The position numbers and the translations under genes were made by a program. 64,000 bases of DNA from positions 62,001 to 126,000 of the forward strand of contig LXYH01000005.1 of NCBI GenBank assembly GCA_001650895.1, read 5' to 3'. Of the stretch, positions 1-64,000 are shown piece after piece; position 1 is the stretch's first letter; each line of letters starts with the position of its first letter. The notes beneath the pieces were generated by a model. That model had not been told where the DNA came from. It saw only the letters and a list, made by a program, of their open reading frames with translations, and searched no databases. Source of the stretch: Rhodobacteraceae bacterium EhC02 (lineage in GTDB: Bacteria > Pseudomonadota > Alphaproteobacteria > Rhodobacterales > Rhodobacteraceae).

Positions 1-2
1 TC

Positions 3-314
3 GAACAGGCCAAGGCCGAAAGGCGCAAGGATGTGGCCGGCACCTACGCCAAGCGCTGGGCTGCCAAGGAAGCCTGTTCCAAGGCGCTGGGCACCGGCCT
101 GCGCATGGGCATCAGCTGGCGCGACATGGCCGTCACGAACCTGCGCAGCGGCCAGCCGCAGATGCAGGTTACCGGCTGGGCGGCCGAACGCCTGCGCGAG
201 ATGACACCGCCGGGGCACGAGGCGATCATCCACGTCACCCTGACCGACGATTACCCCTGGGCACAGGCCTTCGTGGTGATCGAGGCGCGCCCCATCGCCG
301 AAAAAGGCCCCTAA
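3..314 (+). CDS. acpS: Holo-[acyl-carrier-protein] synthase, C-terminal part (partial at window edge)
   Basis: Transfers the 4'-phosphopantetheine arm of CoA to a serine of apo-acyl carrier protein in the cytoplasm. The reading frame is open from the first bases of the window, so the N-terminus lies outside. The visible part carries the family signature around the Mg-binding Glu, [14 protein letters not shown], followed by the short beta-strand core ending VVIEAR. It is the first gene of an acpS-lepB-rnc-era run, the order usual in Rhodobacterales, where pdxJ normally precedes it. A 106-base gap separates it from lepB. Identification is firm from the signature and context. Confidence 0.9.
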
Positions 315-420
315 GCGGTAAAACCGGCGGGAAGTGGCGCGGCATTGGGCGCAGCTTGGCTTGACTCGCGCCCCCCCGCCCCTCATGTAGCGCAGACCGC
401 CCGAGCAGGAGCACGACCCA

Positions 421-1257
421 ATGGCCACCGAAGCCAAAAAAGGCAATTCCGTCATCGAGACGATCAAGACCGTCGTTTATGCCCTCCTGATCGCGGGCCT
501 CTTTCGCACGCTGTTCTTTCAGCCTTTCTGGATCCCGTCAGGGTCGATGAAAGAGACATTGCTGATCGGGGATTTCCTGTTCGTCAACAAGATGACCTAT
601 GGCTATTCCTTTGCATCCTGCCCCACGATCCGCATTCCCGTGGTCGGGCTGAACATCGACGCGGAAGACATCTGCGGCTTTGTCGGTGGCGACAACACGC
701 GCCTGTTCGGGGGCGAGCCGCAGCGCGGCGATGTCGTGGTCTTCCGCCATCCGGTGAACGGGCAGGATTACATCAAGCGCCTTGTGGGGCTGCCCGGTGA
801 AACCGTGCAGGTGATCGGTGGGGTGCTGCATATCAATGGCCAGCCCGTGCAGCTTGAGGATGACGGCATCTTCGAAGAGGTTATGACCGCCCAGGGCCCC
901 CAGCGCCTGCGTCCGCGCTGCGAGAATGGCCCGGTCGGAGAAGGCGGCGCCTGCCTGAAGTCGCGCCAGATCGAAACCCTGCCGGGCGGGCGCAGCCATA
1001 TCGTGCTGAACATCGCGCGGCAAAGCTCGGATGACACCCCGCTTTATACCGTGCCTGCGGGGCATTTCTTCTTCATGGGCGACAACCGCGACAATTCCAC
1101 CGACAGCCGTGTCCCGCAGCAGGCGGGTGGCGTGGGTTTCGTGCCCTACGAAAACCTGATCGGCCGCGCCGACCGGATCATGTTCTCCTCTGCGGGCAGC
1201 TCGATGCTGGCGTTCTGGACATGGCGCAGCGACCGTTACTTCAAGGGGATCGAGTGA
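421..1257 (+). CDS. lepB: Signal peptidase I
   Basis: Membrane-bound serine protease (S26) that removes signal peptides from Sec- and Tat-exported proteins. 278 residues. An N-terminal membrane segment spans about residues 15-33; the catalytic Ser is S42 in PSGSMKE and the general-base Lys is K119 in [11 protein letters not shown]. The box [11 protein letters not shown] near residue 225 is the usual conserved box E. An AGGAG-like ribosome site lies just before the ATG. The stop codon overlaps the GTG start of rnc (GTGA), so the two are translationally coupled. Confidence 0.96.
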
Positions 1258-1937
1258 AGCTTTCCGCGGAACTGAAGGCGCTTGAGGGCCGGATCGGGTA
1301 TCACTTCGACAGGCCCGAACTGCTGCTGCGCGCGGTGACGCATTCCTCGATGTCCTCGGCCACGCGGGACGACAACCAGCGGCTTGAATTCCTGGGCGAT
1401 CGCGTGCTTGGCCTTGTGATGGCCGAAGCCCTGCTGGCCCGTGACGCCAAGGCGACCGAAGGCCAGCTGGCCCCGCGCTACAACGCATTGGTGCGCAAGG
1501 AAGCCTGCGCCGATGTCGCCCGAGAGATCGCGCTGGGCGACGTGCTGAAACTGGGCCGGTCCGAGATGATCTCGGGCGGGCGGCGCAAGCTGGCGCTCTT
1601 GGGCGATGCGATGGAGGCCCTGATCGCGGCCGTCTATCTGGATGCGGGGTTCGATCCCGCGCGCGCCCTGATCCTGCGGCTTTGGGGCGAGCGGATCGGT
1701 GCCGTCGAGGACGATGCCCGCGACGCCAAGACCGCGTTGCAGGAATGGGCGCAGGCCCGTGGCCTGCCGCCGCCGAAATATGTTGAACTCAAACGGTCCG
1801 GGCCAGATCATGCCCCGGTCTTCACAATGGCCGCCCAGCTTGAGACGGGCGACAGCGAAAGCGCCACCGCGGGATCCAAGCGGCAGGCGGAACAGGCGGC
1901 GGCAAAGGCCCTGCTGGACAGATTGGAGAGCGCATGA
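1254..1937 (+). CDS. rnc: Ribonuclease III
   Basis: Double-strand-specific endoribonuclease that processes rRNA precursors and degrades duplex RNA. With the GTG start at 1254, which overlaps the lepB stop, the product is 227 residues, the normal family length. An upstream start at 1221 in the same frame would lie inside lepB and add residues that do not fit the family. The RNase III signature [15 protein letters not shown] sits at residues 41-55 with its metal-binding acidic residues, and a double-stranded-RNA-binding domain occupies about residues 155-225. The stop overlaps the start of era. Confidence 0.95.
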
Positions 1938-2839
1938 CACGCGCAGGATTCGTGGCCCTGATCGGCGAGCCGAACGCAGGCAAATCAACGCTTCTGAACC
2001 GGATGGTGGGGGCCAAGGTCTCGATCGTCACCCACAAGGTGCAGACCACCCGCGCCCGTATCCGCGGGGTCGCCATGGAAGGCGATGCGCAGATCGTCTT
2101 CGTCGATACACCCGGCCTTTTCGCCCCCAAGCGGCGGCTGGACCGGGCCATGGTGGCGGCTGCGTGGGGCGGGGCGGCCGATGCCGATATCGTGGTGCTT
2201 ATGGTCGAGGCGCATCGCGGCGTGACCGAAGGCGTGCAGCGCATCCTTGAAGGTCTGGAGGGGATCGGCAAAAGCCGCCCCGTGGCGCTGGCGATCAACA
2301 AGATCGACCGCGTGAAATCCGAGGCGCTGCTGGCGCTGACCAAGGATCTGAACGACCGTTTTCCCTTCGTGGAAACCTTCATGATCTCGGCCGAAAAGGG
2401 TCATGGCGTGAAGGCGTTGCGCGAATGGCTGGCCAGGGAATTGCCCGAAGGCCCCTGGCTCTACCCCGAGGATCAGATCGCCGATCTGCCGATGCGCATG
2501 ATCGCGGCCGAGATGACGCGCGAAAAGCTGACCCTGCGCCTGCATCAGGAATTGCCCTATCAGCTGACGGTCGAGACCGAGAACTGGGAAGAGCGCAAGG
2601 ACGGCTCGGCCCGTATCGATCAGGTGGTCTATGTGATCCGCGACGGCCACAAGGGCATCGTGCTGGGCAACAAGGGCGAGACGATCAAGGCTGTTGGCCA
2701 GGCCGCCCGCGCCGAGATGGAGGAATTCCTGGGCCGCAAGGTGCACCTGTTCCTGCAGGTCAAGGTGCGCTCCGGCTGGCTGGACGAGGCCGAGCGCTAT
2801 TCCGAGATGGGGCTGGATTTCAAGGACGGGAACGCCTGA
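1934..2839 (+). CDS. era: GTPase Era
   Basis: Essential GTPase that binds the 3' end of 16S rRNA and aids 30S subunit assembly. 301 residues, the standard length. G1 P-loop GEPNAGKS at residues 11-18, G3 DTPG near 58, G4 NKID near 124, then a C-terminal KH domain with the typical GNKGETIK turn. The ATG at 1934 overlaps the rnc stop by four bases, so rnc and era are coupled as in many proteobacteria. Confidence 0.96.
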
Positions 2840-2895
2840 GCCCGGACACTGCCGCGCATTGAGTGTTTTGGGAACAAGGAAGCAGGGGGCGTGCC

Positions 2896-3231
2896 ATGTC
2901 GGATCGCTTGACCGCAAGTTTCTGGGTGTCGGCCTATTTGGCGCGGCTGCGCCTGGCCGACATTCCGGGTTTCGTGGTGGCGCATGGCGATGACAGTGCG
3001 GGCGCGGTTCTGGTCAAGCTGAACACGCTGGACGGACGCGCCGTCGCGTTTCAGCGATCCTTCGATCTGATGTTGGGCGCGCGCGCATGGGTCGTTCTGG
3101 CCGAGGGGGACGAGGCCGCGGTGGACGCCGCCCTGCGCCGCCAGCGCGACCGCGACCGCGATGTCTGGGTGATCGAGGTCGAGGATCGGCAGGGCAGGCA
3201 TCTGCTGGACGAACCGGGATTGTCGGACTGA
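2896..3231 (+). CDS. DUF1491 family protein
   Basis: A 111-residue soluble protein of unknown function. I recognise it as DUF1491 from its opening ([15 protein letters not shown]), the central [12 protein letters not shown] and its fixed place between era and recO in Rhodobacterales. The start was placed at the ATG at 2896, 11 codons inside the longer open frame, because family members begin close to the WVSAYL motif. No membrane segment, signal peptide or catalytic motif is visible. It is probably co-transcribed with recO, 22 bases downstream. Confidence 0.75.
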
Positions 3232-3253
3232 CGGCAGGGCCTATAGTCAGGCG

Positions 3254-3991
3254 ATGGACTGGCGCGATCAGGGGATATTGCTGAGCAGCAGACGGCACGG
3301 GGAATCCGCGGCCATCATCGAGGTATTCACCCGTGAACACGGCCGCCATGCAGGCGTGGTGCGGGGCGGAGCAAGCCGCAAGATCGCACCGATCCTGCAG
3401 CCGGGCGCGCAGCTTGACGTGACATGGCGCGCGCGGCTTGAGGATCACATCGGCAGTTACACCGTCGAACCCCTGCGCAGCCGCGCGGCGGCGGCCCTCT
3501 CCGACAGGCAGGCCCTTGCAGGGCTGAACGCGGTTACAGCCTTGCTCTTGTTCGCGCTGCCCGAACGCGAAGGCCATCCGGTGCTTTATGCGCGCAGCGA
3601 GGCGCTTCTGGATCTGCTGGGGGATCAGGACCTTTGGCCGCTGGCCTATCTGCAATGGGAACTGGCGCTGCTGGAAGAGGCCGGGTTTGGCCTGGACCTG
3701 AGCACCTGCGCCGTGCTGGGACATGGGGCCAATGACCTGAGTTATGTCTCGCCGCGCTCGGGGCGCGCGGTGTCGCGGGCGGGGGCGGGCGACTGGGCGG
3801 ACCGTCTGTTGCCCCTGCCGCCCTGCTTGATGGGGCACGGTCCCGCCCCTGATCACGAGATCGCGGAAGGCCTGCGCACCACCGGCCATTTCCTGCGCGA
3901 ACATCTGGCACCCGCCATGGGCAACAAGCCCCTGCCCGAGGCGCGTCAGCGTTTTGTGGATGCTTTCGCCCGGCGCAGCGCGCAGGGCTGA
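3254..3991 (+). CDS. recO: DNA repair protein RecO
   Basis: Mediator that loads RecA on SSB-coated single-stranded DNA in the RecFOR pathway. 245 residues. The opening [18 protein letters not shown], with an N-terminal OB fold containing [15 protein letters not shown], is characteristic; the C-terminal helical part contains the usual [13 protein letters not shown] element, though the four-Cys zinc site of some homologues is not complete. It ends the housekeeping block and is convergent with the TetR gene, only seven bases away. Confidence 0.93.
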
Positions 3992-3998
3992 GACCGGA

Positions 3999-4553
3999 TC
4001 ATCGCAGCGCCAGCACCAGGTCGACCAATGATCCCATCGGGCCCGCATTGTCGCGCCCGTCACGCGCGGCCAGATCCTGCATACCCACATGGGCCGCGTA
4101 GATGATCCGCGCCATCTCGGGGTTGGTGATCTCGACCTCTGTCAGAAGCTGCTGCACATGCGCCATGCGGGCGGTGTCGACGCGGGCCAGAACCTCGGCC
4201 ACGGTGGCGTCCTCGCGGGCCCAGGCACGTATCGCGGGTTCTACCGTCAGATCGCCCAGAACAGGATGACCGCCCCCCGCCACGACCTGTCCCAGTCGTC
4301 GCAGCCGTGCCACGGGGGTCGGCTGATCCGCCAGAAGCGAAGGGATATGATCCAGCGCCCCTTCGGCCCACAGCGACAGCATCTGGCGGTGAAAATCCGG
4401 CACATCCGCGAAATGCCAGTAGAACGAACCCTTGGTGGTGCCCAGCCGCCGGGCCATCGGTTCGGCCTTCAACGCCACTGGTCCAGCCTCTGCCAGGGCC
4501 TTGAAGCCGGCCAGCAGCCAATCGGGTCGGGTCAGGCGGGCGCGTGTGCTCAT
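3999..4553 (-). CDS. TetR/AcrR family transcriptional regulator
   Basis: A 184-residue repressor-type protein. Residues 1-55 form a TetR helix-turn-helix: the recognition segment is GTTKGSFYWHF, a hallmark of the family. The C-terminal ligand-binding part is helical and has no recognisable effector signature. The start was taken at the ATG at 4553 (MSTRARLTRPD); the open frame continues 18 codons upstream but without family similarity. Its target is unknown: it is convergent with recO and about 500 bases from the end of the catabolic operon, which is read in the same direction. Confidence 0.85.
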   Translation of the reverse strand: MSTRARLTRPDWLLAGFKALAEAGPVALKAEPMARRLGTTKGSFYWHFADVPDFHRQMLSLWAEGALDHIPSLLADQPTPVARLRRLGQVVAGGGHPVLGDLTVEPAIRAWAREDATVAEVLARVDTARMAHVQQLLTEVEITNPEMARIIYAAHVGMQDLAARDGRDNAGPMGSLVDLVLALR

Positions 4554-4688
4554 GTCTTGCGGCCTACGCTGCACCCGTGATTCCCGCAATGACAGACAGG
4601 TGATCAACGGCGAAATGTCGCGCTGCGCTGCAGCGAAGACAGGCAGATGCCTGCAAACGTGGCAGTTGGCCTGCCATACACCCCGGTG

Positions 4689-6056
4689 TCACGCCGGCCA
4701 GTCCGCCCCGGCGGCCCGCCCCAGCACCACCGCGCTCAGCAGCCCGTTGCCGGACAGATAGCCGCTGTCGGCCGTGCCCGACACGCCGCAGGCGGCACCG
4801 CCCGCCGCATGCAGGTTGGGAAATACCGTGCCGTCCTGATGGCGCACGCGGCCTGTGCCAGTCACATCAAGCCCGCCCTGCGTGTGAAACAGCGCCCCCG
4901 TCACGCGCACGGCGGCATAGGGGGGTGTCAGGGGCGGGGTGGCAAAGGTCCGGCCAAAGGCATCGGTGCCCCCCTGCGGGATATTGGCCAATGTGTCGGC
5001 CAGCGCATCGGCGGGCAGGCCCGTGACCGCGGCCAGCTCCGTGACGGTGTCGGCCGTCTTGATCGCGCCTTGTGCTTCGGCGGCCTGGAAATCGGCGAAT
5101 TGCCGGGCAATCCCCGCGATGCGGCTGTCGAAGACAGCCCAGGCCTGACCCTGCGGCTGGCCCATCACGGCGCGGGCGGCCTCGGAATAGCCCTGCGCCT
5201 CGTTCCAGAAGCGGTGGCCGTCAAGGTTCACCTGCACGCCGCCTTCGGTGATCACCGCCCAGGTGATCAGGATGCCATGCGGATGGGCGACATTTCCATG
5301 TCCCTGGTAGGCGCCCAGATGCCGGGTCCCTGCGCCAAGGGCCTGCCCCCACAGCACCGCCTCGCCCCGGTTGCCGTCATGCCCGAACCACAGCGCCTCG
5401 CTGATCGCGGGCATGTGTTCGGCCACCATTGTCCGGTTGCCGCCATAGCCGTTGCAGGCAAGGATCAACCGCGCACATCCGATGGTTTCGGCGCTGCCAT
5501 CGGGCAGGGTGACCGTCACGCCGGTGACCGTCCGGCCTGCGTGGTGCAGAACCGTCGCGCGGCGTTCGCAGATGATGTCGATCCCTTCCGCCTCGCAGGT
5601 CTGGCGCAGCCGGTCCACCAGTTCCGCGCCCGATCGCGTGGGCAGCCCGTGCATCCGGCGCCGCGAATGGCCGGGATAGTCGAAATCCGTCACCACCGAG
5701 AACGGCAGGCCGAACCGCCCCGCCAGCCAGTCGATCGCCGGACCCGACCCGTTGGCCAAAGCCGCGACCAGATCGGGGTCATTCTCGTCATGCGCCTTGC
5801 GCTGGATGTCGGCGGCAAAAAGCGCGGCATCATCGCCAATCCCTGCCGCCGCCTGAAACGATGTCCCCGCCGCGGGGATCAGGCCCGCCGACAGCGCGGT
5901 GGACCCGCGCGGCAGGGGATCGGCCTCGATCACCAGCACCTCTTGCCCGGCTTCCCGCGCGGCTAGCGCCGCCACCATGCCGCAGGCACCGGCCCCGATG
6001 ATCAGGGTCTGCACCTCAGGGTCGAAGCCACCTTCGGGGCTGGGTGCGATGGTCAT
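4689..6056 (-). CDS. FAD-dependent oxidoreductase of the fumarate reductase/succinate dehydrogenase flavoprotein type
   Basis: A 455-residue soluble flavoprotein. The N-terminus holds an FAD-binding Rossmann motif (IIGAGACGMVAALAA, about residues 20-34), a central catalytic region with RFWNEAQG, and the C-terminal FAD-binding segment with AAGGAACGVSG and SGNGLL. Members of this family reduce or dehydrogenate C-C bonds next to carboxyl or keto groups (fumarate, 3-ketosteroids, urocanate), so it could install or remove a double bond in a diacid. It is the last gene of a six-gene operon, three bases after the lyase gene. Exact substrate unknown. Confidence 0.8.
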   Translation of the reverse strand: MTIAPSPEGGFDPEVQTLIIGAGACGMVAALAAREAGQEVLVIEADPLPRGSTALSAGLIPAAGTSFQAAAGIGDDAALFAADIQRKAHDENDPDLVAALANGSGPAIDWLAGRFGLPFSVVTDFDYPGHSRRRMHGLPTRSGAELVDRLRQTCEAEGIDIICERRATVLHHAGRTVTGVTVTLPDGSAETIGCARLILACNGYGGNRTMVAEHMPAISEALWFGHDGNRGEAVLWGQALGAGTRHLGAYQGHGNVAHPHGILITWAVITEGGVQVNLDGHRFWNEAQGYSEAARAVMGQPQGQAWAVFDSRIAGIARQFADFQAAEAQGAIKTADTVTELAAVTGLPADALADTLANIPQGGTDAFGRTFATPPLTPPYAAVRVTGALFHTQGGLDVTGTGRVRHQDGTVFPNLHAAGGAACGVSGTADSGYLSGNGLLSAVVLGRAAGADWPA

Positions 6057-6059
6057 GGT

Positions 6060-6929
6060 TCAACCCTTGTCCTGCCCGTCGAAACGCTGACCAAGGGCCA
6101 GCATCTCGGGTGTGCCGATGCAGGCGTTCAGCCCGTCGAAATCGAACATCCGGTCCGCAAAGGGCGTATTTGACCCGTTGGCGCGCAGGCTCGCGTAGTA
6201 GTCCTGCGCGGTGCGCGCCAGCGCCCGCACGATTCCGCCTGGAAAGATCACGATGTCGAAGCCGATGGACTGCAGATCCGCGGCCGAGGTGATCGGCGTA
6301 TGCCCACCCTCGACCATGTTCGCCAGCAGCGGCACCCGGCCCTTGAAGGTCTGCGCGATGCGCGCCAGCTGTTCGCCCGAACGCGGTGCTTCGATGAAGA
6401 GCACATCGGCCCCGGCAGCCACATAGGCCTCGGCCCGGTCCATGGCGGCGTCGAACCCTTCGACCGCGATGGCATCGGTGCGCGCGATGATCAACGTGGC
6501 GTCATGCGCGCGCGCATCCGCCATGGCGGCGATCTTGCCGGCCATTTCAGCGGCCGAGATCAGGGACTTGTCGGCCAGATGGCCGCAGCGCTTCGGGTAT
6601 GTCTGATCCTCGACCTGCAAGGCCGAGGCCCCGGCACGTTCATAGACCCGCATGGTCCGCTGCGCGTTCAGCGCATTGCCAAAGCCCGTATCGGCGTCGA
6701 TGATCACCGGCAGGGCCGTCCGGTCCCGGATCAGCGCCATCGTATCTGCCATTTCCGACACTGAGGTCAGGCCGATATCGGGCCGCCCCAGCCGCGTATA
6801 GGCGACAGCGGCACCCGACAGATACAGCGCCTCGAAACCGGCCTGTTCGGCCAGCGTGGCGGTCAGCCCGTCATAGACGCCGGGGGCGATCAGGATTTCG
6901 GGGGCGGTCAGCCGCGCGCGCAGGCTCAT
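6060..6929 (-). CDS. Isocitrate lyase/PEP mutase superfamily C-C lyase (methylisocitrate/dimethylmalate lyase-like)
   Basis: A 289-residue TIM-barrel enzyme of the ICL/PEPM superfamily. The Mg-binding DADTG is at residues 78-82, and KRCGH at 113-117 supplies the catalytic Cys115 that marks true lyases and is absent from PEP mutases. Characterised relatives cleave 2-methylisocitrate, 2,3-dimethylmalate or similar branched hydroxy-diacids to pyruvate (or glyoxylate) and a second acid. The start overlaps the stop of the isochorismatase-fold gene. With the LeuC/LeuD-like pair across the divergent promoter it would complete a hydratase-plus-lyase module; that pairing is inference. Confidence 0.85.
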   Translation of the reverse strand: MSLRARLTAPEILIAPGVYDGLTATLAEQAGFEALYLSGAAVAYTRLGRPDIGLTSVSEMADTMALIRDRTALPVIIDADTGFGNALNAQRTMRVYERAGASALQVEDQTYPKRCGHLADKSLISAAEMAGKIAAMADARAHDATLIIARTDAIAVEGFDAAMDRAEAYVAAGADVLFIEAPRSGEQLARIAQTFKGRVPLLANMVEGGHTPITSAADLQSIGFDIVIFPGGIVRALARTAQDYYASLRANGSNTPFADRMFDFDGLNACIGTPEMLALGQRFDGQDKG

Positions 6930-7546
6930 GCCGCGTCCTCCAGCAGTGCGATGGTCTCGGCGCAGGTCATCACATGGGTGACCGTGCCCAGCGAAATCAG
7001 CGTGGCGTCATGCACCTCGGGCTTGAAGGCGGCGCAGCCATCCGACAGCATGATCGTCTCGATATTGCGCAGATGCGCGTCGCGCAGGGTGCTGGCCACC
7101 CCGCCATTGGTGACGATCCCGCCGACGATCAGCGTATCAATCCCCAAAGCGCGCAGGATATATTCCAGCCGGGTTTGGTAGAAGGCGGAATAGGCCACCT
7201 TTTCAATGGTGTAATCCGCAGGGGCCAGCGCATCCACCAGACTGTGGCCAAAACCGCCGGGGGCAAAGTCGCCCTTGGTCAGGAAGGGGCGCAGTTGTTT
7301 CAGATGCGGCGCGATCAGCGGCTCGCCCCCCGGTCCGGGGACCAGCGTGAACTGCGCCGACACATAGGTGCCGCCCTTGGCGCGCAGTGCGTCGCGCACC
7401 GGGGCCACGCAGGCGGGCAGGGCCTTGATCGCATCCGATCCTTGCCCCGCGCGACCGTAGGCCCCCTCGGGATGCAGAAAGTCGTTTTGCAGGTCGATGG
7501 TCAGAAGGGCCGTGCGTTTCGGGTCAATGGTGGTCAATGCGCCCAT
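6926..7546 (-). CDS. Isochorismatase-fold hydrolase lacking the nucleophilic cysteine
   Basis: A 206-residue member of the isochorismatase/cysteine-hydrolase family (N-carbamoylsarcosine amidase, nicotinamidase, maleamate amidase relatives). The catalytic Asp18 (LLTIDLQNDF) and Lys116 (IEKVAYSAF) are present. The expected third residue is not: where amidases read TNVC, this protein has T146-N-G-G149-V, so Gly replaces the nucleophilic Cys. True isochorismatases such as EntB and PhzD also have Gly there and hydrolyse vinyl ethers with Asp and Lys only. The protein is therefore either not an amidase or works differently. It sits three bases after hyuA and overlaps the lyase gene. Confidence 0.82.
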   Translation of the reverse strand: MGALTTIDPKRTALLTIDLQNDFLHPEGAYGRAGQGSDAIKALPACVAPVRDALRAKGGTYVSAQFTLVPGPGGEPLIAPHLKQLRPFLTKGDFAPGGFGHSLVDALAPADYTIEKVAYSAFYQTRLEYILRALGIDTLIVGGIVTNGGVASTLRDAHLRNIETIMLSDGCAAFKPEVHDATLISLGTVTHVMTCAETIALLEDAA

Positions 7547-7549
7547 GGC

Positions 7550-9628
7550 TCAAGCCTCCTGCCGTGTGATGATGGTGTTGCCATAGGTATCAACCGTGCC
7601 GGTGAGGCCCGGTTCGATCAACACCGTTGTGTCGGGCTGTTCCAGAATGGCGGGGCCGTGAATCACCGCGCCCACCGGTAGGTCCAGCCGGTTGTAGATG
7701 GCGGTGTCATGCCACTGATCCCCGAAATGCACGGCACGCGTGCCCTTGCGCGCCTGCTCTGCCGTGCCGGTCCCGCGCGGCGCCAGGGTGGCAAGGTCGA
7801 ACTTCGGTCGCCGCCCTGTCACTGCCGAGCGCAGGTTCATCACGCGCCGTGCGCCCTTGGGCAGCAACCGGCCATAGGTTGCCTTGTAGGCCGCATCGAA
7901 CGCCTCGGCGATCTGGGCGCGGGTGGGCGGCACCACGCTACCTTCCGTGATGGTCACGGGCAGCGGCACGGCGACGGTATGGGTCTGCCCGACATAGGCC
8001 ATGTCCAGTTCGAACCTGGTCTCGCGCGCCTCGAACCGGGTCTGCGCCGCGTCCAGCATGGCCAGGCCCTGTTCCATGTGGGTCTGCATGAAACCGGCCA
8101 GCGCGGCCTCGTCCAGGCCGTCCACCATGGCGTTGATCGTCTGCACGAAATCCTGACGCATATCGGCGATCACGCAGCCCATGGCCGAGGTCACACCCGG
8201 ATAGCGCGGTACAATCGCGCGGGCCAGACCCACATCCGCCAGCATCGCGCCGGAATGCAGCGCGCCGCCGCCGCCGAAGGGCATGAAGGCAAACCGCTTG
8301 GGATCAAACCCGCGTTCGATGCTGACCAGACGGATCGCCCCGGCCATGCGGCTGTTGGCGACGCGAAGGATCGCTTCGGCGGCGGCAAGCGTGTCCAGCC
8401 CCAATGGCGCGCCGACATGTTCGTCAATCGCGCGCGCCGCCGCTTCGACATCCAGCCGTGTCAGCTTGCCGCCGATGGGGTTGTCCGGGTCGATCCGGCC
8501 CAGCACCACATTGGCATCCGTCACAGTGGGGCGCGTATTGCCAAGGCCGTAAGCCACCGGGCCTGGGTTCGATCCGGCACTTTCCGGCCCGATCATCAGC
8601 AACCCGCCCTTGTCGACCCAGGCGATCGAGCCACCGCCCGCGCCGATCGTCGTGATCTCGATCATCGGGGATCGCACGACCATCCCGAAATCGATCGAGG
8701 TCTGGGGCGACAGCATCGACTGCCCGCCCGCGATCAGCGAGACGTCGAAACTGGTCCCGCCCATATCGCCGGTGATGACATCGGGAAAGCCTGCGGTCTG
8801 CGCGATATAAGCCGCCGCGATGACGCCAGCCGCTGGCCCCGACAGGGCCGTGCGCACCGGCAGACGGCAGGCGGTATCCACCGCCATCACCCCGCCATTC
8901 GATTGCACGATCATGAACTCGCCCCCGAACCCGCCTGCCTTCAGCGCGGTTTCCAGACGATCCAGGTAGCCCGATACCTCAGGTTGCAGATACGCATTCA
9001 GCGCCGTGGTCGAAAACCGCTCGAACTCGCGGATCTCCGGCAGGATCTCGGAGGAGGCCGAGACATGCGGGTTCGGCCAGATCTCGCGGATCGCCGCCAC
9101 CGCCGCCGCCTCGTTGGCAGGGTTGGCATAGGCATTGGCAAACATCACCGCGACAGCGGCGCAGCCCTGATCCAGAAGGGTTTGCGCCGCATCCCGCACC
9201 GCGTCCAGATCGACGGGCGTGCGGATCCTGCCATCTGCCAGCGTGCGTTCCGGCACCTCGAGGCGCAGGTCGCGCGGCACCACGGGCGTGAAATCCCCGC
9301 GCAGCCCCCATGTCCGGGGCCGGTCGCGGCGGCGCATTTCCAGCACGTCGCGCAGCCCTTCGGTGGTGATCACGCCGATCTTGGCGCCCTTGCGTTCCAG
9401 CAAGGCATTGGTGCCCGCCGTGGTGCCATGCACGACGACGGCCACGGTGGACAGGTCCGACACCTGCCGCCCGATCCCGTCAAGGAAACCGCCCGACTGG
9501 TCGGGGCGGGTGGTCGGCACCTTGGCGACGGTGGCGGTGCCTGCGGCCTCGTCCAGCACGAAGACGTCCGTGAATGTGCCGCCCACATCGACGCCGATCA
9601 TGCGGCCTGCGATTGTTGCCTCGCTCAT
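7550..9628 (-). CDS. hyuA: Hydantoinase/oxoprolinase family protein, subunit A (ATP-binding)
   Basis: A 692-residue HyuA-type subunit with the actin-like ATPase fold. The phosphate loop GVDVGGTFTDVFVLDE lies near residue 12, GDMGGTSFDVSLI near 290 and the GAGGGSIAWVD segment near 330. Together with HyuB it forms an ATP-dependent amidohydrolase that opens cyclic amides such as 5-oxoproline, N-methylhydantoin or acetophenone-like substrates after carboxylation. The start at 9628 overlaps the hyuB stop (ATGA); the open frame runs six codons further. Substrate cannot be read from sequence, but the neighbours point to a lactam or imide giving a dicarboxylate. Confidence 0.92.
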   Translation of the reverse strand: MSEATIAGRMIGVDVGGTFTDVFVLDEAAGTATVAKVPTTRPDQSGGFLDGIGRQVSDLSTVAVVVHGTTAGTNALLERKGAKIGVITTEGLRDVLEMRRRDRPRTWGLRGDFTPVVPRDLRLEVPERTLADGRIRTPVDLDAVRDAAQTLLDQGCAAVAVMFANAYANPANEAAAVAAIREIWPNPHVSASSEILPEIREFERFSTTALNAYLQPEVSGYLDRLETALKAGGFGGEFMIVQSNGGVMAVDTACRLPVRTALSGPAAGVIAAAYIAQTAGFPDVITGDMGGTSFDVSLIAGGQSMLSPQTSIDFGMVVRSPMIEITTIGAGGGSIAWVDKGGLLMIGPESAGSNPGPVAYGLGNTRPTVTDANVVLGRIDPDNPIGGKLTRLDVEAAARAIDEHVGAPLGLDTLAAAEAILRVANSRMAGAIRLVSIERGFDPKRFAFMPFGGGGALHSGAMLADVGLARAIVPRYPGVTSAMGCVIADMRQDFVQTINAMVDGLDEAALAGFMQTHMEQGLAMLDAAQTRFEARETRFELDMAYVGQTHTVAVPLPVTITEGSVVPPTRAQIAEAFDAAYKATYGRLLPKGARRVMNLRSAVTGRRPKFDLATLAPRGTGTAEQARKGTRAVHFGDQWHDTAIYNRLDLPVGAVIHGPAILEQPDTTVLIEPGLTGTVDTYGNTIITRQEA

Positions 9629-11328
9629 GCCTGCGCCCCTTTCCATGCGTCGCCATAGGCCTTGTCGGCCTCTTCGGCGCTGATCAGTCCCAGCGCCACG
9701 TCATGCGCAACGGCCTTGGGGTCACGATCCGCCGCCTTGCCATAACCGCCGCCACCGGGAGTTTCCAACCGCACGGCCTGTCCCTGGGTCAGCTTGATCC
9801 CGCGCATTTTCGAGGCCAGCGGCGGGTGATGCCACCCATCTGCCTGCTCATAGGAAAAGACGTTCAACGCCGCCTCGCCACCACCAGCGGCCCCCTTGGG
9901 CGCAAAGCGCCCACGTTCGCCGAACAGGAACGCCTCGGCGCCGTTCTCCTCCAGCACCTCGATCTCGTAGACGGCACCCAGCCCGCCGCGATGCGCGCCA
10001 GCACCCGCACTGTCCGGGCGCAGCGCCCATTTGCGGAACATCACCGGATAGGCGGCTTCAAGGATCTCCATCGGTGGGATCGTCGCGGTGGAAATCGGTG
10101 CATTGCCATGGTTCAACCCGTCGCCTTCGGGTGATCCGCCATGCCCGCCGCCGTAAAAGCTGAACATCACCCAAGGCTGGCCATTCTTGCGCTTGCCCGC
10201 AATCGACAGCGCGTTGATCGTGCCATAGGCATTGGCCACCACGCGGTCAGGCGCGGCCTGACCGGCGGCGGCAAAGATCACGTCGATCATCCGCAGGATG
10301 GTTTCGGTATAGCCCCCCACAGGCGCGGGGAATTCGGCGGCCAGCAGCGATCCTTCCGGGATACGCACATCAATGGGCCGCATCACACCCGCATTGGCGG
10401 GCAGGGCCGGGAAGATATGCTTGATCGCCACATAGGCTGTCGCCACGGCGGTCGGCAGCGCGATATTCACCGGACCCGCACAACGGGGCGCTGTCCCTGC
10501 AAAATCCAGCACCATCCGGTCGCCCGCAATCTCCAGCGCGACCTTGATCGGCAGGGCCACGTCGGTGATACCGTCGTTGTCCAGGTAATCCACTGCCTCC
10601 CAACGCCCGTCGGGCAGGGCGGAAAGCTCGGCGCGCATCAGCGCCTCGGCCCGGTGGCCCAGCGCATCAAGTGCCGCGCGCACGGTGTCCGCGCCGTATT
10701 CGTCCAGCAGCTCATCCATCCGCCGCACGCCCAGATCAAGCGCGCCCAACTGCCCGTTCAGATCGCCCATGGCAGATTGCGGCAGGCGGGTGTTGCGCAT
10801 CAGGATGTCGATGATGTCGGTATTCACCTCACCGCCTCGCGCCAGACGCACGGGCGGCAGCACAAACGCCTCCTGAAACGCATCGGTCGCGGCGGGGTTG
10901 TAGTTGCCCGGAACCGCACCGCCCACATCATGCCAATGCCCTACAGACGCCAGATAGCAGAACAACTGCCCATCCCGGAAATAAGGGCGCACCAGACGCA
11001 TGTCCGACAGATGGGTGCCGCCCAGATGCGCATCGTTGAAGATGTAGATGTCGCCGTCGCGGATCTCTCCATGCTCGGCCGCCTTGTCGATCACCGCCTT
11101 CACCGCGAATGACATGACGCCCACGAAGATTGGCAGACCCGACTTGCCCTGCACCAGCGTGTCGCCGCTGACCGCGTGATAAAGGCCGTGCGAGGCATCA
11201 TGTGCCTCGGCGATGATCGGGTTGAAGGCGGCGCGGAACAGGGTCGCGTCCATCTCGTCGGCGATCTGTTCCATCCGGCCTGCCAGGACGGCCAGGGTGA
11301 TCGGGTCGATATCTGCGGTCTGGGTCAT
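9625..11328 (-). CDS. hyuB: Hydantoinase B/oxoprolinase family protein, subunit B
   Basis: A 567-residue HyuB-type subunit, the partner of HyuA. Family landmarks: IDPITLAVLAGRMEQIADEM at the N-terminus, FIFNDAHLGGTHLSDM-type metal/substrate region near residue 95, and the C-terminal GGGGYG turn. The start at 11328 (MTQTADI) overlaps the stop of the upstream tautomerase gene by four bases; the longer open frame to 11457 lies inside that gene and was rejected. Every gene junction in this operon has an overlap of four bases or a gap of three, so it is one transcript with coupled translation. Confidence 0.92.
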   Translation of the reverse strand: MTQTADIDPITLAVLAGRMEQIADEMDATLFRAAFNPIIAEAHDASHGLYHAVSGDTLVQGKSGLPIFVGVMSFAVKAVIDKAAEHGEIRDGDIYIFNDAHLGGTHLSDMRLVRPYFRDGQLFCYLASVGHWHDVGGAVPGNYNPAATDAFQEAFVLPPVRLARGGEVNTDIIDILMRNTRLPQSAMGDLNGQLGALDLGVRRMDELLDEYGADTVRAALDALGHRAEALMRAELSALPDGRWEAVDYLDNDGITDVALPIKVALEIAGDRMVLDFAGTAPRCAGPVNIALPTAVATAYVAIKHIFPALPANAGVMRPIDVRIPEGSLLAAEFPAPVGGYTETILRMIDVIFAAAGQAAPDRVVANAYGTINALSIAGKRKNGQPWVMFSFYGGGHGGSPEGDGLNHGNAPISTATIPPMEILEAAYPVMFRKWALRPDSAGAGAHRGGLGAVYEIEVLEENGAEAFLFGERGRFAPKGAAGGGEAALNVFSYEQADGWHHPPLASKMRGIKLTQGQAVRLETPGGGGYGKAADRDPKAVAHDVALGLISAEEADKAYGDAWKGAQA

Positions 11329-11900
11329 GCGTTGGGTGTTCCTGCGGATTTGACTTCGGCGATGTCGTTCCAGACATCCTGACGGGTGATCTTGCCCGCC
11401 GTGACCTCGAACCGGTCGATGAAGCGGATGCCCTCGAACGCCGTGCCATCGGGCCATTCGCCGTAAAGCGTGCCGCGCGAATAGACGACGGCATGACCAT
11501 CGCCCTGCAGGGCCTCGAACCCGTCATAGGTTTTCTTGACGAAACGATAGCGCGGTTTCGACCATGCGATCAGCTCTTCCAGCGTGGTCAGGCCGGATGC
11601 GCCGGGGAAGTTCATCACGAACCCCGCCCCCAGCATGGCGCGGGCGCGGTCCAGATCGCGCGCCTCCATCGCCGCCAGATAGTCGCGCACAAGTGCACAA
11701 GGATCGGGCAGGGCGGGCGCACCGCTGCGATGGGTGCCGCCGCGCATGTAATGGGCGCGCGGCATCTCGTGCAGAATCACGGTGATCGCGTCGGGTGCGG
11801 CTGGAACGACAAGCTGCACCGCATCGGTCAAAGCCTTGCCAAGACGCGTTTTCGCATCATTGTCATAGCCCTCAAGAACATGCGCCTCGATAATCGGCAT
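11325..11900 (-). CDS. Tautomerase-SnoaL (NTF2-like) fusion protein
   Basis: A 191-residue protein in two parts. Residues 1-60 resemble a 4-oxalocrotonate tautomerase monomer: the initiator Met is followed by the catalytic Pro2 (MPIIEAHVLEGY), and the rest has the usual helix and second strand (ITVILHEM). Residues about 65-185 are an NTF2/SnoaL-like alpha+beta barrel (YLAAMEARDLDRARAML, then FEGIRFIDRFEV and TRQDVWND). Tautomerases shift enol/keto bonds; SnoaL-like domains are isomerases, cyclases or binding pockets. It is the first gene of the operon, with a strong GGAGG site upstream. Its role is probably isomerisation of an unsaturated intermediate (inference). Confidence 0.8.
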   Translation of the reverse strand: MPIIEAHVLEGYDNDAKTRLGKALTDAVQLVVPAAPDAITVILHEMPRAHYMRGGTHRSGAPALPDPCALVRDYLAAMEARDLDRARAMLGAGFVMNFPGASGLTTLEELIAWSKPRYRFVKKTYDGFEALQGDGHAVVYSRGTLYGEWPDGTAFEGIRFIDRFEVTAGKITRQDVWNDIAEVKSAGTPNA

Positions 11901-11919
11901 AGCGTCCGTCCTCCTGAAA

Positions 11920-11943
11920 ATCTGTATCTTTGGTAATACAGAT
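11920..11943. promoter_or_regulatory. Operator-like dyad in the divergent intergenic region (hyu operon side)
   Basis: Perfect 8-base arms ATCTGTAT and ATACAGAT separated by eight bases, 20 bases upstream of the tautomerase start. A related GATA-N4-TATC element follows at 11942-11953. GntR/HutC regulators bind dyads of this size, and the gntR gene lies on the other side of the same region, so autoregulation and control of the minus-strand operon are plausible. Confidence 0.55.
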
Positions 11944-12005
11944 AGTGGTATCTGGAAAGCTCAAATATTTGCGCTCTGAAGTGACGGATTACTTGCTTTT
12001 CGAAA

Positions 12006-12021
12006 AACCGTTGATACGGTT
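12006..12021. promoter_or_regulatory. Second dyad in the divergent region (gntR side)
   Basis: AACCGT-TGAT-ACGGTT, a perfect 6-base inverted repeat with four-base spacer, about 45 bases upstream of the proposed gntR start. It is different in sequence from the dyad at 11920-11943, so a second regulator or a separate promoter element is possible. Confidence 0.4.
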
Positions 12022-12065
12022 GAGTGCGAATCCGGCCCGTTTGGGCGGTGGTTTGGGGGATTGGT

Positions 12066-12875
12066 TTGGACACGCAGGGCAGAGCAGGTCTTCCGGAAGG
12101 TGGCAAGGCGCGCAGGGTCTATCTGCTGCTGCGCGATGACATCTCGAACGGTACCTATGCCCCCGGCGTCAGCCTGCCGGGCGAGCAGCGGCTGGCCGAA
12201 GTGCATGCTGTCTCGCGTGTTACGATCCGCCGCGCGCTTGAGGCGCTGTGCGCCGATGGGTTGATCGAAAAGCGCGTCGGCAGCGGCAGTGTCGTGCGCG
12301 CCCCCGATGGCGCGGCAGCCCCTCTGGCGGCCGATTTCACCACCCTGATCCCGCAGCTTGTGGCCATGGGTCAGGCCACCACGGCGCGGCTTTTGTCCTT
12401 TTCCTACGGGCCTGCCCCCGAGGTGGTGGCCAAGGCCATGGCCCTGCTCGATGGGGCGCGGGTGCAGACCGCGGTCCGCGTGCGCCTTGTCGACGGGCGG
12501 CCGTTTTCGCATCTGACCACCTATGTGCCCGAGGCCATCGCCGCCAATTACACCGAGGCCGATCTTGCGACGACACCTCTGTTCCGCCTGCTGGAACGTT
12601 CCGGCGTGCAGGTCGATGCGGCGCATCAGTCGGTGACGGCCACCCTGGCATCCCCCGATGTGGCCGAGGCGCTGGGCGTCTCGGTCGGTTCTGCCCTGCT
12701 GTCTCTGCGCCGTGTCGTGCGGGACGTGAACGGGCAGGGGGTCGAATACCTGTCTGCCCTTTATCGCGCGGATGCCTTCCGCCTGGAAATGACCCTGAAC
12801 AGGGTCGGCCAGGGGGCGTCGCGCCATTGGGAACCCGTGATCGGCGATACCGCCAGTCGGGAGGCGGCGGAATGA
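12066..12875 (+). CDS. GntR family (HutC/UTRA type) transcriptional regulator
   Basis: About 269 residues from a TTG start at 12066, which has GGGGGA five bases upstream; a GTG at 12024 in frame is the alternative. Residues 15-80 form the winged helix of GntR proteins (ISNGTYAPGVSLPGEQRLAE, VSRVTIRRALEAL, IEKRVGSGSVV). The C-terminal part is a UTRA effector-binding domain related to chorismate lyase, typical of HutC and other catabolic regulators that bind small carboxylates. It is divergent from the hyu operon and its stop overlaps the start of the leuC-like gene, so it probably controls both operons in response to a pathway intermediate. Confidence 0.9.
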   Translation: MDTQGRAGLPEGGKARRVYLLLRDDISNGTYAPGVSLPGEQRLAEVHAVSRVTIRRALEALCADGLIEKRVGSGSVVRAPDGAAAPLAADFTTLIPQLVAMGQATTARLLSFSYGPAPEVVAKAMALLDGARVQTAVRVRLVDGRPFSHLTTYVPEAIAANYTEADLATTPLFRLLERSGVQVDAAHQSVTATLASPDVAEALGVSVGSALLSLRRVVRDVNGQGVEYLSALYRADAFRLEMTLNRVGQGASRHWEPVIGDTASREAAE

Positions 12876-14278
12876 ACGCGCCGGCCCGCACATTGTTCTA
12901 CAAGCTTTGGGAGGCCCATCAGGTGCTGCGGCGCGAGGATGGCGCCTGCCTGCTGTGGGTGGATCGGCACCTTGTGCACGAAGGGTCCCACCATGCGTTC
13001 GCCAAGCTGGCCGAGCGGGGCCTGCCTGTGGCAGAGCCTGCGCTGACCATCGGCGTGGTCGATCATTATGCGCCCACGCGCAACCGCGACAGGATCGCAG
13101 ACCCGGATATCGCCCGGATGATCCGCACGCTGGAAGAGAACACCGCCCGCCACGGCATCCGCTGTTTCGGGATGCGCGACCCGCGTCAGGGTATCGTGCA
13201 TGTCATGGGGCCCGAGCAGGGGCTGACCCTGCCGGGACTGCTGATCAATTGCGGCGACAGCCATACCTCCACTCACGGAGCCTTCGGGGCGCTGGCCTTC
13301 GGGATCGGCGCAACCGAAGTGGCGCATGTCCTGGCGACGCAGACGATCTGGCAGAAGCGTCCGAAAACCATGCGGATCACCGTGACCGGGAAATTGGGGC
13401 CGTCGGTCACGGCCAAGGACCTGGCATTGTCCTGGATCGCCGAGCTGGGCGCGGATGGTGCGCGTGGCCATGCCATCGAATATGCCGGGCCGGTGGTCAG
13501 GGCGCTGTCGATGGAGGGGCGCATGACGCTGTGCAACCTGTCCATCGAGGGCGGCGCGCGCTGCGGCATGGTCGCCCCGGACGATGTGACCTTCGCCTAT
13601 ATCAAGGGCCGTCCTTTCGCGCCTGCGGGCACGGACTGGGACATGGCCGTGGCGGACTGGCGGGCGCTGGTTTCGGATGAGGGCGCTGTATTCGACCGCG
13701 AGGTCACGATCGATGGCGCGGCGATTGCCCCCACCGTCACCTGGGGCACCAGCCCGGAAGAGGCCTTGCCGATCACCGCAAGCCTGCCCGATCCCGACCG
13801 GCTGGATGGCGCGCGGGCTGATCAGGCCCGCGCGGCGATGGACTACATGGGGTTGACCCCCGGCCAGCGGATCGAGGGCACGCCTGTCGATCAGGTCTTC
13901 ATCGGGTCCTGCACCAATGGCCGGATCGAGGATCTGCGCATGGCCGCCGCCGTTCTGGCAGGCCGCAAGGCCAAGGTGCCGGGCCTCGTCTCGCCCGGTT
14001 CGGCCCTGATCAAGGCGCAGGCGGAACAGGAAGGGCTGGACCGTATCTTCACGCAAGCCGGTCTGGATTGGGTCGATGCGGGCTGTTCCATGTGCGTCGG
14101 CATGAATGGCGATCTGGTGGCACCCGGCAAGCGTTGCGCCTCATCGACCAACCGCAATTTCAAGGGCCGTCAGGGGCGCGGCGCACGCACCCACCTGATG
14201 AGCCCCGCCATGGTGGCAGCCGCCGCCGTCACCGGCACGCTCAGCGATGTGCGCCCCCTGCTGGAAGGGCGCGTATGA
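12872..14278 (+). CDS. leuC: 3-isopropylmalate dehydratase-type large subunit (LeuC-like)
   Basis: A 468-residue aconitase-superfamily large subunit. Landmarks: CGDSHTSTHGAFG at 127-139, IGSCTNGR near 345 and CSMC at 405-408, which give the three Cys ligands of the [4Fe-4S] cluster; the SSTNRNFKGRQGRG loop follows. LeuC/LeuD isomerise 2- and 3-isopropylmalate in leucine synthesis, but close homologues hydrate citraconate or 2,3-dimethylmaleate in catabolism. Here the pair is coupled to a GntR regulator and a TRAP transporter, with no leuA or leuB, so a catabolic hydro-lyase role is more likely. The ATG overlaps the gntR stop. Confidence 0.9.
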   Translation: MNAPARTLFYKLWEAHQVLRREDGACLLWVDRHLVHEGSHHAFAKLAERGLPVAEPALTIGVVDHYAPTRNRDRIADPDIARMIRTLEENTARHGIRCFGMRDPRQGIVHVMGPEQGLTLPGLLINCGDSHTSTHGAFGALAFGIGATEVAHVLATQTIWQKRPKTMRITVTGKLGPSVTAKDLALSWIAELGADGARGHAIEYAGPVVRALSMEGRMTLCNLSIEGGARCGMVAPDDVTFAYIKGRPFAPAGTDWDMAVADWRALVSDEGAVFDREVTIDGAAIAPTVTWGTSPEEALPITASLPDPDRLDGARADQARAAMDYMGLTPGQRIEGTPVDQVFIGSCTNGRIEDLRMAAAVLAGRKAKVPGLVSPGSALIKAQAEQEGLDRIFTQAGLDWVDAGCSMCVGMNGDLVAPGKRCASSTNRNFKGRQGRGARTHLMSPAMVAAAAVTGTLSDVRPLLEGRV

Positions 14279-14892
14279 TCATGGCGGGTTGGAACATCAT
14301 CGACGGTCGCGCCGTGGCCCTGCCGCAGGACAATATCGACACCGATCAGCTGATCCCGGCGCGGTTCATGTCGGTGCCGCGCAAGGATGGCTATGGCCCT
14401 TACCTGCTGCACGATCTGCGCTTTGACGCCGAGGGCGCGCCGCGCCCCGACATGGCCCTGAACCGCCACCCCGAGGCCAGCATCCTCGTCACCCGCCGCA
14501 ACTTCGGCTCCGGCTCCTCGCGCGAGGCGGCGGTCTATGCGCTGGTGGATTTCGGCATCAAGGCCGTGGTCGCACCCAGTTTCGGCGATATCTTCGCATC
14601 GAACGCGGTCAACAACGGCCTGTTGCCCGCGCGCCTGCCCGAGGACCTGATCGAGGCGCTGATCGCCCGGCTGGGTGATGGCGATGCCGCGATGACCGTC
14701 GATCTGAACGATTGCGTGATCCGCATCGGGAACGAGGTCATGCCCTTCGATCTGGATCCGGTCTGGCGTTTGAAGCTGATCAACGGCTGGGACGATATCG
14801 ACATGACCGCCAGCCATGGCCGCGAGATCGCGGCCTTCCGCGCCAATCGTGTGCAACATGCGCCCTACGCCATGCTGCCGCACGAGACTTGA
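14275..14892 (+). CDS. leuD: 3-isopropylmalate dehydratase-type small subunit (LeuD-like)
   Basis: A 205-residue swivel subunit that completes the LeuC-like enzyme. It has the IDTDQLIPARF opening, the substrate-binding NFGSGSSREAA loop (Escherichia LeuD has Cys and His at two of these positions) and the APSFGDIFASNAVNNGLLP stretch. Normal length for LeuD. The ATG overlaps the leuC stop (ATGA), giving stoichiometric translation. As with the large subunit, the reaction is inferred to be hydration/dehydration of a branched unsaturated diacid. Confidence 0.9.
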   Translation: MIMAGWNIIDGRAVALPQDNIDTDQLIPARFMSVPRKDGYGPYLLHDLRFDAEGAPRPDMALNRHPEASILVTRRNFGSGSSREAAVYALVDFGIKAVVAPSFGDIFASNAVNNGLLPARLPEDLIEALIARLGDGDAAMTVDLNDCVIRIGNEVMPFDLDPVWRLKLINGWDDIDMTASHGREIAAFRANRVQHAPYAMLPHET

Positions 14893-14897
14893 AAGAC

Positions 14898-14978
14898 CCG
14901 CGCGCGCCTGATGGGGCGCGCGGCACCAATCGGGTGACCCTGCAAGGGCGCCTTCAACAGGGCGGGGGCCTGCCCCCG
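14898..14978 (+). other. Two intercistronic hairpins between leuD and dctP
   Basis: The first stem pairs CCGCGCGC (14898-14905) with GCGCGCGG (14916-14923), extended by CC/GG around a TGAT loop. The second pairs CGGGGGC (14963-14969) with GCCCCCG (14972-14978), immediately before the dctP ribosome site. Neither has a U-tract, so they look like mRNA processing or stabilising elements that let the binding-protein gene be expressed differently from leuCD. Confidence 0.5.
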
Positions 14979-14995
14979 AAAAAGGAGAGAGAACG

Positions 14996-16009
14996 ATGAA
15001 AATGACCCTCATCGGCGGTATTGTCGCCGGTTCCACGATGTTCGGCGCGGTCGCCACGGCACAGGAAACCCTGACCGCCGTGCATGCCTTCCCCGGCACG
15101 CTGATCTATACCCAGTCCTTCCTGCAGTTCGTCGACAAGGTGAACAAGGCCGGCGAAGGTGTCGTGCAGATCGAAGTGCGCGGCGGCCCCGAGGCGATCG
15201 GCATGTTCCAGCAGCCCGATGCCGTGCGCGACGGGATCGTGGACATGGTCTACACCCCCGGCAGCTTCTACGGTGGCGCGCTGCCCGAGAAGGATGCGCT
15301 GGTCGCATCGAACCTGACCGCGATCGAAGCCCGTGAAAACGGCGGCATCGCCCTGATCGACGAGATCCACCAGGCGAAGATGGGCGTGAAATACCTGGGC
15401 TGGTTCGATAGCGGCGTCAGCTATAACCTGTGGATGAAGAACGAGCCCAAGCTGGATGCGAACGGCAATCTGGACGTGTCGGGCATCAAGCTGCGCGGCA
15501 ACGCGGTCTACAACGCCTTCTTCACCGAATACCTTGGCGCGCAGGTGATCGACCTGCCCACCACCGAAGTCTATGCCGGGCTTGAGCGTGGCGTGGTCGA
15601 TGCGACCGGCTGGACCCAGATCGGCCTGATCGACCTCAAGTGGAACGAGTTCCTGAACTACCGGGTCGAGCCCAACTTCTTCTCGACCGACCTTGGTGTG
15701 ATCGTGAACCTGGAAAAGTGGAACAGCCTGTCGGACGAAGCCAAGAAGATCCTGCAGGATACCGCGATCGAGCATGAGAAAGAATCGGTCGAGGCGCTGC
15801 GCCTCAAGCGCGATCAGGATTTCGCAGCCCTTGAAGCCGGCGGCATGAAAGTGGTCGAGCTGCAGGGTGAGGCCCGCGCCAACTACCTGGCCGCAGCCCG
15901 CGAAAAGACCTGGGGCCGCATGAAGGGCCTGATGGCCGAAAGCCCGATGGGTGACGGCAACTACGACACGCTGATCGGCCTGTTCTACAACGCCGACCTG
16001 GACAAGTAA
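14996..16009 (+). CDS. dctP: TRAP transporter substrate-binding protein, DctP type
   Basis: A 337-residue periplasmic binding protein. Residues 1-22 are a Sec signal peptide (ending VATAQE). The family pattern follows: TYTPGSFYGG-type loop, the conserved LRGNAVYNAFFTEYLGAQVIDLPTTEVYAGLERGVVDAT region containing the carboxylate-binding Arg, and the long C-terminal helix. TRAP binding proteins capture carboxylic acids and related small anions. The ribosome site AAGGAGAG is strong. It stands first of a complete DctPQM set, whose ligand is presumably the substrate of the catabolic island. Confidence 0.92.
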   Translation: MKMTLIGGIVAGSTMFGAVATAQETLTAVHAFPGTLIYTQSFLQFVDKVNKAGEGVVQIEVRGGPEAIGMFQQPDAVRDGIVDMVYTPGSFYGGALPEKDALVASNLTAIEARENGGIALIDEIHQAKMGVKYLGWFDSGVSYNLWMKNEPKLDANGNLDVSGIKLRGNAVYNAFFTEYLGAQVIDLPTTEVYAGLERGVVDATGWTQIGLIDLKWNEFLNYRVEPNFFSTDLGVIVNLEKWNSLSDEAKKILQDTAIEHEKESVEALRLKRDQDFAALEAGGMKVVELQGEARANYLAAAREKTWGRMKGLMAESPMGDGNYDTLIGLFYNADLDK

Positions 16010-16017
16010 GTCCTTGT

Positions 16018-16043
16018 GGCGCGGCCTCTGACGAGGTCGCGCC
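16018..16043 (+). other. Stable hairpin between dctP and dctQ
   Basis: Eleven consecutive pairs, GGCGCGGCCTC (16018-16028) against GAGGTCGCGCC (16033-16043), one of them a G-U pair, closed by a TGAC loop. No T-run follows. Hairpins after binding-protein genes commonly protect the upstream mRNA from 3' exonucleases, raising binding protein over permease. Confidence 0.6.
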
Positions 16044-16100
16044 ATACACATCATGGCGCGGGCGCGACACCGTGCCCGCATCACATCACCAGAGGCAGAC

Positions 16101-16607
16101 ATGCAGCAGTTGACCCGTCTCTATACGCTGGTTCTTTACGGCATGGCCGTTCTTGCCGGGGCCATGCTGGTCTGGGTGATGATCGCGGTCATCATGTCTG
16201 TCGGCATGCGGAACCTTGGCATGCAGCCCTGGGCGTGGCTGTTCACATCGACCGAATACGCGATGCTCTACATCACCATGCTGGGCGCGCCCTGGCTGGT
16301 ACGCGAAAAGGGCCATGTGCATATCGAACTGGTCACCGCCGCCTTGCCACCCGCGCTGCGCCGCCTGGTCAGCCGGGGCGTGGCCCTGGCCTGTGTCGTG
16401 GTCAGCCTGATCCTGGCCTGGAAGGGGTTCGAGCTGTTCCAGACCAACATCGCGCGCAACGACTATGACGTGCGCGCCTATTATTTTCCGCGCTGGATCC
16501 TGACCGTGTCATTCCCGATCTGTTTCGGTCTGATGGCGATCGAGTTTTCGCGCTTTGTCTTCGGGACCGAGCTGATGCATTCCGGTGAAGCAGGGATACA
16601 CGAATAA
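16101..16607 (+). CDS. dctQ: TRAP transporter small permease, DctQ type
   Basis: A 168-residue inner-membrane protein with four predicted membrane segments (about residues 8-30, 45-65, 87-108 and 130-150), the DctQ topology. The stretch GAPWLVREKGHVHIELV after the second segment is the typical DctQ motif. The start at 16101 has AGAGGCAG upstream; the open frame begins 16 codons earlier in sequence without family match. The TAA stop overlaps the dctM ATG by one base. Confidence 0.9.
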   Translation: MQQLTRLYTLVLYGMAVLAGAMLVWVMIAVIMSVGMRNLGMQPWAWLFTSTEYAMLYITMLGAPWLVREKGHVHIELVTAALPPALRRLVSRGVALACVVVSLILAWKGFELFQTNIARNDYDVRAYYFPRWILTVSFPICFGLMAIEFSRFVFGTELMHSGEAGIHE

Positions 16608-17911
16608 TGGAATGGTATGAGGCACTTGGCCTGCTGCTGGGGTCTATCCTGGCGCTGATGGCAATCGGCATGCCCGTGGCGCTGGCCTTTCTGGCCGCGA
16701 ATATCGTGGGGGCCTGGGTCTTCATGGGCGGCGAGCGCGGCATCGGCGCGCTGCTGAACAACGGGCTTGGGTCGCTGACCAGTTTCGCACTGGTGCCGAT
16801 CCCGCTGTTCCTGCTGATGGGCGAGATCTTCTTTCACACGGGTCTTGGCGGGCGGATGTTCAACGCCATCGACAAGCTGCTGGGCAAGCTGCCGGGGCGC
16901 TTGTCCTATGTGACGGTTCTGGGCGGCACCGGCTTTTCCACGTTGTCGGGCTCGTCCATGGGATCGACCGCGCTGCTTGGCTCGCTGATGGTGCCGGAAA
17001 TGAACCGGCGCGGCTACAAGAAGCACATGTCGATCGGCCCGATCCTGGGCACCGGGGGCCTTGCCATCATCATCCCGCCCTCGGCGCTGGCCGTGCTGCT
17101 GGCGACACTGGCGCGCATCGACGTGGGCAAGCTTTTGATCGCGGGCATCATCCCCGGCTTGATCCTGGCCACCTTCTACCTGGCGACGATCTTCATCCAG
17201 ACGAAAATCGACCCCGACGCCGCCCCCGCCTACGAGGTGGAGCCGATGACCCTGGGCGAGAAACTCTCGCTATTCATCCGCGACGTTGTGCCCATGGTCG
17301 GCGTCATGGTGGTGATCGTGGCGATGATGGTCGGCGGGATCGTCACCCCGTCCGAGGCCGCGGCCTTCGGTGCGCTGGGCGTTCTGATCCTGGCCGTGAT
17401 TTTTCGCTGCCTGACCTGGGAGGCGGTCAAGAAATCCATCGTCGGCGCATTGCGCGTGACCCTGATGGCCTATCTGATCGTTTTCGGATCCGCGACCTTC
17501 AGCCAGCTTCTGGCCTTCTCGGGGGCATCCAGCGGCTTGATCAAATGGGCGACCGGGTTCGATCTTGAACCCATCGCCATGCTGCTGGTGATGTTCGGCG
17601 TGCTGCTGCTGCTGGGCATGTTCATGGAACAGATCAGCATGATGCTGCTGACGGTGCCGATCTTCTTCCCGCTGGCGCAAAGCCTTGGCTTCGATCCGAT
17701 CTGGTTCGGGCTGATCATGCTGCTGGCGCTGGAGATCAGCTTTACCACGCCGCCTTTCGGGTTGCTCCTGTTCGTGATGAAGGGCGTGGCCCCGCCGGAT
17801 ACGACGATGCGCGACATCTACATGTCGGCCATCCCGTTCATCCTGTGCTCGCTTGGTCTTGTGGCGCTGCTGATCATGTTCCCGCCGCTGGCGCTCTGGC
17901 TGCCGGGCTGA
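16607..17911 (+). CDS. dctM: TRAP transporter large permease, DctM type
   Basis: A 434-residue sodium-coupled permease with about 12 membrane segments. DctM landmarks are LGGTGFSTLSGSSMGSTALLGSLMVPEM around residue 105, GTGGLAIIIPPSALAVLLATLARI, and the C-terminal EISFTTPPFGLLLFVMKG. It completes the DctPQM transporter. It ends 12 bases before the convergent marR gene. Confidence 0.93.
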   Translation: MEWYEALGLLLGSILALMAIGMPVALAFLAANIVGAWVFMGGERGIGALLNNGLGSLTSFALVPIPLFLLMGEIFFHTGLGGRMFNAIDKLLGKLPGRLSYVTVLGGTGFSTLSGSSMGSTALLGSLMVPEMNRRGYKKHMSIGPILGTGGLAIIIPPSALAVLLATLARIDVGKLLIAGIIPGLILATFYLATIFIQTKIDPDAAPAYEVEPMTLGEKLSLFIRDVVPMVGVMVVIVAMMVGGIVTPSEAAAFGALGVLILAVIFRCLTWEAVKKSIVGALRVTLMAYLIVFGSATFSQLLAFSGASSGLIKWATGFDLEPIAMLLVMFGVLLLLGMFMEQISMMLLTVPIFFPLAQSLGFDPIWFGLIMLLALEISFTTPPFGLLLFVMKGVAPPDTTMRDIYMSAIPFILCSLGLVALLIMFPPLALWLPG

Positions 17912-17922
17912 GGACGCGCAGG

Positions 17923-18393
17923 CTAGCCTGACTTGCCGGGCGGTTGCATCGGTGCGCGGCTCTGATCGTTGCCGGCCTGGGTGGTCTTGCGCATCAGGGT
18001 CATGAATTGCGCACGCTCATCCGCCGAAAGGCCGATCAGGATGTCATCCTGAAAGCCGCGCACGATCGGGCGTGTCCTGTCCAGCAGGGCGCTGCCCGCA
18101 TCGGTCAGGCGCAAGGAACGGGCACGGCGGTCCTGCCGGCTGACGGTGCGGCTGATCAGGCCCTTGCCCTCCAGCCGGTCCACCACCCCGCCGATCGTGA
18201 CCCTGTCATAGGCGATCAGCCCGGCCAGCGTGGCCTGGTCGATCTCGGGGTTCGCATCAAGCGCGCAAAGGGCAGCGAATTGAACCGGCGTCAGGTCGAC
18301 CCCGGACGATTTCATCCGGTCCGCAAAGACCGATACGGAAATCTGATGCAGCCGTCGCACCAGGTGCCCCGCCATGTCATGTAGTTCCAGCAT
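17923..18393 (-). CDS. MarR family transcriptional regulator
   Basis: A 156-residue winged-helix regulator. The core is residues 35-100: LTPVQFAALCALDANPEIDQATLAGLIAYDR then VDRLEGKGLISRTVSRQDRRARSLRLT, the MarR recognition helix and wing. MarR proteins often sense aromatic or other acids and repress divergent genes. It is divergent from the FAA-hydrolase gene across 250 bases, which it may control together with itself. Start chosen at the ATG at 18393. Confidence 0.88.
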   Translation of the reverse strand: MLELHDMAGHLVRRLHQISVSVFADRMKSSGVDLTPVQFAALCALDANPEIDQATLAGLIAYDRVTIGGVVDRLEGKGLISRTVSRQDRRARSLRLTDAGSALLDRTRPIVRGFQDDILIGLSADERAQFMTLMRKTTQAGNDQSRAPMQPPGKSG

Positions 18394-18643
18394 TCCATTC
18401 CCATCGTCGCGCCATGCAGCAGCAGATTACCGCCGCGGGATGGAATTTGACAAGCATGCGGATGGTTAGCATGCGACCTTCCGGTCGGCCCTGTCGGCAG
18501 ACCCCTCGGACGCGCCGGAAAAGAGAGGTTTTTCCTGCCGGTTTTTGGACTTATAGATCACGATGCGGGGCAGGGCCGCACCCTGGTCCGCATCACGAGG
18601 TCCCATTGCAGGAGGCAATGGGCCAGCAAGAGGAGCCCCGCCG

Positions 18644-19339
18644 ATGAGCCATCTGTTCGATCTGCCCGCCATTCCCGAGATACCCGTAACGGGCGAGACC
18701 GCGACCTATCCGATCCGCCGCATTTTCTGCGTCGGGCGCAACTATGCGGCTCATGCAGCCGAAATGGGGATCGCGGTCGATCGCGAAAAGCCGTTCTATT
18801 TCACCAAGTCGCCGGCATCGGCCATCCTCAGCGGGGCGACCGCACCCTATCCGCCGGGCACTGACAATTATCACTACGAGATGGAACTGGCCGTGGCGAT
18901 TGGCGCACCGGCGTTCAAGGTGGCCGTCGAACAGGCGATGGATTGCGTCTATGGCTATTGCTGCGCATTGGACATGACACGCCGTGACCTGCAGCTGTCC
19001 GAACGCGCGCATCAGCGTCCCTGGGACCTTGGCAAGGATGTCGAAAACTCGGCCGTCTTCGCCCCCATGACCAAGGCCGCCGATTTTGGCGCCATCGCCG
19101 ATCAGCGCATTCATCTGTCCCTGAACGGAGAGATACGGCAGGACGCAACGCTGACCGAACTCGTCTGGTCGATCCCCGAGATCATCAGCCATCTGTCCGG
19201 CTTCTATCACCTGCAGCCCGGTGACCTGATCATGACGGGCACGCCCGCCGGTGTGGGGGCGGTTGTGCCGGGTGACGCGATCATCGGTGGGATCGACGGG
19301 CTGGCGCCGATCAGCCTGACCATCGGGGCCGCCGCCTGA
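18644..19339 (+). CDS. Fumarylacetoacetate hydrolase family protein (fumarylpyruvate hydrolase-like)
   Basis: A 231-residue single-domain FAH enzyme. IFCVGRNYAAHAAEMG opens the fold; metal ligands are expected in YEMELAVAIG (Glu pair) and in the DMTRRDLQ segment; KGWDLGK-like RPWDLGKDVENSAVFAP and the late LMTGTPAGVGAV turn complete it. The close match to NagK-type proteins suggests hydrolysis of a 2,4-diketo acid such as fumarylpyruvate, giving pyruvate plus a diacid; other FAH members are decarboxylases or hydratases. The start at 18644 has AGGAG upstream; the frame is open 27 codons further. It is divergent from marR. Confidence 0.85.
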   Translation: MSHLFDLPAIPEIPVTGETATYPIRRIFCVGRNYAAHAAEMGIAVDREKPFYFTKSPASAILSGATAPYPPGTDNYHYEMELAVAIGAPAFKVAVEQAMDCVYGYCCALDMTRRDLQLSERAHQRPWDLGKDVENSAVFAPMTKAADFGAIADQRIHLSLNGEIRQDATLTELVWSIPEIISHLSGFYHLQPGDLIMTGTPAGVGAVVPGDAIIGGIDGLAPISLTIGAAA

Positions 19340-19364
19340 GAAGGCGAGCCGGAAAATCTTATAC

Positions 19365-19412
19365 CTGACAGAAAAACTCGGATTGACTTATCCAAGTTTT
19401 TTTGTCAGATAT
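19365..19412 (+). promoter_or_regulatory. Promoter overlapped by a long inverted repeat, upstream of the iron/heme genes
   Basis: Arms at 19365-19381 and 19392-19408 (17 bases each, 15 of 17 complementary; left arm CTGACAGAAAAACTCGG) flank the sequence TTGACT (19383-19388), a good -35 hexamer. A -10-like AGATAT lies 18 bases downstream (19407-19412). A protein bound to the arms would cover the promoter. The genes that follow (hemP, bfd, bfr) suggest iron control through an Irr-, RirA- or Fur-type regulator; which one cannot be told. Confidence 0.6.
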
Positions 19413-19482
19413 AGGGGGTGTTCCAGCCACCCCCGCGCTTACAGAGGGGAAGCCCGAATCGAAAGATGAAAGGACTTCCGCC

Positions 19483-19662
19483 ATGTCGACCCCGACCAGA
19501 CCCCATCTTTTTGCCGAACGCCCTGTCAGGATGGGCATTCCCTGCCAGGACCGCGCCTTGGCGCTTGACCTGCTGCAAGGGTTTTCCCTGCCCGAGGCAT
19601 GCAATGTCGAAACCTGGCTTGACCGCATCGAGACCAGCAATGGCCGGGAGGCACGGCCATGA
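19483..19662 (+). CDS. Small hypothetical protein at the head of the hemP operon
   Basis: A 59-residue product from the ATG at 19483, with AAAGGA upstream. It is soluble, with one probable amphipathic helix ([26 protein letters not shown]) and two Cys residues (CQD, ACN). I recognise no family. Its stop overlaps the hemP start by four bases, so it is translated as part of the iron/heme operon; the frame can also be read from 19402, which would place the start inside the promoter dyad and is unlikely. Confidence 0.55.
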
Positions 19663-19829
19663 TCGTGCTGCGTCAATATGAAGGGGCCGTCGTGCATCAG
19701 CAGGACAGTCTGCCCCGCCATGCCGCCCGTGATCTGACGCAAGGCGGCAGCCAAGCCCGGATCGAACTGGACGGTCAGGTCTATACCCTGCGCATCACCC
19801 GTGCGGGCAAGCTGATCCTCACGAAATGA
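19659..19829 (+). CDS. hemP: Hemin uptake protein HemP
   Basis: A 56-residue protein too short for most ORF filters. The C-terminal half, with [18 protein letters not shown] followed by KLILTK, is the HemP/HmuP signature. In rhizobia and other proteobacteria HmuP is a small activator needed for expression of the heme receptor; the name reflects linkage to heme uptake genes. It overlaps the upstream small ORF (ATGA) and its stop overlaps the next gene's ATG at 19826, so three cistrons are coupled. No heme receptor gene is present in the window. Confidence 0.85.
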
Positions 19830-20320
19830 GCGACATGTCCCCCATAAGACCGCCGCGCGGGGCAGCGGCCGTGGGCCGCATTGCCGAGCTTGATCCCGTC
19901 GAGGCGGGCGCAGTGCTGTATATGCGGCTTTGCGCCTATGCGCCCGATGCGCTGGACCGGATGAGCGATGATTTCATCGCGCTGCTGGGCATGGACGCGG
20001 GCCAGCAGGCCGCGCGCGGATTTCATCGCCTGATCGAACTGTGCAACGGGCACGCCCGTCGCCCCCTGTGTCCCCATGCCCTGAGTTGTACCTGTCTGGG
20101 TGGTGACGAGGCGTGCTTTGCCCGGATGATCGCAAGCGCCGCTGATGGCGCGCGCGAAGATGCCTTGATGATGGCGCTGCTTCTGGTGCGCGCCGATATG
20201 GCACCCATCGTCCTGGGCCTGGCGCAGGATGCCGGGCTTTCCCTGCGGCGCATGACATTGCGGGGCATCCCCGGCACCGCTGTCCCCTCGACGCCGTCCC
20301 CCGGTCACAGACTGCATTGA
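19826..20320 (+). CDS. Hypothetical protein linked to hemP and bfd
   Basis: A 164-residue soluble protein of unknown function. It is mostly helical and contains a cysteine-rich segment (about residues 73-96) with [18 protein letters not shown]; the spacing C-x6-C-x-C-x6-C could bind metal or a cluster, which is only inference. Translation is coupled to hemP by a four-base overlap and bfd starts ten bases after its stop, so it belongs to the iron/heme operon. No enzyme motif is seen. Confidence 0.6.
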
Positions 20321-20330
20321 AAGCAAGGTC

Positions 20331-20579
20331 ATGATCGTCTGCCATTGCCAATCCATCACCGATCACGACATCCACGCCGCCATCGACTGGATGCGCGCCG
20401 CCGATGCCGAAACACTGATTACCCCGGGCAAGATCTATCACGCCCTTGGCAAATCGCCGGAATGCGGCGGCTGCATGCCGCTGTTCCTGTCAACGATGCG
20501 CCGCAATGAAAAACTGGAAGTTCCCATGCACCTCCGTTCCCTGCGCAAGGGCGCGCAGCGACGGACCAACACAGGATAA
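20331..20579 (+). CDS. bfd: Bacterioferritin-associated ferredoxin
   Basis: An 82-residue (2Fe-2S)-binding protein. The four cluster ligands are in C4-x-C6 ([14 protein letters not shown]) and the later CGGC ([11 protein letters not shown]), the BFD domain pattern. Bfd reduces the iron core of bacterioferritin so that stored Fe(III) is released. The C-terminus, after residue 60, is a basic extension. It lies five bases upstream of bfr, the expected partner, which here carries a nonsense codon. Confidence 0.9.
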
Positions 20580-20584
20580 GACGT

Positions 20585-21070
20585 ATGAAAGGCGACGCGA
20601 AAGTCATCGACTATCTGAACAGGGCGATCCGATCCGAACTGACGGCGGTCAGCCAGTACTGGTTGCATTACCGACTGCAGGAAGACTGGGGCCTTGGGCA
20701 CATGGCCAAGAAAAGTCGCGAGGAAAGCATTGAAGAGATGCATCACGCCGACAAGCTGATTGCGCGCGTCATCTTTCTTGAGGGGCATCCGAACCTGCAG
20801 AAGCTGGATCCGCTGCGCATCGGCCAGACCCCGCGCGAAACACTGGAATGCGACATGGCGGCCGAGCAGGAGGCGCGCAGCCTGTACCGCGAAGCGCGCG
20901 AATATTGCGCGCAGGCGGGCGACTACGTGACCATGAAGCTGTTCGAGGACCTTCTGGCCGATGAGTAAGGGCATATCGACTTTCTCGAGACGCAGTTGGA
21001 CCTCTTCGACAAGATGGGCGCCGAGAAATACATGCAGCTCAACGCCTCAAGGATGGATGAGGCCGAGTAG
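20585..21070 (+). pseudogene. bfr: Bacterioferritin gene interrupted by an in-frame TAA at codon 128
   Basis: Bacterioferritin stores iron as a heme-containing 24-mer. The first 127 codons encode a normal protein: ferroxidase ligands E18, E51, H54, E94 and E127 and heme ligand M52 all align with the Escherichia numbering. Codon 128 (20966-20968) is TAA where relatives have Glu (DEEGH). After it the same frame continues without any shift for 33 more codons: [17 protein letters not shown] and so on to a TAG at 21070, exactly the usual 161-codon length. The stop removes ligand H130 and the C-terminal helices. Either a recent GAA/GAG-to-TAA mutation, a base-call error, or readthrough. Confidence 0.85.
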
Positions 21071-21191
21071 GCCCATCCTCCAATCCGGTGCAGCCGATCT
21101 TGACGGGGTTGGCCCGACTGCGCACATTGGGCGCCGGACCGAAGGGGCCGTGGGACACCGCGGCCCCGATTAGCAGAAACGGGCAGGACGC

Positions 21192-21710
21192 GTGACAGTC
21201 AAGGAGATGAACGTCTCGGCGGAAGTGCCAGACTGGAGCCGCGAGCGTGTGCGCCGTTTCTGGGATCCCGCATCCAAGTTGTTGCGCGCGGTCAGGCGCT
21301 ATCAGGCGGCGCGTGAGCGAAAGGGCCCCCTTGCCGCCCTCGCGCGGCGATACTGGGTCTTGAACCACCTGTTCTGGTCCACGATCACCCAAAGCGAGAT
21401 CCATCTGCATTGCCGGATCGCGGGTGGTCTGCGCCTGCCGCATCCCACGGGCATCATCATCCATCCCGGATCAACGATTGGTCCCAATTGCATGATCTTC
21501 CACCAGGTCACGCTGGCGGGGCCTGTCACATTGGGCGGTCATGTCGATATCGGGGCAGGCGCCAAGATATTGAATGGCGTGACGATCGGGGATCATGTCA
21601 CCATCGGCGCGAATGCCGTGGTCACAACCGACGTGCCCTCGGGCGTGACGGTGGCCGGCGTGCCCGCAAGGATCATCGGCGGTCGTTACGACATGCCCGA
21701 TGACGCCTGA
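21192..21710 (+). CDS. Serine O-acetyltransferase-like hexapeptide-repeat acyltransferase
   Basis: A 172-residue left-handed beta-helix enzyme. The hexapeptide repeats run from GLRLPHPTGIIIHPGSTIG to GAGAKILNGVTIGDHVTIGANAVV (residues about 75-150), ending with the VPARIIGG cap seen in CysE-like and capsule acetyltransferases. The N-terminal helical part is shorter than in full CysE (about 270 residues), so this is the short SAT type; a sugar O-acetyltransferase is the alternative. GTG at 21192 is used because the ATG at 21207 has a ribosome site directly abutting it. Stands alone between bfr and the GNAT gene. Confidence 0.7.
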   Translation: MTVKEMNVSAEVPDWSRERVRRFWDPASKLLRAVRRYQAARERKGPLAALARRYWVLNHLFWSTITQSEIHLHCRIAGGLRLPHPTGIIIHPGSTIGPNCMIFHQVTLAGPVTLGGHVDIGAGAKILNGVTIGDHVTIGANAVVTTDVPSGVTVAGVPARIIGGRYDMPDDA

Positions 21711-21724
21711 CGCGGGTTGCGGCT

Positions 21725-22465
21725 TCAGCGCGTGGTCTCGAAGATCAGCCAGCCGTCGCCACGGTATCCGCTGAAGGCATAGCCGGCCGCGCGCAGAAGA
21801 CGCGCCGAGGCAGTGTTGTCCGGATGAACAAGTGCCAGAATGCGGCGCAACCCGCCATGATTTGCAAAGGCTGCCCGGGTCGCCATCGTCACGACCGCGC
21901 GCCCGATCCCCTGGCCCCAATGGGACCGGCCCAACCAATAGCTGATCTCGGCCTCGCTGCGGTCGCGGCCCTGTCCCGCAAAGGCAAGGCGCACTTGTCC
22001 CACGGGTTCGTCCCCGTGCAGAACGGCCCTGACCTCGTGATGATCAGCCGCATTCGAAATCTCGATCAGGCCATGGGCAAGGTCTTCTGTCATCGCGCCG
22101 GGCCAGGTTTCGGGCATGAAGCGCCAGACCTGTGCATCGTCCAGAAGGGCGCGGTATGTGGCGGCATCCGACAGATCCCAGGCCCGCAGCCGCAGCGAAA
22201 GCCCCCCTGACTGCTGCCGGTTCGTGTCTTGCCCTTCAAGCAAGCTGCCGCTCCAGGATAGTGGGGATGGTCGATGTGCGGCATCGTCCGGCACATGTTC
22301 CAGCGCCACCCAGCCGATCTGCACCGGGTCAAAGGCAAGCGGCAGACCCTTCTCACGGAACCGCGCCAATTGGTCCGAGGTCAGAACGCCATCCCAGCGC
22401 TGATCCTCTGCAATGGAAAAACTGTCGGACGGTCGGCGATGAAATGCGCCCCCCTGATCACTCAT
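21725..22465 (-). CDS. GNAT family N-acetyltransferase
   Basis: A 246-residue protein. The C-terminal 160 residues are a RimJ/RimL-type GNAT domain: LRLRAWDLSDAATYRALL opens it, ISYWLGRSHWGQGIGRAVV carries the acetyl-CoA-binding motif (Q/R-x-x-G-x-G/A) and HPDNTASARLLRAAGY the typical last helix. Residues 1-80 are an N-terminal extension of unknown fold. The ATG at 22465 has GGGGAGGA upstream, which decides against the 37-codon longer frame. Acceptor unknown. Convergent with the acetyltransferase-like gene, 14 bases away. Confidence 0.8.
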   Translation of the reverse strand: MSDQGGAFHRRPSDSFSIAEDQRWDGVLTSDQLARFREKGLPLAFDPVQIGWVALEHVPDDAAHRPSPLSWSGSLLEGQDTNRQQSGGLSLRLRAWDLSDAATYRALLDDAQVWRFMPETWPGAMTEDLAHGLIEISNAADHHEVRAVLHGDEPVGQVRLAFAGQGRDRSEAEISYWLGRSHWGQGIGRAVVTMATRAAFANHGGLRRILALVHPDNTASARLLRAAGYAFSGYRGDGWLIFETTR

Positions 22466-22689
22466 GTCGGCATCCTCCCCAAGGTGCCCGTTCCGACTGT
22501 CAGGAGGGTGTAAACGCATACCACACTTCGTTTGAAAACTATTACAATTCAAAGGCCCACCGCGAACGGTGTCCATCCTGTCAGCAAGGCGGGTCTGTTT
22601 TTGTAATTCAGGAAAGAGGTGGGAATGATCTATCTGATATGCAAGTTCAGCCGCGAAAATTTTTTGACAGGCATCAGGCGGCCCTGATT

Positions 22690-22708
22690 ACCCCTGACAG
22701 ACAGGGGT
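22690..22708. other. Hairpin downstream of the lipoprotein subtilase gene
   Basis: Perfect arms ACCCCTG and CAGGGGT with a five-base loop, about 30 bases past the stop of the minus-strand protease gene. No T-run follows directly on either strand, so a terminator or mRNA end-protection role is possible but weak. The remaining intergenic DNA (22466-22689) is less GC-rich and presumably holds the GNAT promoter; nothing else recognised. Confidence 0.35.
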
Positions 22709-22739
22709 GAAACAGGTGCCGTGACGCCGGTTTTCCGGT

Positions 22740-24890
22740 TCAGAATGTCTTGCGAATACCCAGGATCGCGGCCGTATCCCGCTGCCCTGCGATATGGCCG
22801 TGATTGACCGCGTGTATCGCGCCCACGAACAGATCGGTGCCGCGTCCGATGGGGGCGTCATAGGTGACCGAAAGGTTGATCTCGCGGTCGCGCGGGGAAT
22901 AGTCGATGCCGACCTGGCGATAGTCGATCCCCGATGCACTGCGCGCGACCGGCAGGGCGATCTCTGTCCGCCCCGATGTCACCGCGATCGGAAGCGAGAC
23001 ACCGAAGCGCAGCTTGTCACCTGTCCGCAAGATGTCTCTTTGACCCGCCTCAAGCCGGAAGGCGTTGAAGCGCACGTCGGATTGCCGTGACAGCGCCACA
23101 CCGCTTCCGCCGGGGGCCATGCCGAAACTGCCGCCCATTTCCACGAAGGCGCCGTTGCTGCCCTGATGGGTAAAGGCCAGCTCCAGCGCGGCCAGCGTGC
23201 TGGCCTGTCCGCCGATCCCCGGAAGCAAGGTCCCATCGTCACGCGTAACATTGAGGCCGATGAACACTTCGCCCCCGGCAGCGGCGATGCGTTGCCCGAT
23301 GGTGGCGGCCATTGCCGGATCGCCATTCAGCGCGCGGCTGGAATCGGGGGCGATGAACGCCATCTCCAGCCCGCCAGCGGCAAAGGCCATGTCGGCCCCG
23401 CCATAGGCCTGGATCACACCGGGGCGTTGGTCCGGGCTGAACATGCTCTGCCACAGACGCGTGCTGACCGGGGGGGTTGATGGCGTTGCGGCCAAGGCCG
23501 ATCCGGGCATCGTGAAATCCCCGCCAAGCGCATCCGTGACCAACACGGGCACGGCTGAAAGGCTGCGCGCCACGGCATCCCCCGTCGCGCCGCCGGCGAC
23601 GATCATCGGCTGATCCGCCACCTGTGCGGTGCCGTCGGCCATGCGTGCCACGGGCGTGCCGATGGGCAGAAGGGCCGCCCGCACATCCAGAAAACCATGA
23701 CCCCATTCGGTGCTGTAATCGTGGAATACGCCGGAACCCGGGATCACCTCCAGCCGGCCCGAGGCGGTGAAGCCCGCGAAGTCATTGTCTGCCGTCGCGA
23801 TCAATCGCGCGCGCAGGTCATGGGCTGTCAGCGTGGGAAAGGCCTCGGCCAGCAGGGCGATCGCGCCGGACACCACGGGCGCGGCAAAGGATGTGCCGAT
23901 CACCGGGGCTGTCCCATAGCTGCTCACGCTGTCCGCACTGGCCGCCATCCACGACCCATCCGCAGCAAGGCACCAGCGCGCCGCTTGCAGACAGGGGGCC
24001 GAGACCCTCTGGACACTCAGGATGCGGTTGTCGTCGAAGCTGGGCACGCCGCTGATGACCGTCAGCCAGCCGGGTTCCAGTTCTGGCGCGAAGAGGGGCA
24101 GGGCCTCCATGATGCCGGCGGTGGTCTCGAACGGGTTGTTGCCGGCGGCAAAGACCACGACACCGTTGCGCGTGTAGTTTTGCAGGGCCGCAAGATAGGG
24201 CGCCTCGCTGCCGTTTGCGAAAAGCCTGCTGAAGGTCGCGGAATTGGCGGGTTCTCCGACAAAACCCCAGGAATTGTTCTGGACGATCGCGCCGCGCGCC
24301 CGCGCCAGGTTGGTCGCGGCGGCCCGGTTCTCGGGGCTGTCATAGGTCCCGAGGACCAGGGTGGCGCCCGGCGCGACACCGATCATCTCGGAGGACAAGC
24401 CCGCCAGGATCGAGGCGACGGCAGTGCCATGGTTCTCGACCGGTCCGGTGTAACCGGCGGTCACGCGCCCGGCGATGGTCTCGTGCGAGGTAAGAAAGCC
24501 GTCGTCCATGACGGCAATGGTCTGGCCCGCGCCTGTCAGACCGGCCGCATGCGCATAATCCACCCGCGACGAGGCGATCGAGAAGCTGTTGAAAAGCGGC
24601 TCTGTCGCCGGATCGCGCGCAGCGTTGTTGTTGCTGTCGACATACCAGGAAAACTGCTGCGTCTGATAAAGCGCAGTGTTGCGCAGGTCTTGTGCCGCCT
24701 GACGCCAATCCGTCGTGATGCTTTGAAACCGGCTGACCGACAATGCGTCGGCGCTGAAGGTGCCGCCTGTCAATGTCTCGACCATAAGGTTCAGCACAGC
24801 CGTGGCTGTTCCGCCGCCACCACCTCCGCAGCCGGCCAGAACAAGGCAGGACACGGCGGCAAGGTGCATCTTTTTCAGGTAACGGCGCAC
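22740..24890 (-). CDS. Lipoprotein-type S8 (subtilisin-like) serine protease
   Basis: A 716-residue exported subtilase. The signal peptide ends in a lipobox, LVLAGC, so Cys21 should be lipidated; a Gly run follows. The catalytic triad is Asp129 (IAVMDDGF), His154 (ENHGTAVAS) and Ser334 (GTSFAAP), with the oxyanion region NNSWG at 205-209. Residues about 430-716 lack protease features, are rich in Gly and alternating hydrophobic residues, and end in Phe (RKTF), resembling a barrel-like autotransporter end. A lipid anchor plus such an end is unusual. Not part of an operon. Confidence 0.85.
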   Translation of the reverse strand: MRRYLKKMHLAAVSCLVLAGCGGGGGGTATAVLNLMVETLTGGTFSADALSVSRFQSITTDWRQAAQDLRNTALYQTQQFSWYVDSNNNAARDPATEPLFNSFSIASSRVDYAHAAGLTGAGQTIAVMDDGFLTSHETIAGRVTAGYTGPVENHGTAVASILAGLSSEMIGVAPGATLVLGTYDSPENRAAATNLARARGAIVQNNSWGFVGEPANSATFSRLFANGSEAPYLAALQNYTRNGVVVFAAGNNPFETTAGIMEALPLFAPELEPGWLTVISGVPSFDDNRILSVQRVSAPCLQAARWCLAADGSWMAASADSVSSYGTAPVIGTSFAAPVVSGAIALLAEAFPTLTAHDLRARLIATADNDFAGFTASGRLEVIPGSGVFHDYSTEWGHGFLDVRAALLPIGTPVARMADGTAQVADQPMIVAGGATGDAVARSLSAVPVLVTDALGGDFTMPGSALAATPSTPPVSTRLWQSMFSPDQRPGVIQAYGGADMAFAAGGLEMAFIAPDSSRALNGDPAMAATIGQRIAAAGGEVFIGLNVTRDDGTLLPGIGGQASTLAALELAFTHQGSNGAFVEMGGSFGMAPGGSGVALSRQSDVRFNAFRLEAGQRDILRTGDKLRFGVSLPIAVTSGRTEIALPVARSASGIDYRQVGIDYSPRDREINLSVTYDAPIGRGTDLFVGAIHAVNHGHIAGQRDTAAILGIRKTF

Positions 24891-25026
24891 GCGAGCAAGC
24901 CCCTTTCAATTCACGCTGAAGGACCGGCAAAAAGCACCAGATAAAGTGGGAGTTCACACAAAGGACGCACGGTATCGCGTGATTCTAGCGCAAGCCAAGC
25001 GCTTCGGGCAACCGGTCGTTCTGCTG

Positions 25027-25050
25027 TCCGGCCACTTTCGTGACCGGACA
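25027..25050 (-). other. Hairpin downstream of the TAXI-TRAP operon
   Basis: GTCCGGTCAC-GAAA-GTGGCCGGAC on the minus strand: ten pairs, one G-T, closed by a GAAA tetraloop, 53 bases beyond the stop of the fused permease gene. No T-run follows. Probably a transcript 3' end or stability element. The rest of the gap to the protease gene (24891-25026) should hold that gene's promoter; no clear hexamers seen. Confidence 0.45.
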
Positions 25051-25102
25051 ACCGTTTTGCCGCAGCTCATCTGCTGCGCGCGCCTGCTTTTTGCAGGAAA
25101 AC

Positions 25103-27145
25103 TCAGGCTTGCTGTGGTCTGTTCCGCCTGCTCTTGACCCAGTTGAAGGCGATGATGCCCAGCACCAGTGCCGCGCCCGCCGCCTCGATGATCTCATCGG
25201 GGTTGAAGATGGCGATCACGCCGGGAACAACCAGAACCCGCGAGAGCTTGTCCATCCAGGTGAAGAGGTATCCCTCGATCGCCGCCGCGAACCCGACAAG
25301 GCCGATGACCACGATGATCCCTGTCCAGATCACGTACCAGGTCTCGCCGCCCATGATGATCTCGGGATTGTAGACCATGAAGGCCGGGATCAGATACAGG
25401 CCCTTGGCGTATTTCCAGGCCTGCATGCTGGTTTCCATCGGTTTCGATCCTGCAATCGCGGCCCCTGCGAAGCCTGCAAGCGCAATGGGCGGGGTCACGT
25501 TGCTGTCCTGACTGTACCAGAACACCACCAGATGCGCGATCAGCAGGGGCACGCCGAACTCCTGGTTCAGCGCCGGGCCCACCAGGACGATCAGCACGAT
25601 GTAGGCGGCTGTCACCGGCAGGCCCATGCCAAGGATCAGGCTGGCGATCAGCACGAAGATCAGCGCCAGCGCAAGGTTCCCCCCCGAGAGCGAGATCATC
25701 ATCGACGAGAACTTGAGCCCCAGACCGGTCAGGCCCACAACGCCCACGATGATGCCGGCCACGGCACAGGCCACGCTGACCGCGACCGCGTTGCGCGCGC
25801 CCAGTTCCAGGGCCTGTCCGATAAGGCGGATCCCGCTCCAGAGGGCCTCGCGCAGCCGTTCCCCGGTCAGGGGCTTGCCGGCTTTCGGGTCAAGGAACAT
25901 CAGGGTAAAGCCTGAGCGCAGCGCCGTGACCGCGATGACCGAGATGATCGCCCAGAAGCCCACGCGCGTCGGCGAGATGTTGTTGACCAGCAGCCAGATC
26001 AAAACCAGCAGAGGCACGATGAACTGCCAGCCCGCCGCCAGCACATGCCGCACGATCGGCAGTTCCGCGGCCGACATGCCGGTCATGCCTGCCTTCATCG
26101 CCACCAGGTGCACGAAAAGGTAAACCGTGCCCAGATAGAGGATGGCCGGGAAGATCGACACCATCACGATGTCGATATAGGGCACGTTGGTATATTCCGA
26201 AATCAGGAAGGCGCCTGCGCCCATCAGCGGCGGGGTGATCTGCCCGCCGGTCGAGGCAGCGGCCTCGATCCCGCCGGCTTCCTTCGGTTTGTAGCCCAGC
26301 TTTTTCATCAGCGGGATGGTGAAAGCCCCGGTCGTCACCACGTTGGCGATGGCCGACCCCGAGATGGACCCCATCCCAGCCGAGGCAATGACCGCCGCCT
26401 TGGCAGGTCCACCGGGCTTGCGCCCCGTCGCGGCAAAGGCCAGGTCGATGAAGAATTTGCCCGCACCGGTCACTTCCAAGAAGGCGCCGAACAGAACGAA
26501 CATGAAGACATAGGTGGCCGCAACACCCAGGGGCAGGCCGAAGATCCCCTCTTGCCCCAGATAGAGTTGCCCCACCAGGCGGTCGACGCTGGCCCCGCGA
26601 TGCGACAGGATGCCGGGCATCCATTCGCCCAGCCAGGGCAGCGCACCGCGCGGGCCTGCCAGCGCATAGGCGATGGCGATCAGCCCGATGATGGTCATGC
26701 CAAGGCCGACCACACGGCGGCTGGCCTCAAGCACGGCCACGGTGGCGATGATCCCCATGATGATGTCGGTCTGCGTCCACCAGCCGGCACGGTCGATGAT
26801 ATCGTCAAGGAAATAGAAGATGTAGAAGCCGCTCAGGAAAGCCGCCGTCAGGAACGCCGCGTCGATGATCCAGCCGATCGTGCCGCGCGGCTTGGTCGGG
26901 CCCGTGACGGGAAAGATCAGGAAGGCCAGGAACAGCACGAAACCCAGATGCGCCGAGCGCTGATAGAACAGCCCAAGCGGTTCGATCCCGGCCGTGTACA
27001 TCTGGAACAGCGACATGGCGATCGCGGCCAGCGTGATGATCCACAGGATCGGGCGCGGCTGAACGAGATCCGACAATTGCGCCGTCGGCGTCACGTCGGC
27101 CTGCGGCGATGTCACTGCGGTTGGATCGGCTTTCGGGTCGGTCAT
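25103..27145 (-). CDS. TRAP transporter permease, fused 4TM/12TM (TAXI type)
   Basis: A 680-residue inner-membrane protein in which the small and large TRAP permeases are fused, as is normal for TAXI systems. About residues 40-150 hold the DctQ-like segments, and the rest the DctM-like part with GSISGSAIANVVTTGAFTIPLMKKLGYKPKEAGGIEAAASTGGQITPPLMGAGAF and GLPVTAAYIVLIVLVGPAL. The start at 27145 (MTDPKAD) is 11 codons inside the open frame. It is third in an operon with the TAXI binding protein and a DUF1850 protein. Confidence 0.92.
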   Translation of the reverse strand: MTDPKADPTAVTSPQADVTPTAQLSDLVQPRPILWIITLAAIAMSLFQMYTAGIEPLGLFYQRSAHLGFVLFLAFLIFPVTGPTKPRGTIGWIIDAAFLTAAFLSGFYIFYFLDDIIDRAGWWTQTDIIMGIIATVAVLEASRRVVGLGMTIIGLIAIAYALAGPRGALPWLGEWMPGILSHRGASVDRLVGQLYLGQEGIFGLPLGVAATYVFMFVLFGAFLEVTGAGKFFIDLAFAATGRKPGGPAKAAVIASAGMGSISGSAIANVVTTGAFTIPLMKKLGYKPKEAGGIEAAASTGGQITPPLMGAGAFLISEYTNVPYIDIVMVSIFPAILYLGTVYLFVHLVAMKAGMTGMSAAELPIVRHVLAAGWQFIVPLLVLIWLLVNNISPTRVGFWAIISVIAVTALRSGFTLMFLDPKAGKPLTGERLREALWSGIRLIGQALELGARNAVAVSVACAVAGIIVGVVGLTGLGLKFSSMMISLSGGNLALALIFVLIASLILGMGLPVTAAYIVLIVLVGPALNQEFGVPLLIAHLVVFWYSQDSNVTPPIALAGFAGAAIAGSKPMETSMQAWKYAKGLYLIPAFMVYNPEIIMGGETWYVIWTGIIVVIGLVGFAAAIEGYLFTWMDKLSRVLVVPGVIAIFNPDEIIEAAGAALVLGIIAFNWVKSRRNRPQQA

Positions 27146-27203
27146 GGTGTGGTCCTGTCGGTACACGGGGCTTTTCATGCTGTCAGCCCGCGGGGTTGGC
27201 GTG

Positions 27204-27701
27204 TCAGGGCGTCCGGGGCATCAGTCGCAGGTTGACGCGGGCACCGGCCGCCAGTGCGCTCAGGTTCAGGCGTTGTCCTGATCCGGTCAGCACATGCCCG
27301 ACACGGGGCGCGCCGACGCGCAGCGGCAGGGCATTGCCGGGGATCGCCTCGTCGATGCCATCGATCCAGTAGCCGCCCCCCTCTGCGGATCGCAGGGTAC
27401 CGCGTCCGGGGACCTCGCCCAGACCGGCCGCGAAATCATGCAGATAGGTACGTGTCAGCATCAAGATGCCATCCCTGTTCTCGAAACAGTCGGATACGGG
27501 GCCGCCTGTCACGGAATGGGACCATGACAGGCAGATTTCCTGACCCGCTTCGAAGCGCAGTAGCCCGATCACAAGCCCTTGGCGGCTTTCGACGACAAGA
27601 CGCGGTTCAGCCCCCAGCGGGGCAGCCCAGATCAGGCTTACGCAGGCGGAAAACGCAAGAAGGGCGGCTCTGCCGAGCCGCCCCGCCCATGCGCGCCTCA
27701 C
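27204..27701 (-). CDS. DUF1850 domain-containing protein
   Basis: A 165-residue exported protein: residues 1-31 look like a Sec signal peptide ending in APLGAEP. The mature part has the DUF1850 features, an early FEAGQEICLSWSHSVTGGPVSD segment and a C-terminal RVGAPRVGHVL. Function is unknown, but DUF1850 genes very often sit between TAXI binding-protein and fused-permease genes, as here, which suggests an accessory role in that uptake system. The ATG overlaps the stop of the binding-protein gene by four bases. Confidence 0.8.
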   Translation of the reverse strand: MRRAWAGRLGRAALLAFSACVSLIWAAPLGAEPRLVVESRQGLVIGLLRFEAGQEICLSWSHSVTGGPVSDCFENRDGILMLTRTYLHDFAAGLGEVPGRGTLRSAEGGGYWIDGIDEAIPGNALPLRVGAPRVGHVLTGSGQRLNLSALAAGARVNLRLMPRTP

Positions 27702-28654
27702 TGGCGCTGATGGTCCTGCACCGCGGCACCGATTTCTTCCAGATAGCGAAGTGCGCCGGGGTGGAAGGGGATCGGCGTCGACGCGACCGAGAAGTCGATG
27801 GTGGTGTCGTTGGCCGCCGGATGGATCGCGATCAGCTCGGCCACGTTTTCATACATGGCTTTGGTGATGTTGTAGGCCAGTTCCTCGTCCATGTCGGCAT
27901 GCACGACCAGAACGTTCGGGGTCGAGATGGTCGTGACCTCTGCGGCCACGCCGTCATAGAGGCCAGCGCGCAGCGTGTAGGGGGCGAAGGTCGGCTCGGC
28001 CGCGCGGGCCTTCGCGACCTCGTCCGCCGTCAGCGAGACGATGCTGATCTCGCGGGTGGCGGCCAGGTTCATGATCGACGAGGTGGGGGGACCCACGCTC
28101 CAGAAACCGGCAACGATGTCGCCGTCACGGATCGCGTCTGCGGTTTCGTTGAAGTTCAGGCGCTGGGGGTCGAAATCCTCGTAGGTGATTCCGTTCGCCG
28201 CCAGAATGGTCTGTGCGCTCAGTTCGGTGCCCGAACCGGGTGCACCGACCGACACGCGCTTGCCGCGCAGGTCTTCAAGGCTGGTGATGCCGCTGTCGGC
28301 CAGGGTCACGATCTGTACCGCGTTCGGATAGATCGAGGCCAGCGCGCGGGCTTCGGGGATCGCCTTGCCCTCGAACTTGCCGGTGCCGGTGTAGGCCTGA
28401 TAGACCGCGTCGGCCAGAGCCAGGGCCAGATCGCTTTCGCCGCGCTGGATCAGGGCCATGTTCTCGACCGATGCGCCAGTCACCTCGACACTGGCCGTGT
28501 AGCCTTCGACATGCTTGCCGATCACTTCGGCCAGGCCGCCGCCATAAGGGTAGTAGACCCCGCCGGTTCCGCCGGTTGCAATCGAAAGCTCTTCGGCCTG
28601 AGCGGCGGTACCCAGCGCGAGGGCTGCGGTTGCCGCAATAAGCAGATGTTTCAT
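27698..28654 (-). CDS. TAXI family TRAP transporter solute-binding protein
   Basis: A 318-residue periplasmic protein. Signal peptide at residues 1-20 (LALGTAAQAEE). The TAXI signature follows at once: LSIATGGTGGVYYPYGGGLAEVI, then LRGKRVSVGAPGSGTELSAQTILAANG near residue 115. TAXI proteins bind glutamate, 2-oxoglutarate or other carboxylates in the few cases studied; ligand here unknown. First gene of the TAXI operon; its promoter should lie in the 480-base gap upstream. Confidence 0.92.
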   Translation of the reverse strand: MKHLLIAATAALALGTAAQAEELSIATGGTGGVYYPYGGGLAEVIGKHVEGYTASVEVTGASVENMALIQRGESDLALALADAVYQAYTGTGKFEGKAIPEARALASIYPNAVQIVTLADSGITSLEDLRGKRVSVGAPGSGTELSAQTILAANGITYEDFDPQRLNFNETADAIRDGDIVAGFWSVGPPTSSIMNLAATREISIVSLTADEVAKARAAEPTFAPYTLRAGLYDGVAAEVTTISTPNVLVVHADMDEELAYNITKAMYENVAELIAIHPAANDTTIDFSVASTPIPFHPGALRYLEEIGAAVQDHQRQ

Positions 28655-29138
28655 TGTTACTCTCTCCCGGTAATGTTGTCGCGTTTGTCGCGAACTTTGG
28701 TGCAGGGAAAAAACACGTTGAGGCGCGGCAGGTCAACCAAGATCGGTTGCAGACCCGCATCACCCGTGACGTATGCGATGCAAAGAATGTCTTTTCGATA
28801 TCCCGGCCATCATCATCCCGAGGGACTTGGGACGACCATGCACCATCGTCGCGGGCCGTCTGTCCCGCGCCCGTGCGACGCTATCCGCAAGCGGGCGGCG
28901 GGCGGCGCCGACACGCCGATAGAGCAGCCTGAAAGTGCTGCTGCGGATGCCCGAGGCGTCGTCCCGTCGCGTGGAAAATCGGCATGAACCACGAAAAGTC
29001 TCGCGTTATCATGGGCTTTCGTGTAGCAAGACTTATCCCATTCAGATTTCCGTAGAAAACGCGACCCAGTCTTACTTCAGCCATTTTTTTGGAAAACACC
29101 TTTACATATGCTTCTGATGCTCAAGCAAGTGACCAAAT
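28655..29138. other. Intergenic region between two divergent genes (TAXI and GT2)
   Basis: 484 bases with no supportable gene. The left part is GC-rich with a GCGGG/CCCGC dyad near 28850-28870; the right 100 bases are AT-rich and precede the GT2 start at 29139, as a promoter region would. Open frames here (for example 28654-28932) have no family similarity and no ribosome site. No RNA gene recognised. Confidence 0.5.
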
Positions 29139-30224
29139 ATGACCCCTGATACGACTACAGAGGCCGCGACTTCAGCGGCCCCGGTGCTCGGTTGGACCCT
29201 TGCCATATGCACCTACAACCGCCTGCACTTTCTGGTGGAGACGCTGGCGCATGCCGTCGTGCAAACCCGCCTTCCCGCCGAAGTGGTGATCGTGGACGCG
29301 TCGGATGATTGGGACATGCATCGCGCCGAGGTGCAGAGCCGCTTCGCGGATCACTGGAAGGACATTCGGCTGATCTATGTCCCCGCCGATGTGCGTTCGC
29401 TGACATTTCAGCGCAATCAGGCGATGCGGCTTGCCACGTCTGATATCGTGTTTTCGATTGACGATGACATCTACCTTTTTCCGGACGCGGCAGAGCGGAT
29501 CATGCAGATCTACGAGGCCGATATCGGGTCTGAGGTTGCGATGGTCGCGGGCCATTTCACACCGCATGCTCCGGGCGAGGACACTGCGCCATCCGCCACC
29601 GACCTTGCCGCGCCGGCCCAGGGGCTGAAGAGCCGCTTTCTGACCTGGCTTGAAGATCAACTCAGCCTCGACAACCATTTCGTGCCCTATGATGCAAAGG
29701 TCGACAAGGGGCCCTTGCCGCCCGCGATAGAGGCGGCAGGCGGTAGCGCGAACGGCCTGATCAATGGCGGACGCACGACAGCGCGTCGTGAATGGGCGGT
29801 GCAGAACGGCTGGTCGGAAATCCTGCGATACTACTCTACCCACGAGGACGGAGATTTTTCCTACCGCATGTCACAACGCGGGCGCCTGGTTCATGCAACG
29901 CAAGCAGGCTTCTTCCACGCTGACGGCAATGACAGCACGGCCAGCCGGTTCCGGATCAATACCATCCGGGTGCGCAACCTCATGGCGCTGCACGCGATCC
30001 ACAGTCAGGCGCGGGCGCGCTCGGCCATCCGTCTGGCGCGCTCCTTCCTGAAATTCGCCCTGCTTTATGCCGCGATCGACCCGCTGCGGAAGCGCTACAG
30101 CTTTCCCACGGTGCGCGCCTATCTGCTGGGCGTTCTGCAGATCCCCGTTTTCCTGTTCTGGCCGTTCCGGGATTTCACGGCCTGGTATACTGACCTTCAG
30201 GAAAAGATGTACGGCAACCGATAG
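29139..30224 (+). CDS. Glycosyltransferase family 2 protein
   Basis: A 361-residue GT-A enzyme. LAICTYNRLHFLVETL opens the nucleotide-sugar-binding fold, VIVDASDD follows, and FSIDDDIYLF (about residue 107) is the DxD metal site. The acceptor-side region contains NGGRTTARREWAVQNG and HEDGDFSYRMSQRG. The C-terminal 60 residues include a hydrophobic stretch (YLLGVLQIPVFLFWPF) that may hold it to the membrane. It probably adds a sugar to a surface polysaccharide; donor unknown. Convergent with galE. Confidence 0.88.
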   Translation: MTPDTTTEAATSAAPVLGWTLAICTYNRLHFLVETLAHAVVQTRLPAEVVIVDASDDWDMHRAEVQSRFADHWKDIRLIYVPADVRSLTFQRNQAMRLATSDIVFSIDDDIYLFPDAAERIMQIYEADIGSEVAMVAGHFTPHAPGEDTAPSATDLAAPAQGLKSRFLTWLEDQLSLDNHFVPYDAKVDKGPLPPAIEAAGGSANGLINGGRTTARREWAVQNGWSEILRYYSTHEDGDFSYRMSQRGRLVHATQAGFFHADGNDSTASRFRINTIRVRNLMALHAIHSQARARSAIRLARSFLKFALLYAAIDPLRKRYSFPTVRAYLLGVLQIPVFLFWPFRDFTAWYTDLQEKMYGNR

Positions 30225-30236
30225 CGCCCCGCCGGA

Positions 30237-31244
30237 TCAACGGGCCCCGTTCTGGATCCAGTTCCAGCTTGAAGCGCACATGTCCTCAAGGTCGCGTGTC
30301 GCCTCGAAGCCCAGCAGCGCGCGCGCCTTCGACGGATCGGCGTAGGACGCCGCGGGATCGCCGGGGCGGCGCGGCGCGATGCGGAAGGGCAGGGCCCGTC
30401 CGCAGACCCTTGAATAGGCCGTGATCAGCTCCAGCACCGAATAGCCCCGCCCGGTGCCAAGGTTCACCACATGGCCCGTGCCATCGCGGAAGAGCGCATC
30501 AAGCGACAGGACATGACCCTGCGCCAGGTCGGAGACATGGATGAAATCGCGCACGCCCGATCCATCGGGCGTCGGGTAATCGTCACCGAAAACGGCGATA
30601 TCGGGCAATTCGCCCGCGGCAACCTTGGCCACATAGGGCATCAGGTTGTTGGGCCTGTCGGTCGGGTCCTCGCCGATCAGGCCGGAAGGATGGGCCCCCA
30701 CGGGGTTGAAATACCGCAAGACCCCCACCGACCAGCGCGGGTCCGATGCGATTGTCTGTTCGATCATCTGCTCGCCGACCAGCTTGGTGTAGCCGTAGGG
30801 GTTTGCATGGCTGCGCGGTGCTGTCTCGGGGATGGGCAGGACCTCGGGCACGCCATAGACCGCGGCAGAAGACGAAAAGACCAGCGTGAAGACCCCGGCG
30901 GCGGCCATTGCCTGCATCAGGGTGACCAGTCCGCCGATGTTGCAATGGAAATAGTCCAGCGGTTTCTCGACGCTTTCGCCCACGGCCTTGAGCGCTGCAA
31001 AATGGATCACGGCGTCAAAGACATGCGCGGCAAACAGGCGATCAAGCATCGGCCGGTCCAGCACATCGCCCTCGACCAGTGTCACCGGCAGGCCGGTGAT
31101 CTGTTCAAGTGCGCCGGGCACGCGGCGCGACGCATTCGCGAAATTGTCCAGGATGACGACATCATATCCGGCCTCGACCAAGGCCACGAATGTGTGCGAG
31201 CCGATATAGCCCGCCCCGCCTGCCAGAAGGATACGTCTTGTCAT
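30237..31244 (-). CDS. galE: UDP-glucose 4-epimerase
   Basis: A 335-residue extended short-chain dehydrogenase that interconverts UDP-glucose and UDP-galactose using bound NAD. NAD-binding LLAGGAGYIGSH at residues 5-16, catalytic Ser in FSSSAAVYG and the Tyr-x3-Lys pair in YGYTKLVGE, and the C-terminal RPGDPAASYADP. Start at 31244 (MTRRILL), 18 codons inside the longer frame, matches the family. It can feed the GT2 enzyme next to it and the glycan operon at 56318. Confidence 0.94.
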   Translation of the reverse strand: MTRRILLAGGAGYIGSHTFVALVEAGYDVVILDNFANASRRVPGALEQITGLPVTLVEGDVLDRPMLDRLFAAHVFDAVIHFAALKAVGESVEKPLDYFHCNIGGLVTLMQAMAAAGVFTLVFSSSAAVYGVPEVLPIPETAPRSHANPYGYTKLVGEQMIEQTIASDPRWSVGVLRYFNPVGAHPSGLIGEDPTDRPNNLMPYVAKVAAGELPDIAVFGDDYPTPDGSGVRDFIHVSDLAQGHVLSLDALFRDGTGHVVNLGTGRGYSVLELITAYSRVCGRALPFRIAPRRPGDPAASYADPSKARALLGFEATRDLEDMCASSWNWIQNGAR

Positions 31245-31755
31245 GTCACCACTCCACTCGCGGGGCGCAGGCCCCAAGTCACGCATACGATAGTCCAAGG
31301 ACCCCGGTCGGAATGCAATGTCCTGCAGCGTCTTGTCAAAATGATTTCAGGGCAACAGGCGCGCGCAGGGTGGTTTCAGGGCCTTGCATGGCCCAGGCTG
31401 TCCGCATTGCATGCGGCTTTCTGGCGGGGTGCCCGGGACGGTCCGTCAATACGCCATCTAAAGGTGTTTTTACCATATGGAGATTCGCCAAAGGCGCCGC
31501 GATCCATCCGTCTGGACTATCAGTTGTGGTCGATATCCGGCGAACCCTCCACAAATTGACAATATTTTGCACAAAATCGGGTCTACTGTTTCCAAAATGA
31601 GACCATAAAATATGGCAAAACGAAGGTTTTTCGTTGCCCAAACCAAGTTTTCAAAGGTATAGTCAACTTTGAATAGTATTTGTTCCGAGTGCGATGTTTC
31701 GAGCATGGCGGCATGCGCCGTCCTGGGGGAAAATTTTAGTTGAGGAACGAATAAC
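31245..31755. other. Long AT-rich leader upstream of the VPEID-CTERM gene
   Basis: 511 bases without a supportable gene, clearly richer in A/T than the flanks from about 31440. It holds a consensus -35 hexamer TTGACA at 31556-31561, but the best -10-like sequence after it is 19-22 bases away. ATTTTG-CA-CAAAAT (31564-31577) is a near-perfect dyad overlapping that spot and could be an operator. The leader to the GTG at 31756 would be about 150 bases. Confidence 0.45.
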
Positions 31756-32070
31756 GTGATTGGATCGAAAATCATCTCTACGTCTCTGGTTGCTGCTACA
31801 ACCTTTGCAATGACCGCTTCGATGGCTCTTGCCATGGGTGGCCGCTCTGGCCGTCCCGATGGTGGGTCGTCTTCGGGTTACGGCGGATCGTCGTCGGGCT
31901 CCTTGTCCACTTCCGGCACCACGCCGCTTTCTGTCGGCGAAGGCGTGCCCGGTGGCGGCACCGTGACCAGCGTCCCAGAAATCGACGCATCCACCGGCCT
32001 GCTGGCGCTTGCAGCCGTTCTGGCCGTGGTTGCTTTCGTGTGGGAACGCAACCGCCGTCTGCGCGCCTGA
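31756..32070 (+). CDS. VPEID-CTERM sorting domain protein
   Basis: A 104-residue exported protein from a GTG start with GAGGA upstream. Residues 1-26 form a Sec signal peptide (ending MALAMGG). The middle is low complexity, rich in Gly and Ser. The C-terminus is a tripartite sorting signal: VPEID at residues 73-77, a hydrophobic span (GLLALAAVLAVVAFVW) and a basic tail (ERNRRLRA). This is the VPEID-CTERM signal recognised by exosortase E, whose gene lies just downstream on the opposite strand. Such proteins are usually surface or matrix components; the mature part here is only about 45 residues. Confidence 0.88.
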   Translation: MIGSKIISTSLVAATTFAMTASMALAMGGRSGRPDGGSSSGYGGSSSGSLSTSGTTPLSVGEGVPGGGTVTSVPEIDASTGLLALAAVLAVVAFVWERNRRLRA

Positions 32071-32096
32071 GCCAAGGCGACTGCGGAATGATCAAG

Positions 32097-32130
32097 GGGC
32101 GTGGGGATCATATCCCCGCGCCCTTTTTCT
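32097..32130 (+). terminator. Rho-independent terminator after the VPEID-CTERM gene
   Basis: GGGCGTGGGGAT (32097-32108) pairs with ATCCCCGCGCCC (32112-32123), twelve pairs with one G-T, loop of three, then TTTTTCTTT. A strong terminator 27 bases after the stop, which also separates the gene from the convergent exosortase gene. Confidence 0.85.
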
Positions 32131-32183
32131 TTGCGCGCTGCCTTTTGGCGTGATCAGGCCCGGGGCCGGAGTGCCTGCAGCGT

Positions 32184-33794
32184 TCAGATCAGTGCGAAAT
32201 CGAACTGCGCCAGCGCCCAGAGGGCGACCACCAGATTGGCGGCCAGATGCGACTGTACCGCATCGCCGACCTTGCCCCGCCGCAGCATGACCAATGCAAA
32301 GACAAGTCCGGCCAGGCCAGCCGCGACCCAGCGCCCATGCAGTGCCGCGAACAGCAGCGATGAGACCGCAATGGCCAGAATGCGCAGCGCCAGCCCGCCC
32401 CTGTCGATGCGTTGCAGCACGTAGCCGCGAAAGAACATCTCTTCGATCAGAGGGACCAGAAGGACCGTTCCCGTCAGTCGGGCGATCACCCAGATCGTCA
32501 GCAGAAGCGGGCTTAGCCCGTCAAGCGCGTCCGTCAGCGCACCGCTTTCCCCCGATGTATCGGCCAGCAAGACCCAGGCCAGACCCACAAGCGCCCCCGC
32601 GCTGAGGCCCACCAGGTCCAGTTGCCAGCTCAGGGCGCGCAACTGGTCGCGGAAATACCATGCAGCCCCCGCCAGCGAGATGGCGACCAGTGGATAACCC
32701 AATGCGGGATGCGGAAACAGCGCCTGCGCAATCACGCTGGACAGCATGAACACGACGAATGGCAGGATCTGCGCGGCCACCGGATCGCCCTGCAGCGGTG
32801 CGGCCCGGTCCAGCAGCGTGGGATCGCGATGCAGCCAGCGGACCTTTTGCAGCCCGTAGACGATGCCCAGAGCCAGAAGAGTGAAGAACAACCAGCCCGC
32901 GTAGCTGTGAAACCCGTTCACGGCCAGTTCTGGCGAAATCCGCGCGCCGATCAGCACAAGGACGGCGATCCGCACGATATTCAGCAGCAGGCTGAGCATG
33001 ATGGCCACGGGCAGCACCACAAGCCAGTAATGCGGAAAGCGGATATCCTTGCGGAACATGAGCGCATAGAGGCAGACAAAGGCGGTTACCAGCGCGACCC
33101 CCTCGATCCCCGAGCATTGACGCGCGATATGCACGGCGAAACTGTCGACGCCGATGATATAGGCCGCGGGATCGGCAAATGTCTGACTGCTGAAGACCGA
33201 CAGAAGCCAGTAAACCGCGGCGAAGGTCGCCGTTGTGATGGCCTGCCAATCCCACAGGGGCAGCAGTTCGTCTGCAAGATCAGGGACCAGTGCGGCAAGC
33301 ATCAGGACGATCAATGGCATGAAGCGTTCGTTGCGCAGCATTTTCGCCCATGCCGCGCCCGGCGCAATCCACAAGGCCCCGCCAACCGAGGCCAGAGCCG
33401 CACCAGCCCCCCAGAACCATGACGCCCTGTGGAAGAACGCCACCAGCCCGTCCGGCCCGGCCAGCAGAAGCGGCAACCATAGCAGGACCAGGCCTGTCAG
33501 ATGCACCCACATCCAAGCCCCGCCCGTTGCCGTTCCGGCGGATTGCACGAAATCGCGAAAGATCGCGGGGCGCGCCCAGACCAGCACGCCGAAGGCCGCA
33601 ACCATCACCAGCGAGCGGGCGACCAGGCTTTGCAGGAACTGGCATGTCCGGAAATCTGCGGTTTCGCCGCAGTCGAAGGTGACGAAGAACTGATGTACCA
33701 CGACAAGCGCGATCAACTCGACGATCATCACGGCACAGATGATTGCGCCGCGGTTGCGGAAGACGCCCGCCATCGGTCTTGATCGTTCTGACAT
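32184..33794 (-). CDS. xrtE: Exosortase E/CPBP-protease fusion of the VPEID-CTERM system
   Basis: A 536-residue polytopic membrane protein in two halves. Residues about 160-320 are an exosortase: catalytic Cys227 (RQCSGIEG), Arg275 (LNIVRIAVL) and His296 (NGFHSYAGW). Residues about 390-536 are a CPBP (CAAX-type) intramembrane protease: EE451-452 with Arg456 (EEMFFRG), His486 (ALHG) and the H516-x3-N520 pair. This two-domain architecture matches exosortase E, described in roseobacters, which cleaves and transfers VPEID-CTERM proteins. All catalytic residues of both halves are present. Convergent with the substrate gene. Confidence 0.9.
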   Translation of the reverse strand: MSERSRPMAGVFRNRGAIICAVMIVELIALVVVHQFFVTFDCGETADFRTCQFLQSLVARSLVMVAAFGVLVWARPAIFRDFVQSAGTATGGAWMWVHLTGLVLLWLPLLLAGPDGLVAFFHRASWFWGAGAALASVGGALWIAPGAAWAKMLRNERFMPLIVLMLAALVPDLADELLPLWDWQAITTATFAAVYWLLSVFSSQTFADPAAYIIGVDSFAVHIARQCSGIEGVALVTAFVCLYALMFRKDIRFPHYWLVVLPVAIMLSLLLNIVRIAVLVLIGARISPELAVNGFHSYAGWLFFTLLALGIVYGLQKVRWLHRDPTLLDRAAPLQGDPVAAQILPFVVFMLSSVIAQALFPHPALGYPLVAISLAGAAWYFRDQLRALSWQLDLVGLSAGALVGLAWVLLADTSGESGALTDALDGLSPLLLTIWVIARLTGTVLLVPLIEEMFFRGYVLQRIDRGGLALRILAIAVSSLLFAALHGRWVAAGLAGLVFALVMLRRGKVGDAVQSHLAANLVVALWALAQFDFALI

Positions 33795-34006
33795 CCGCTC
33801 TCCGTTTGTCGCTTTGACAGACCCGGCTTTACACAGAGGGCATTGGTTACTGGCCTGCCTGGGCAGGCGCGGGCAGGTCGGACCCAGACTTTTCGTTACC
33901 CATATTGTGCTGTCTTGAAAACCCCGGGGCGATCAAACACGGTATTGGATGTCCGAATATAACATAAACAACACGTAATGATTGTTTACTGAACTCTTTC
34001 AATCGA

Positions 34007-34039
34007 AGAAAAAACGAGGGGCAAGACTGGCCTGCCCCC
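34007..34039 (-). terminator. Terminator after the fasciclin-domain gene
   Basis: On the minus strand GGGGCA pairs with TGCCCC (34033-34038 with 34018-34023) around a nine-base loop, followed by TCG and a run of six or seven T. About 30 bases past the stop. It isolates the gene from xrtE; the interval 33795-34006 is AT-rich, contains a GCCTGCC/GGCAGGC dyad at 33853-33868 and should hold the xrtE promoter. Confidence 0.75.
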
Positions 34040-34068
34040 CGCGTTCAAAGGATCCTGCGTATGCCGGA

Positions 34069-34581
34069 TTATTTCGGCAAAAGCACGCTGTCGATGCGGT
34101 GGATCACGCCGTTCGCGCCGATGATGTCGGCCTGCGTGACATTGGCCTTGTTCACGCGCACACCGTTGGTGGCGTTGATGTGCACGGTCTGGCCCTGCAC
34201 GGTTTCGACGTCCAGACGCTGACCGGCCAGCTGGTCCGAGGTCACGGCGCCAGGCACCACGTGATAGGTCAGGATCGCGACCAGTTTGTCCTTGTTTTCA
34301 GGCAGCAGCAGGCTTTCGACGGTGCCGGCGGGCAGGGCGGCAAAGGCAGCGTTGGTCGGTGCGAATACGGTGAAGGGGCCATCACCCTTCAGGGTGTCGG
34401 CAAGGCCTGCCGCGCCGACAGCCGCGACGAGTGTGCTGAACTGGTCGTTGCTGGCCAGAATATCGACGACGTCGGGCTCGGACGCCATGGGGGCGCAGGC
34501 GGCAAGGGTGGCGGCAAAGGCCAGCGCTGCGCCGCCTTTGAGGATGGAGCGGCGGTTGGCTGATTTCATTGAAAAATTCAT
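34069..34581 (-). CDS. Fasciclin (FAS1) domain lipoprotein with Tat-type signal
   Basis: A 170-residue exported protein. The signal peptide has a twin-arginine motif (NRRSILKGG, residues 9-17) and ends in a lipobox, LAAC, with Cys29, so it is probably a Tat-exported lipoprotein. Residues 35-168 are one FAS1 domain: FSTLVAAVGAAGL, the H1 box FTVFAPTNAAFAALP, YHVVPG and the H2-like NGVIHRIDSVLLP. FAS1 domains mediate adhesion or ligand binding. Monocistronic, with an AT-rich promoter region upstream (34582-34700). Confidence 0.9.
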   Translation of the reverse strand: MNFSMKSANRRSILKGGAALAFAATLAACAPMASEPDVVDILASNDQFSTLVAAVGAAGLADTLKGDGPFTVFAPTNAAFAALPAGTVESLLLPENKDKLVAILTYHVVPGAVTSDQLAGQRLDVETVQGQTVHINATNGVRVNKANVTQADIIGANGVIHRIDSVLLPK

Positions 34582-34787
34582 TGTCTTCTCCCAGATGATT
34601 AAACATCGTTGCGTTCAAACGATGATAAACAATTACGGAAGTGCGATCACATCGGATCAAATTTGGTAACAATAACACCTTTAACGTGTAATTGAACTCC
34701 AGGGGTGTCCATTCCTTCCACCTTCCACCGCGGCCTCGGCAGGGCGATGGCCGCAGGGGCGGGCCGCAGTGTTGTCCGTGGTGGCGA

Positions 34788-36092
34788 TCACGCGGTTGCG
34801 GGCCGCATGCTGCCTTTCATGGCGCCACCTGCGCCTTTGCGGGCGTAGCGGTCAAAGCCCAGGTCGCTGCTGTCGATCTGCGTGGCGCGTCCAGACACGA
34901 TATCCGCAAGGACCCGCCCGGAACCGGCTGCCATCGTCCAGCCCAGCGTGCCGTGGCCGGTGTTCATGAACAGGTTCGCCACAGATGTCTTGCCCACGAC
35001 CGGCGTTCCATCGGGCGTCATCGGGCGCAGGCCGGTCCAGAATTGCGTCTGCCGCGTGTCGCCGGCACCGCCGAACAGATCCTCGACCGAATGCAGCAGC
35101 GTGCGCTTGCGCTTGTCATGCAGCGACAGGTCGAAGCCGGCAAGCTCCGCCATGCCGCCGACCCGGATGCGATCGCCCAGGCGGGTGATCGCGATCTTGT
35201 GGGTTTCATCCATGACGGTCGATACGGGCGCGCGGGCTTCGTCGACGATGGGCATCGTGATCGAATAACCTTTGACCGGGTAGACGGGCAGGCGAAGGCC
35301 CAGCGGCGCGACCAGCTTGGGCGAGTAGCTGCCAAGCGCCAGAACAAAGCCGTCGGCCGTCACATCGCCTTGCGAGGTGCTGACAGACAGGATGCGCCCG
35401 CCCTCCATGTTCAGCCGATCGATCGAGACGCCATGCCGGAAGGTCACGCCAAGTGCCGCGGCTTTCGCGGCCAGCCCTTGTGTAAACTTGAAGCAATCGC
35501 CGGTTTCGTCACCGGGCAGGCGCAGGCCACCCACGATCCTGTCGGCCGATCCGCGCAGGCCGGGTTCGGCGGCAAGGCAGCCGGCACGATCCAGAACTTC
35601 GAAGGCCACGCCGCCCTGGCGCAGAACCTCGATGTCCTTGGCGGCGGCATCCATCTGCTTCTGCGTGCGGAACAGTTGCAGCGTGCCTTGCTGGCGTTCG
35701 TCAAACTGCAGGCCGGTGTCGGCGCGCAGATCGGTCAGGCAATCGCGGGAATATTCGGCAAGCCGCACCATGCGCGCCTTGTTCACCGCATAGGCGGCAC
35801 TGGTGCAATTGCCCAGCATCTGCGCCATCCAGCGCAGCTTGGTCAGGTCCATCTTCGGCTGGATGATCAGGGGGGCATGTTCCATGAACATCCATTTCAG
35901 CGCCTTGAGCGGGATGCCGGGTGCGGCCCAGGGTGAGGAATAGCCGGGGCTGATTTCACCGGCATTGGCGAATGAGGTTTCCAGCGCGGCGGCGGGCTGG
36001 CGGTCGATCACCGTCACCTCGTGACCGGCCTGCGCCAGATACCACGCAGATGTCACCCCGATGACGCCAGAGCCGAGAACCACGATTTTCAT
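34788..36092 (-). CDS. dadA: D-amino acid dehydrogenase
   Basis: A 434-residue membrane-associated flavoprotein that oxidises D-alanine and other D-amino acids to 2-oxo acids and ammonia, passing electrons to quinone. The dinucleotide-binding [26 protein letters not shown] is at residues 4-29, and the typical [21 protein letters not shown] and the C-terminal [16 protein letters not shown] are both present. No racemase gene is adjacent. Single gene; the 237-base gap upstream is AT-rich and shows no clear promoter. Confidence 0.93.
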
Positions 36093-36329
36093 GCCATAAC
36101 CCTTCCGGTGAAGCCGATGTCAGATTGCGCGGCATCATAGGCATCCGGCTGGAAATGTTCTGGCGATTGTCATGCCTCTGTAGTCAAAATTTCGAAGAAA
36201 ACGCGAAAGTGATGCAAGTATTCGAATTATTCTTCGACATATTCTGTATTGTCGCGAAGCAATGACGGCCAATGCCGGGAATCGCGGGCGATCTGCCTGC
36301 GCAAGGCTGCCGGGCCGGCATCTGCGGCC

Positions 36330-38186
36330 TCAGGCGTAATCCTGCGGGGTGATGTTCATCGACCTGATGCGTGAATAGAGAGTCGTGGGTTGCACACCCA
36401 AAAGCGCAGCGGCGCCGTCCGTGCCCGAGACCTTGCCCTTGGTTTCGCGCAGGCAGGCGACCAGGTTGTCGCGGATCGTCTGCTGGATCTCGGCTTCGGT
36501 GCGGATGGCCTGCGGCGCGGGTGCGCGGGCGGGGACGTCGTTGCCCAGTTCGACCATCAGCTTGCCGCCGGTCGACAGGATCGCCGCCCGTTCGATGACA
36601 TTGCGCAATTCGCGCACATTGCCGGGCCAGCGATAGGCGCAGAGCCGCTCCATGGTGCGTTCGGTGATCACGGTGCGGGGGCGGTTCATCCGCTTGCAGG
36701 CGATATCCAGCAGGTGCACCGCCAGTTCGGGGATGTCTTCGGGGCGATCACGCAGGGGCGTGCAGGTGATCGGAAAGACGTTCAGCAACAGCCACAGGTC
36801 CTCGCGCATGCGCCCGGCAGCGACCTCGTGTTCAAGGTTCTTGGTGGTGGCGGCGATCACGCGGATATCGATCTGGCGCACACGTGTATCGCCCAGGCGT
36901 GACACCTCGCCGGCCTGCAGCGCGTGCAGCAGGCGCCCCTGCTGTTCCAGCGGCAGTTCCGAGACGTCATCCAGAAACAATGTGCCGCCATGGGCCAGTT
37001 CCAGCTTGCCGGGCTTGTCGCGCAGCGCCCCCGGAAAGGCACCACGCATCTGCCCGAACAATTCCGCCTCGGTCGCATCGGCGGTCACTGATCCGCATTT
37101 GAAGTGGATCAGCGGACGGCGACGGCGGGGGCTGTCGCTGTGAATGGCCGTGGCCACAAGCGCCTTGCCGGTTCCGGCCTCGCCCGTGATCAGAACGGTG
37201 GCGTCGGTCTGGGCGACCAGCCCGATCTTGGTGACAAGCTGGCGGATTGCCGGCGAGCGGCCGATGATGTCGTGATGCGCACGTTCGGATGTGATCGCCT
37301 CTTGCAGATAGGCGTTTTCCTGTTCCAGCCGGTCGCGCAGGGCGGCGACCTCTTCCATCGCCTCGCGCAGCTTGCGCTCGTTCTCCTTGCGCTCGGTGAT
37401 GTCGCGAAAGATCACCACGGCCCCTGCCAGCACCTTCTGATCATAGATCGGGGTCGAGACATATTCGACGCGGATCGGCTTGCCGTCCTTGCGCCAGAAC
37501 ACTTCATCCTCGATCCGGGCGACCTGTTCAAAGCGGAAGGACTGGTAGATCGGGCAGTCGTGGGAATGATAGACCTCGCCGTCCAGGTGATGATGGTGGA
37601 TCACCGAATGAATGTCCTGACCCAGCAGATCCTCTGCGGTCCAGCCCAGCATTTCCTGCGCGGCGCGGTTCAGGAACGTGGTCTTGCCATCGGCATTGAC
37701 CCCGTAGATGCCTTCGCCCGCCGCGTTCAGGATCAACTGGTTCTGCCGTTCCAGCTCGGAAAAGAACCCCTGCGCGCGCCGCCATTCCAGCAGGCCCGAG
37801 CGGTGCAGCTCGGCCGCTTCCGCGATGCGGTCATGCCGCTCCATCTCGTCAAGGTCCAGAACGGTCAGCAACAGGAGTGAGGGGTTGTCTTCCAGCAGGC
37901 GGCCCCGGATCTCGCAGCGCAGGGGCGTGCCGCCCGCCGTGGCCAGGGTGATGTCGCGGCTCCAGGCTTCGCCGCGATGCGCGATTTCGTCCACGAAGAC
38001 GATGAATTGCGGCAGCGTTGCGCCGACCAGTGGGGAAAAGGTGGTGTCCAGATCCTGCGGCAGGTCCAGCAATTCGCGGGCACGGCTGTTGGCGGCGACC
38101 GTGCGGTCCCCGGCCAGGTCAATCAGCAGCGCAGCCTCGGACAGGGCGTTGAGCAGGGAATCGGGAGGGGCGTGAAGATCCAGCAT
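36330..38186 (-). CDS. PAS-domain AAA+ transcriptional regulator with Fis-type HTH (sigma-54-activator-like, altered GAFTGA)
   Basis: 618 residues. PAS-like regions at about 10-115 and 150-265, a coiled linker, an AAA+ domain from about 305 to 540 and a Fis-type helix-turn-helix at about 590-612 (GAAALLGVQPTTLYSRI). Walker A is GEAGTGK (335-341). The sigma-54 contact loop GAFTGA is GAFPGA (382-387) and Walker B is FLDDVSE instead of the usual FLDEIGE. The Thr-to-Pro change hits the residue that contacts sigma-54, so it may not drive a -24/-12 promoter; none was found nearby. Divergent from the cyanate genes and probably their regulator. Confidence 0.85.
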   Translation of the reverse strand: MLDLHAPPDSLLNALSEAALLIDLAGDRTVAANSRARELLDLPQDLDTTFSPLVGATLPQFIVFVDEIAHRGEAWSRDITLATAGGTPLRCEIRGRLLEDNPSLLLLTVLDLDEMERHDRIAEAAELHRSGLLEWRRAQGFFSELERQNQLILNAAGEGIYGVNADGKTTFLNRAAQEMLGWTAEDLLGQDIHSVIHHHHLDGEVYHSHDCPIYQSFRFEQVARIEDEVFWRKDGKPIRVEYVSTPIYDQKVLAGAVVIFRDITERKENERKLREAMEEVAALRDRLEQENAYLQEAITSERAHHDIIGRSPAIRQLVTKIGLVAQTDATVLITGEAGTGKALVATAIHSDSPRRRRPLIHFKCGSVTADATEAELFGQMRGAFPGALRDKPGKLELAHGGTLFLDDVSELPLEQQGRLLHALQAGEVSRLGDTRVRQIDIRVIAATTKNLEHEVAAGRMREDLWLLLNVFPITCTPLRDRPEDIPELAVHLLDIACKRMNRPRTVITERTMERLCAYRWPGNVRELRNVIERAAILSTGGKLMVELGNDVPARAPAPQAIRTEAEIQQTIRDNLVACLRETKGKVSGTDGAAALLGVQPTTLYSRIRSMNITPQDYA

Positions 38187-38221
38187 GACCCGATCTGGCG
38201 TGCTGCGCTGCGGCAGATCAA

Positions 38222-38243
38222 TACGAAATATCGTAAATTACGA
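38222..38243. promoter_or_regulatory. Operator-like dyad in the region between the AAA+ regulator and cyanate genes
   Basis: TACGA-AATA-TCGTA (38222-38235), perfect 5-base arms, followed by a third half-site TTACGA at 38238-38243. The surrounding 207 bases are strongly AT-rich. A probable binding site for the divergent regulator; the spacing suggests cooperative half-sites. Confidence 0.5.
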
Positions 38244-38309
38244 AAAATAGTAATACATGGCGTCGTCGAAATGCAGTTAAACCATTGTAAATAAGTCATA
38301 AAGATTAAT

Positions 38310-38324
38310 GCCTAAATTTTAGGC
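38310..38324. promoter_or_regulatory. Palindrome upstream of the cyanate operon
   Basis: GCCTAAATTTTAGGC, 7-base perfect arms around a single T, 70 bases before the ATG of the binding-protein gene. It is unrelated to the TACGA half-sites, so it may be a second operator or part of the transcript leader. Confidence 0.45.
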
Positions 38325-38393
38325 GTACCCCTTTCGAAACAGGCCGCTGCCATCCGATGATGGGTCAACGACACCTGACCGAGAGGATCTGAC

Positions 38394-39770
38394 ATGACGA
38401 TGAAAAGCCTGGGCAACCCGTTTTCCGAAAAATCCGACCTGCGACATGGCGCGGCCTGCGGTTGCGAGACCTGCAAGACCGGACAGCACCAGCACGCAAG
38501 CGAGGTGATGTCCTCGGAAGCGATGATGGAGCGCGCCGTGGAAAGCGCGATCGTGCGGTCGGTCTTCGGTCACAGCGACATCGGGCGCCGTTCGTTCATG
38601 GGGATGCTGGGGGGTGGCACGGTCGCGGCGGCACTGGCTTCGGTCTTTCCGATCGACAAGGCCAAGGCCGCGATCCTCGACAATCTGGGCACGCCGGAAA
38701 AGACAGACCTGAACATCGGCTTCGTGCCGATCACCTGCGCCACGCCCATCATCATGGCGCAGCCCATGGGCTTTTACGAGCGTTACGGCCTCAACGCGAG
38801 TGTCATCAAGACAGCCGGTTGGGCCGTGGCCCGCGACAAATCTCTGTCGGGCGAATATGACGCCAGCCACATGCTGACGCCGATGCCCTTGGCGATGACG
38901 CTGGGTGCGGGTTCGGTCGCGCAGCCCTACATCATGCCCGCCGTGGAAAACATCAACGGCCAGGCCATCGTGCTGTCGAACCAGCACCTGGACAAACGCG
39001 ATCCCAAGATGTGGAAGGGCATGACCTTCGGTGTGCCGTTCGAATATTCGATGCACAACTTCCTGCTGCGCTATTACGTGGCCGAATTCGGTCTGGACCC
39101 CGACAAGGACATCCAGATCCGCGTTGTGCCGCCGCCCGAGATGGTCGCCAACCTGCGTGCAGGCAACCTGGACGGTTACCTTTCGCCCGACCCGTTCAAC
39201 CAGCGCGCGGTCTGGGAAGGCATCGGTTTCATCCACATGCTGACCAAGGAGATCTGGGACGGGCATCCCTGCTGCGCCTTTGCGGCACCCCTGTCCTTTG
39301 CCGAGCAACTGCCCAACACCTATGGCGCGCTGCTCAAGTCGATCATCGACGCCACGCAATACGCCTCGAACCCGGAAAACCGGAAAGAGATTTCGGCCGC
39401 GATCGCGCCCACCAACTACCTCAACCAGCCGGTCGAGGTGATCGAGCAGGTGCTGACAGGCATCTATGCCGATGGTCTGGGCGAGGTGAAGAACGTGCCG
39501 GACCGCATCGATTTCGACCCGTTCCCCTGGCATTCGATGGGGGTCTGGATCCTGACGCAGATGAAGCGCTGGGGCTATATCGAGAACGACATCGACTACA
39601 AGGCCGTGGCCGAACAGGTCTATCTGGCGGCCGATGCCAAGAAGGTCATGAACGATCTGGGCTATGCGGCACCCGACGTGACCTACAAATCCCACGTCAT
39701 CATGGGCAAGACCTTCGATCCCGCACAGCCCGAAGCCTATGTCAAAAGCTTCGCGATCGGGAGGGGCTGA
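38394..39770 (+). CDS. ABC transporter substrate-binding protein, CmpA/NrtA/CynA type, Tat-exported
   Basis: A 458-residue binding protein of the nitrate/bicarbonate/cyanate class. Export is by a twin-arginine signal at residues 63-92 (GRRSFMGMLGGG). Before that lies an unusual 62-residue cytoplasmic extension with C22-G-C24-x2-C27 and H32-x-H34, a possible metal site. The mature part has LNIGFVPITCATPIIMAQPMGFYERYGL and DGYLSPDPFNQRAVWEGIGF, family landmarks. The presence of cyanase three genes downstream argues for cyanate as ligand. First gene of a four-gene operon. Confidence 0.85.
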   Translation: MTMKSLGNPFSEKSDLRHGAACGCETCKTGQHQHASEVMSSEAMMERAVESAIVRSVFGHSDIGRRSFMGMLGGGTVAAALASVFPIDKAKAAILDNLGTPEKTDLNIGFVPITCATPIIMAQPMGFYERYGLNASVIKTAGWAVARDKSLSGEYDASHMLTPMPLAMTLGAGSVAQPYIMPAVENINGQAIVLSNQHLDKRDPKMWKGMTFGVPFEYSMHNFLLRYYVAEFGLDPDKDIQIRVVPPPEMVANLRAGNLDGYLSPDPFNQRAVWEGIGFIHMLTKEIWDGHPCCAFAAPLSFAEQLPNTYGALLKSIIDATQYASNPENRKEISAAIAPTNYLNQPVEVIEQVLTGIYADGLGEVKNVPDRIDFDPFPWHSMGVWILTQMKRWGYIENDIDYKAVAEQVYLAADAKKVMNDLGYAAPDVTYKSHVIMGKTFDPAQPEAYVKSFAIGRG

Positions 39771-39773
39771 TCA

Positions 39774-40607
39774 ATGCCGTCCCTGTCACTGAACCAGCGC
39801 GCCCTGCTGCTGTCGGTGGTCATGCTTGTTGTCGGCCTCCTGGTATGGGAGGCCGCCATTCCCGCGCAGAAAGCGGTGGGCGAGTTGACCGAATACGAGC
39901 GTCTGACCGGCGGTGGCGCACCCAAGGCGGGCGTGCCGCCCCCCAGCCAGGTGTTGGCCAAGGCCTGGGAAGAACTGTCCAACCCCTTCTATGACGCAGG
40001 TCCCAACGACAAGGGGATCGGCATCCAGATCGGATATTCCATCTACCGCGTTCTGTCGGGCTACCTGATGGCCGCCGTGGTTGCCATTCCGCTGGGGTTT
40101 CTGATCGGCATGTCGCCAGTTGCCTACAAGGCGCTGAACCCGTTCATCCAGGTGCTGCGTCCGATTTCGCCGCTGGCGTGGATGCCGCTTGCGCTGTTCA
40201 TCATTCAGGACAGCGAGGCAAGTGCGATCTTCGTGATCTTCATCTGCTCGATCTGGCCCATGCTGATCAACACGGCCTTTGGTGTGGCCGGTGTCAGGCA
40301 GGACTGGGTCAATGTGGCCCGCACCCATGAACTGGGTCATCTCAAGACCGCCTTCACCGTGATCCTGCCCGCCGCCGCGCCCACCATCGTGACGGGGATG
40401 CGGATTTCCATCGGCATCGCGTGGCTGGTGATCGTTGCGGCAGAGATGCTCGTGGGTGGCACCGGGATTGGCTATTACGTCTGGAACGAGTGGAACAACC
40501 TTGATCTGACCTCGGTCATCTTCTCGATCCTGATGATCGGTGTCGTCGGCATGATGCTGGATGCGGCTTTCGCCTCGCTCCAGCGCGCCGTGGCCTATGC
40601 GGAATAA
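39774..40607 (+). CDS. ABC transporter permease (NrtB/CynB-like)
   Basis: A 277-residue inner-membrane permease with about six to seven hydrophobic segments and the BPD_transp_1 EAA loop near residue 180 (WVNVARTHELGHLKTAFTVILPAAAPTIVTGM). It resembles the permeases of nitrate, taurine and cyanate importers. The ATG follows the binding-protein stop by three bases and the ATPase gene begins 12 bases after its stop, so the three act together. Confidence 0.9.
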   Translation: MPSLSLNQRALLLSVVMLVVGLLVWEAAIPAQKAVGELTEYERLTGGGAPKAGVPPPSQVLAKAWEELSNPFYDAGPNDKGIGIQIGYSIYRVLSGYLMAAVVAIPLGFLIGMSPVAYKALNPFIQVLRPISPLAWMPLALFIIQDSEASAIFVIFICSIWPMLINTAFGVAGVRQDWVNVARTHELGHLKTAFTVILPAAAPTIVTGMRISIGIAWLVIVAAEMLVGGTGIGYYVWNEWNNLDLTSVIFSILMIGVVGMMLDAAFASLQRAVAYAE

Positions 40608-40619
40608 GGAGATTTCCCC

Positions 40620-41522
40620 ATGACAAAACCGTTTCTGTCGATCGAAAACCTGACCCAGACCTACCCGGACGGGCAGGGCGGCACGATGACCGTCTTCGGG
40701 AATGCGACCTTCGGGGTTGAGAAAGGCGAATTCGTCTGCATCCTGGGGCATTCCGGCTGCGGCAAGTCGACCATCATGAACATCCTTGCCGGTCTGGCCG
40801 AACCGACCAGCGGCGTGGTGGTGATGGACGGCCGCGAAGTGTCCGGCCCCAGCCTGGATCGTGGCGTGGTGTTCCAGAACTACTCTCTCCTGCCTTGGCT
40901 GAGCACGCTGAAGAATGTCAGCTTCGGGGTGGCGGCGCGCCATCCCGAATGGTCCAAGGCCGAGGTGCTGGAGCATTCGCGCAAGTACCTGGCCATGGTC
41001 GGGCTGGAGGGTGATGTGATCCATCGCAAGCCAAGCCAGTTGTCGGGCGGGATGCGCCAGCGCGTGTCGATTGCGCGGGCCTTTGCCAACCATCCCAAGC
41101 TGTTGCTGCTGGATGAACCCTTTGGCGCGCTGGATGCGCTGACGCGGGGCACGATCCAGGACGAGCTGCTGAAGATCTGGGGCGATTCCGGTCAGACGGT
41201 GTTCATGATCACCCATGACATCGATGAGGCGATCCTGCTGGCCGACCGTATCCTGCTGATGACCAACGGCCCCTTCGCCCGCGTGGCGGAATCCGTCGAG
41301 ATCACGATCCCGCGCCCGCGCAACCGGACCGCCATCGTCGAGCATCCCAACTACTACGCAATCCGCAACCACCTGGTGCAGTTCCTGGGCAAGCGGTCCA
41401 AGGAACTGGCCGGACAGGCGTCCGATGGCGCAACGCAAAGCCCTGAAACCGTGCGCATCGATCTGACCGATGCCGCTGATGAACCCACCCCCGAGCCTCG
41501 GCTTCGGGCCGTGAACACCTGA
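40620..41522 (+). CDS. ABC transporter ATP-binding protein (NrtD/CynD-like)
   Basis: A 300-residue ATPase. Walker A GHSGCGKST near residue 43, Q-loop VFQNYSLLPWLS, signature LSGGMRQRVSIARA, Walker B LLLLDEPFGALD and the H-loop ITHDIDEAI, all intact. Residues after 260 are an extension typical of nitrate/cyanate importer ATPases. AAGGAGA precedes the ATG. Energises uptake of the anion that cyanase then consumes. Confidence 0.92.
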   Translation: MTKPFLSIENLTQTYPDGQGGTMTVFGNATFGVEKGEFVCILGHSGCGKSTIMNILAGLAEPTSGVVVMDGREVSGPSLDRGVVFQNYSLLPWLSTLKNVSFGVAARHPEWSKAEVLEHSRKYLAMVGLEGDVIHRKPSQLSGGMRQRVSIARAFANHPKLLLLDEPFGALDALTRGTIQDELLKIWGDSGQTVFMITHDIDEAILLADRILLMTNGPFARVAESVEITIPRPRNRTAIVEHPNYYAIRNHLVQFLGKRSKELAGQASDGATQSPETVRIDLTDAADEPTPEPRLRAVNT

Positions 41523-41552
41523 CACTGACACATCGAATAACTGGAGGACGAC

Positions 41553-42023
41553 ATGAAGGACAATCTGGACATGCCCGCACTGATGACCAAGGAAGACGTG
41601 ACCACACTCATCCTGATCGCCAAGAAGAAATCCGGGATGAAGTGGGAAGAGATCGCATCGGGCATCGGCATGTCCCCGGTCTGGACCCATTCCGCATGCA
41701 TGGGCATGAACGCCATGCCCAAGGCCAAGGCCGAGGCGCTGGTCGCCCTGCTGGACCTGCCCGCCGAGGCCGCGTCCGTGCTTGAGGAATATCCCACCAA
41801 GATCTGGGATCAGGCCGTGCCGACCGATCCCTGCATCTACCGCCTCTATGAAATCGTGGGCGTGTACGGCCCCACCATGAAGGCGCTGATCCAGGAGGAA
41901 TTCGGCGACGGCATCATGTCGGCCATCGATTTCGACATGAAGATCACGCGCGTTGCCAACCCCAAGGGCGACCGCGTCAAGGTCGAAATGTCGGGCAAGT
42001 TCCTGGGCTACAACAGCTGGTAA
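41553..42023 (+). CDS. cynS: Cyanase (cyanate hydratase)
   Basis: A 156-residue cytoplasmic enzyme that converts cyanate plus bicarbonate to ammonia and two CO2. The three catalytic residues are present at Arg97 and Glu100 (YRLYEIV) and Ser123 (GIMSAIDF), matching R96, E99 and S122 of the Escherichia enzyme. An N-terminal helix-turn-helix-like domain precedes the catalytic domain, as usual. Last gene of the ABC-cyanase operon, which would supply nitrogen from cyanate or detoxify it. GGAGG lies upstream of the ATG. Confidence 0.96.
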   Translation: MKDNLDMPALMTKEDVTTLILIAKKKSGMKWEEIASGIGMSPVWTHSACMGMNAMPKAKAEALVALLDLPAEAASVLEEYPTKIWDQAVPTDPCIYRLYEIVGVYGPTMKALIQEEFGDGIMSAIDFDMKITRVANPKGDRVKVEMSGKFLGYNSW

Positions 42024-42040
42024 TCGGCGGAAGGACTGGG

Positions 42041-42074
42041 GCGCCGGACCAGGTCGATGGGCCTGATCCGGCGC
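42041..42074 (+). terminator. Hairpin terminator after cynS
   Basis: GCGCCGGA (42041-42048) pairs with TCCGGCGC (42067-42074), extended by CAGG/CCTG past a single mismatch, with an eight-base loop. Only a weak T-rich stretch follows (CTGTTCATTT). It lies 18 bases after the cynS stop and likely ends the cyanate operon. The rest of the gap to 42317 carries no recognised gene. Confidence 0.6.
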
Positions 42075-42317
42075 CTGTTCATTTGCAGGTTCCGCCCGTG
42101 TGCCGCGTTTGTGGGCACATCCCTTGTCGCGGGGGGATTTTCGGCGGGCATGCCTTGGCTTTCCGCCCGTCAGCGTTTAGGGGAAGCCCGACATGAACAT
42201 GGACCCGGCCCACAGGTGCCGGGTGGCTCTTCCAGCCGCCGATCCGCTGGACAACGCTAAAAAAGGACCGCGCCGCGCCTTAGGGCATTGGTCAGACCGG
42301 GCGCGACGGCATGCTGA

Positions 42318-43808
42318 ATGATATCATTGGACGCCTATCGCCGGCAGTGGACGGGCAATATCCGCGCTGACCTTCTGTCAGGACTGGTCGTGGCACTGGC
42401 CCTCATCCCCGAGGCCATCGCCTTTTCGATCATCGCGGGTGTGGATCCCAAGATCGGTCTTTATGCAAGTTTTTCCATCGCGGTGATCACCGCGATCACC
42501 GGCGGGCGGCCCGGCATGATCTCGGCCGCGACGGCGGCAACGGCCGTTCTGATGGTCACGCTGGTGCGCGATTACGGGCTGGAATACCTTCTGGCGGCGA
42601 CGGTGCTGGCCGGTCTGATCCAGATCGGGGCGGGGATCCTGAAACTGGGTTTCGTGATGCGCTACGTGTCGAAATCCGTGATGACGGGCTTCGTCAATGC
42701 GTTGGCGATCCTGATCTTCATGGCGCAACTGCCCGAACTTGATCCGCGCGCGGTGCCATGGATCACCTATCCGCTGGTCGCGGCAGGGCTTGCGATCATT
42801 TATCTTTTCCCGCTGCTGACCCGCACGATCCCTTCACCGCTGGTGACGATCCTTGTGCTGACCGCACTGGTCTGGATGCTGGGCATGGATGTGCGCACCG
42901 TCGGTGACATGGGGGCCTTGCCCGACACGCTGCCGGTTTTCCTGATCCCGGACATTCCGCTGACGCTTGAGACACTGATGATCATCCTGCCCTATTCGAT
43001 TGCCGTTGCGGTTGTGGGGCTTCTGGAAAGCCTGATGACCCAGAATATCGTGGATGATCTGACCGACACGAAATCCAGCCGCAACCAGGAATGCATCGGT
43101 CAGGGTCTGGCCAATACCGCGACCGGCTTCATCGGCGGCATGGCGGGCTGTGCCATGATCGGACAGTCGATCATCAACGTCAAATCCGGTGGGCGCGGAC
43201 GGCTGTCGTCCTTCGTGGCCGGTGTGTTCCTGCTGATCCTCGTGGTGGGGCTTGGCGATCTGGTCAGCATCATCCCGATGGCCGCATTGGTCGCGATCAT
43301 GGTCATGGTCTCGGTCGGGACATTCTCGTGGTCGTCGATCAAGTCCCTGCGCACGCATCCGCGATCCTCGTCGATCGTCATGGTCGCGACGGTTGTGACC
43401 GTGGTCTACACGCATAACCTGGCCATCGGCGTGCTGGTGGGCGTGCTGCTGTCGGGCATCTTCTTTGCGGGCAAGATCGCGCAGCTTTTCAAGGTCAGCT
43501 CGCGCATTTCGCGCGATGGAACCGAGCGCACCTATGTGGTCGAGGGGCAGCTGTTCTATGGTTCGGTCGAGGATTTCATGAACGCCTTCGATTTCCGCGA
43601 GGCGCTGGAGCGCGTCGTGATCGACGTCAGCCGCGCGCATATCTGGGATATTTCCAGCGTGCAGGCGCTGGACATGGCCGTGCTCAAGTTCCGCCGTGAC
43701 GGGGCCGAGGTCGAGATCGTCGGCATGAACGAAGCCTCTGAAACCATCGTCGACAAGCTTGCCCTGCATGACAAGCCCGGTGCGATGGACAAGCTGATGG
43801 CGCATTGA
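42318..43808 (+). CDS. SulP family inorganic anion transporter
   Basis: A 496-residue SLC26/SulP transporter: 10-14 membrane segments over residues 15-390, with [31 protein letters not shown] at the N-terminus and the [28 protein letters not shown] segment near 275, followed by a short STAS domain (about 405-490). SulP proteins carry sulfate, bicarbonate, chloride or dicarboxylates. Being next to cyanase, which consumes bicarbonate, makes bicarbonate a reasonable candidate, but this is inference. The next gene, a stress protein, starts 11 bases after its stop. Confidence 0.9.
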
Positions 43809-43819
43809 GGGAGGCAAAC

Positions 43820-44674
43820 ATGACAGACAAGATCATCGCGTTGGTGGACGGCTCCATCTATTCCGAAAGCGTATGCGACCATGCGGCGTGGATCGCAGGC
43901 CGGACATCCGCGCCCGTGGAACTGATCCATGTGCTGGGGCGCCGCGAGGCCCCCGTGCAGAATGACCTGTCCGGTTCGATCAAACTGGGCGCCCGCACCG
44001 CGCTGCTGGAGGAGTTGGCCGCACTTGACGCGCAGCGTGCGAAACTGATCAGCCACCGCGGCCGCGCCATCCTGGACGATGCCCGTGCCATCGTGGAACG
44101 GGACGGGGTCAGCGATGTGTCTACCCGCCTGCGTCACGGCGACATCGTCGAGGCGGTCGCCGAGGTCGAAGGCGATGCCAGCGTCATCCTGATCGGCAAG
44201 CGCGGCGAGGCCGCGGATTTCGCCAGGGGTCACCTGGGCTCGAACCTTGAACGCATCGTTCGCGCCAGCCACAAACCGGTTTTCGTGGCCTCGCGCGCCT
44301 TCAGACCGATCCGCAAGGTGCTTGTGGCCTATGATGGCGGCAATTCGGCGATGAAGGCGGTGGATCACATCGCGCGCAGCCCTCTGTTCCAGGGGCTGGA
44401 GCTGCACGTGGTGACCGTGGGCGCCGCCACCGCCGGGGTGAAAAAGGGGCTCGAGGATGCCAAGGCCCTGTTGCGTGCCGCAGGCCTTGTGGCGGAGACG
44501 TCGATCCTGCCCGGACAGCCGGAAACCGGGCTTGGCAAACTGGTCGAAGAGGCACAGTTCGACATGCTGGTGATGGGTGCCTATGGACACAGCCGCATCC
44601 GCAGCCTGATCATCGGCTCGACCACCACCGCGATGATCCGCTCTTGCAAGGTGCCGATCATTCTGATGCGGTGA
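43820..44674 (+). CDS. Universal stress protein, tandem UspA domains
   Basis: A 284-residue cytoplasmic protein with two UspA domains (about 1-145 and 158-284). Only the second has the ATP-binding G-x2-G-x9-G-S/T signature (MGAYGHSRIRSLIIGSTT); the first ends GKRGEAADFARGHLGSNLERI, a related but altered version. The start at 43820 has a GGGAGG site. SulP and Usp genes are often paired, and Usp proteins can bind the transporter's STAS domain in some bacteria, so regulation of the adjacent SulP protein is plausible. Confidence 0.88.
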   Translation: MTDKIIALVDGSIYSESVCDHAAWIAGRTSAPVELIHVLGRREAPVQNDLSGSIKLGARTALLEELAALDAQRAKLISHRGRAILDDARAIVERDGVSDVSTRLRHGDIVEAVAEVEGDASVILIGKRGEAADFARGHLGSNLERIVRASHKPVFVASRAFRPIRKVLVAYDGGNSAMKAVDHIARSPLFQGLELHVVTVGAATAGVKKGLEDAKALLRAAGLVAETSILPGQPETGLGKLVEEAQFDMLVMGAYGHSRIRSLIIGSTTTAMIRSCKVPIILMR

Positions 44675-44762
44675 CACAAGGGCCTGCTGGGCGCCCGCGC
44701 CGGTGCTGGCCCTCGTGTGGCTGTGCCCCCCTTGGGCTGGGGCGCTTTGAAAGGGCTGGCCT

Positions 44763-45995
44763 GTGACGTTCCTGGATTTCCTGCGCGAGAACGCCCGCTG
44801 GCTTGCGGCGGGCTTTCTGCTGACATTCGCATCGAGTTTCGGGCAGACCTTCTTCATCTCTGTTTTCGCCAGCGAGATACGGGGCGCTTTCGGGCTGAGC
44901 CACGGTGCCTGGGGCGCCGTCTATGCGGCCGCGACCATGGGGTCGGCGGCGGTCATGCTGCTGGCAGGAGGGCTGACGGATCGTTTCCGCGTGCGCCATA
45001 TCGGGCTTGGTGTCCTGACGGGGCTGGCCTGCGCCGCCGTCGCGATGGCCCATGCCACCGAGGTCTGGATGCTGGTGATCGTGATCTTCCTGCTGCGGCT
45101 TTTCGGTCAGGGTCTGATGGGCCATACCGCGATGGTGGCCATGGCGCGCTGGTTCGTGGCGACACGCGGGCGCGCCGTATCCGTGGCGGGGTTGGGCGTG
45201 GCGCTGGGCGAGGCGCTCTTGCCGATCCTCTTCGCGGCAGCCCTGACCCTTGGTGACTGGCGCAACCTCTGGCTTGTCGCGGCCTGTGCCTTGCTGGCGC
45301 TGGTCCCGGTGCTTTGGGTGCTGTTGCGGCAGGAGCGCACGCCGCAATCCTTTGCCGCAGCCGCCGGGGCCACGGGGATCGGCGGGCGCATGTGGACCCG
45401 TAGCGATGTGCTGCGCCATCCGGTGTTCTGGCTGATGCTGCCGGCGCTGATGGGGCCAGCCGCCTGGAACACGGCCTTTTTCTTTCAGCAGGTCCATCTG
45501 GCCGAGGCCAAGGGCTGGGGGCATGTGACGCTGGTGGCCTTGTTTCCGCTGTTCACGGCGACAAGCGTCGGTTTCATGCTGCTGTCCGGCGGGCTGGTCG
45601 ATCGCTTCGGCAGCACCCGTCTGGCCGGGGTCTATCTTTTGCCGCTGGCCCTGGGGTATCTGGGGTTCTGGCTGGCGGGCAGTGTCGCCGCGGGTGCGCT
45701 GTCCATCGTGTTGATGGGGGCGGGGGTGGGCATGCATGTCACCCTGATGGCGACCTTCTGGGCCGAGGCTTACGGCACCCGCCACCTGGGTGCGATCCGC
45801 GCGATGATGGCGGCAATCATGGTGCTGGGCACGGCGCTGGGCCCGGCGCTGACCGGCACGCTGATCGACCAAGGTATCGACTTTCCGTCGCAAAGCATCG
45901 GGATCGCGCTTTATTTCGCAATCGCCTCCGGTCTCGCGGGTCTGGCCGGGCGACTGGCGCGGGACACCGCCAGTGTCCGGCTGCAGCAACCTTGA
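44763..45995 (+). CDS. MFS transporter
   Basis: A 410-residue major facilitator with 12 predicted membrane segments. GGLTDRFRVRHIG after segment 2 and the corresponding GGLVDRFGSTRLAG between segments 8 and 9 are the MFS loop motifs. It most resembles oxalate/formate- or monocarboxylate-type carriers, so organic acids such as pyruvate or lactate are candidate substrates. GTG start at 44763. It is followed by the synthetase-dehydrogenase operon 76 bases on, which could use the imported acid. Confidence 0.85.
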   Translation: MTFLDFLRENARWLAAGFLLTFASSFGQTFFISVFASEIRGAFGLSHGAWGAVYAAATMGSAAVMLLAGGLTDRFRVRHIGLGVLTGLACAAVAMAHATEVWMLVIVIFLLRLFGQGLMGHTAMVAMARWFVATRGRAVSVAGLGVALGEALLPILFAAALTLGDWRNLWLVAACALLALVPVLWVLLRQERTPQSFAAAAGATGIGGRMWTRSDVLRHPVFWLMLPALMGPAAWNTAFFFQQVHLAEAKGWGHVTLVALFPLFTATSVGFMLLSGGLVDRFGSTRLAGVYLLPLALGYLGFWLAGSVAAGALSIVLMGAGVGMHVTLMATFWAEAYGTRHLGAIRAMMAAIMVLGTALGPALTGTLIDQGIDFPSQSIGIALYFAIASGLAGLAGRLARDTASVRLQQP

Positions 45996-46071
45996 CCTGA
46001 ATCAAGGCGCCCCGTCTCCCCTGCCGCGATCCTGACCTCGGGCATACCATCCTGGGGAGGAGGGGACGGCC

Positions 46072-47786
<1,715 letters not shown>

Positions 47787-47790
<4 letters not shown>

Positions 47791-49781
47791 GCGCCTCAGA
47801 CAAGCCGAAACTGGACCGGGCGCATGTTTTGATGCTGCTGCGCCACATGATCCGCATCCGCCGGTTCGAACAAGGCTGCGCCGAGCTTTACACGCAGGAA
47901 AAGATCCGCGGTTTCCTGCATCTCTATGACGGGGAAGAGGCGATCGCGGCAGGCGTCATTCCCGTTCTGACCGATCAGGACCGGATCGTCGGCACCTACC
48001 GCGAACACGGCCATGCGCTGGTGCGGGGCGTGCCGATGAACGCGGTGATGGCCGAGATGTTCGGCAAGGCCACGGGCTGTTCCGGCGGGCGCGGCGGGTC
48101 CATGCACCTGTTCGATGCGGCGACCAATTTCTATGGTGGCAACGCCATCGTGGGGGGCGGTCTGCCGCTGGCCGCGGGCCTTGCGCTGGCGGATCGGCTG
48201 CGTGGCGAAGATCGCGTGACCGTCTGTTTCTTCGGCGAAGGCGCCGTGGCCGAGGGCGAGTTTCACGAAACCATGAACCTTGCCCGGCTCTGGTCGCTTC
48301 CCGTTCTCTTTGTTTGCGAAAACAACGGCTACGCCATGGGGTCGGCCCTGGCGCGCACGGAATCCCGGGTCGATATCCAGGCCAAGGCCGCCGCCTACGG
48401 GGTAGAGGCGCAGCGCGTCGACGGCATGGATGTCGTCGCGGTCGAAGTGGCCGCGCGCCGTGCTATCGCCCGCATCCGCAAGACCGGCCAGCCGGTGTTC
48501 CTGGAATGCGCCACCTATCGTTTCCGCGCCCATTCGATGTTCGATGCCCAGCTTTACCGCGACAAGGCCGAGGTCGAGGCCTGGCGCAAGAAAGGGCCGA
48601 TCCTGCGGTTCCAGACCTGGCTTCTGGACAACGGCCTGATCCACCGCGAGGATGTCGACCGGATCGAAGCCGAGGTCGATGCCGAAATCGACGCGGCGGT
48701 GGACTTTGCCGAGGCCGCGCCATGGGAGCCGGTTGAAGACCTGTCCCGCCACGTTCTGGGGCCGCAACCTGCGCCGCCTGCGCCCAAAGCGCCATCCGGT
48801 CGCATGATCGAGACGACCTATCGCGAAGCCGTGAAGCAAGCCATTCGCGATGCGATGACACGTGACGACCGGGTGTTCCTGATGGGCGAGGATGTGGGCG
48901 CCTATGGTGGCTGCTATGCCGTGTCGAAAGGGTTGATGGACGAGTTCGGACAGGACCGCATCCGCGACACCCCGCTCAGCGAGTCCGGTTTCGTCGGTGC
49001 GGGCATCGGCGCGGCCGCCGCCGGGATGCGCCCCATCGTCGAGGTGATGACCGTCAACTTCAGCCTGCTGGCGCTGGATCAGATCATGAATACCGCCGCC
49101 ACGATCCGGCACATGTCGGGTGGTCAGTTCGGCGTGCCGCTGGTGATCCGCATGGCGACGGGTGCGGGCAAGCAGCTGGCCGCACAACACTCCCACAGTC
49201 TGGAGGGCTGGTATGCGCATATTCCCGGCCTCAAGGTGCTGGCGCCCGCCACGGTCGAGGACGCGCGCGGCATGCTCTGGACGGCGCTGCAAGACCCCGA
49301 CCCGGTCCTGATCTTCGAGAACGTGATGCTCTACAACATGACGGGCCAGATCGACGAGGCGGCAGGCCCCGTGGATATCAGCCGAGCAGTGGTGCGGCGC
49401 GAGGGGCGCGATCTGAGCCTGATCACCTATGGCGGATCCCTTTGGAAGACGCTCGATGCCGCCAAAGCGCTGGAGGCCGAAGGGATTTCCGCCGAGGTGA
49501 TCGATCTGCGCAGCCTGCGTCCGCTGGATGACGCGACCATCATGGCCTCGGTTGCAAAGACACGGCGCGCGCTTGTCGTGGATGAGGGCTGGCGCAGCGG
49601 ATCGCTGGCGGCCGAGATCATGGCCCGGATCACCGAACAGGCCTTCTGGTCGCTGGATGCCCCCTTGGGGCGGGTCTGTTCCGCCGAAGTACCGATCCCC
49701 TATCCCGCGCATCTTGAACAGGCGTCGATCCCGCAGCCGGGCAGGATCGTGGATGCGGCGCGTAAGCTGACAGGGCGCTGA
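47787..49781 (+). CDS. 2-oxoacid dehydrogenase E1, fused alpha and beta subunits
   Basis: A 664-residue fusion. Residues 1-325 are the thiamine-diphosphate E1-alpha domain ([21 protein letters not shown], the TPP motif [12 protein letters not shown]...N, and [10 protein letters not shown]); residues 345-664 are E1-beta ([41 protein letters not shown]). The two are joined by a Pro/Ala-rich linker ([11 protein letters not shown]). This resembles acetoin/pyruvate-type E1, usually two genes. It decarboxylates a 2-oxo acid and passes the acyl group to the lipoyl E2 encoded two bases downstream. Confidence 0.92.
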
Positions 49782-49782
49782 C

Positions 49783-50970
49783 ATGGGCCTGTTCACCATG
49801 CCATCGCTGGGCGCCGACATGGAGGCGGGACAGCTTGTGGAATGGCTGGTTGCCCCCGGCGATGTGGTCAGGCGCGGTGATGTCGTAGCCGTGGTCGAGA
49901 CCCAGAAAGGCGCAATCGAGGTTGAAACCTTCGAGGCTGGAACCGTCCAGCGTCTGATCGCCACGATCGGGCAGGACCTGCCCGTCGGCGCGCCGATGGC
50001 GCTGATCCTTGCGGAAGACGAGGCCGCACCACCGGACCTGCCCGCAGCGGCCTTGCCGGCAGCAACCTTGGACAATGATGCCAAGCAGGCGCCGCCGCCT
50101 GCCGATCTGCCTGTGCGCAAGGCTGGCGCCGATGGGGCGGCCGCGTCGCCTGCGGCGCGCGCGCGGGCGCATGCGCTGGGCATCGATCTGTCGCAGATCA
50201 CGGGGCAGGGCCCGGACGGGGCGATCCTGTTGGCCGATGTCGAGGCGTCCGCCTTGTCCGCGACCAAGCCCGCCAAGACACCGCGCGGCGATATCAGGCC
50301 AGGTCCGGGCACCGAGATGCGCCGCGCCATCGCGGCGGCGATGACCCGGTCGAAACAGACGATCCCGCATGTCTACCTGTCCCAGACGATCGACATCCAG
50401 GATGTGATGGACCGGTTGAACGGGTGGAACGCGCAACGCCCCCCGGCCGAGCGTATCCTGCCCGGCGCGGTCTTCCTGCGCGCGACGGCCCGCGCTGCCG
50501 TTGATGTGCCGCAGATCAATGGCCACTGGGTCGACGACGGCTTTGCTCCGGCGCAGACCGTCAATCTGGGTGTCGCCATCGCCTTGCGGGGTGGCGGTCT
50601 GGTTGCGCCGGCCATGATGTCGGTCGAAACCCTGACGCTGCCGCAGGTGATGGCGGGGATGCGCGATCTTGTCACGCGCGCCCGCGCCGGACGGTTGCGG
50701 GCCTCGGAAATGACCAAAGGCACGCTGACCCTTTCCAGCCTGGGCGAGACCGGGGCCGAGGCCATGACCGGGGTCATCTTTCCGCCGCAGGTGGCCTTGG
50801 TCGGCATCGGCGCGCCGCATGTCCGACCCTGGGTCGTGGGGCGCACGGTAAAGCCGCGCGTTCTGATCACCCTGACAGTATCGGCTGATCACCGCGCCCT
50901 GGATGGGCGCCTTGTGTCGCGCTTCATCGCCGCCTTCGAAACCCATCTGCACAGCCCGGAGGAACCATGA
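49783..50970 (+). CDS. Dihydrolipoamide acyltransferase (E2 component)
   Basis: A 395-residue E2. One lipoyl domain with Lys42 in VVETQKGAIEVE, an Ala/Pro linker, a peripheral-subunit-binding domain at about 118-152 (SPAARARAHALGIDLSQITGQGPDGAI), and a catalytic domain from about 168 ending in His370 and Asp374 (SADHRALDG). It moves the acyl group from lipoamide to CoA, or possibly to the carrier protein encoded next. No E3 (lipoamide dehydrogenase) gene is in the operon; a shared E3 elsewhere is assumed. Confidence 0.92.
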   Translation: MGLFTMPSLGADMEAGQLVEWLVAPGDVVRRGDVVAVVETQKGAIEVETFEAGTVQRLIATIGQDLPVGAPMALILAEDEAAPPDLPAAALPAATLDNDAKQAPPPADLPVRKAGADGAAASPAARARAHALGIDLSQITGQGPDGAILLADVEASALSATKPAKTPRGDIRPGPGTEMRRAIAAAMTRSKQTIPHVYLSQTIDIQDVMDRLNGWNAQRPPAERILPGAVFLRATARAAVDVPQINGHWVDDGFAPAQTVNLGVAIALRGGGLVAPAMMSVETLTLPQVMAGMRDLVTRARAGRLRASEMTKGTLTLSSLGETGAEAMTGVIFPPQVALVGIGAPHVRPWVVGRTVKPRVLITLTVSADHRALDGRLVSRFIAAFETHLHSPEEP

Positions 50971-51212
50971 CAAAGGATGACATAAGGGACTGTTTCCTTG
51001 AGGAACTGGTCAAGGTGGCCCCCGATATCGACCCCGAGACGGTGCAACCCGACGCGCATCTGCAGGATGATCTGGGTCTTGATTCCATGGATATCCTCAA
51101 CCTGGTGACGGCCCTGCACGCCCGGCTTGGCATCGACATTCCCGAGAAAAGCTATCCCGAGATCGCGACACCCGCCCGCGCCGTCGACTGGATCGCGCTC
51201 ACTTTGGGCTAA
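50967..51212 (+). CDS. Acyl carrier protein
   Basis: An 81-residue acidic four-helix protein. Ser40 in GLDSMDIL is the phosphopantetheine attachment site. Its ATG overlaps the E2 stop, so it is made with the dehydrogenase complex and is not the housekeeping AcpP (which sits with fab genes). In this operon it could accept the acyl group made by E1/E2 or by the synthetase. Confidence 0.88.
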   Translation: MTKDDIRDCFLEELVKVAPDIDPETVQPDAHLQDDLGLDSMDILNLVTALHARLGIDIPEKSYPEIATPARAVDWIALTLG

Positions 51213-51344
51213 GGGCCGGCTGTCTGCGCCCTTGGGACCATGCCCGTTTTCCGCATGCCTTGATCTGCGACAAGGCCGGTCTTTCGGAACTCATCTATGA
51301 TTTCGAATGTGATCGGGGAGATCACATCAAGGAGGAGAACAGAC

Positions 51345-51764
51345 ATGAGACGTTTCAGTGCAGTGGCTTTCTCGGTGGTTCTTGGTGCATTGCCCTTGGC
51401 CGGTCAGGCTGATGGGCTTTCAATCGGTGAGGCCGAATACATGAACAGTTGCGCGCAGTGCCATGGCCCTGCGGGCAAGGGGGACGGTGTCATTGCGGGC
51501 TATCTGAATTCCAAGTTGCCCGACCTGACACAGGTTCAGAAAAACAACGGCGGTGTTTTCCCGGTATCGCAGATCTACGCGACAATAGACGGGCAAGGGG
51601 CAAGCGGTGCGCATGGCAGCACTGACATGCCGGCGTGGGGTTTGCGTTATTCCCGTGCGGCGCCCCGGAACCTTGGTTTCTACTATGGCCCGACGGACGA
51701 GGAAACTTTCATCCGGTCCCGCATTCTGGCCCTGGTCGAATTCATCGCCTCCATTCAGGAGTAA
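51345..51764 (+). CDS. Class I cytochrome c
   Basis: A 139-residue periplasmic monoheme cytochrome. Signal peptide at residues 1-22 (LPLAGQADG). The heme site is C36-A-Q-C39-H40 and the likely axial Met is M95 in STDMPAWG. The start at 51345 is preceded by AAGGAGGAG. It follows the ACP gene by 130 bases and may be an independent electron-transfer protein; its link to the dehydrogenase operon is only positional. Confidence 0.9.
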   Translation: MRRFSAVAFSVVLGALPLAGQADGLSIGEAEYMNSCAQCHGPAGKGDGVIAGYLNSKLPDLTQVQKNNGGVFPVSQIYATIDGQGASGAHGSTDMPAWGLRYSRAAPRNLGFYYGPTDEETFIRSRILALVEFIASIQE

Positions 51765-51968
51765 GCCTGTCGGCGCGGCTTGCCGGGGTGGTGGCCGCGT
51801 CTTTGTGGCGAGTTGCCGAAATGTGCAATGTGCAAAGGGCAAAGGCGATTGCGCGATCTGCGTGATTGCCTTTGCCAGGTGTCTGGCGGGATCATGGGGT
51901 CTGTCTTAGGCTATTCGAAACGGGGCCTTGGTGACCCTTGGGAAAACAGCGAGTGAAAGTGCGGCCAT

Positions 51969-52637
51969 ATGGCATGGGGCGAGTTCGGTAGCGTGGTTTG
52001 CCTTTTCCTGCTGACACATGCGCTGCCGGTGCGTCCGCCGCTGCGGCCATGGCTTGTGGCGCGACTTGGCACGCAGGGGTTCACCCTGGCTTATTCCGTC
52101 TTGTCACTTGCCATGCTGGCCTGGCTGATCGCAGCGGCAGGGCGGGCGCCCTTCGTGCCGCTTTGGGAAAAGGCGTCGTGGCAAAGGCATCTGCCGATTC
52201 TGGCGATGTTGCCTGCCTGCCTGATCCTTGGTCTTGCGATTGCAAGGCTGAACCCCTTTTCCTTCGGAGGCACCTCAAATGTGGCGTTCGATCCGGCTCA
52301 TCCGGGGATCATCCGCCGGATGCGCCACCCCTTGCTGGTGGCCCTTGCGATCTGGACGGGCGCGCATCTGGTGGCCAATGGCGATCTGGCCCATGCGCTG
52401 CTGTTCGGCCTTTTCCTGATCTTCGCGCTTGTGGGCATGCGGATGATCGACCGGCGCCGCCAGCGTGACATGGGCGCCCGCTGGCACGCTTTGGTCGTGG
52501 CGATGGCGGCCGGGCCGATCTGGCCGCGACCGGTCAATCAAGGCCGGGCGCTGCTGCGGCTGTGCCTGGGGCTTGGCCTTTACGGGCTGCTGCTGACGCT
52601 GCACCCTGCGGTGATCGGGGTCTCGCCCTGGCCGTGA
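51969..52637 (+). CDS. NnrU family membrane protein
   Basis: A 222-residue membrane protein with about six segments. FLLTHALPVRPPLRPWLVARLGTQGFTLAYSVLSLAML at the N-terminus and RHPLLVALAIWTGAHLVANGD in the middle are NnrU features. NnrU was named from a nitrite/nitric-oxide reductase cluster; homologues are isoprenoid-related methyltransferase-fold membrane proteins of uncertain function. No denitrification gene is in the window. Confidence 0.8.
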   Translation: MAWGEFGSVVCLFLLTHALPVRPPLRPWLVARLGTQGFTLAYSVLSLAMLAWLIAAAGRAPFVPLWEKASWQRHLPILAMLPACLILGLAIARLNPFSFGGTSNVAFDPAHPGIIRRMRHPLLVALAIWTGAHLVANGDLAHALLFGLFLIFALVGMRMIDRRRQRDMGARWHALVVAMAAGPIWPRPVNQGRALLRLCLGLGLYGLLLTLHPAVIGVSPWP

Positions 52638-52797
52638 TGGTCCTGTGGCCACGGATTGTCGATGCGATGGCAGCTTTTCTTTTCGTATCGAAAGTTGAAT
52701 TATCCTGCGACAGGATCGGAACCGTGCGGGCAGGCACCGTTTTCAGGCGATTGGAAACAGGTGCATCCCGGGTCAGGTATGAGGGCAGGGATTACCA

Positions 52798-53736
52798 GTG
52801 AACGACACAATCAAGAACATGCGACCATGGCAGCGCCGCGAGCGCGAGCAGCAGATCAGGGATATTGCGCTGACGCAACTGACAACGCCGCGTGCGGGGT
52901 TCGACCCTTACGTCTATATCGATGAGCTGGAGCATCTGTCGCCCGCGCGCCGCCGGACGGTGGAAAACCTCGAGGCCACGATCATGCTGTGCATGGGGGC
53001 GCAGATGCGACCGACCCGGACGCGCCAATCACTGCGGTTCCTGCGCGACAAGCGGGCCGAAAACGGCGAGCTTCACCTCTTCGACGCTTTCGAGACATTT
53101 CTGAAGGATGCGATCGGCAGCGATGTCCTGCTGGCGCATGGCTTTGCCCCCAAGGCCTTTGGGTCGATGGATCACGACGCGATCTGGAATGACCTGCGGG
53201 GAACCGTCGCGCGGCTGAACGATCTGGGGCCGGGGGTTTTTCTGAACTCGGGCACGCTTCTGGGGGTGACCCGCGACAAGGCCCTGATCGCGCATGATGA
53301 CGACATTGATCTGGCGTTCGTGATGAAGGCGCAGGATGCAGAGGCCGCCGCGCGCGAATGGATCGAACTGCGCGGCAAACTGGTCGGCATGGGCCTGTTC
53401 TCGGAAGAGCATTACAATCCCAAGGACATTGCCATCCTCAAGGCCAAGTCCGCCGGTGATTACATGGTCGATCTGTTCCCCGCGTGGATCGAAGGGGGGC
53501 GCGTTTTCGTCTATCCCCATACCTATGGCGAACTGGATGAGGCACAGGTCCTTCCGACCAAGCCCTGCGCCGTGACCGGTCTGCCTGTCCCGGAAGAACC
53601 CGAGGCGATGCTTGCCCTCAATTACGGACCGGGGTGGCAGGTCTCCGATCCTTATTTCAAGTTCCCCTGGGCGCAGGCCAAACGCAATTTCGCGGCCTTT
53701 CTGGATGCGGTGGAGCGTGAGGCCAAGCAGGCCTGA
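52798..53736 (+). CDS. LicD-like nucleotidyltransferase-fold protein
   Basis: A 312-residue cytoplasmic protein from a GTG start. SGTLLGVTRDK at residues 151-161 followed by HDDDIDLAF at 166-174 is the LicD/fukutin motif: Gly-rich loop and DDDID metal site. LicD proteins transfer phosphocholine or phospho-sugar-alcohols to glycans; the 130-residue N-terminal helical part is not typical of LicD and may be a separate domain. It lies near an old glycosyltransferase remnant and before a glycan operon, which supports a surface-polysaccharide role. Confidence 0.7.
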   Translation: MNDTIKNMRPWQRREREQQIRDIALTQLTTPRAGFDPYVYIDELEHLSPARRRTVENLEATIMLCMGAQMRPTRTRQSLRFLRDKRAENGELHLFDAFETFLKDAIGSDVLLAHGFAPKAFGSMDHDAIWNDLRGTVARLNDLGPGVFLNSGTLLGVTRDKALIAHDDDIDLAFVMKAQDAEAAAREWIELRGKLVGMGLFSEEHYNPKDIAILKAKSAGDYMVDLFPAWIEGGRVFVYPHTYGELDEAQVLPTKPCAVTGLPVPEEPEAMLALNYGPGWQVSDPYFKFPWAQAKRNFAAFLDAVEREAKQA

Positions 53737-53740
53737 TCGG

Positions 53741-53879
53741 CCATGCCCTCGGAGCCGCGCACGACAAGATCGAAGTCAGGGTCCGTCTGGTCGCGCAAGG
53801 CGTTTCTCGAGGCGCGCATCCGACGATTGAACCCGAAATAGGAATAGCGCATCAGGACCATGGCTTTTTTCGAAAACAT
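53741..53879 (-). pseudogene. Remnant of a rhamnosyltransferase-like gene (N-terminal fragment)
   Basis: Minus-strand frame from an ATG at 53879: MVLMRYSYFG then LRDQTDPDFDLVV and SEGMA. These are, in order, conserved N-terminal pieces of putative rhamnosyl transferases, but the roughly 15 to 20 residues normally between them are mostly missing and nothing recognisable follows the third. The rest of the gap (53880-54051) holds no gene. I read it as a decayed fragment; short chance similarity is the alternative. Confidence 0.4.
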
Positions 53880-54051
53880 CGTCTTCGCGGGTCAAACAGG
53901 GACCGCCACAGCGTCTCTGACGCCGGTTCAGGGCCGTAACACGCGAAACCGCTGCTTCAGAGGCCTCTTTCCTCGGATGCATCTAATCTTCGGCCAATTC
54001 CCGAACAAGCAACTGGTCTGACGCTGCGCCCACGGGGGGCTGCACAGCGGA

Positions 54052-54969
54052 TTACCGCGCGGCTTCGGTGCGCGCCATAAGCCCGGCCAGAGCAATGCCG
54101 GTGATCACGTGCCACACCCCCCACAGGGCCGCCACCACCGCCATCCCGCCAAGTCCCCCGAAAAAGCCGAAGATCAGGATCAGCCCAAGGCCCGAGTTCT
54201 GGATGCCGGTCTCGATCATGACGGCGCGGCGGTCAAAATCCGATAGCCTCATCAGGGTCGCCATGGCGTAGCCGCCAAACAGGGCGAGGGCATTGTGCAT
54301 GAAGACAAGCGCCGCGACTCCCCCCGAGACTTGCAGGAAAAGCGCCCAGTTCGCGGCCAGGGCCAGGGCGATGAAGCCCAGGAAAATCCCCATCGAAACA
54401 TATTGCAGCGGCATCCGCAGACGGGCGGCGATGTCGGGTCGTTTGACGTTCAGCAGCAAGCCGAGGCACAAGGGCGTTATCAGCATCAACCCCACGGTGA
54501 TCGCCACCGAAACGGGGTCGATCGAGGTTTTCTGCAGGATCTCGCGCGTGGGGCCATAGAGGCTGCCCCAGAAGCCGATGTTCAACGGTGTCAGAACGAT
54601 CGCGGCAACCGAGGAAAACGCCGTCATCGACACGGACAGCGCCGCATTCCCCCGCGCCCGATGCGTGATGAAGTTCGAGATATTGCCACCCGGACAGGCG
54701 GCGACAAGGATCAGCCCAAGCGCAATCGACGGCTGCGGCGCGGTCACCAGGATCAGGCCAAAGGTCAGGGCGGGCAAGACAAGGAATTGCGAGAGCAATC
54801 CGACCAGGACAGGTTTCGGCGCGCGTCCCAGGCGTCTGAAATCCGCAGGCTTGAGATCGATGGCGATGGAAAACATCACGATCGCCAGAACCGCATTCAG
54901 GATCTGCAGACTTGTGGGCGAGAAGTTCAGCATCACCTCGTCGATGCTTGTGATCAGCTGGTTGTTCAT
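54052..54969 (-). CDS. Bile acid:sodium symporter family (BASS) transporter
   Basis: A 305-residue membrane protein with about nine to ten segments. The BASS pattern is seen in AVLAIVMFSIAIDLKPADFRR, LILVAACPGGNISNFITHRARGNAALSVSMTAFSS (sodium and substrate region with the conserved GG and N residues) and ETGIQNSGLGLIL near residue 250. Substrates in bacteria include bile acids, pantothenate and 2-oxo acids; here unknown. The gene stands alone, divergent from the acyltransferase. Confidence 0.9.
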   Translation of the reverse strand: MNNQLITSIDEVMLNFSPTSLQILNAVLAIVMFSIAIDLKPADFRRLGRAPKPVLVGLLSQFLVLPALTFGLILVTAPQPSIALGLILVAACPGGNISNFITHRARGNAALSVSMTAFSSVAAIVLTPLNIGFWGSLYGPTREILQKTSIDPVSVAITVGLMLITPLCLGLLLNVKRPDIAARLRMPLQYVSMGIFLGFIALALAANWALFLQVSGGVAALVFMHNALALFGGYAMATLMRLSDFDRRAVMIETGIQNSGLGLILIFGFFGGLGGMAVVAALWGVWHVITGIALAGLMARTEAAR

Positions 54970-55208
54970 GATGCCGTTTCTCGCGTCAGGCTGCCGAACC
55001 GGCAGATGGTCAGGCGTTTGGGCCCGCTTGCCCTTGATGATACACGCAATGACTCGCTTTGGAATGGCTCATTGTGATGCCGCGTCTTCCAGGGTTGCGA
55101 CGGCCTGTACTGAACCGTATGCGGGCGCGGGAATGCTGTGCTAGCCTAGCCGGAAGATCGATCCGAAGCGCGGGGAACAGCGTGGTCAGACCCAGGAAAC
55201 AGAACCCG

Positions 55209-56066
55209 ATGGACGACCTTTTGCGTGCGCGCTTGCGCATTGCGGAAGGGGCCTATCTGCGGCTGAAAGCCCTCAGGCTTGCCATGCAGGGCGTGGATAC
55301 GATCTGCCAGACCTTCATGGGGCAGGCCTTTTTTGCCCTGCGCGAGACGGAACAGGTCTTGATCGAATTGGGCGACAGAACCGGGCCTGACCTGGTCAAG
55401 GCCGTGCTGGCGATGAAGGGGGGCACCCGGATCACGGCACATGGGCTGGACAATATCCCGGCTTCGGGTGCCGTTGTCATCGGGGCGACCCATCCGATCG
55501 GTACATTCGATTTCATCGCCCATGCCGGCGCGCTGCTGGATCACCGGCCCGACCTCAAGGTCGTGGCCAACCGCGAGGCAGAGCGCTTTCTTGGGGCCGG
55601 GCGCATCGTTGCCGTGGATCTTGATCGCAAGGACAGGGTCCTGACATCCCGCCAGACGCGCGAGGGGATGCTGGGGCATTTGAACGACGGTGGCGCACTT
55701 CTGGTCTTTGGGTCGGGACGTGTGCCGGACATGAAGGATGGCCTGCTTGTCGAGCCGCCATGGCGTTCGGGCATCACCCGCACTTCTGCTGCAACCAATG
55801 CGCCGATCGTGCCGGCCTCGGCGAACATGCGCAATTCCGTCCATTACTACCGCACCCGGAGACTGGCGCGTGCCCTCAGGGGGGGGAACGATGACTTTGG
55901 ACGCACGGTGGCGTCCCTGCGCTATGTTTCCGAACTACTGGCGAAGCTCGGTGGCAGTTATGATGTCTATTACGGCCCGGTGCAGCCTGCCGGAACCTCG
56001 CCCGAAGATCTGAAGGCGCTGGCCGAGGGCCTCGTGCCCGGACTTTACGACACATCCGCAAGCTGA
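55209..56066 (+). CDS. 1-acylglycerol-3-phosphate O-acyltransferase (PlsC)-like protein
   Basis: A 285-residue protein with the acyltransferase motif HPIGTFD (H-x5-D) within VVIGATHPIGTFDFIAH, and later FGSGRVPDM (motif III-like). It lacks the hydrophobic N-terminus of PlsC, so it is either soluble or peripheral. Such PlsC relatives make phospholipids or ornithine lipids, or are of unknown role. The start at 55209 follows AGGAAA; the open frame extends 50 codons further without family similarity. Confidence 0.7.
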   Translation: MDDLLRARLRIAEGAYLRLKALRLAMQGVDTICQTFMGQAFFALRETEQVLIELGDRTGPDLVKAVLAMKGGTRITAHGLDNIPASGAVVIGATHPIGTFDFIAHAGALLDHRPDLKVVANREAERFLGAGRIVAVDLDRKDRVLTSRQTREGMLGHLNDGGALLVFGSGRVPDMKDGLLVEPPWRSGITRTSAATNAPIVPASANMRNSVHYYRTRRLARALRGGNDDFGRTVASLRYVSELLAKLGGSYDVYYGPVQPAGTSPEDLKALAEGLVPGLYDTSAS

Positions 56067-56317
56067 CCCCGCACTGACGCCGGACAGGCGGCCATCGTCC
56101 CCTTACATCGCCCTTGCCATATCGGCACGGAACCCTGGCCCTCCACGCCGGGGCGCAGCGCATTCAAAAAGGAAACAGTTTTAACAGCCTTAAGCATATT
56201 ATGCATGATCCGGCAGCTGAATAAGAATTAATGTGCATATCGATATTTGTAAGTTCTACTATGAGCTGATCTTTGAATGTGCGGCGATGAGTCGAATTTG
56301 GCGCAGGTGAAGCTATT
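56067..56317. promoter_or_regulatory. AT-rich promoter region of the glycan operon
   Basis: 251 bases, clearly AT-rich from 56160 on, without a gene. It contains GCATA-T-TATGC and several ATAT-containing repeats. A transcription start for the DegT-GT4-GT4 operon is expected here; no confident -35/-10 pair was found. Confidence 0.4.
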
Positions 56318-57481
56318 GTGAACGAACAGAAATTCATTATTTTCGGCAGCCCCCTGCTGGGTGATGCGGAAATTGACTCGGTTACGACAACACTGCGTTC
56401 GGCCTGGATCGGAACCGGCCCGCGTGTGCAGGAATTCGAAAAGGCGATGCGCGATTATTCGGGCGCGCCCTATTCTGCGGCGGTCGCGTCATGCACAGCG
56501 GCCCTGCACCTTTCGATGGTTGTCGCCGGTGTCGGACCGGGTGACGAGGTCATCACGACGGCCCTGACCTTTGCGGCGACCGCAAACTCGATCATTCACG
56601 CCGGTGCGGTGCCCGTGCTTGTCGATGTCGAACGCGACACGATGAACATCGACCCCGCCGCGATCGAAGCGGCGATCACACCACGCACGAAGGCGATCAT
56701 CGTGGTTCATTTCGCGGGCAGGCCCTGCGACATGGACACGATCGCCGCGATTGCGGCCAGGCATGACCTGCTGGTGATCGAGGACGCAGCCCACGCGATC
56801 GAGGCGGAATACAAGGGCCGTCGCATCGGCGCGATCAGCCCACTGACCTGCTACAGCTTCTACGTGACCAAGAACATCACCACGGGCGAGGGCGGCATGA
56901 TCTCCTCGACCCGGCCGGATCTGATCGACAAGGTCAAGCAATACGCGCTGCATGGGCTGTCCGCCGATGCGTGGAGCCGGTTCAGCGACAAGGGATACAA
57001 GCATTACGAGGTCACATTTCCCGGCTTCAAGTACAATATGACCGATCTGCAGGCGTCACTCGGGCTGGTGCAGCTTGCCAAGATCGAAACCTGGCTGGAA
57101 CGGCGCAACGAGATCTGGCGCCGCTATGATGAGGCCTTTGCCGACCTGCCCTGCATCCTGCCCGCGCCCGAACAGGCAAACACGCGCCATGCGCGGCATC
57201 TCTATACGATCATGGTGGACACCCCGAACCCGCCCGCCGACCGGGACACCCTGATCGCACGTCTGCGCGACCGCGGGATCGGAACGGGCGTTCATTACCG
57301 TGGCATCCACCTTCACCAGTATTATCGCGAACGCTTCGGGCTTGTCCCCGAGGATTTCCCGAATGCCTCCTGGATCAGCGACAGAACACTGTCGCTGCCG
57401 CTGTCTGCAAAGCTGGATGATGGCGATGTCGAAAGGATCATCACTGCCGTCAGATCGGAGCTTGGCAAGGAATTTTCGTGA
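56318..57481 (+). CDS. DegT/DnrJ/EryC1/StrS family aminotransferase
   Basis: A 387-residue PLP enzyme that aminates nucleotide-linked keto sugars. PLP Lys185 lies in YVTKNITTGEGGM, the Asp156 that binds the pyridine N in VIEDAAHAIEA, and SNSHTA-like ASCTAALHLSM near 58-68 is the phosphate cup. It resembles UDP-4-keto-sugar aminotransferases such as ArnB and PglE. GTG start with AGGTGA upstream. It should supply an amino sugar to the two GT4 enzymes; the stop overlaps the next start (GTGA). Confidence 0.93.
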   Translation: MNEQKFIIFGSPLLGDAEIDSVTTTLRSAWIGTGPRVQEFEKAMRDYSGAPYSAAVASCTAALHLSMVVAGVGPGDEVITTALTFAATANSIIHAGAVPVLVDVERDTMNIDPAAIEAAITPRTKAIIVVHFAGRPCDMDTIAAIAARHDLLVIEDAAHAIEAEYKGRRIGAISPLTCYSFYVTKNITTGEGGMISSTRPDLIDKVKQYALHGLSADAWSRFSDKGYKHYEVTFPGFKYNMTDLQASLGLVQLAKIETWLERRNEIWRRYDEAFADLPCILPAPEQANTRHARHLYTIMVDTPNPPADRDTLIARLRDRGIGTGVHYRGIHLHQYYRERFGLVPEDFPNASWISDRTLSLPLSAKLDDGDVERIITAVRSELGKEFS

Positions 57482-58797
57482 AACATCTGGACGCCGAAGG
57501 CCTCGCTCGAGATCGAGTGAAAGAGCCGCACATGATTTCAAGACTGGGCTACCTGGCGCCGGAATTTCCGGGTCAGACCCATGCGTTTTTCTGGCGCGAG
57601 ATCCGCGCGCTGGAAGAGCTTGGTGTCAATTCAAGGCTGATCTCGACCAAGCGTCCCCCGGCGCGGATCAACGTCCATGGCTGGGCTGCGCAGGCTCAGG
57701 CGCGAACCACCTATCTGTTGCCCCTGCAATCGCGCGACATCCTTGCGATCATGGCCGAACTGCTGCGAGCGGGGCCTGTGAGGATTGCCAGATGCCTGAA
57801 GATTGCCCTGACGGCGGATGATTGCACCTGGGCCGAACGTCTGAGGCTTTGTCTCATGGTCGCCGCCGCGGCAAAGCTGGCGCGGATCATGCGAAAGGAC
57901 GGGATCGAGCATCTGCATGTGCAGTCCTGCGCAAACTCGGCCAACCTTGCCATGTTCGCATCGTTCCTGTCGGGGATTCCGTACAGCCTGTCCTTGCTGG
58001 GGCCGACGCTAGAGTTGTACGGACCGAACCAGCGCAGCAAGTGGCGGCATGCGGCCTTTGGCGTCGTCATGTCGAAGCTGCTTTATGATGTCGTGCAGGA
58101 CCGTCTGGCCGGAAACTTGCCGGCGGTAGTCGAGATCGTTCCGGTCGGCGTGGACCTGAACGAGATGCAGCGCGTGACGCCCTATCAGCCCTGGCAACCG
58201 GGCGAGATCTGCCGGATCTACAGTTGCGGGCGCCTGAACGCGATCAAGGGGCATGACAAGCTGATCGAGGCCGTCATGATGCTGCGCGAGCGGGGCATCG
58301 GCTGTCACCTGATCATCGCGGGCGAGGACGAACAGGGCGGCAGCGGTTACCGGCACACGCTGGAACGGTTCATTGCAGATCGGGGCGCGGCGTCGCATGT
58401 GACCCTTCTGGGGGCTGTGCCGGAAACCGAACATCGGGCACAGTTGGCACAGGCGCATATCTTTGCCCTGGCCAGCGAGAACGAAGGCATTTCGGTTGCG
58501 ATCATGGAATCCATGGCGATGCAGACACCGGTGGTCGTCACCGATGTCGGCGGAAATTCCGAACTGGTGGTCAACGGTGACAATGGCGTGCTGGTCAGCT
58601 ACGGCAAGCCTGACGAGATGGCGGCGGCGATGGAAAAGGTCCTGAGACATCCGGGCCTTGCACTTGATCTGAGCAAGGCGTCACGCAGGCGCGTGGATGA
58701 AAAGTTCAATGCCACTTCGACGGCCCTCAAACTGTTTGAGTGCCTCAAGAAAAGCCGGGCCGGAGCCGAACATCTGACGAGGGGGACTGTGATCTGA
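57478..58797 (+). CDS. Glycosyltransferase family 4 protein
   Basis: A 439-residue GT-B enzyme. The N-terminal domain has YLAPEFPGQTHAFFWREIRALEELG, an opening of colanic-acid and related GT4 enzymes; the C-terminal donor domain has GRLNAIKGHDKLIEA, the E-x7-E motif in ASENEGISVAIMESM and TDVGGNSELV. GTG start overlaps the aminotransferase stop; its own stop overlaps the next start. Acts in the cytoplasm on a lipid-linked glycan. Confidence 0.92.
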   Translation: MKHLDAEGLARDRVKEPHMISRLGYLAPEFPGQTHAFFWREIRALEELGVNSRLISTKRPPARINVHGWAAQAQARTTYLLPLQSRDILAIMAELLRAGPVRIARCLKIALTADDCTWAERLRLCLMVAAAAKLARIMRKDGIEHLHVQSCANSANLAMFASFLSGIPYSLSLLGPTLELYGPNQRSKWRHAAFGVVMSKLLYDVVQDRLAGNLPAVVEIVPVGVDLNEMQRVTPYQPWQPGEICRIYSCGRLNAIKGHDKLIEAVMMLRERGIGCHLIIAGEDEQGGSGYRHTLERFIADRGAASHVTLLGAVPETEHRAQLAQAHIFALASENEGISVAIMESMAMQTPVVVTDVGGNSELVVNGDNGVLVSYGKPDEMAAAMEKVLRHPGLALDLSKASRRRVDEKFNATSTALKLFECLKKSRAGAEHLTRGTVI

Positions 58798-59939
58798 TGC
58801 AGAACGACGGCCGGATCAAGATTCTCATCCTTCTGCCCAACCTGATCAGCGGGGGTGGGCAACGGATCGTGGTCAATTTCCTCTACAATCTGGATCGCAC
58901 CAGGTTCAAGCCGCTGCTTCTGGTGCAGGAGCGGCTTGGTGCCTTTCTGGACGAGGTCGAAAAGGTCTGCGATCCCGATGAGATCGAATTTCTGCAGGAC
59001 CGGCCCTACAAGCGCAGCGATCTGCCCGGACTGATCGCCAGAACCATCGCGCGGGCAAGGTCCTTCGATATCATCCTGGGCGGCCTGGAGGGGCGGGCAT
59101 CAACCAGCGGACTGATCGCAGCCAAGTTGCTGGGCAAACCGTTCCTGGGCTGGATTCACATCGACTGGCGCCCCTTCAGCGAGGAAGTCAGCTGGCGGCA
59201 GATGCTGGCGTTGCGGGCCTACAAGATGGCAGATCGGCTGGTTGCCTGCTCGGCCGGGGCCGGCGACAATTTCAGCGCGCTGTTCAACATCCCCCGCGAC
59301 AGGATCACGACGATCCTGAACATGATCCCCTGCGACGCGATACTTGACGCCGCAGCAGTGCCATTGCCGCCCGAACATGAAAAGCTGTTCGACAAGCCCG
59401 TCGTGCTGATGGTCGGAAGGCTGGAGGAACAAAAGGGCTATCCGCATCTGATCGAGGCGCATGACAGGCTGATCAAGGCGGGGATCGACCACAACCTTGT
59501 CATCATCGGCGAGGGCAGCCTGCTCTATGTGATCAAGGACCAGGTGACCCGGCTGGGGCTGGATGACACGGTGCATTTCCTTGGCTTCCAGACCAACCCG
59601 CATCGCTACATGGCCCGCGCCACCGTGTTTACCCTCTCGTCCGAGTTCGAAGGCTTCGGTCTTGTGCTGGCCGAGGCGCTGATGTGCGGCGCACCGGTCG
59701 TCGCGACGGATTGCCTGTCCGGTCCGGCAGAGGTGCTGGGAGGCGGAGAATTCGGCCGCCTTGTTCCGCCCAGGGATCCCGAGGCCCTGGCGCAGGCGTT
59801 GGGTCAATTGCTGCGCGATCCGGACATGCGGGCGCAATTCTCGGCCCGCGGACCCGAACGCGCAAGACAGTTCGACCAGTCCGTCGTCGGGAAGGAGTGG
59901 CAGGATCTGATCACCGGAATGGCAAGAGGCAAGGCCTGA
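58797..59939 (+). CDS. Glycosyltransferase family 4 protein
   Basis: A 380-residue GT-B enzyme. ILILLPNLISGGGQRIVVNFLYNL at the N-terminus and, in the donor domain, VGRLEEQKGYPHLIEAHDRL, SSEFEGFGLVLAEALMCGAPVVATDCLSGPAEVL (E-x7-E) near residue 285-310. Translationally coupled to the previous GT4 by a one-base overlap (TGATG). Completes the aminotransferase-GT4-GT4 operon, so the product is probably a short surface or capsule glycan that contains an amino sugar. Confidence 0.93.
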   Translation: MQNDGRIKILILLPNLISGGGQRIVVNFLYNLDRTRFKPLLLVQERLGAFLDEVEKVCDPDEIEFLQDRPYKRSDLPGLIARTIARARSFDIILGGLEGRASTSGLIAAKLLGKPFLGWIHIDWRPFSEEVSWRQMLALRAYKMADRLVACSAGAGDNFSALFNIPRDRITTILNMIPCDAILDAAAVPLPPEHEKLFDKPVVLMVGRLEEQKGYPHLIEAHDRLIKAGIDHNLVIIGEGSLLYVIKDQVTRLGLDDTVHFLGFQTNPHRYMARATVFTLSSEFEGFGLVLAEALMCGAPVVATDCLSGPAEVLGGGEFGRLVPPRDPEALAQALGQLLRDPDMRAQFSARGPERARQFDQSVVGKEWQDLITGMARGKA

Positions 59940-60107
59940 TCGGATCGACAGGATCGCGGCGCGTCCAAAGCCCCGAGGATGCCACGTGACAGCGATGGCA
60001 ACAGGGGCGCGTTCAGGCCATCGACAGCGCCCGGAACCCAGGCGGCCCAGCGGGCACGGCCGGCGAATTTGAGCCATAAAAAAGGGCGATTCCGGCGTCT
60101 TCTCCCG

Positions 60108-60135
60108 TTGACAAAACAACGGGCAAGCATAGGTT
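60108..60135 (+). promoter_or_regulatory. Probable sigma-70-type promoter of the histidine kinase gene
   Basis: TTGACA at 60108-60113 and TAGGTT at 60130-60135, 16 bases apart. It gives a leader of about 160 bases to the ATG at 60302 and shows that an upstream GTG at 60134, inside the -10, cannot be the start. The stretch 59940-60107 holds no gene. Confidence 0.55.
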
Positions 60136-60301
60136 GGACGCGCACGCTAAGGGGTGTGATCTTTGTCCGGCAGGCCTCCATACCTGTCAGAAAAAGCAGG
60201 CAGATACCGTCAGTTTAAGTCGGTGCGACCCCTTGATCGATGTGCACATCCAGAATTCCATCTGCGCCTCCGGCTGTGGAGCGGGGCTTAAGGTTCTTGG
60301 C

Positions 60302-61561
60302 ATGGATCAAGGGATCCTGAATATCATCAATCTCGCAATCAAGACGATGAACGCACAGGCTGCCTGCGTCACGATCTTGGAGCATCCTGAAATGCGGACA
60401 TTTTCATCACAGTGTGAAGGTGTCGCAAACCGTCTGGAAGATGCGACGCTGACCCAGCTTCAGTACTATTTGGGTGGGCTCGTGCTGTCTGGCGCAAGTG
60501 TCATCGTCATCCCCGACATGTTTGTCGATGCGATGACCAGGGATCATCCGCATGTCCGCGCATCGGGATTCAGATCCTACATCGGGGTGCCCATTCACCG
60601 CACCTCGGGTGAAGTTGTGGGCGCACTGTGTTGCCTGGCACTTCATCCCGAACCCTGGACTGCCGCACAGGTCGAGATTCTGGGTCGTCTTGCTTTCTGT
60701 CTGGACGCGGTCATCGCGGCACGGGTCCACAGGATGCAAGAGGTCAAGGCCCGGGACAAACTGCTCAAGCTGAACACCGCGCGGGGCGGTTTCCTGGCGC
60801 ATCTGAGCCACGAAATTCGCACGCCCCTGACGGCCATCAACGGATCCATCGATCTGATGCGGACCTTCGGGCTTGGAAAGGGCGACAACGCAGCACTTCT
60901 CGATCTGCTGGCCTCCTCGACCGCGCGCCTGATGAATGTCGTCAATGACTTTCTTGAACTTGCCGAACTTGACGCCGGATTGTTCACCTTCGCCGAAGAG
61001 ACCTTTGATCTGTCCGATATCGGCAGGAGCGTGGTCGAGGCATACAGGGAGCTTGCGGACAGCAAGGGGCTGACACTTGAGTTCAATGATCAGTTGCACG
61101 GCCGCCTTTACATGTCCGACAGACGAGTGATCGATTCCATCCTGCGCACGCTTTTCGAAAATGCGGTGCGGTTCACAGATGCTGGCCATGCGCGTATCGA
61201 TCTTCTGGAAAACAGGTACGGGCATGTGGTGATCCGCGTCTCCGACACGGGGAAAGGCATCCCCGAAGATCTGCAATCGACGATTTTCGACGAGTTCGAA
61301 CTGGCCGGACCGGGAAGCGCACGCACCTATGGCGGAACCGGGTTGGGCATGGCGATCGTGAAGCGGCTTGTCGGCCAGTTGGGCGGCGAGATCAGCCTTG
61401 ACAGCCATGTCGACGAGGGCACGACATTTTCGCTGGTCCTACCGCTGCGCCCACATGTCAACGCGGACCTGCCGCCCGACGACGGACTGCCCGCGATGCG
61501 CGATGGTCTGGACAACCCGCCGGTGCGACTGGCGGCCCAACAGTCGCCGCAGACATCTTAG
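60302..61561 (+). CDS. GAF-domain sensor histidine kinase
   Basis: A 419-residue soluble kinase. Residues about 5-145 form a GAF domain (GFRSYIGVPIHRTSGEVVGALCCLALHPEPWT). The HisKA phospho-acceptor is His170 in FLAHLSHEIRTP, and the HATPase_c part has the N box LFENAVRFTD, G1 VSDTGKGIPED, F box and G2 YGGTGLGMAIVKRL. No membrane segment, so it senses a cytoplasmic signal. No response regulator gene is near. Start at 60302 chosen from the promoter and an AAGG site; in-frame TTG 60233 and GTG 60242 are alternatives. Confidence 0.85.
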   Translation: MDQGILNIINLAIKTMNAQAACVTILEHPEMRTFSSQCEGVANRLEDATLTQLQYYLGGLVLSGASVIVIPDMFVDAMTRDHPHVRASGFRSYIGVPIHRTSGEVVGALCCLALHPEPWTAAQVEILGRLAFCLDAVIAARVHRMQEVKARDKLLKLNTARGGFLAHLSHEIRTPLTAINGSIDLMRTFGLGKGDNAALLDLLASSTARLMNVVNDFLELAELDAGLFTFAEETFDLSDIGRSVVEAYRELADSKGLTLEFNDQLHGRLYMSDRRVIDSILRTLFENAVRFTDAGHARIDLLENRYGHVVIRVSDTGKGIPEDLQSTIFDEFELAGPGSARTYGGTGLGMAIVKRLVGQLGGEISLDSHVDEGTTFSLVLPLRPHVNADLPPDDGLPAMRDGLDNPPVRLAAQQSPQTS

Positions 61562-61878
61562 CGGCGTGCTGTTCATCCGGGGGGCGGGATCGCTCTGACC
61601 GGGGCGTCCACCGCACGCGTGGCGGGCGCCACCATCCCGGATCACCTTGCAGTACGGGGTCTGCGCCTGCGTCATCTGAATGACAGGCCGTGGCGCCCCC
61701 GAAGCCCGTTTTTCCATTCGTCCGCAAAACAGGATGTCCGCGACATGAAGCCATGCAATCCGGTTCCGATGGGCGGCGCTCTTGCATCGCTGTTCTGTCG
61801 ATGCTGTCATTCGGGATGACGGCGCGTCCAGAACGTGCGCCAGCGCGTCGTCACGCATGCCAGGGGGGCTTACCAAAG
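61562..61878. other. Non-coding gap before the proline-racemase-family gene
   Basis: 317 bases with no supportable gene or RNA. A short GTCAT-TCGGG-ATGAC hairpin lies near 61805-61820. An open frame (61690 onward) runs into the next gene in frame but has no family similarity or ribosome site before 61879. Confidence 0.4.
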
Positions 61879-62907
61879 ATGCGATCCAGCAAGACAATCC
61901 ATGTCATTTCCGCCCATGCCGAGGGCGAGGTGGGCGATGTCATCGTGGGCGGAGTCCTGCCGCCACCGGGCGATACGATCTGGGAACAGAGCCGTTTCAT
62001 CGCCCGTGACCAGACATTGCGCAACTTCATGCTGAACGAGCCGCGCGGTGGCGTGTTCAGGCATGTGAACCTGCTGGTGCCGCCCAAACATCCCGCGGCG
62101 CAGGTGGCCTGGATCATCATGGAGCCCGAAGACACGCCGCCCATGTCCGGGTCCAATTCCATCTGTGTGGCGACCGTTCTGCTGGATGCGGGCCTTGTGC
62201 CGATGCAGGAACCCGAAACGCATCTTGTGCTTGAGGCGCCCGGCGGTCTTGTCCGCGTGCGCGCCACCTGCAGAAACGGCAAGGCCGAACGTATCTTCGT
62301 GCAGAATGTGCCGTCCTTCGCGGCAACGCTTGATGGCACCCTCGACGTCGATGGCCTGGGTACTCTGACCGTTGACACGGCTTACGGCGGGGACAGTTTT
62401 GTCATTGTCGATGCGCAAGCCCTGGGCTTGGCGCTGTCGGAAGACGAGGCGCATGACATCGCGCGTCTGGGCGTCAGGATCACCAATGCGGCGAATGCGC
62501 AGATCGGGTTTCACCATCCCGAAAATCCGGATTGGAGGCATATCTCCTTCTGCCTTTTTGCGGGGCCGCTGGTGCAAGGGGCAGAGGGTCTTGAGGCGGG
62601 CGCTGCGGTCGCGATCCAGCCGGGCAAGGTGGACCGCTCGCCCACCGGCACGGCGCTGTCGGCGCGCATGGCCGTCCTGCACGCCCGTGGCATCATGAAG
62701 ACCGGCGATCGGCTGACGGCACGCTCCATCATCGGATCGACCTTCGCGGGTCAGATACTGGCCGAAACCAGCGTCGGGGCGCTGCCTGCCATTCAGCCCG
62801 AGATATCGGGGCGTGGCTGGATCACGGGCATCCACCAGCACATGCTGGACCCGTCCGATCCCTGGCCGCAGGGATATCGCCTGTCCGACACATGGGGCGC
62901 ACGCTGA
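61879..62907 (+). CDS. Proline racemase superfamily enzyme (trans-3-hydroxyproline dehydratase-like)
   Basis: A 342-residue member of the proline racemase/hydroxyproline epimerase family (two-fold pseudo-symmetric). Epimerases and racemases use two Cys. Here the first position is Ser90 ([10 protein letters not shown]) and the second is Thr256 ([14 protein letters not shown]), so a two-Cys proton shuttle is impossible. The Thr at the second site marks the dehydratase branch (trans-3-hydroxy-L-proline dehydratase), which usually keeps a Cys or has Ser at the first. AGGGGGG upstream. The GlxA/AraC regulator follows 93 bases downstream. Confidence 0.85.
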
Positions 62908-63000
62908 CGCAGGTGGACGCAAGTGGCTTGCTTGCCGGCTTTCTTGACCGGATGCCCCGAAACGCGCTTGAGTATACCGCTATGACGCAAGGGGGCGGCC

Positions 63001-64000
63001 ATGTCTGATTTTGAAGCACTGGTGCCGATCGGAGCCGCCTATTTCCCGGTGCCGGACCCCGGCCCCACGCGGCATTATGCCTTTGTTCTGGTGCCGGGTT
63101 TCACGCTGCTGGCCTTTTCCGCGGCGGTTGAACCGCTCAGGATTGCCAACCAGCTGTCACAACGGCCGCTCTACCGATGGCAAATCCTGTCCGAAACCGG
63201 CGCGCCTGTTCTCAGCTCTTCGGGTATCCCCGTGGGCGCGTCCGGGACACTGGACAATGTCGGCAAGGATGCGCGTCTTTTTGTCTGCGCGGGCAATCCG
63301 GCCATGGCGGCGGCCGCGCCCCCGGTGGTCGTGGCCGTGCAGCGCCATCACCGCTTCGGCGGTCTGGTCGGCGGTATCTGCACCGGTGCGGTGGCGCTTG
63401 CCAAGGCCGGGCTGGTCGAAGGGCGGCGCTTTACCCTGCATTGGGAAAACCAACCCAGCTTTGTCGAAACCTTTCCCGCGCTGAACCCCACCATCAACCG
63501 GTTCGAGATCGATGGGCGACTGATGACCTGCGGCGGCGGTGCGGCCTCGACCGACATGATGCTGTCGATCATCGCAGAGGATCACGGTAGCGATTTCGCC
63601 GCAATGGTATCCGAGATGTGTCTGCGCACCGTCATGCTGGGGGTGGAGCCGGAACAGCGCAGTTCTGTCGCGGCGCTGATGTCTTCGCGCAACCCCGTGC
63701 TGGTCGCGACGATCACGCTGATGAACCGGCACATCGAGGATCCGCTGACGATGGACAGCATTGCCGTGGCGACCGGGTATTCCCGACGGCAGTTGGAGCG
63801 CCTGTTCCGTGATGCGACAGGGCAGGCGCCGGCCGAGTTCTATCGTGGTCTGCGTCTGGATCGCGGCCGTAACCTGCTGAGCACCACGAACATGACCCTG
63901 CAGGAGATCGCGACGGCCTGCGGATTTGAATCCGTCTCGCATTTCTCGCGCAGGTTTCGGGAACGCTTTGGCGCGGCCCCGTCCAAGCTCAAGCAGGGAT
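63001..64000 (+). CDS. GlxA-type AraC-family regulator with DJ-1/PfpI-like domain (partial at window edge)
   Basis: At least 333 residues, running off the window end. Residues 25-190 form a class I glutamine amidotransferase-like (DJ-1/PfpI) domain: HYAFVLVPGFTLLAFSAAVEPLRIANQ and GGICTGAVALAKAGLVEGRRFTLHWE, the latter holding the elbow Cys. Residues about 235-333 are the AraC helix-turn-helix pair (TMDSIAVATGYSRRQLERLFRDATGQAPAEFYRGLRLDRGRNLL and IATACGFESVSHFSRRFRERFG). GlxA regulators control catabolism of quaternary amines, arginine or hydroxyproline-type compounds; the neighbouring enzyme suggests the last. Confidence 0.92.
   Translation, partial: MSDFEALVPIGAAYFPVPDPGPTRHYAFVLVPGFTLLAFSAAVEPLRIANQLSQRPLYRWQILSETGAPVLSSSGIPVGASGTLDNVGKDARLFVCAGNPAMAAAAPPVVVAVQRHHRFGGLVGGICTGAVALAKAGLVEGRRFTLHWENQPSFVETFPALNPTINRFEIDGRLMTCGGGAASTDMMLSIIAEDHGSDFAAMVSEMCLRTVMLGVEPEQRSSVAALMSSRNPVLVATITLMNRHIEDPLTMDSIAVATGYSRRQLERLFRDATGQAPAEFYRGLRLDRGRNLLSTTNMTLQEIATACGFESVSHFSRRFRERFGAAPSKLKQG

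What the first reader, a model, noticed from the sequence alone, without database searches (positions are those of the whole stretch)
4689..19339. Catabolic island combining HyuAB, a KRCGH lyase, LeuCD-like hydro-lyase, tautomerase and a TRAP transporter
Seen: two divergent operons around a GntR regulator with four-base overlaps at nearly every junction. One carries an ATP-dependent cyclic-amide opener (HyuAB), an isocitrate-lyase-superfamily lyase with Cys115, and a fumarate-reductase-type flavoprotein; the other carries LeuC/LeuD-like subunits and DctPQM. Known: in nicotinate fermentation of Eubacterium barkeri, LeuCD-type dimethylmalate dehydratase plus ICL-type dimethylmalate lyase split a branched diacid. 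Inferred: a five-membered lactam or imide (for example an alkyl-maleimide such as tetrapyrrole breakdown products) is opened to a diacid, hydrated, and cleaved to pyruvate plus a short acid. I do not know a described pathway with exactly this set.
Basis: partly seen in the sequence, partly recalled or inferred. Interest (0 to 1): 0.78.

Follow-up and report, generated by a model that had tools for sequence, protein, structure and literature searches.

The report
Unnamed widespread ring-opening catabolic cluster
The window holds a bacterial gene set, shared by many alpha- and betaproteobacteria and known to me under no described function, that looks built to open a small nitrogen ring and cut the product into ordinary metabolites; its substrate is unknown, and cyclic imides such as chlorophyll and heme fragments are the best guess.

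Summary
The cluster is real and conserved as a unit. The divergent operons share a palindrome (11922-11941; 37 of 43 distinct regions with at most 2 mismatches, 2.4 expected). Leucine synthesis is unlikely: better-scoring leuCD lie elsewhere. MarR and FAH at 17923-19339 do not belong (0 of 40 loci at 45% identity).

New points: the isochorismatase-fold protein has Gly for the catalytic Cys in 90 of 90 distinct copies; the flavoprotein has Tyr for two fumarate-reductase Arg in 80 of 80; in one betaproteobacterial family an allantoinase/hydantoinase-type amidohydrolase takes the slot of HyuB-HyuA-isochorismatase (HyuAB in 0 of 11 loci). Best guess: C-substituted succinimides or maleimides, desaturated, opened, hydrolysed, hydrated, then cleaved to a 2-oxo acid plus a carboxylic acid. 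Substrate and step order are inferred.

The parts
4689..6056 (-). FAD-dependent oxidoreductase (FAD_binding_2); positions aligned with fumarate reductase Arg402 and Arg544 (numbers recalled) are Tyr290 and Tyr433, His253 and His391 kept; proposed alpha,beta-desaturase of the neutral ring
6060..6929 (-). ICL/PEP-mutase-superfamily C-C lyase, Cys115; NM[VI]EGG loop shared with petal death protein (a 2-alkylmalate lyase, recalled) and Arg235 shared with PrpB
6926..7546 (-). isochorismatase-fold protein; Asp18 and Lys116 kept, catalytic Cys position is Gly149
7550..9628 (-). HyuA, hydantoinase/oxoprolinase family A subunit
9625..11328 (-). HyuB, B subunit
11325..11900 (-). 4-OT-type tautomerase domain (Pro after Met1) fused to SnoaL-like domain; relative of PDB 9mua/9mup
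11922..11941 (.). palindrome CTGTATCTTTGGTAATACAG, probable GntR operator (binding not tested)
12024..12875 (+). GntR/UTRA (HutC-like) regulator, GTG start as listed; true start may lie downstream
12872..14278 (+). LeuC-like hydro-lyase large subunit, probable catabolic paralogue
14275..14892 (+). LeuD-like small subunit; SSREAAVYAL where the C23 copy has SSREHAPWAL
14996..16009 (+). TRAP solute-binding protein DctP; nearest solved relative 4mnc/4mni
16053..16607 (+). TRAP small permease DctQ (start possibly 16101); no NCBIfam match, assigned by position and by the annotated orthologue in L161
16607..17911 (+). TRAP large permease DctM

Best explanation
A catabolic module for a cyclic compound with a CO-NH-CO ring, most likely a C-substituted five-membered imide (succinimide/maleimide). 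Proposed steps: TRAP uptake; the flavoprotein desaturates the neutral ring (succinimide to maleimide); HyuAB opens the ring with ATP to a half-amide; the Cys-less isochorismatase-fold protein, by general-acid catalysis helped by the neighbouring carboxylate, releases ammonia to give a substituted maleate; LeuCD hydrates this to a substituted malate; the ICL-type lyase cuts it to a 2-oxo acid (pyruvate or glyoxylate) and a carboxylic acid. The tautomerase-SnoaL protein would move an exocyclic double bond into place. The GntR protein would control both operons through the palindrome at 11922-11941. Shown: the conserved gene set, the active-site states, the shared palindrome, the swap of HyuB-HyuA-isochorismatase for an amidohydrolase. 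Inferred: each reaction, their order, the substrate, the regulation.
For: Seven-gene core together in 37 of 53 full-length loci found through the lyase and in 30 of 40 loci found through the tautomerase. HyuA, HyuB and the isochorismatase-fold gene are present together in 43 of the 53; the isochorismatase-fold gene (50% identity or more) without HyuAB in 0 of 80. An amidohydrolase with complete metal motifs, nearest solved relatives allantoinase, hydantoinase, dihydropyrimidinase, sits in that slot: 11 of 299 genomes of one family; of 11 neighbourhoods, flavoprotein and lyase follow it in 10, LeuCD directly precedes it in 9, HyuA/HyuB/isochorismatase-fold found in 0. The flavoprotein has Tyr at both Arg positions (80 of 80), fitting a neutral ring. 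Gly for Cys in 90 of 90; breakdown of substituted maleic acid amides is helped by the own carboxyl group, more so with more substituents (passage in PMC8751315; its reference list names papers of Kirby and co-workers on this and on general-acid catalysis, not read), so a nucleophile could be dispensable. LeuD columns beside the Ser-Arg motif fixed differently from the C23 copy. Shared palindrome.
Against: No substrate, ligand or product evidence. No half-amidase of the isochorismatase-fold kind was found in the amidohydrolase loci, so the half-amide would have to hydrolyse by itself or with an unlinked enzyme. The nearest solved relatives of that amidohydrolase are named for ureides, not imides. 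A Gly-type isochorismatase fold is best known for vinyl ether hydrolysis (recalled). LeuC and LeuD pass the 3-isopropylmalate dehydratase cut-offs. L173, one of the 11 amidohydrolase loci, has no flavoprotein or lyase in the fetched stretch, and 10 of 53 lyase loci have no HyuAB. L134 has a distant isochorismatase-fold relative (38%, Ala at the Cys position) with a distant lyase (45%) and no HyuAB. Transporter classes vary (TRAP by model; Liv ABC and TctC named by eye).
Confidence: 0.4

Rival explanations
1. The ring is a cyclic ureide (a 5-substituted hydantoin or dihydropyrimidine): HyuAB or the amidohydrolase gives an N-carbamoyl acid, the flavoprotein oxidises it, and the LeuCD/lyase pair handles the carbon skeleton.
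For: Amidohydrolase nearest to allantoinase, hydantoinase, dihydropyrimidinase; HyuB nearest solved relative is annotated N-methylhydantoinase; clusters of Asp/Glu/hydantoin-racemase-like genes in 5 and 4 loci (one member tested with Pfam); L107 has a separate hydantoinase-like and racemase-like pair beside the cluster (by eye).
Against: No Cys carbamoylase: the isochorismatase-fold protein lacks its Cys, and none of that kind was found in the amidohydrolase loci. The racemase-family proteins of L067, L109 and L113 lack Cys at the positions I expect (by eye, motif recalled). A hydro-lyase of the aconitase family needs a diacid, which simple ureides do not give.
Confidence: 0.25
2. The ring is an unsaturated lactam (cyclic enamide): HyuAB opens it to an enamine acid and the Gly-type isochorismatase-fold protein hydrolyses the enamine by general acid, as isochorismatase does with a vinyl ether; a single amidohydrolase does both, as enamidase does in nicotinate fermentation (recalled).
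For: Coupling of HyuAB with the isochorismatase-fold gene, loss of Cys, one-for-three replacement by an amidohydrolase. HyuA scores 508 bits with caprolactamase alpha, a lactamase (under its cut-off).
Against: The replacing amidohydrolase is nearest to allantoinase/hydantoinase; no enamidase is named among the 60 rows shown of 77 PDB relatives. It is unclear how the keto acid would feed LeuCD.
Confidence: 0.15
3. An aryl lactam such as 2-oxindole-3-acetate is opened to an arylsuccinate, desaturated, hydrated and cleaved to an arylglyoxylate or glyoxylate.
For: HyuAB-type enzymes open oxindole-3-acetate in anaerobic indoleacetate degradation (recalled); the nearest solved DctP relative (4mnc) was solved with benzoylformate (recalled).
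Against: I recognised no aromatic-degradation genes by eye among the recurring neighbours listed, most of which were not run against family models; the flavoprotein lacks the Arg pair expected for a succinate-type substrate.
Confidence: 0.06
4. Housekeeping duplicates: LeuCD serves leucine synthesis and the lyase a methylcitrate cycle; neighbours are incidental.
For: LeuC and LeuD pass the family cut-offs; the lyase is the only match of its kind in the genome at E 1e-10.
Against: Better-scoring leuC (785 against 632 bits) and leuD (263 against 165) on contig C23; lyase below the PrpB cut-off (293 against 354); 18 LeuC and 13 LeuD columns fixed in cluster copies differ from the C23 copy; co-conservation over many genera.
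Confidence: 0.03

Closest known systems
Lower part of nicotinate fermentation in Eubacterium barkeri (dimethylmaleate hydratase plus dimethylmalate lyase; recalled)
   Same: LeuCD-type hydro-lyase next to an ICL-superfamily lyase that would split a substituted malate; in two variant loci tested (L072, L140) the small subunit passes the LeuD/DmdB model.
   Different: HyuAB plus Cys-less isochorismatase-fold protein, Tyr-type flavoprotein and tautomerase-SnoaL. The B12 mutase of that pathway was not searched for, and the E. barkeri sequences were not in hand.
HyuAB plus N-carbamoylsarcosine amidase route of N-methylhydantoin (creatinine) breakdown (recalled)
   Same: ATP-dependent ring opener paired with an isochorismatase-fold protein.
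   Different: The isochorismatase-fold partner lacks the Cys nucleophile; LeuCD, lyase and flavoprotein accompany it.
Cyclic imide metabolism (imidase plus half-amidase; recalled)
   Same: Two-step hydrolysis of a CO-NH-CO ring would be the same logic.
   Different: ATP-dependent opener, Cys-less second enzyme, and C-C cleavage instead of direct entry of succinate or fumarate.
Methylcitrate cycle (PrpD, AcnD/AcnB, PrpB)
   Same: Hydro-lyase plus ICL-type lyase; a cluster of MmgE/PrpD-family genes spans 12 loci (one member tested with Pfam).
   Different: Lyase below the PrpB cut-off and with the loop of petal death protein in place of NITEFG; methylcitrate synthase was not searched for.
PDB 9mua/9mup, 4OT-SnoaL from P. 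atlanticus
   Same: Same domain fusion, 56% identity in the structural alignment.
   Different: Only the entry titles were seen; no function or genome context known to me.

Membership tests
3-isopropylmalate dehydratase (LeuC/LeuD) | scores over TIGR00170 and TIGR00171 cut-offs | tested here: met
   LeuC 631.6 over 560.25; LeuD 165.4 over 116.25
3-isopropylmalate dehydratase (LeuC/LeuD) | is the leucine-biosynthesis copy of the genome | tested here: inconclusive
   indirect: better-scoring pair on C23 and HAPW changed to AAVY beside the Ser-Arg motif speak against it; no growth test
Methylisocitrate lyase (PrpB) | TIGR02317 cut-off 354.4 bits | tested here: not met
   292.9 bits
ICL/PEP mutase superfamily lyase | superfamily model and catalytic KRCGH Cys | tested here: met
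   PF13714 E 4.8e-43; Cys115 in 112 of 112 distinct copies
2,3-dimethylmalate lyase | cleaves dimethylmalate | not testable with these tools
   no assay; PDB 3fa3, named so, matches at E 1e-48, behind several methylisocitrate lyases
Isochorismatase-family cysteine hydrolase | Asp-Lys-Cys triad | tested here: not met
   Asp and Lys 90 of 90, Cys position Gly 90 of 90; other isochorismatase-fold genes in L072 and L141 keep Cys (by eye)
Fumarate reductase / flavocytochrome c flavoprotein | TIGR01813 cut-off and catalytic Arg402/Arg544 | tested here: not met
   226.3 under 285.45 bits; both Tyr in 80 of 80 (residue numbers recalled, alignment)
Caprolactamase CapAB | NCBIfam cut-offs | tested here: not met
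   508.1 and 307.8 bits against 1000 each
Hydantoinase/oxoprolinase HyuAB | Pfam Hydantoinase_A and Hydantoinase_B domains | tested here: met
   substrate not testable
4-oxalocrotonate tautomerase | N-terminal Pro; NCBIfam cut-off | tested here: inconclusive
   Pro in 55 of 55; best model 35.4 under 55 bits
Zinc cyclic amidohydrolase (displacing gene, L146) | HxH, Lys, His, His, Asp metal motifs (recalled) | tested here: met
   13 aligned sequences (L146 and L166 are the same gene)

The most novel reading that the evidence does not exclude
The cluster is a pathway for tetrapyrrole debris: succinimides and maleimides left when chlorophyll, heme and bilins are oxidised (hematinic acid, methyl-ethyl- and methyl-vinyl-maleimide and their dihydro forms). 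Hematinic acid imide would go to 2-methyl-3-carboxyethyl maleamate, whose amide hydrolysis is self-assisted, so that evolution could drop the catalytic Cys of the isochorismatase fold; LeuCD and the lyase would then give pyruvate and glutarate. A passage of PMC7318184 says that maleimides and hematinic acid were reported from senescent leaves and lake sediments; that study itself found hematinic acid but detected no maleimides.
Probability: 0.13. Interest if true: 0.85.

Novelty: new variant of a known kind. Interest (0 to 1): 0.56.

Why it matters
A seven-enzyme catabolic module present from marine Rhodobacteraceae to freshwater and soil Burkholderiales carries only generic gene names in the one annotated neighbourhood read, so a sizeable nutrient flow may be invisible. 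It gives named, testable targets: an amidase-like fold without a nucleophile, a flavoprotein without the usual Arg, and two unrelated ring openers for one slot. If the substrate is a tetrapyrrole fragment, it would address how the last ring pieces of chlorophyll and heme return to central metabolism.

Tried and rejected
Literature: 10 searches for this gene set, tautomerase-SnoaL, TRAP ligands, maleimide or imide breakdown and ICL-superfamily specificity. Searches found no paper; none of the titles and abstract starts listed in the others describes this cluster (one search listed 10 of 38). Passages of three papers were seen (PMC7318184, PMC8669743, PMC8751315); no paper was read whole. The library lacks most subscription papers, so this is weak evidence of absence.

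Leucine-synthesis and methylcitrate readings were tested and judged unlikely. FAH, MarR and TetR as parts: rejected (0 of 40 loci at 45% identity or more; loci are cut at about 20 kb or at contig ends, so genes further out would be missed). Cys-type amidase for the isochorismatase-fold protein: rejected by the active-site column.

Substrate inference from transporter class failed, as the class varies. A search for further genes common to the Rhodobacteraceae-type loci gave no accessory gene in more than 8 of 51 loci. The AtuA plus DUF4387 variant (L127, L133, L139) could not be interpreted. A tree of HyuB (98 rows, 91 typed) shows that LeuC-type and HacA/DmdA-type hydro-lyases were swapped (3 changes by parsimony, only 1 forced by well-supported branches). 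The fold search with the tautomerase-SnoaL model gave titles of two crystal structures but no function.

Column counts and the tree used only copies over identity and coverage thresholds (isochorismatase-fold 45%, flavoprotein 44%, lyase 55%, tautomerase 40%; HyuB 55%; LeuD 50%, LeuC 60%).

Full report
What is there. Two divergent operons meet at 11901-12023. Leftward: tautomerase-SnoaL, HyuB, HyuA, an isochorismatase-fold protein, an ICL/PEP-mutase-superfamily lyase and a flavoprotein. Rightward: GntR-UTRA regulator, LeuC- and LeuD-like subunits, DctP, DctQ, DctM.

It is a unit. The tautomerase query matched 55 of 295 genomes of the window's family at E 1e-10 (59 match rows, many to the SnoaL part only). 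I first fetched wide neighbourhoods for 40 of the 59 rows, one of them a second place in the own genome, and seven further or wider stretches later. In 30 of the 40 all seven core genes are present and in 24 all three TRAP genes; MarR, FAH and TetR of the window are in none at 45% identity or more. The ten misses include contigs that end early, variants with other hydro-lyases, and unrelated SnoaL proteins. Of these, 53 loci are at least 20 kb: lyase 53 (by construction), LeuC-like 49, LeuD-like 48, HyuA, HyuB and isochorismatase-fold 43 each, flavoprotein 39, all seven 37 (identity thresholds of 25 to 55%). Hosts named in the record titles include Sulfitobacter, Yoonia, Azospirillum, Methylobacterium, Bradyrhizobium, Rhizobium, Variovorax, Acidovorax, Limnohabitans and Achromobacter. 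Transporters change from lineage to lineage: TRAP, and by eye Liv-type ABC and TctC. On a Sulfitobacter plasmid the same twelve genes carry only generic names.

Regulation. A palindrome TGTAT-N8-ATACA lies about 20 bases before the tautomerase gene in 37 of 43 distinct divergent regions with at most two mismatches; mononucleotide shuffles give 2.4. Six of the 43 have three or four mismatches. The window has it at one place, 11922-11941. It is the probable GntR site; that GntR binds it is inferred.

Probably not leucine synthesis. The genome has a leuCD pair on contig C23 that scores higher with the leucine models and a third aconitase-family protein on C34 (taken for aconitase from its length and 25% match). 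Over 56 LeuD and 64 LeuC cluster copies of the same type, 13 and 18 columns are fixed (97% or more) and differ from the C23 pair, including HAPW to AAVY next to the Ser-Arg motif. In 25 of 91 HyuB loci that could be typed, the LeuC-like protein is of another kind (under 45% identity); two such pairs tested pass the HacA-family and LeuD/DmdB models.

Active sites. Lyase: Cys115 and an NM[VI]EGG loop in 112 of 112 distinct copies, a loop that matches petal death protein rather than PrpB, together with an Arg shared with PrpB; it is under the PrpB cut-off. Isochorismatase-fold protein: Asp18 and Lys116 kept, Gly in place of Cys in 90 of 90 distinct copies, seen against the Cys of 3kl2; isochorismatase-fold genes elsewhere in L072 and L141 keep the Cys, while a distant relative in L134 has Ala there (by eye). 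Flavoprotein: the Arg402 and Arg544 equivalents of Shewanella fumarate reductase are Tyr in 80 of 80, both His kept (numbering recalled). Tautomerase: Pro after Met in 55 of 55 copies aligned over the full length; in some loci only the SnoaL part matches (L070, L071).

The swap. In L146 the slot of HyuB-HyuA-isochorismatase holds one amidohydrolase. Close relatives (E 1e-70) were found in 1 of 398 sampled genomes of the phylum and in 11 of 299 of one betaproteobacterial family. Of the 11 neighbourhoods, 10 have flavoprotein and lyase after it (in L166 the lyase is 2.1 kb further on), 9 have LeuCD directly before it, one (L168) has LeuCD 3 kb away, one (L167) lies on a 6.8-kb contig with a TctC gene before it, L173 lacks flavoprotein and lyase in the fetched stretch, and HyuA, HyuB or the isochorismatase-fold gene was found in none. 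Its metal motifs are complete and its nearest solved relatives are allantoinase, hydantoinase and dihydropyrimidinase. I read this as non-orthologous displacement: the displaced trio does the work of a cyclic-amide hydrolase. Ten of the 53 lyase loci have no HyuAB; these include L146 and L129, with the amidohydrolase, and eight others that I could not explain.

Mechanism. A CO-NH-CO ring fits both openers. Among such rings an imide gives, after loss of ammonia, a 1,2-diacid that a LeuCD-type enzyme can hydrate and an ICL-type lyase can cut; ureides do not give this directly. A flavoprotein without the two Arg would suit the neutral ring rather than the free diacid. Half-amides of substituted maleates lose their amine with help from the neighbouring carboxyl group, faster with more substituents; [quoted passage not shown] An enzyme for that step would need a general acid, not a Cys. 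The same fact could explain why I found no isochorismatase-fold partner in the amidohydrolase operons. All this is inference.

Rivals and weak points. Ureides remain possible because of the kinship of the amidohydrolase; enamides because Gly-type isochorismatase folds act on vinyl ethers (recalled). No call gave direct evidence for a substrate. Some members lack parts, and L134 shows a distant isochorismatase-fold and lyase pair without HyuAB.

Novelty. Each enzyme family is known; the combination, its breadth, the Cys-less partner and the displacement are, as far as 10 searches of the held library show (listed under Tried and rejected), not described. I file it as a new variant of a known kind: a catabolic module resembling in logic the lower part of nicotinate fermentation.

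Noticed in passing
window 17923-18393 (-) and 18644-19339 (+): MarR regulator and FAH-family hydrolase beside the cluster but not conserved with it; FAH best model is a general fumarylacetoacetate hydrolase family, under its cut-off.
   Followed up: partly
G000:C16:220245-220766: A second tautomerase-SnoaL relative in the own genome (39% identity, one TGA counted inside the match), with no other query gene in the 20 kb around it (L073).
   Followed up: partly
L113:17277-18744, L109:12824-14397, L067:8549-9334: Asp/Glu/hydantoin-racemase-family genes next to the cluster; in the copies read, both positions where I recall racemase Cys residues lack Cys (by eye).
   Followed up: partly
L071:10011-10781, L126:15309-16103: Arylmalonate-decarboxylase/maleate-isomerase-like proteins with Cys at one of the two usual sites only (sites recalled, by eye).
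   Followed up: partly
L127, L133, L139: LeuCD-flavoprotein-lyase set with an AtuA-like gene upstream (and DUF4387 in L127 and L133) and no HyuAB on these short contigs; DUF4387 may belong to this chemistry.
   Followed up: no
L107:1291-4264: A second lyase relative (45%) beside what look by eye like a hydantoin racemase and a hydantoinase, next to the core cluster.
   Followed up: no
window 22740-24890 (-): Looks by eye like a secreted subtilisin-type protease with an autotransporter end; not tested.
   Followed up: no
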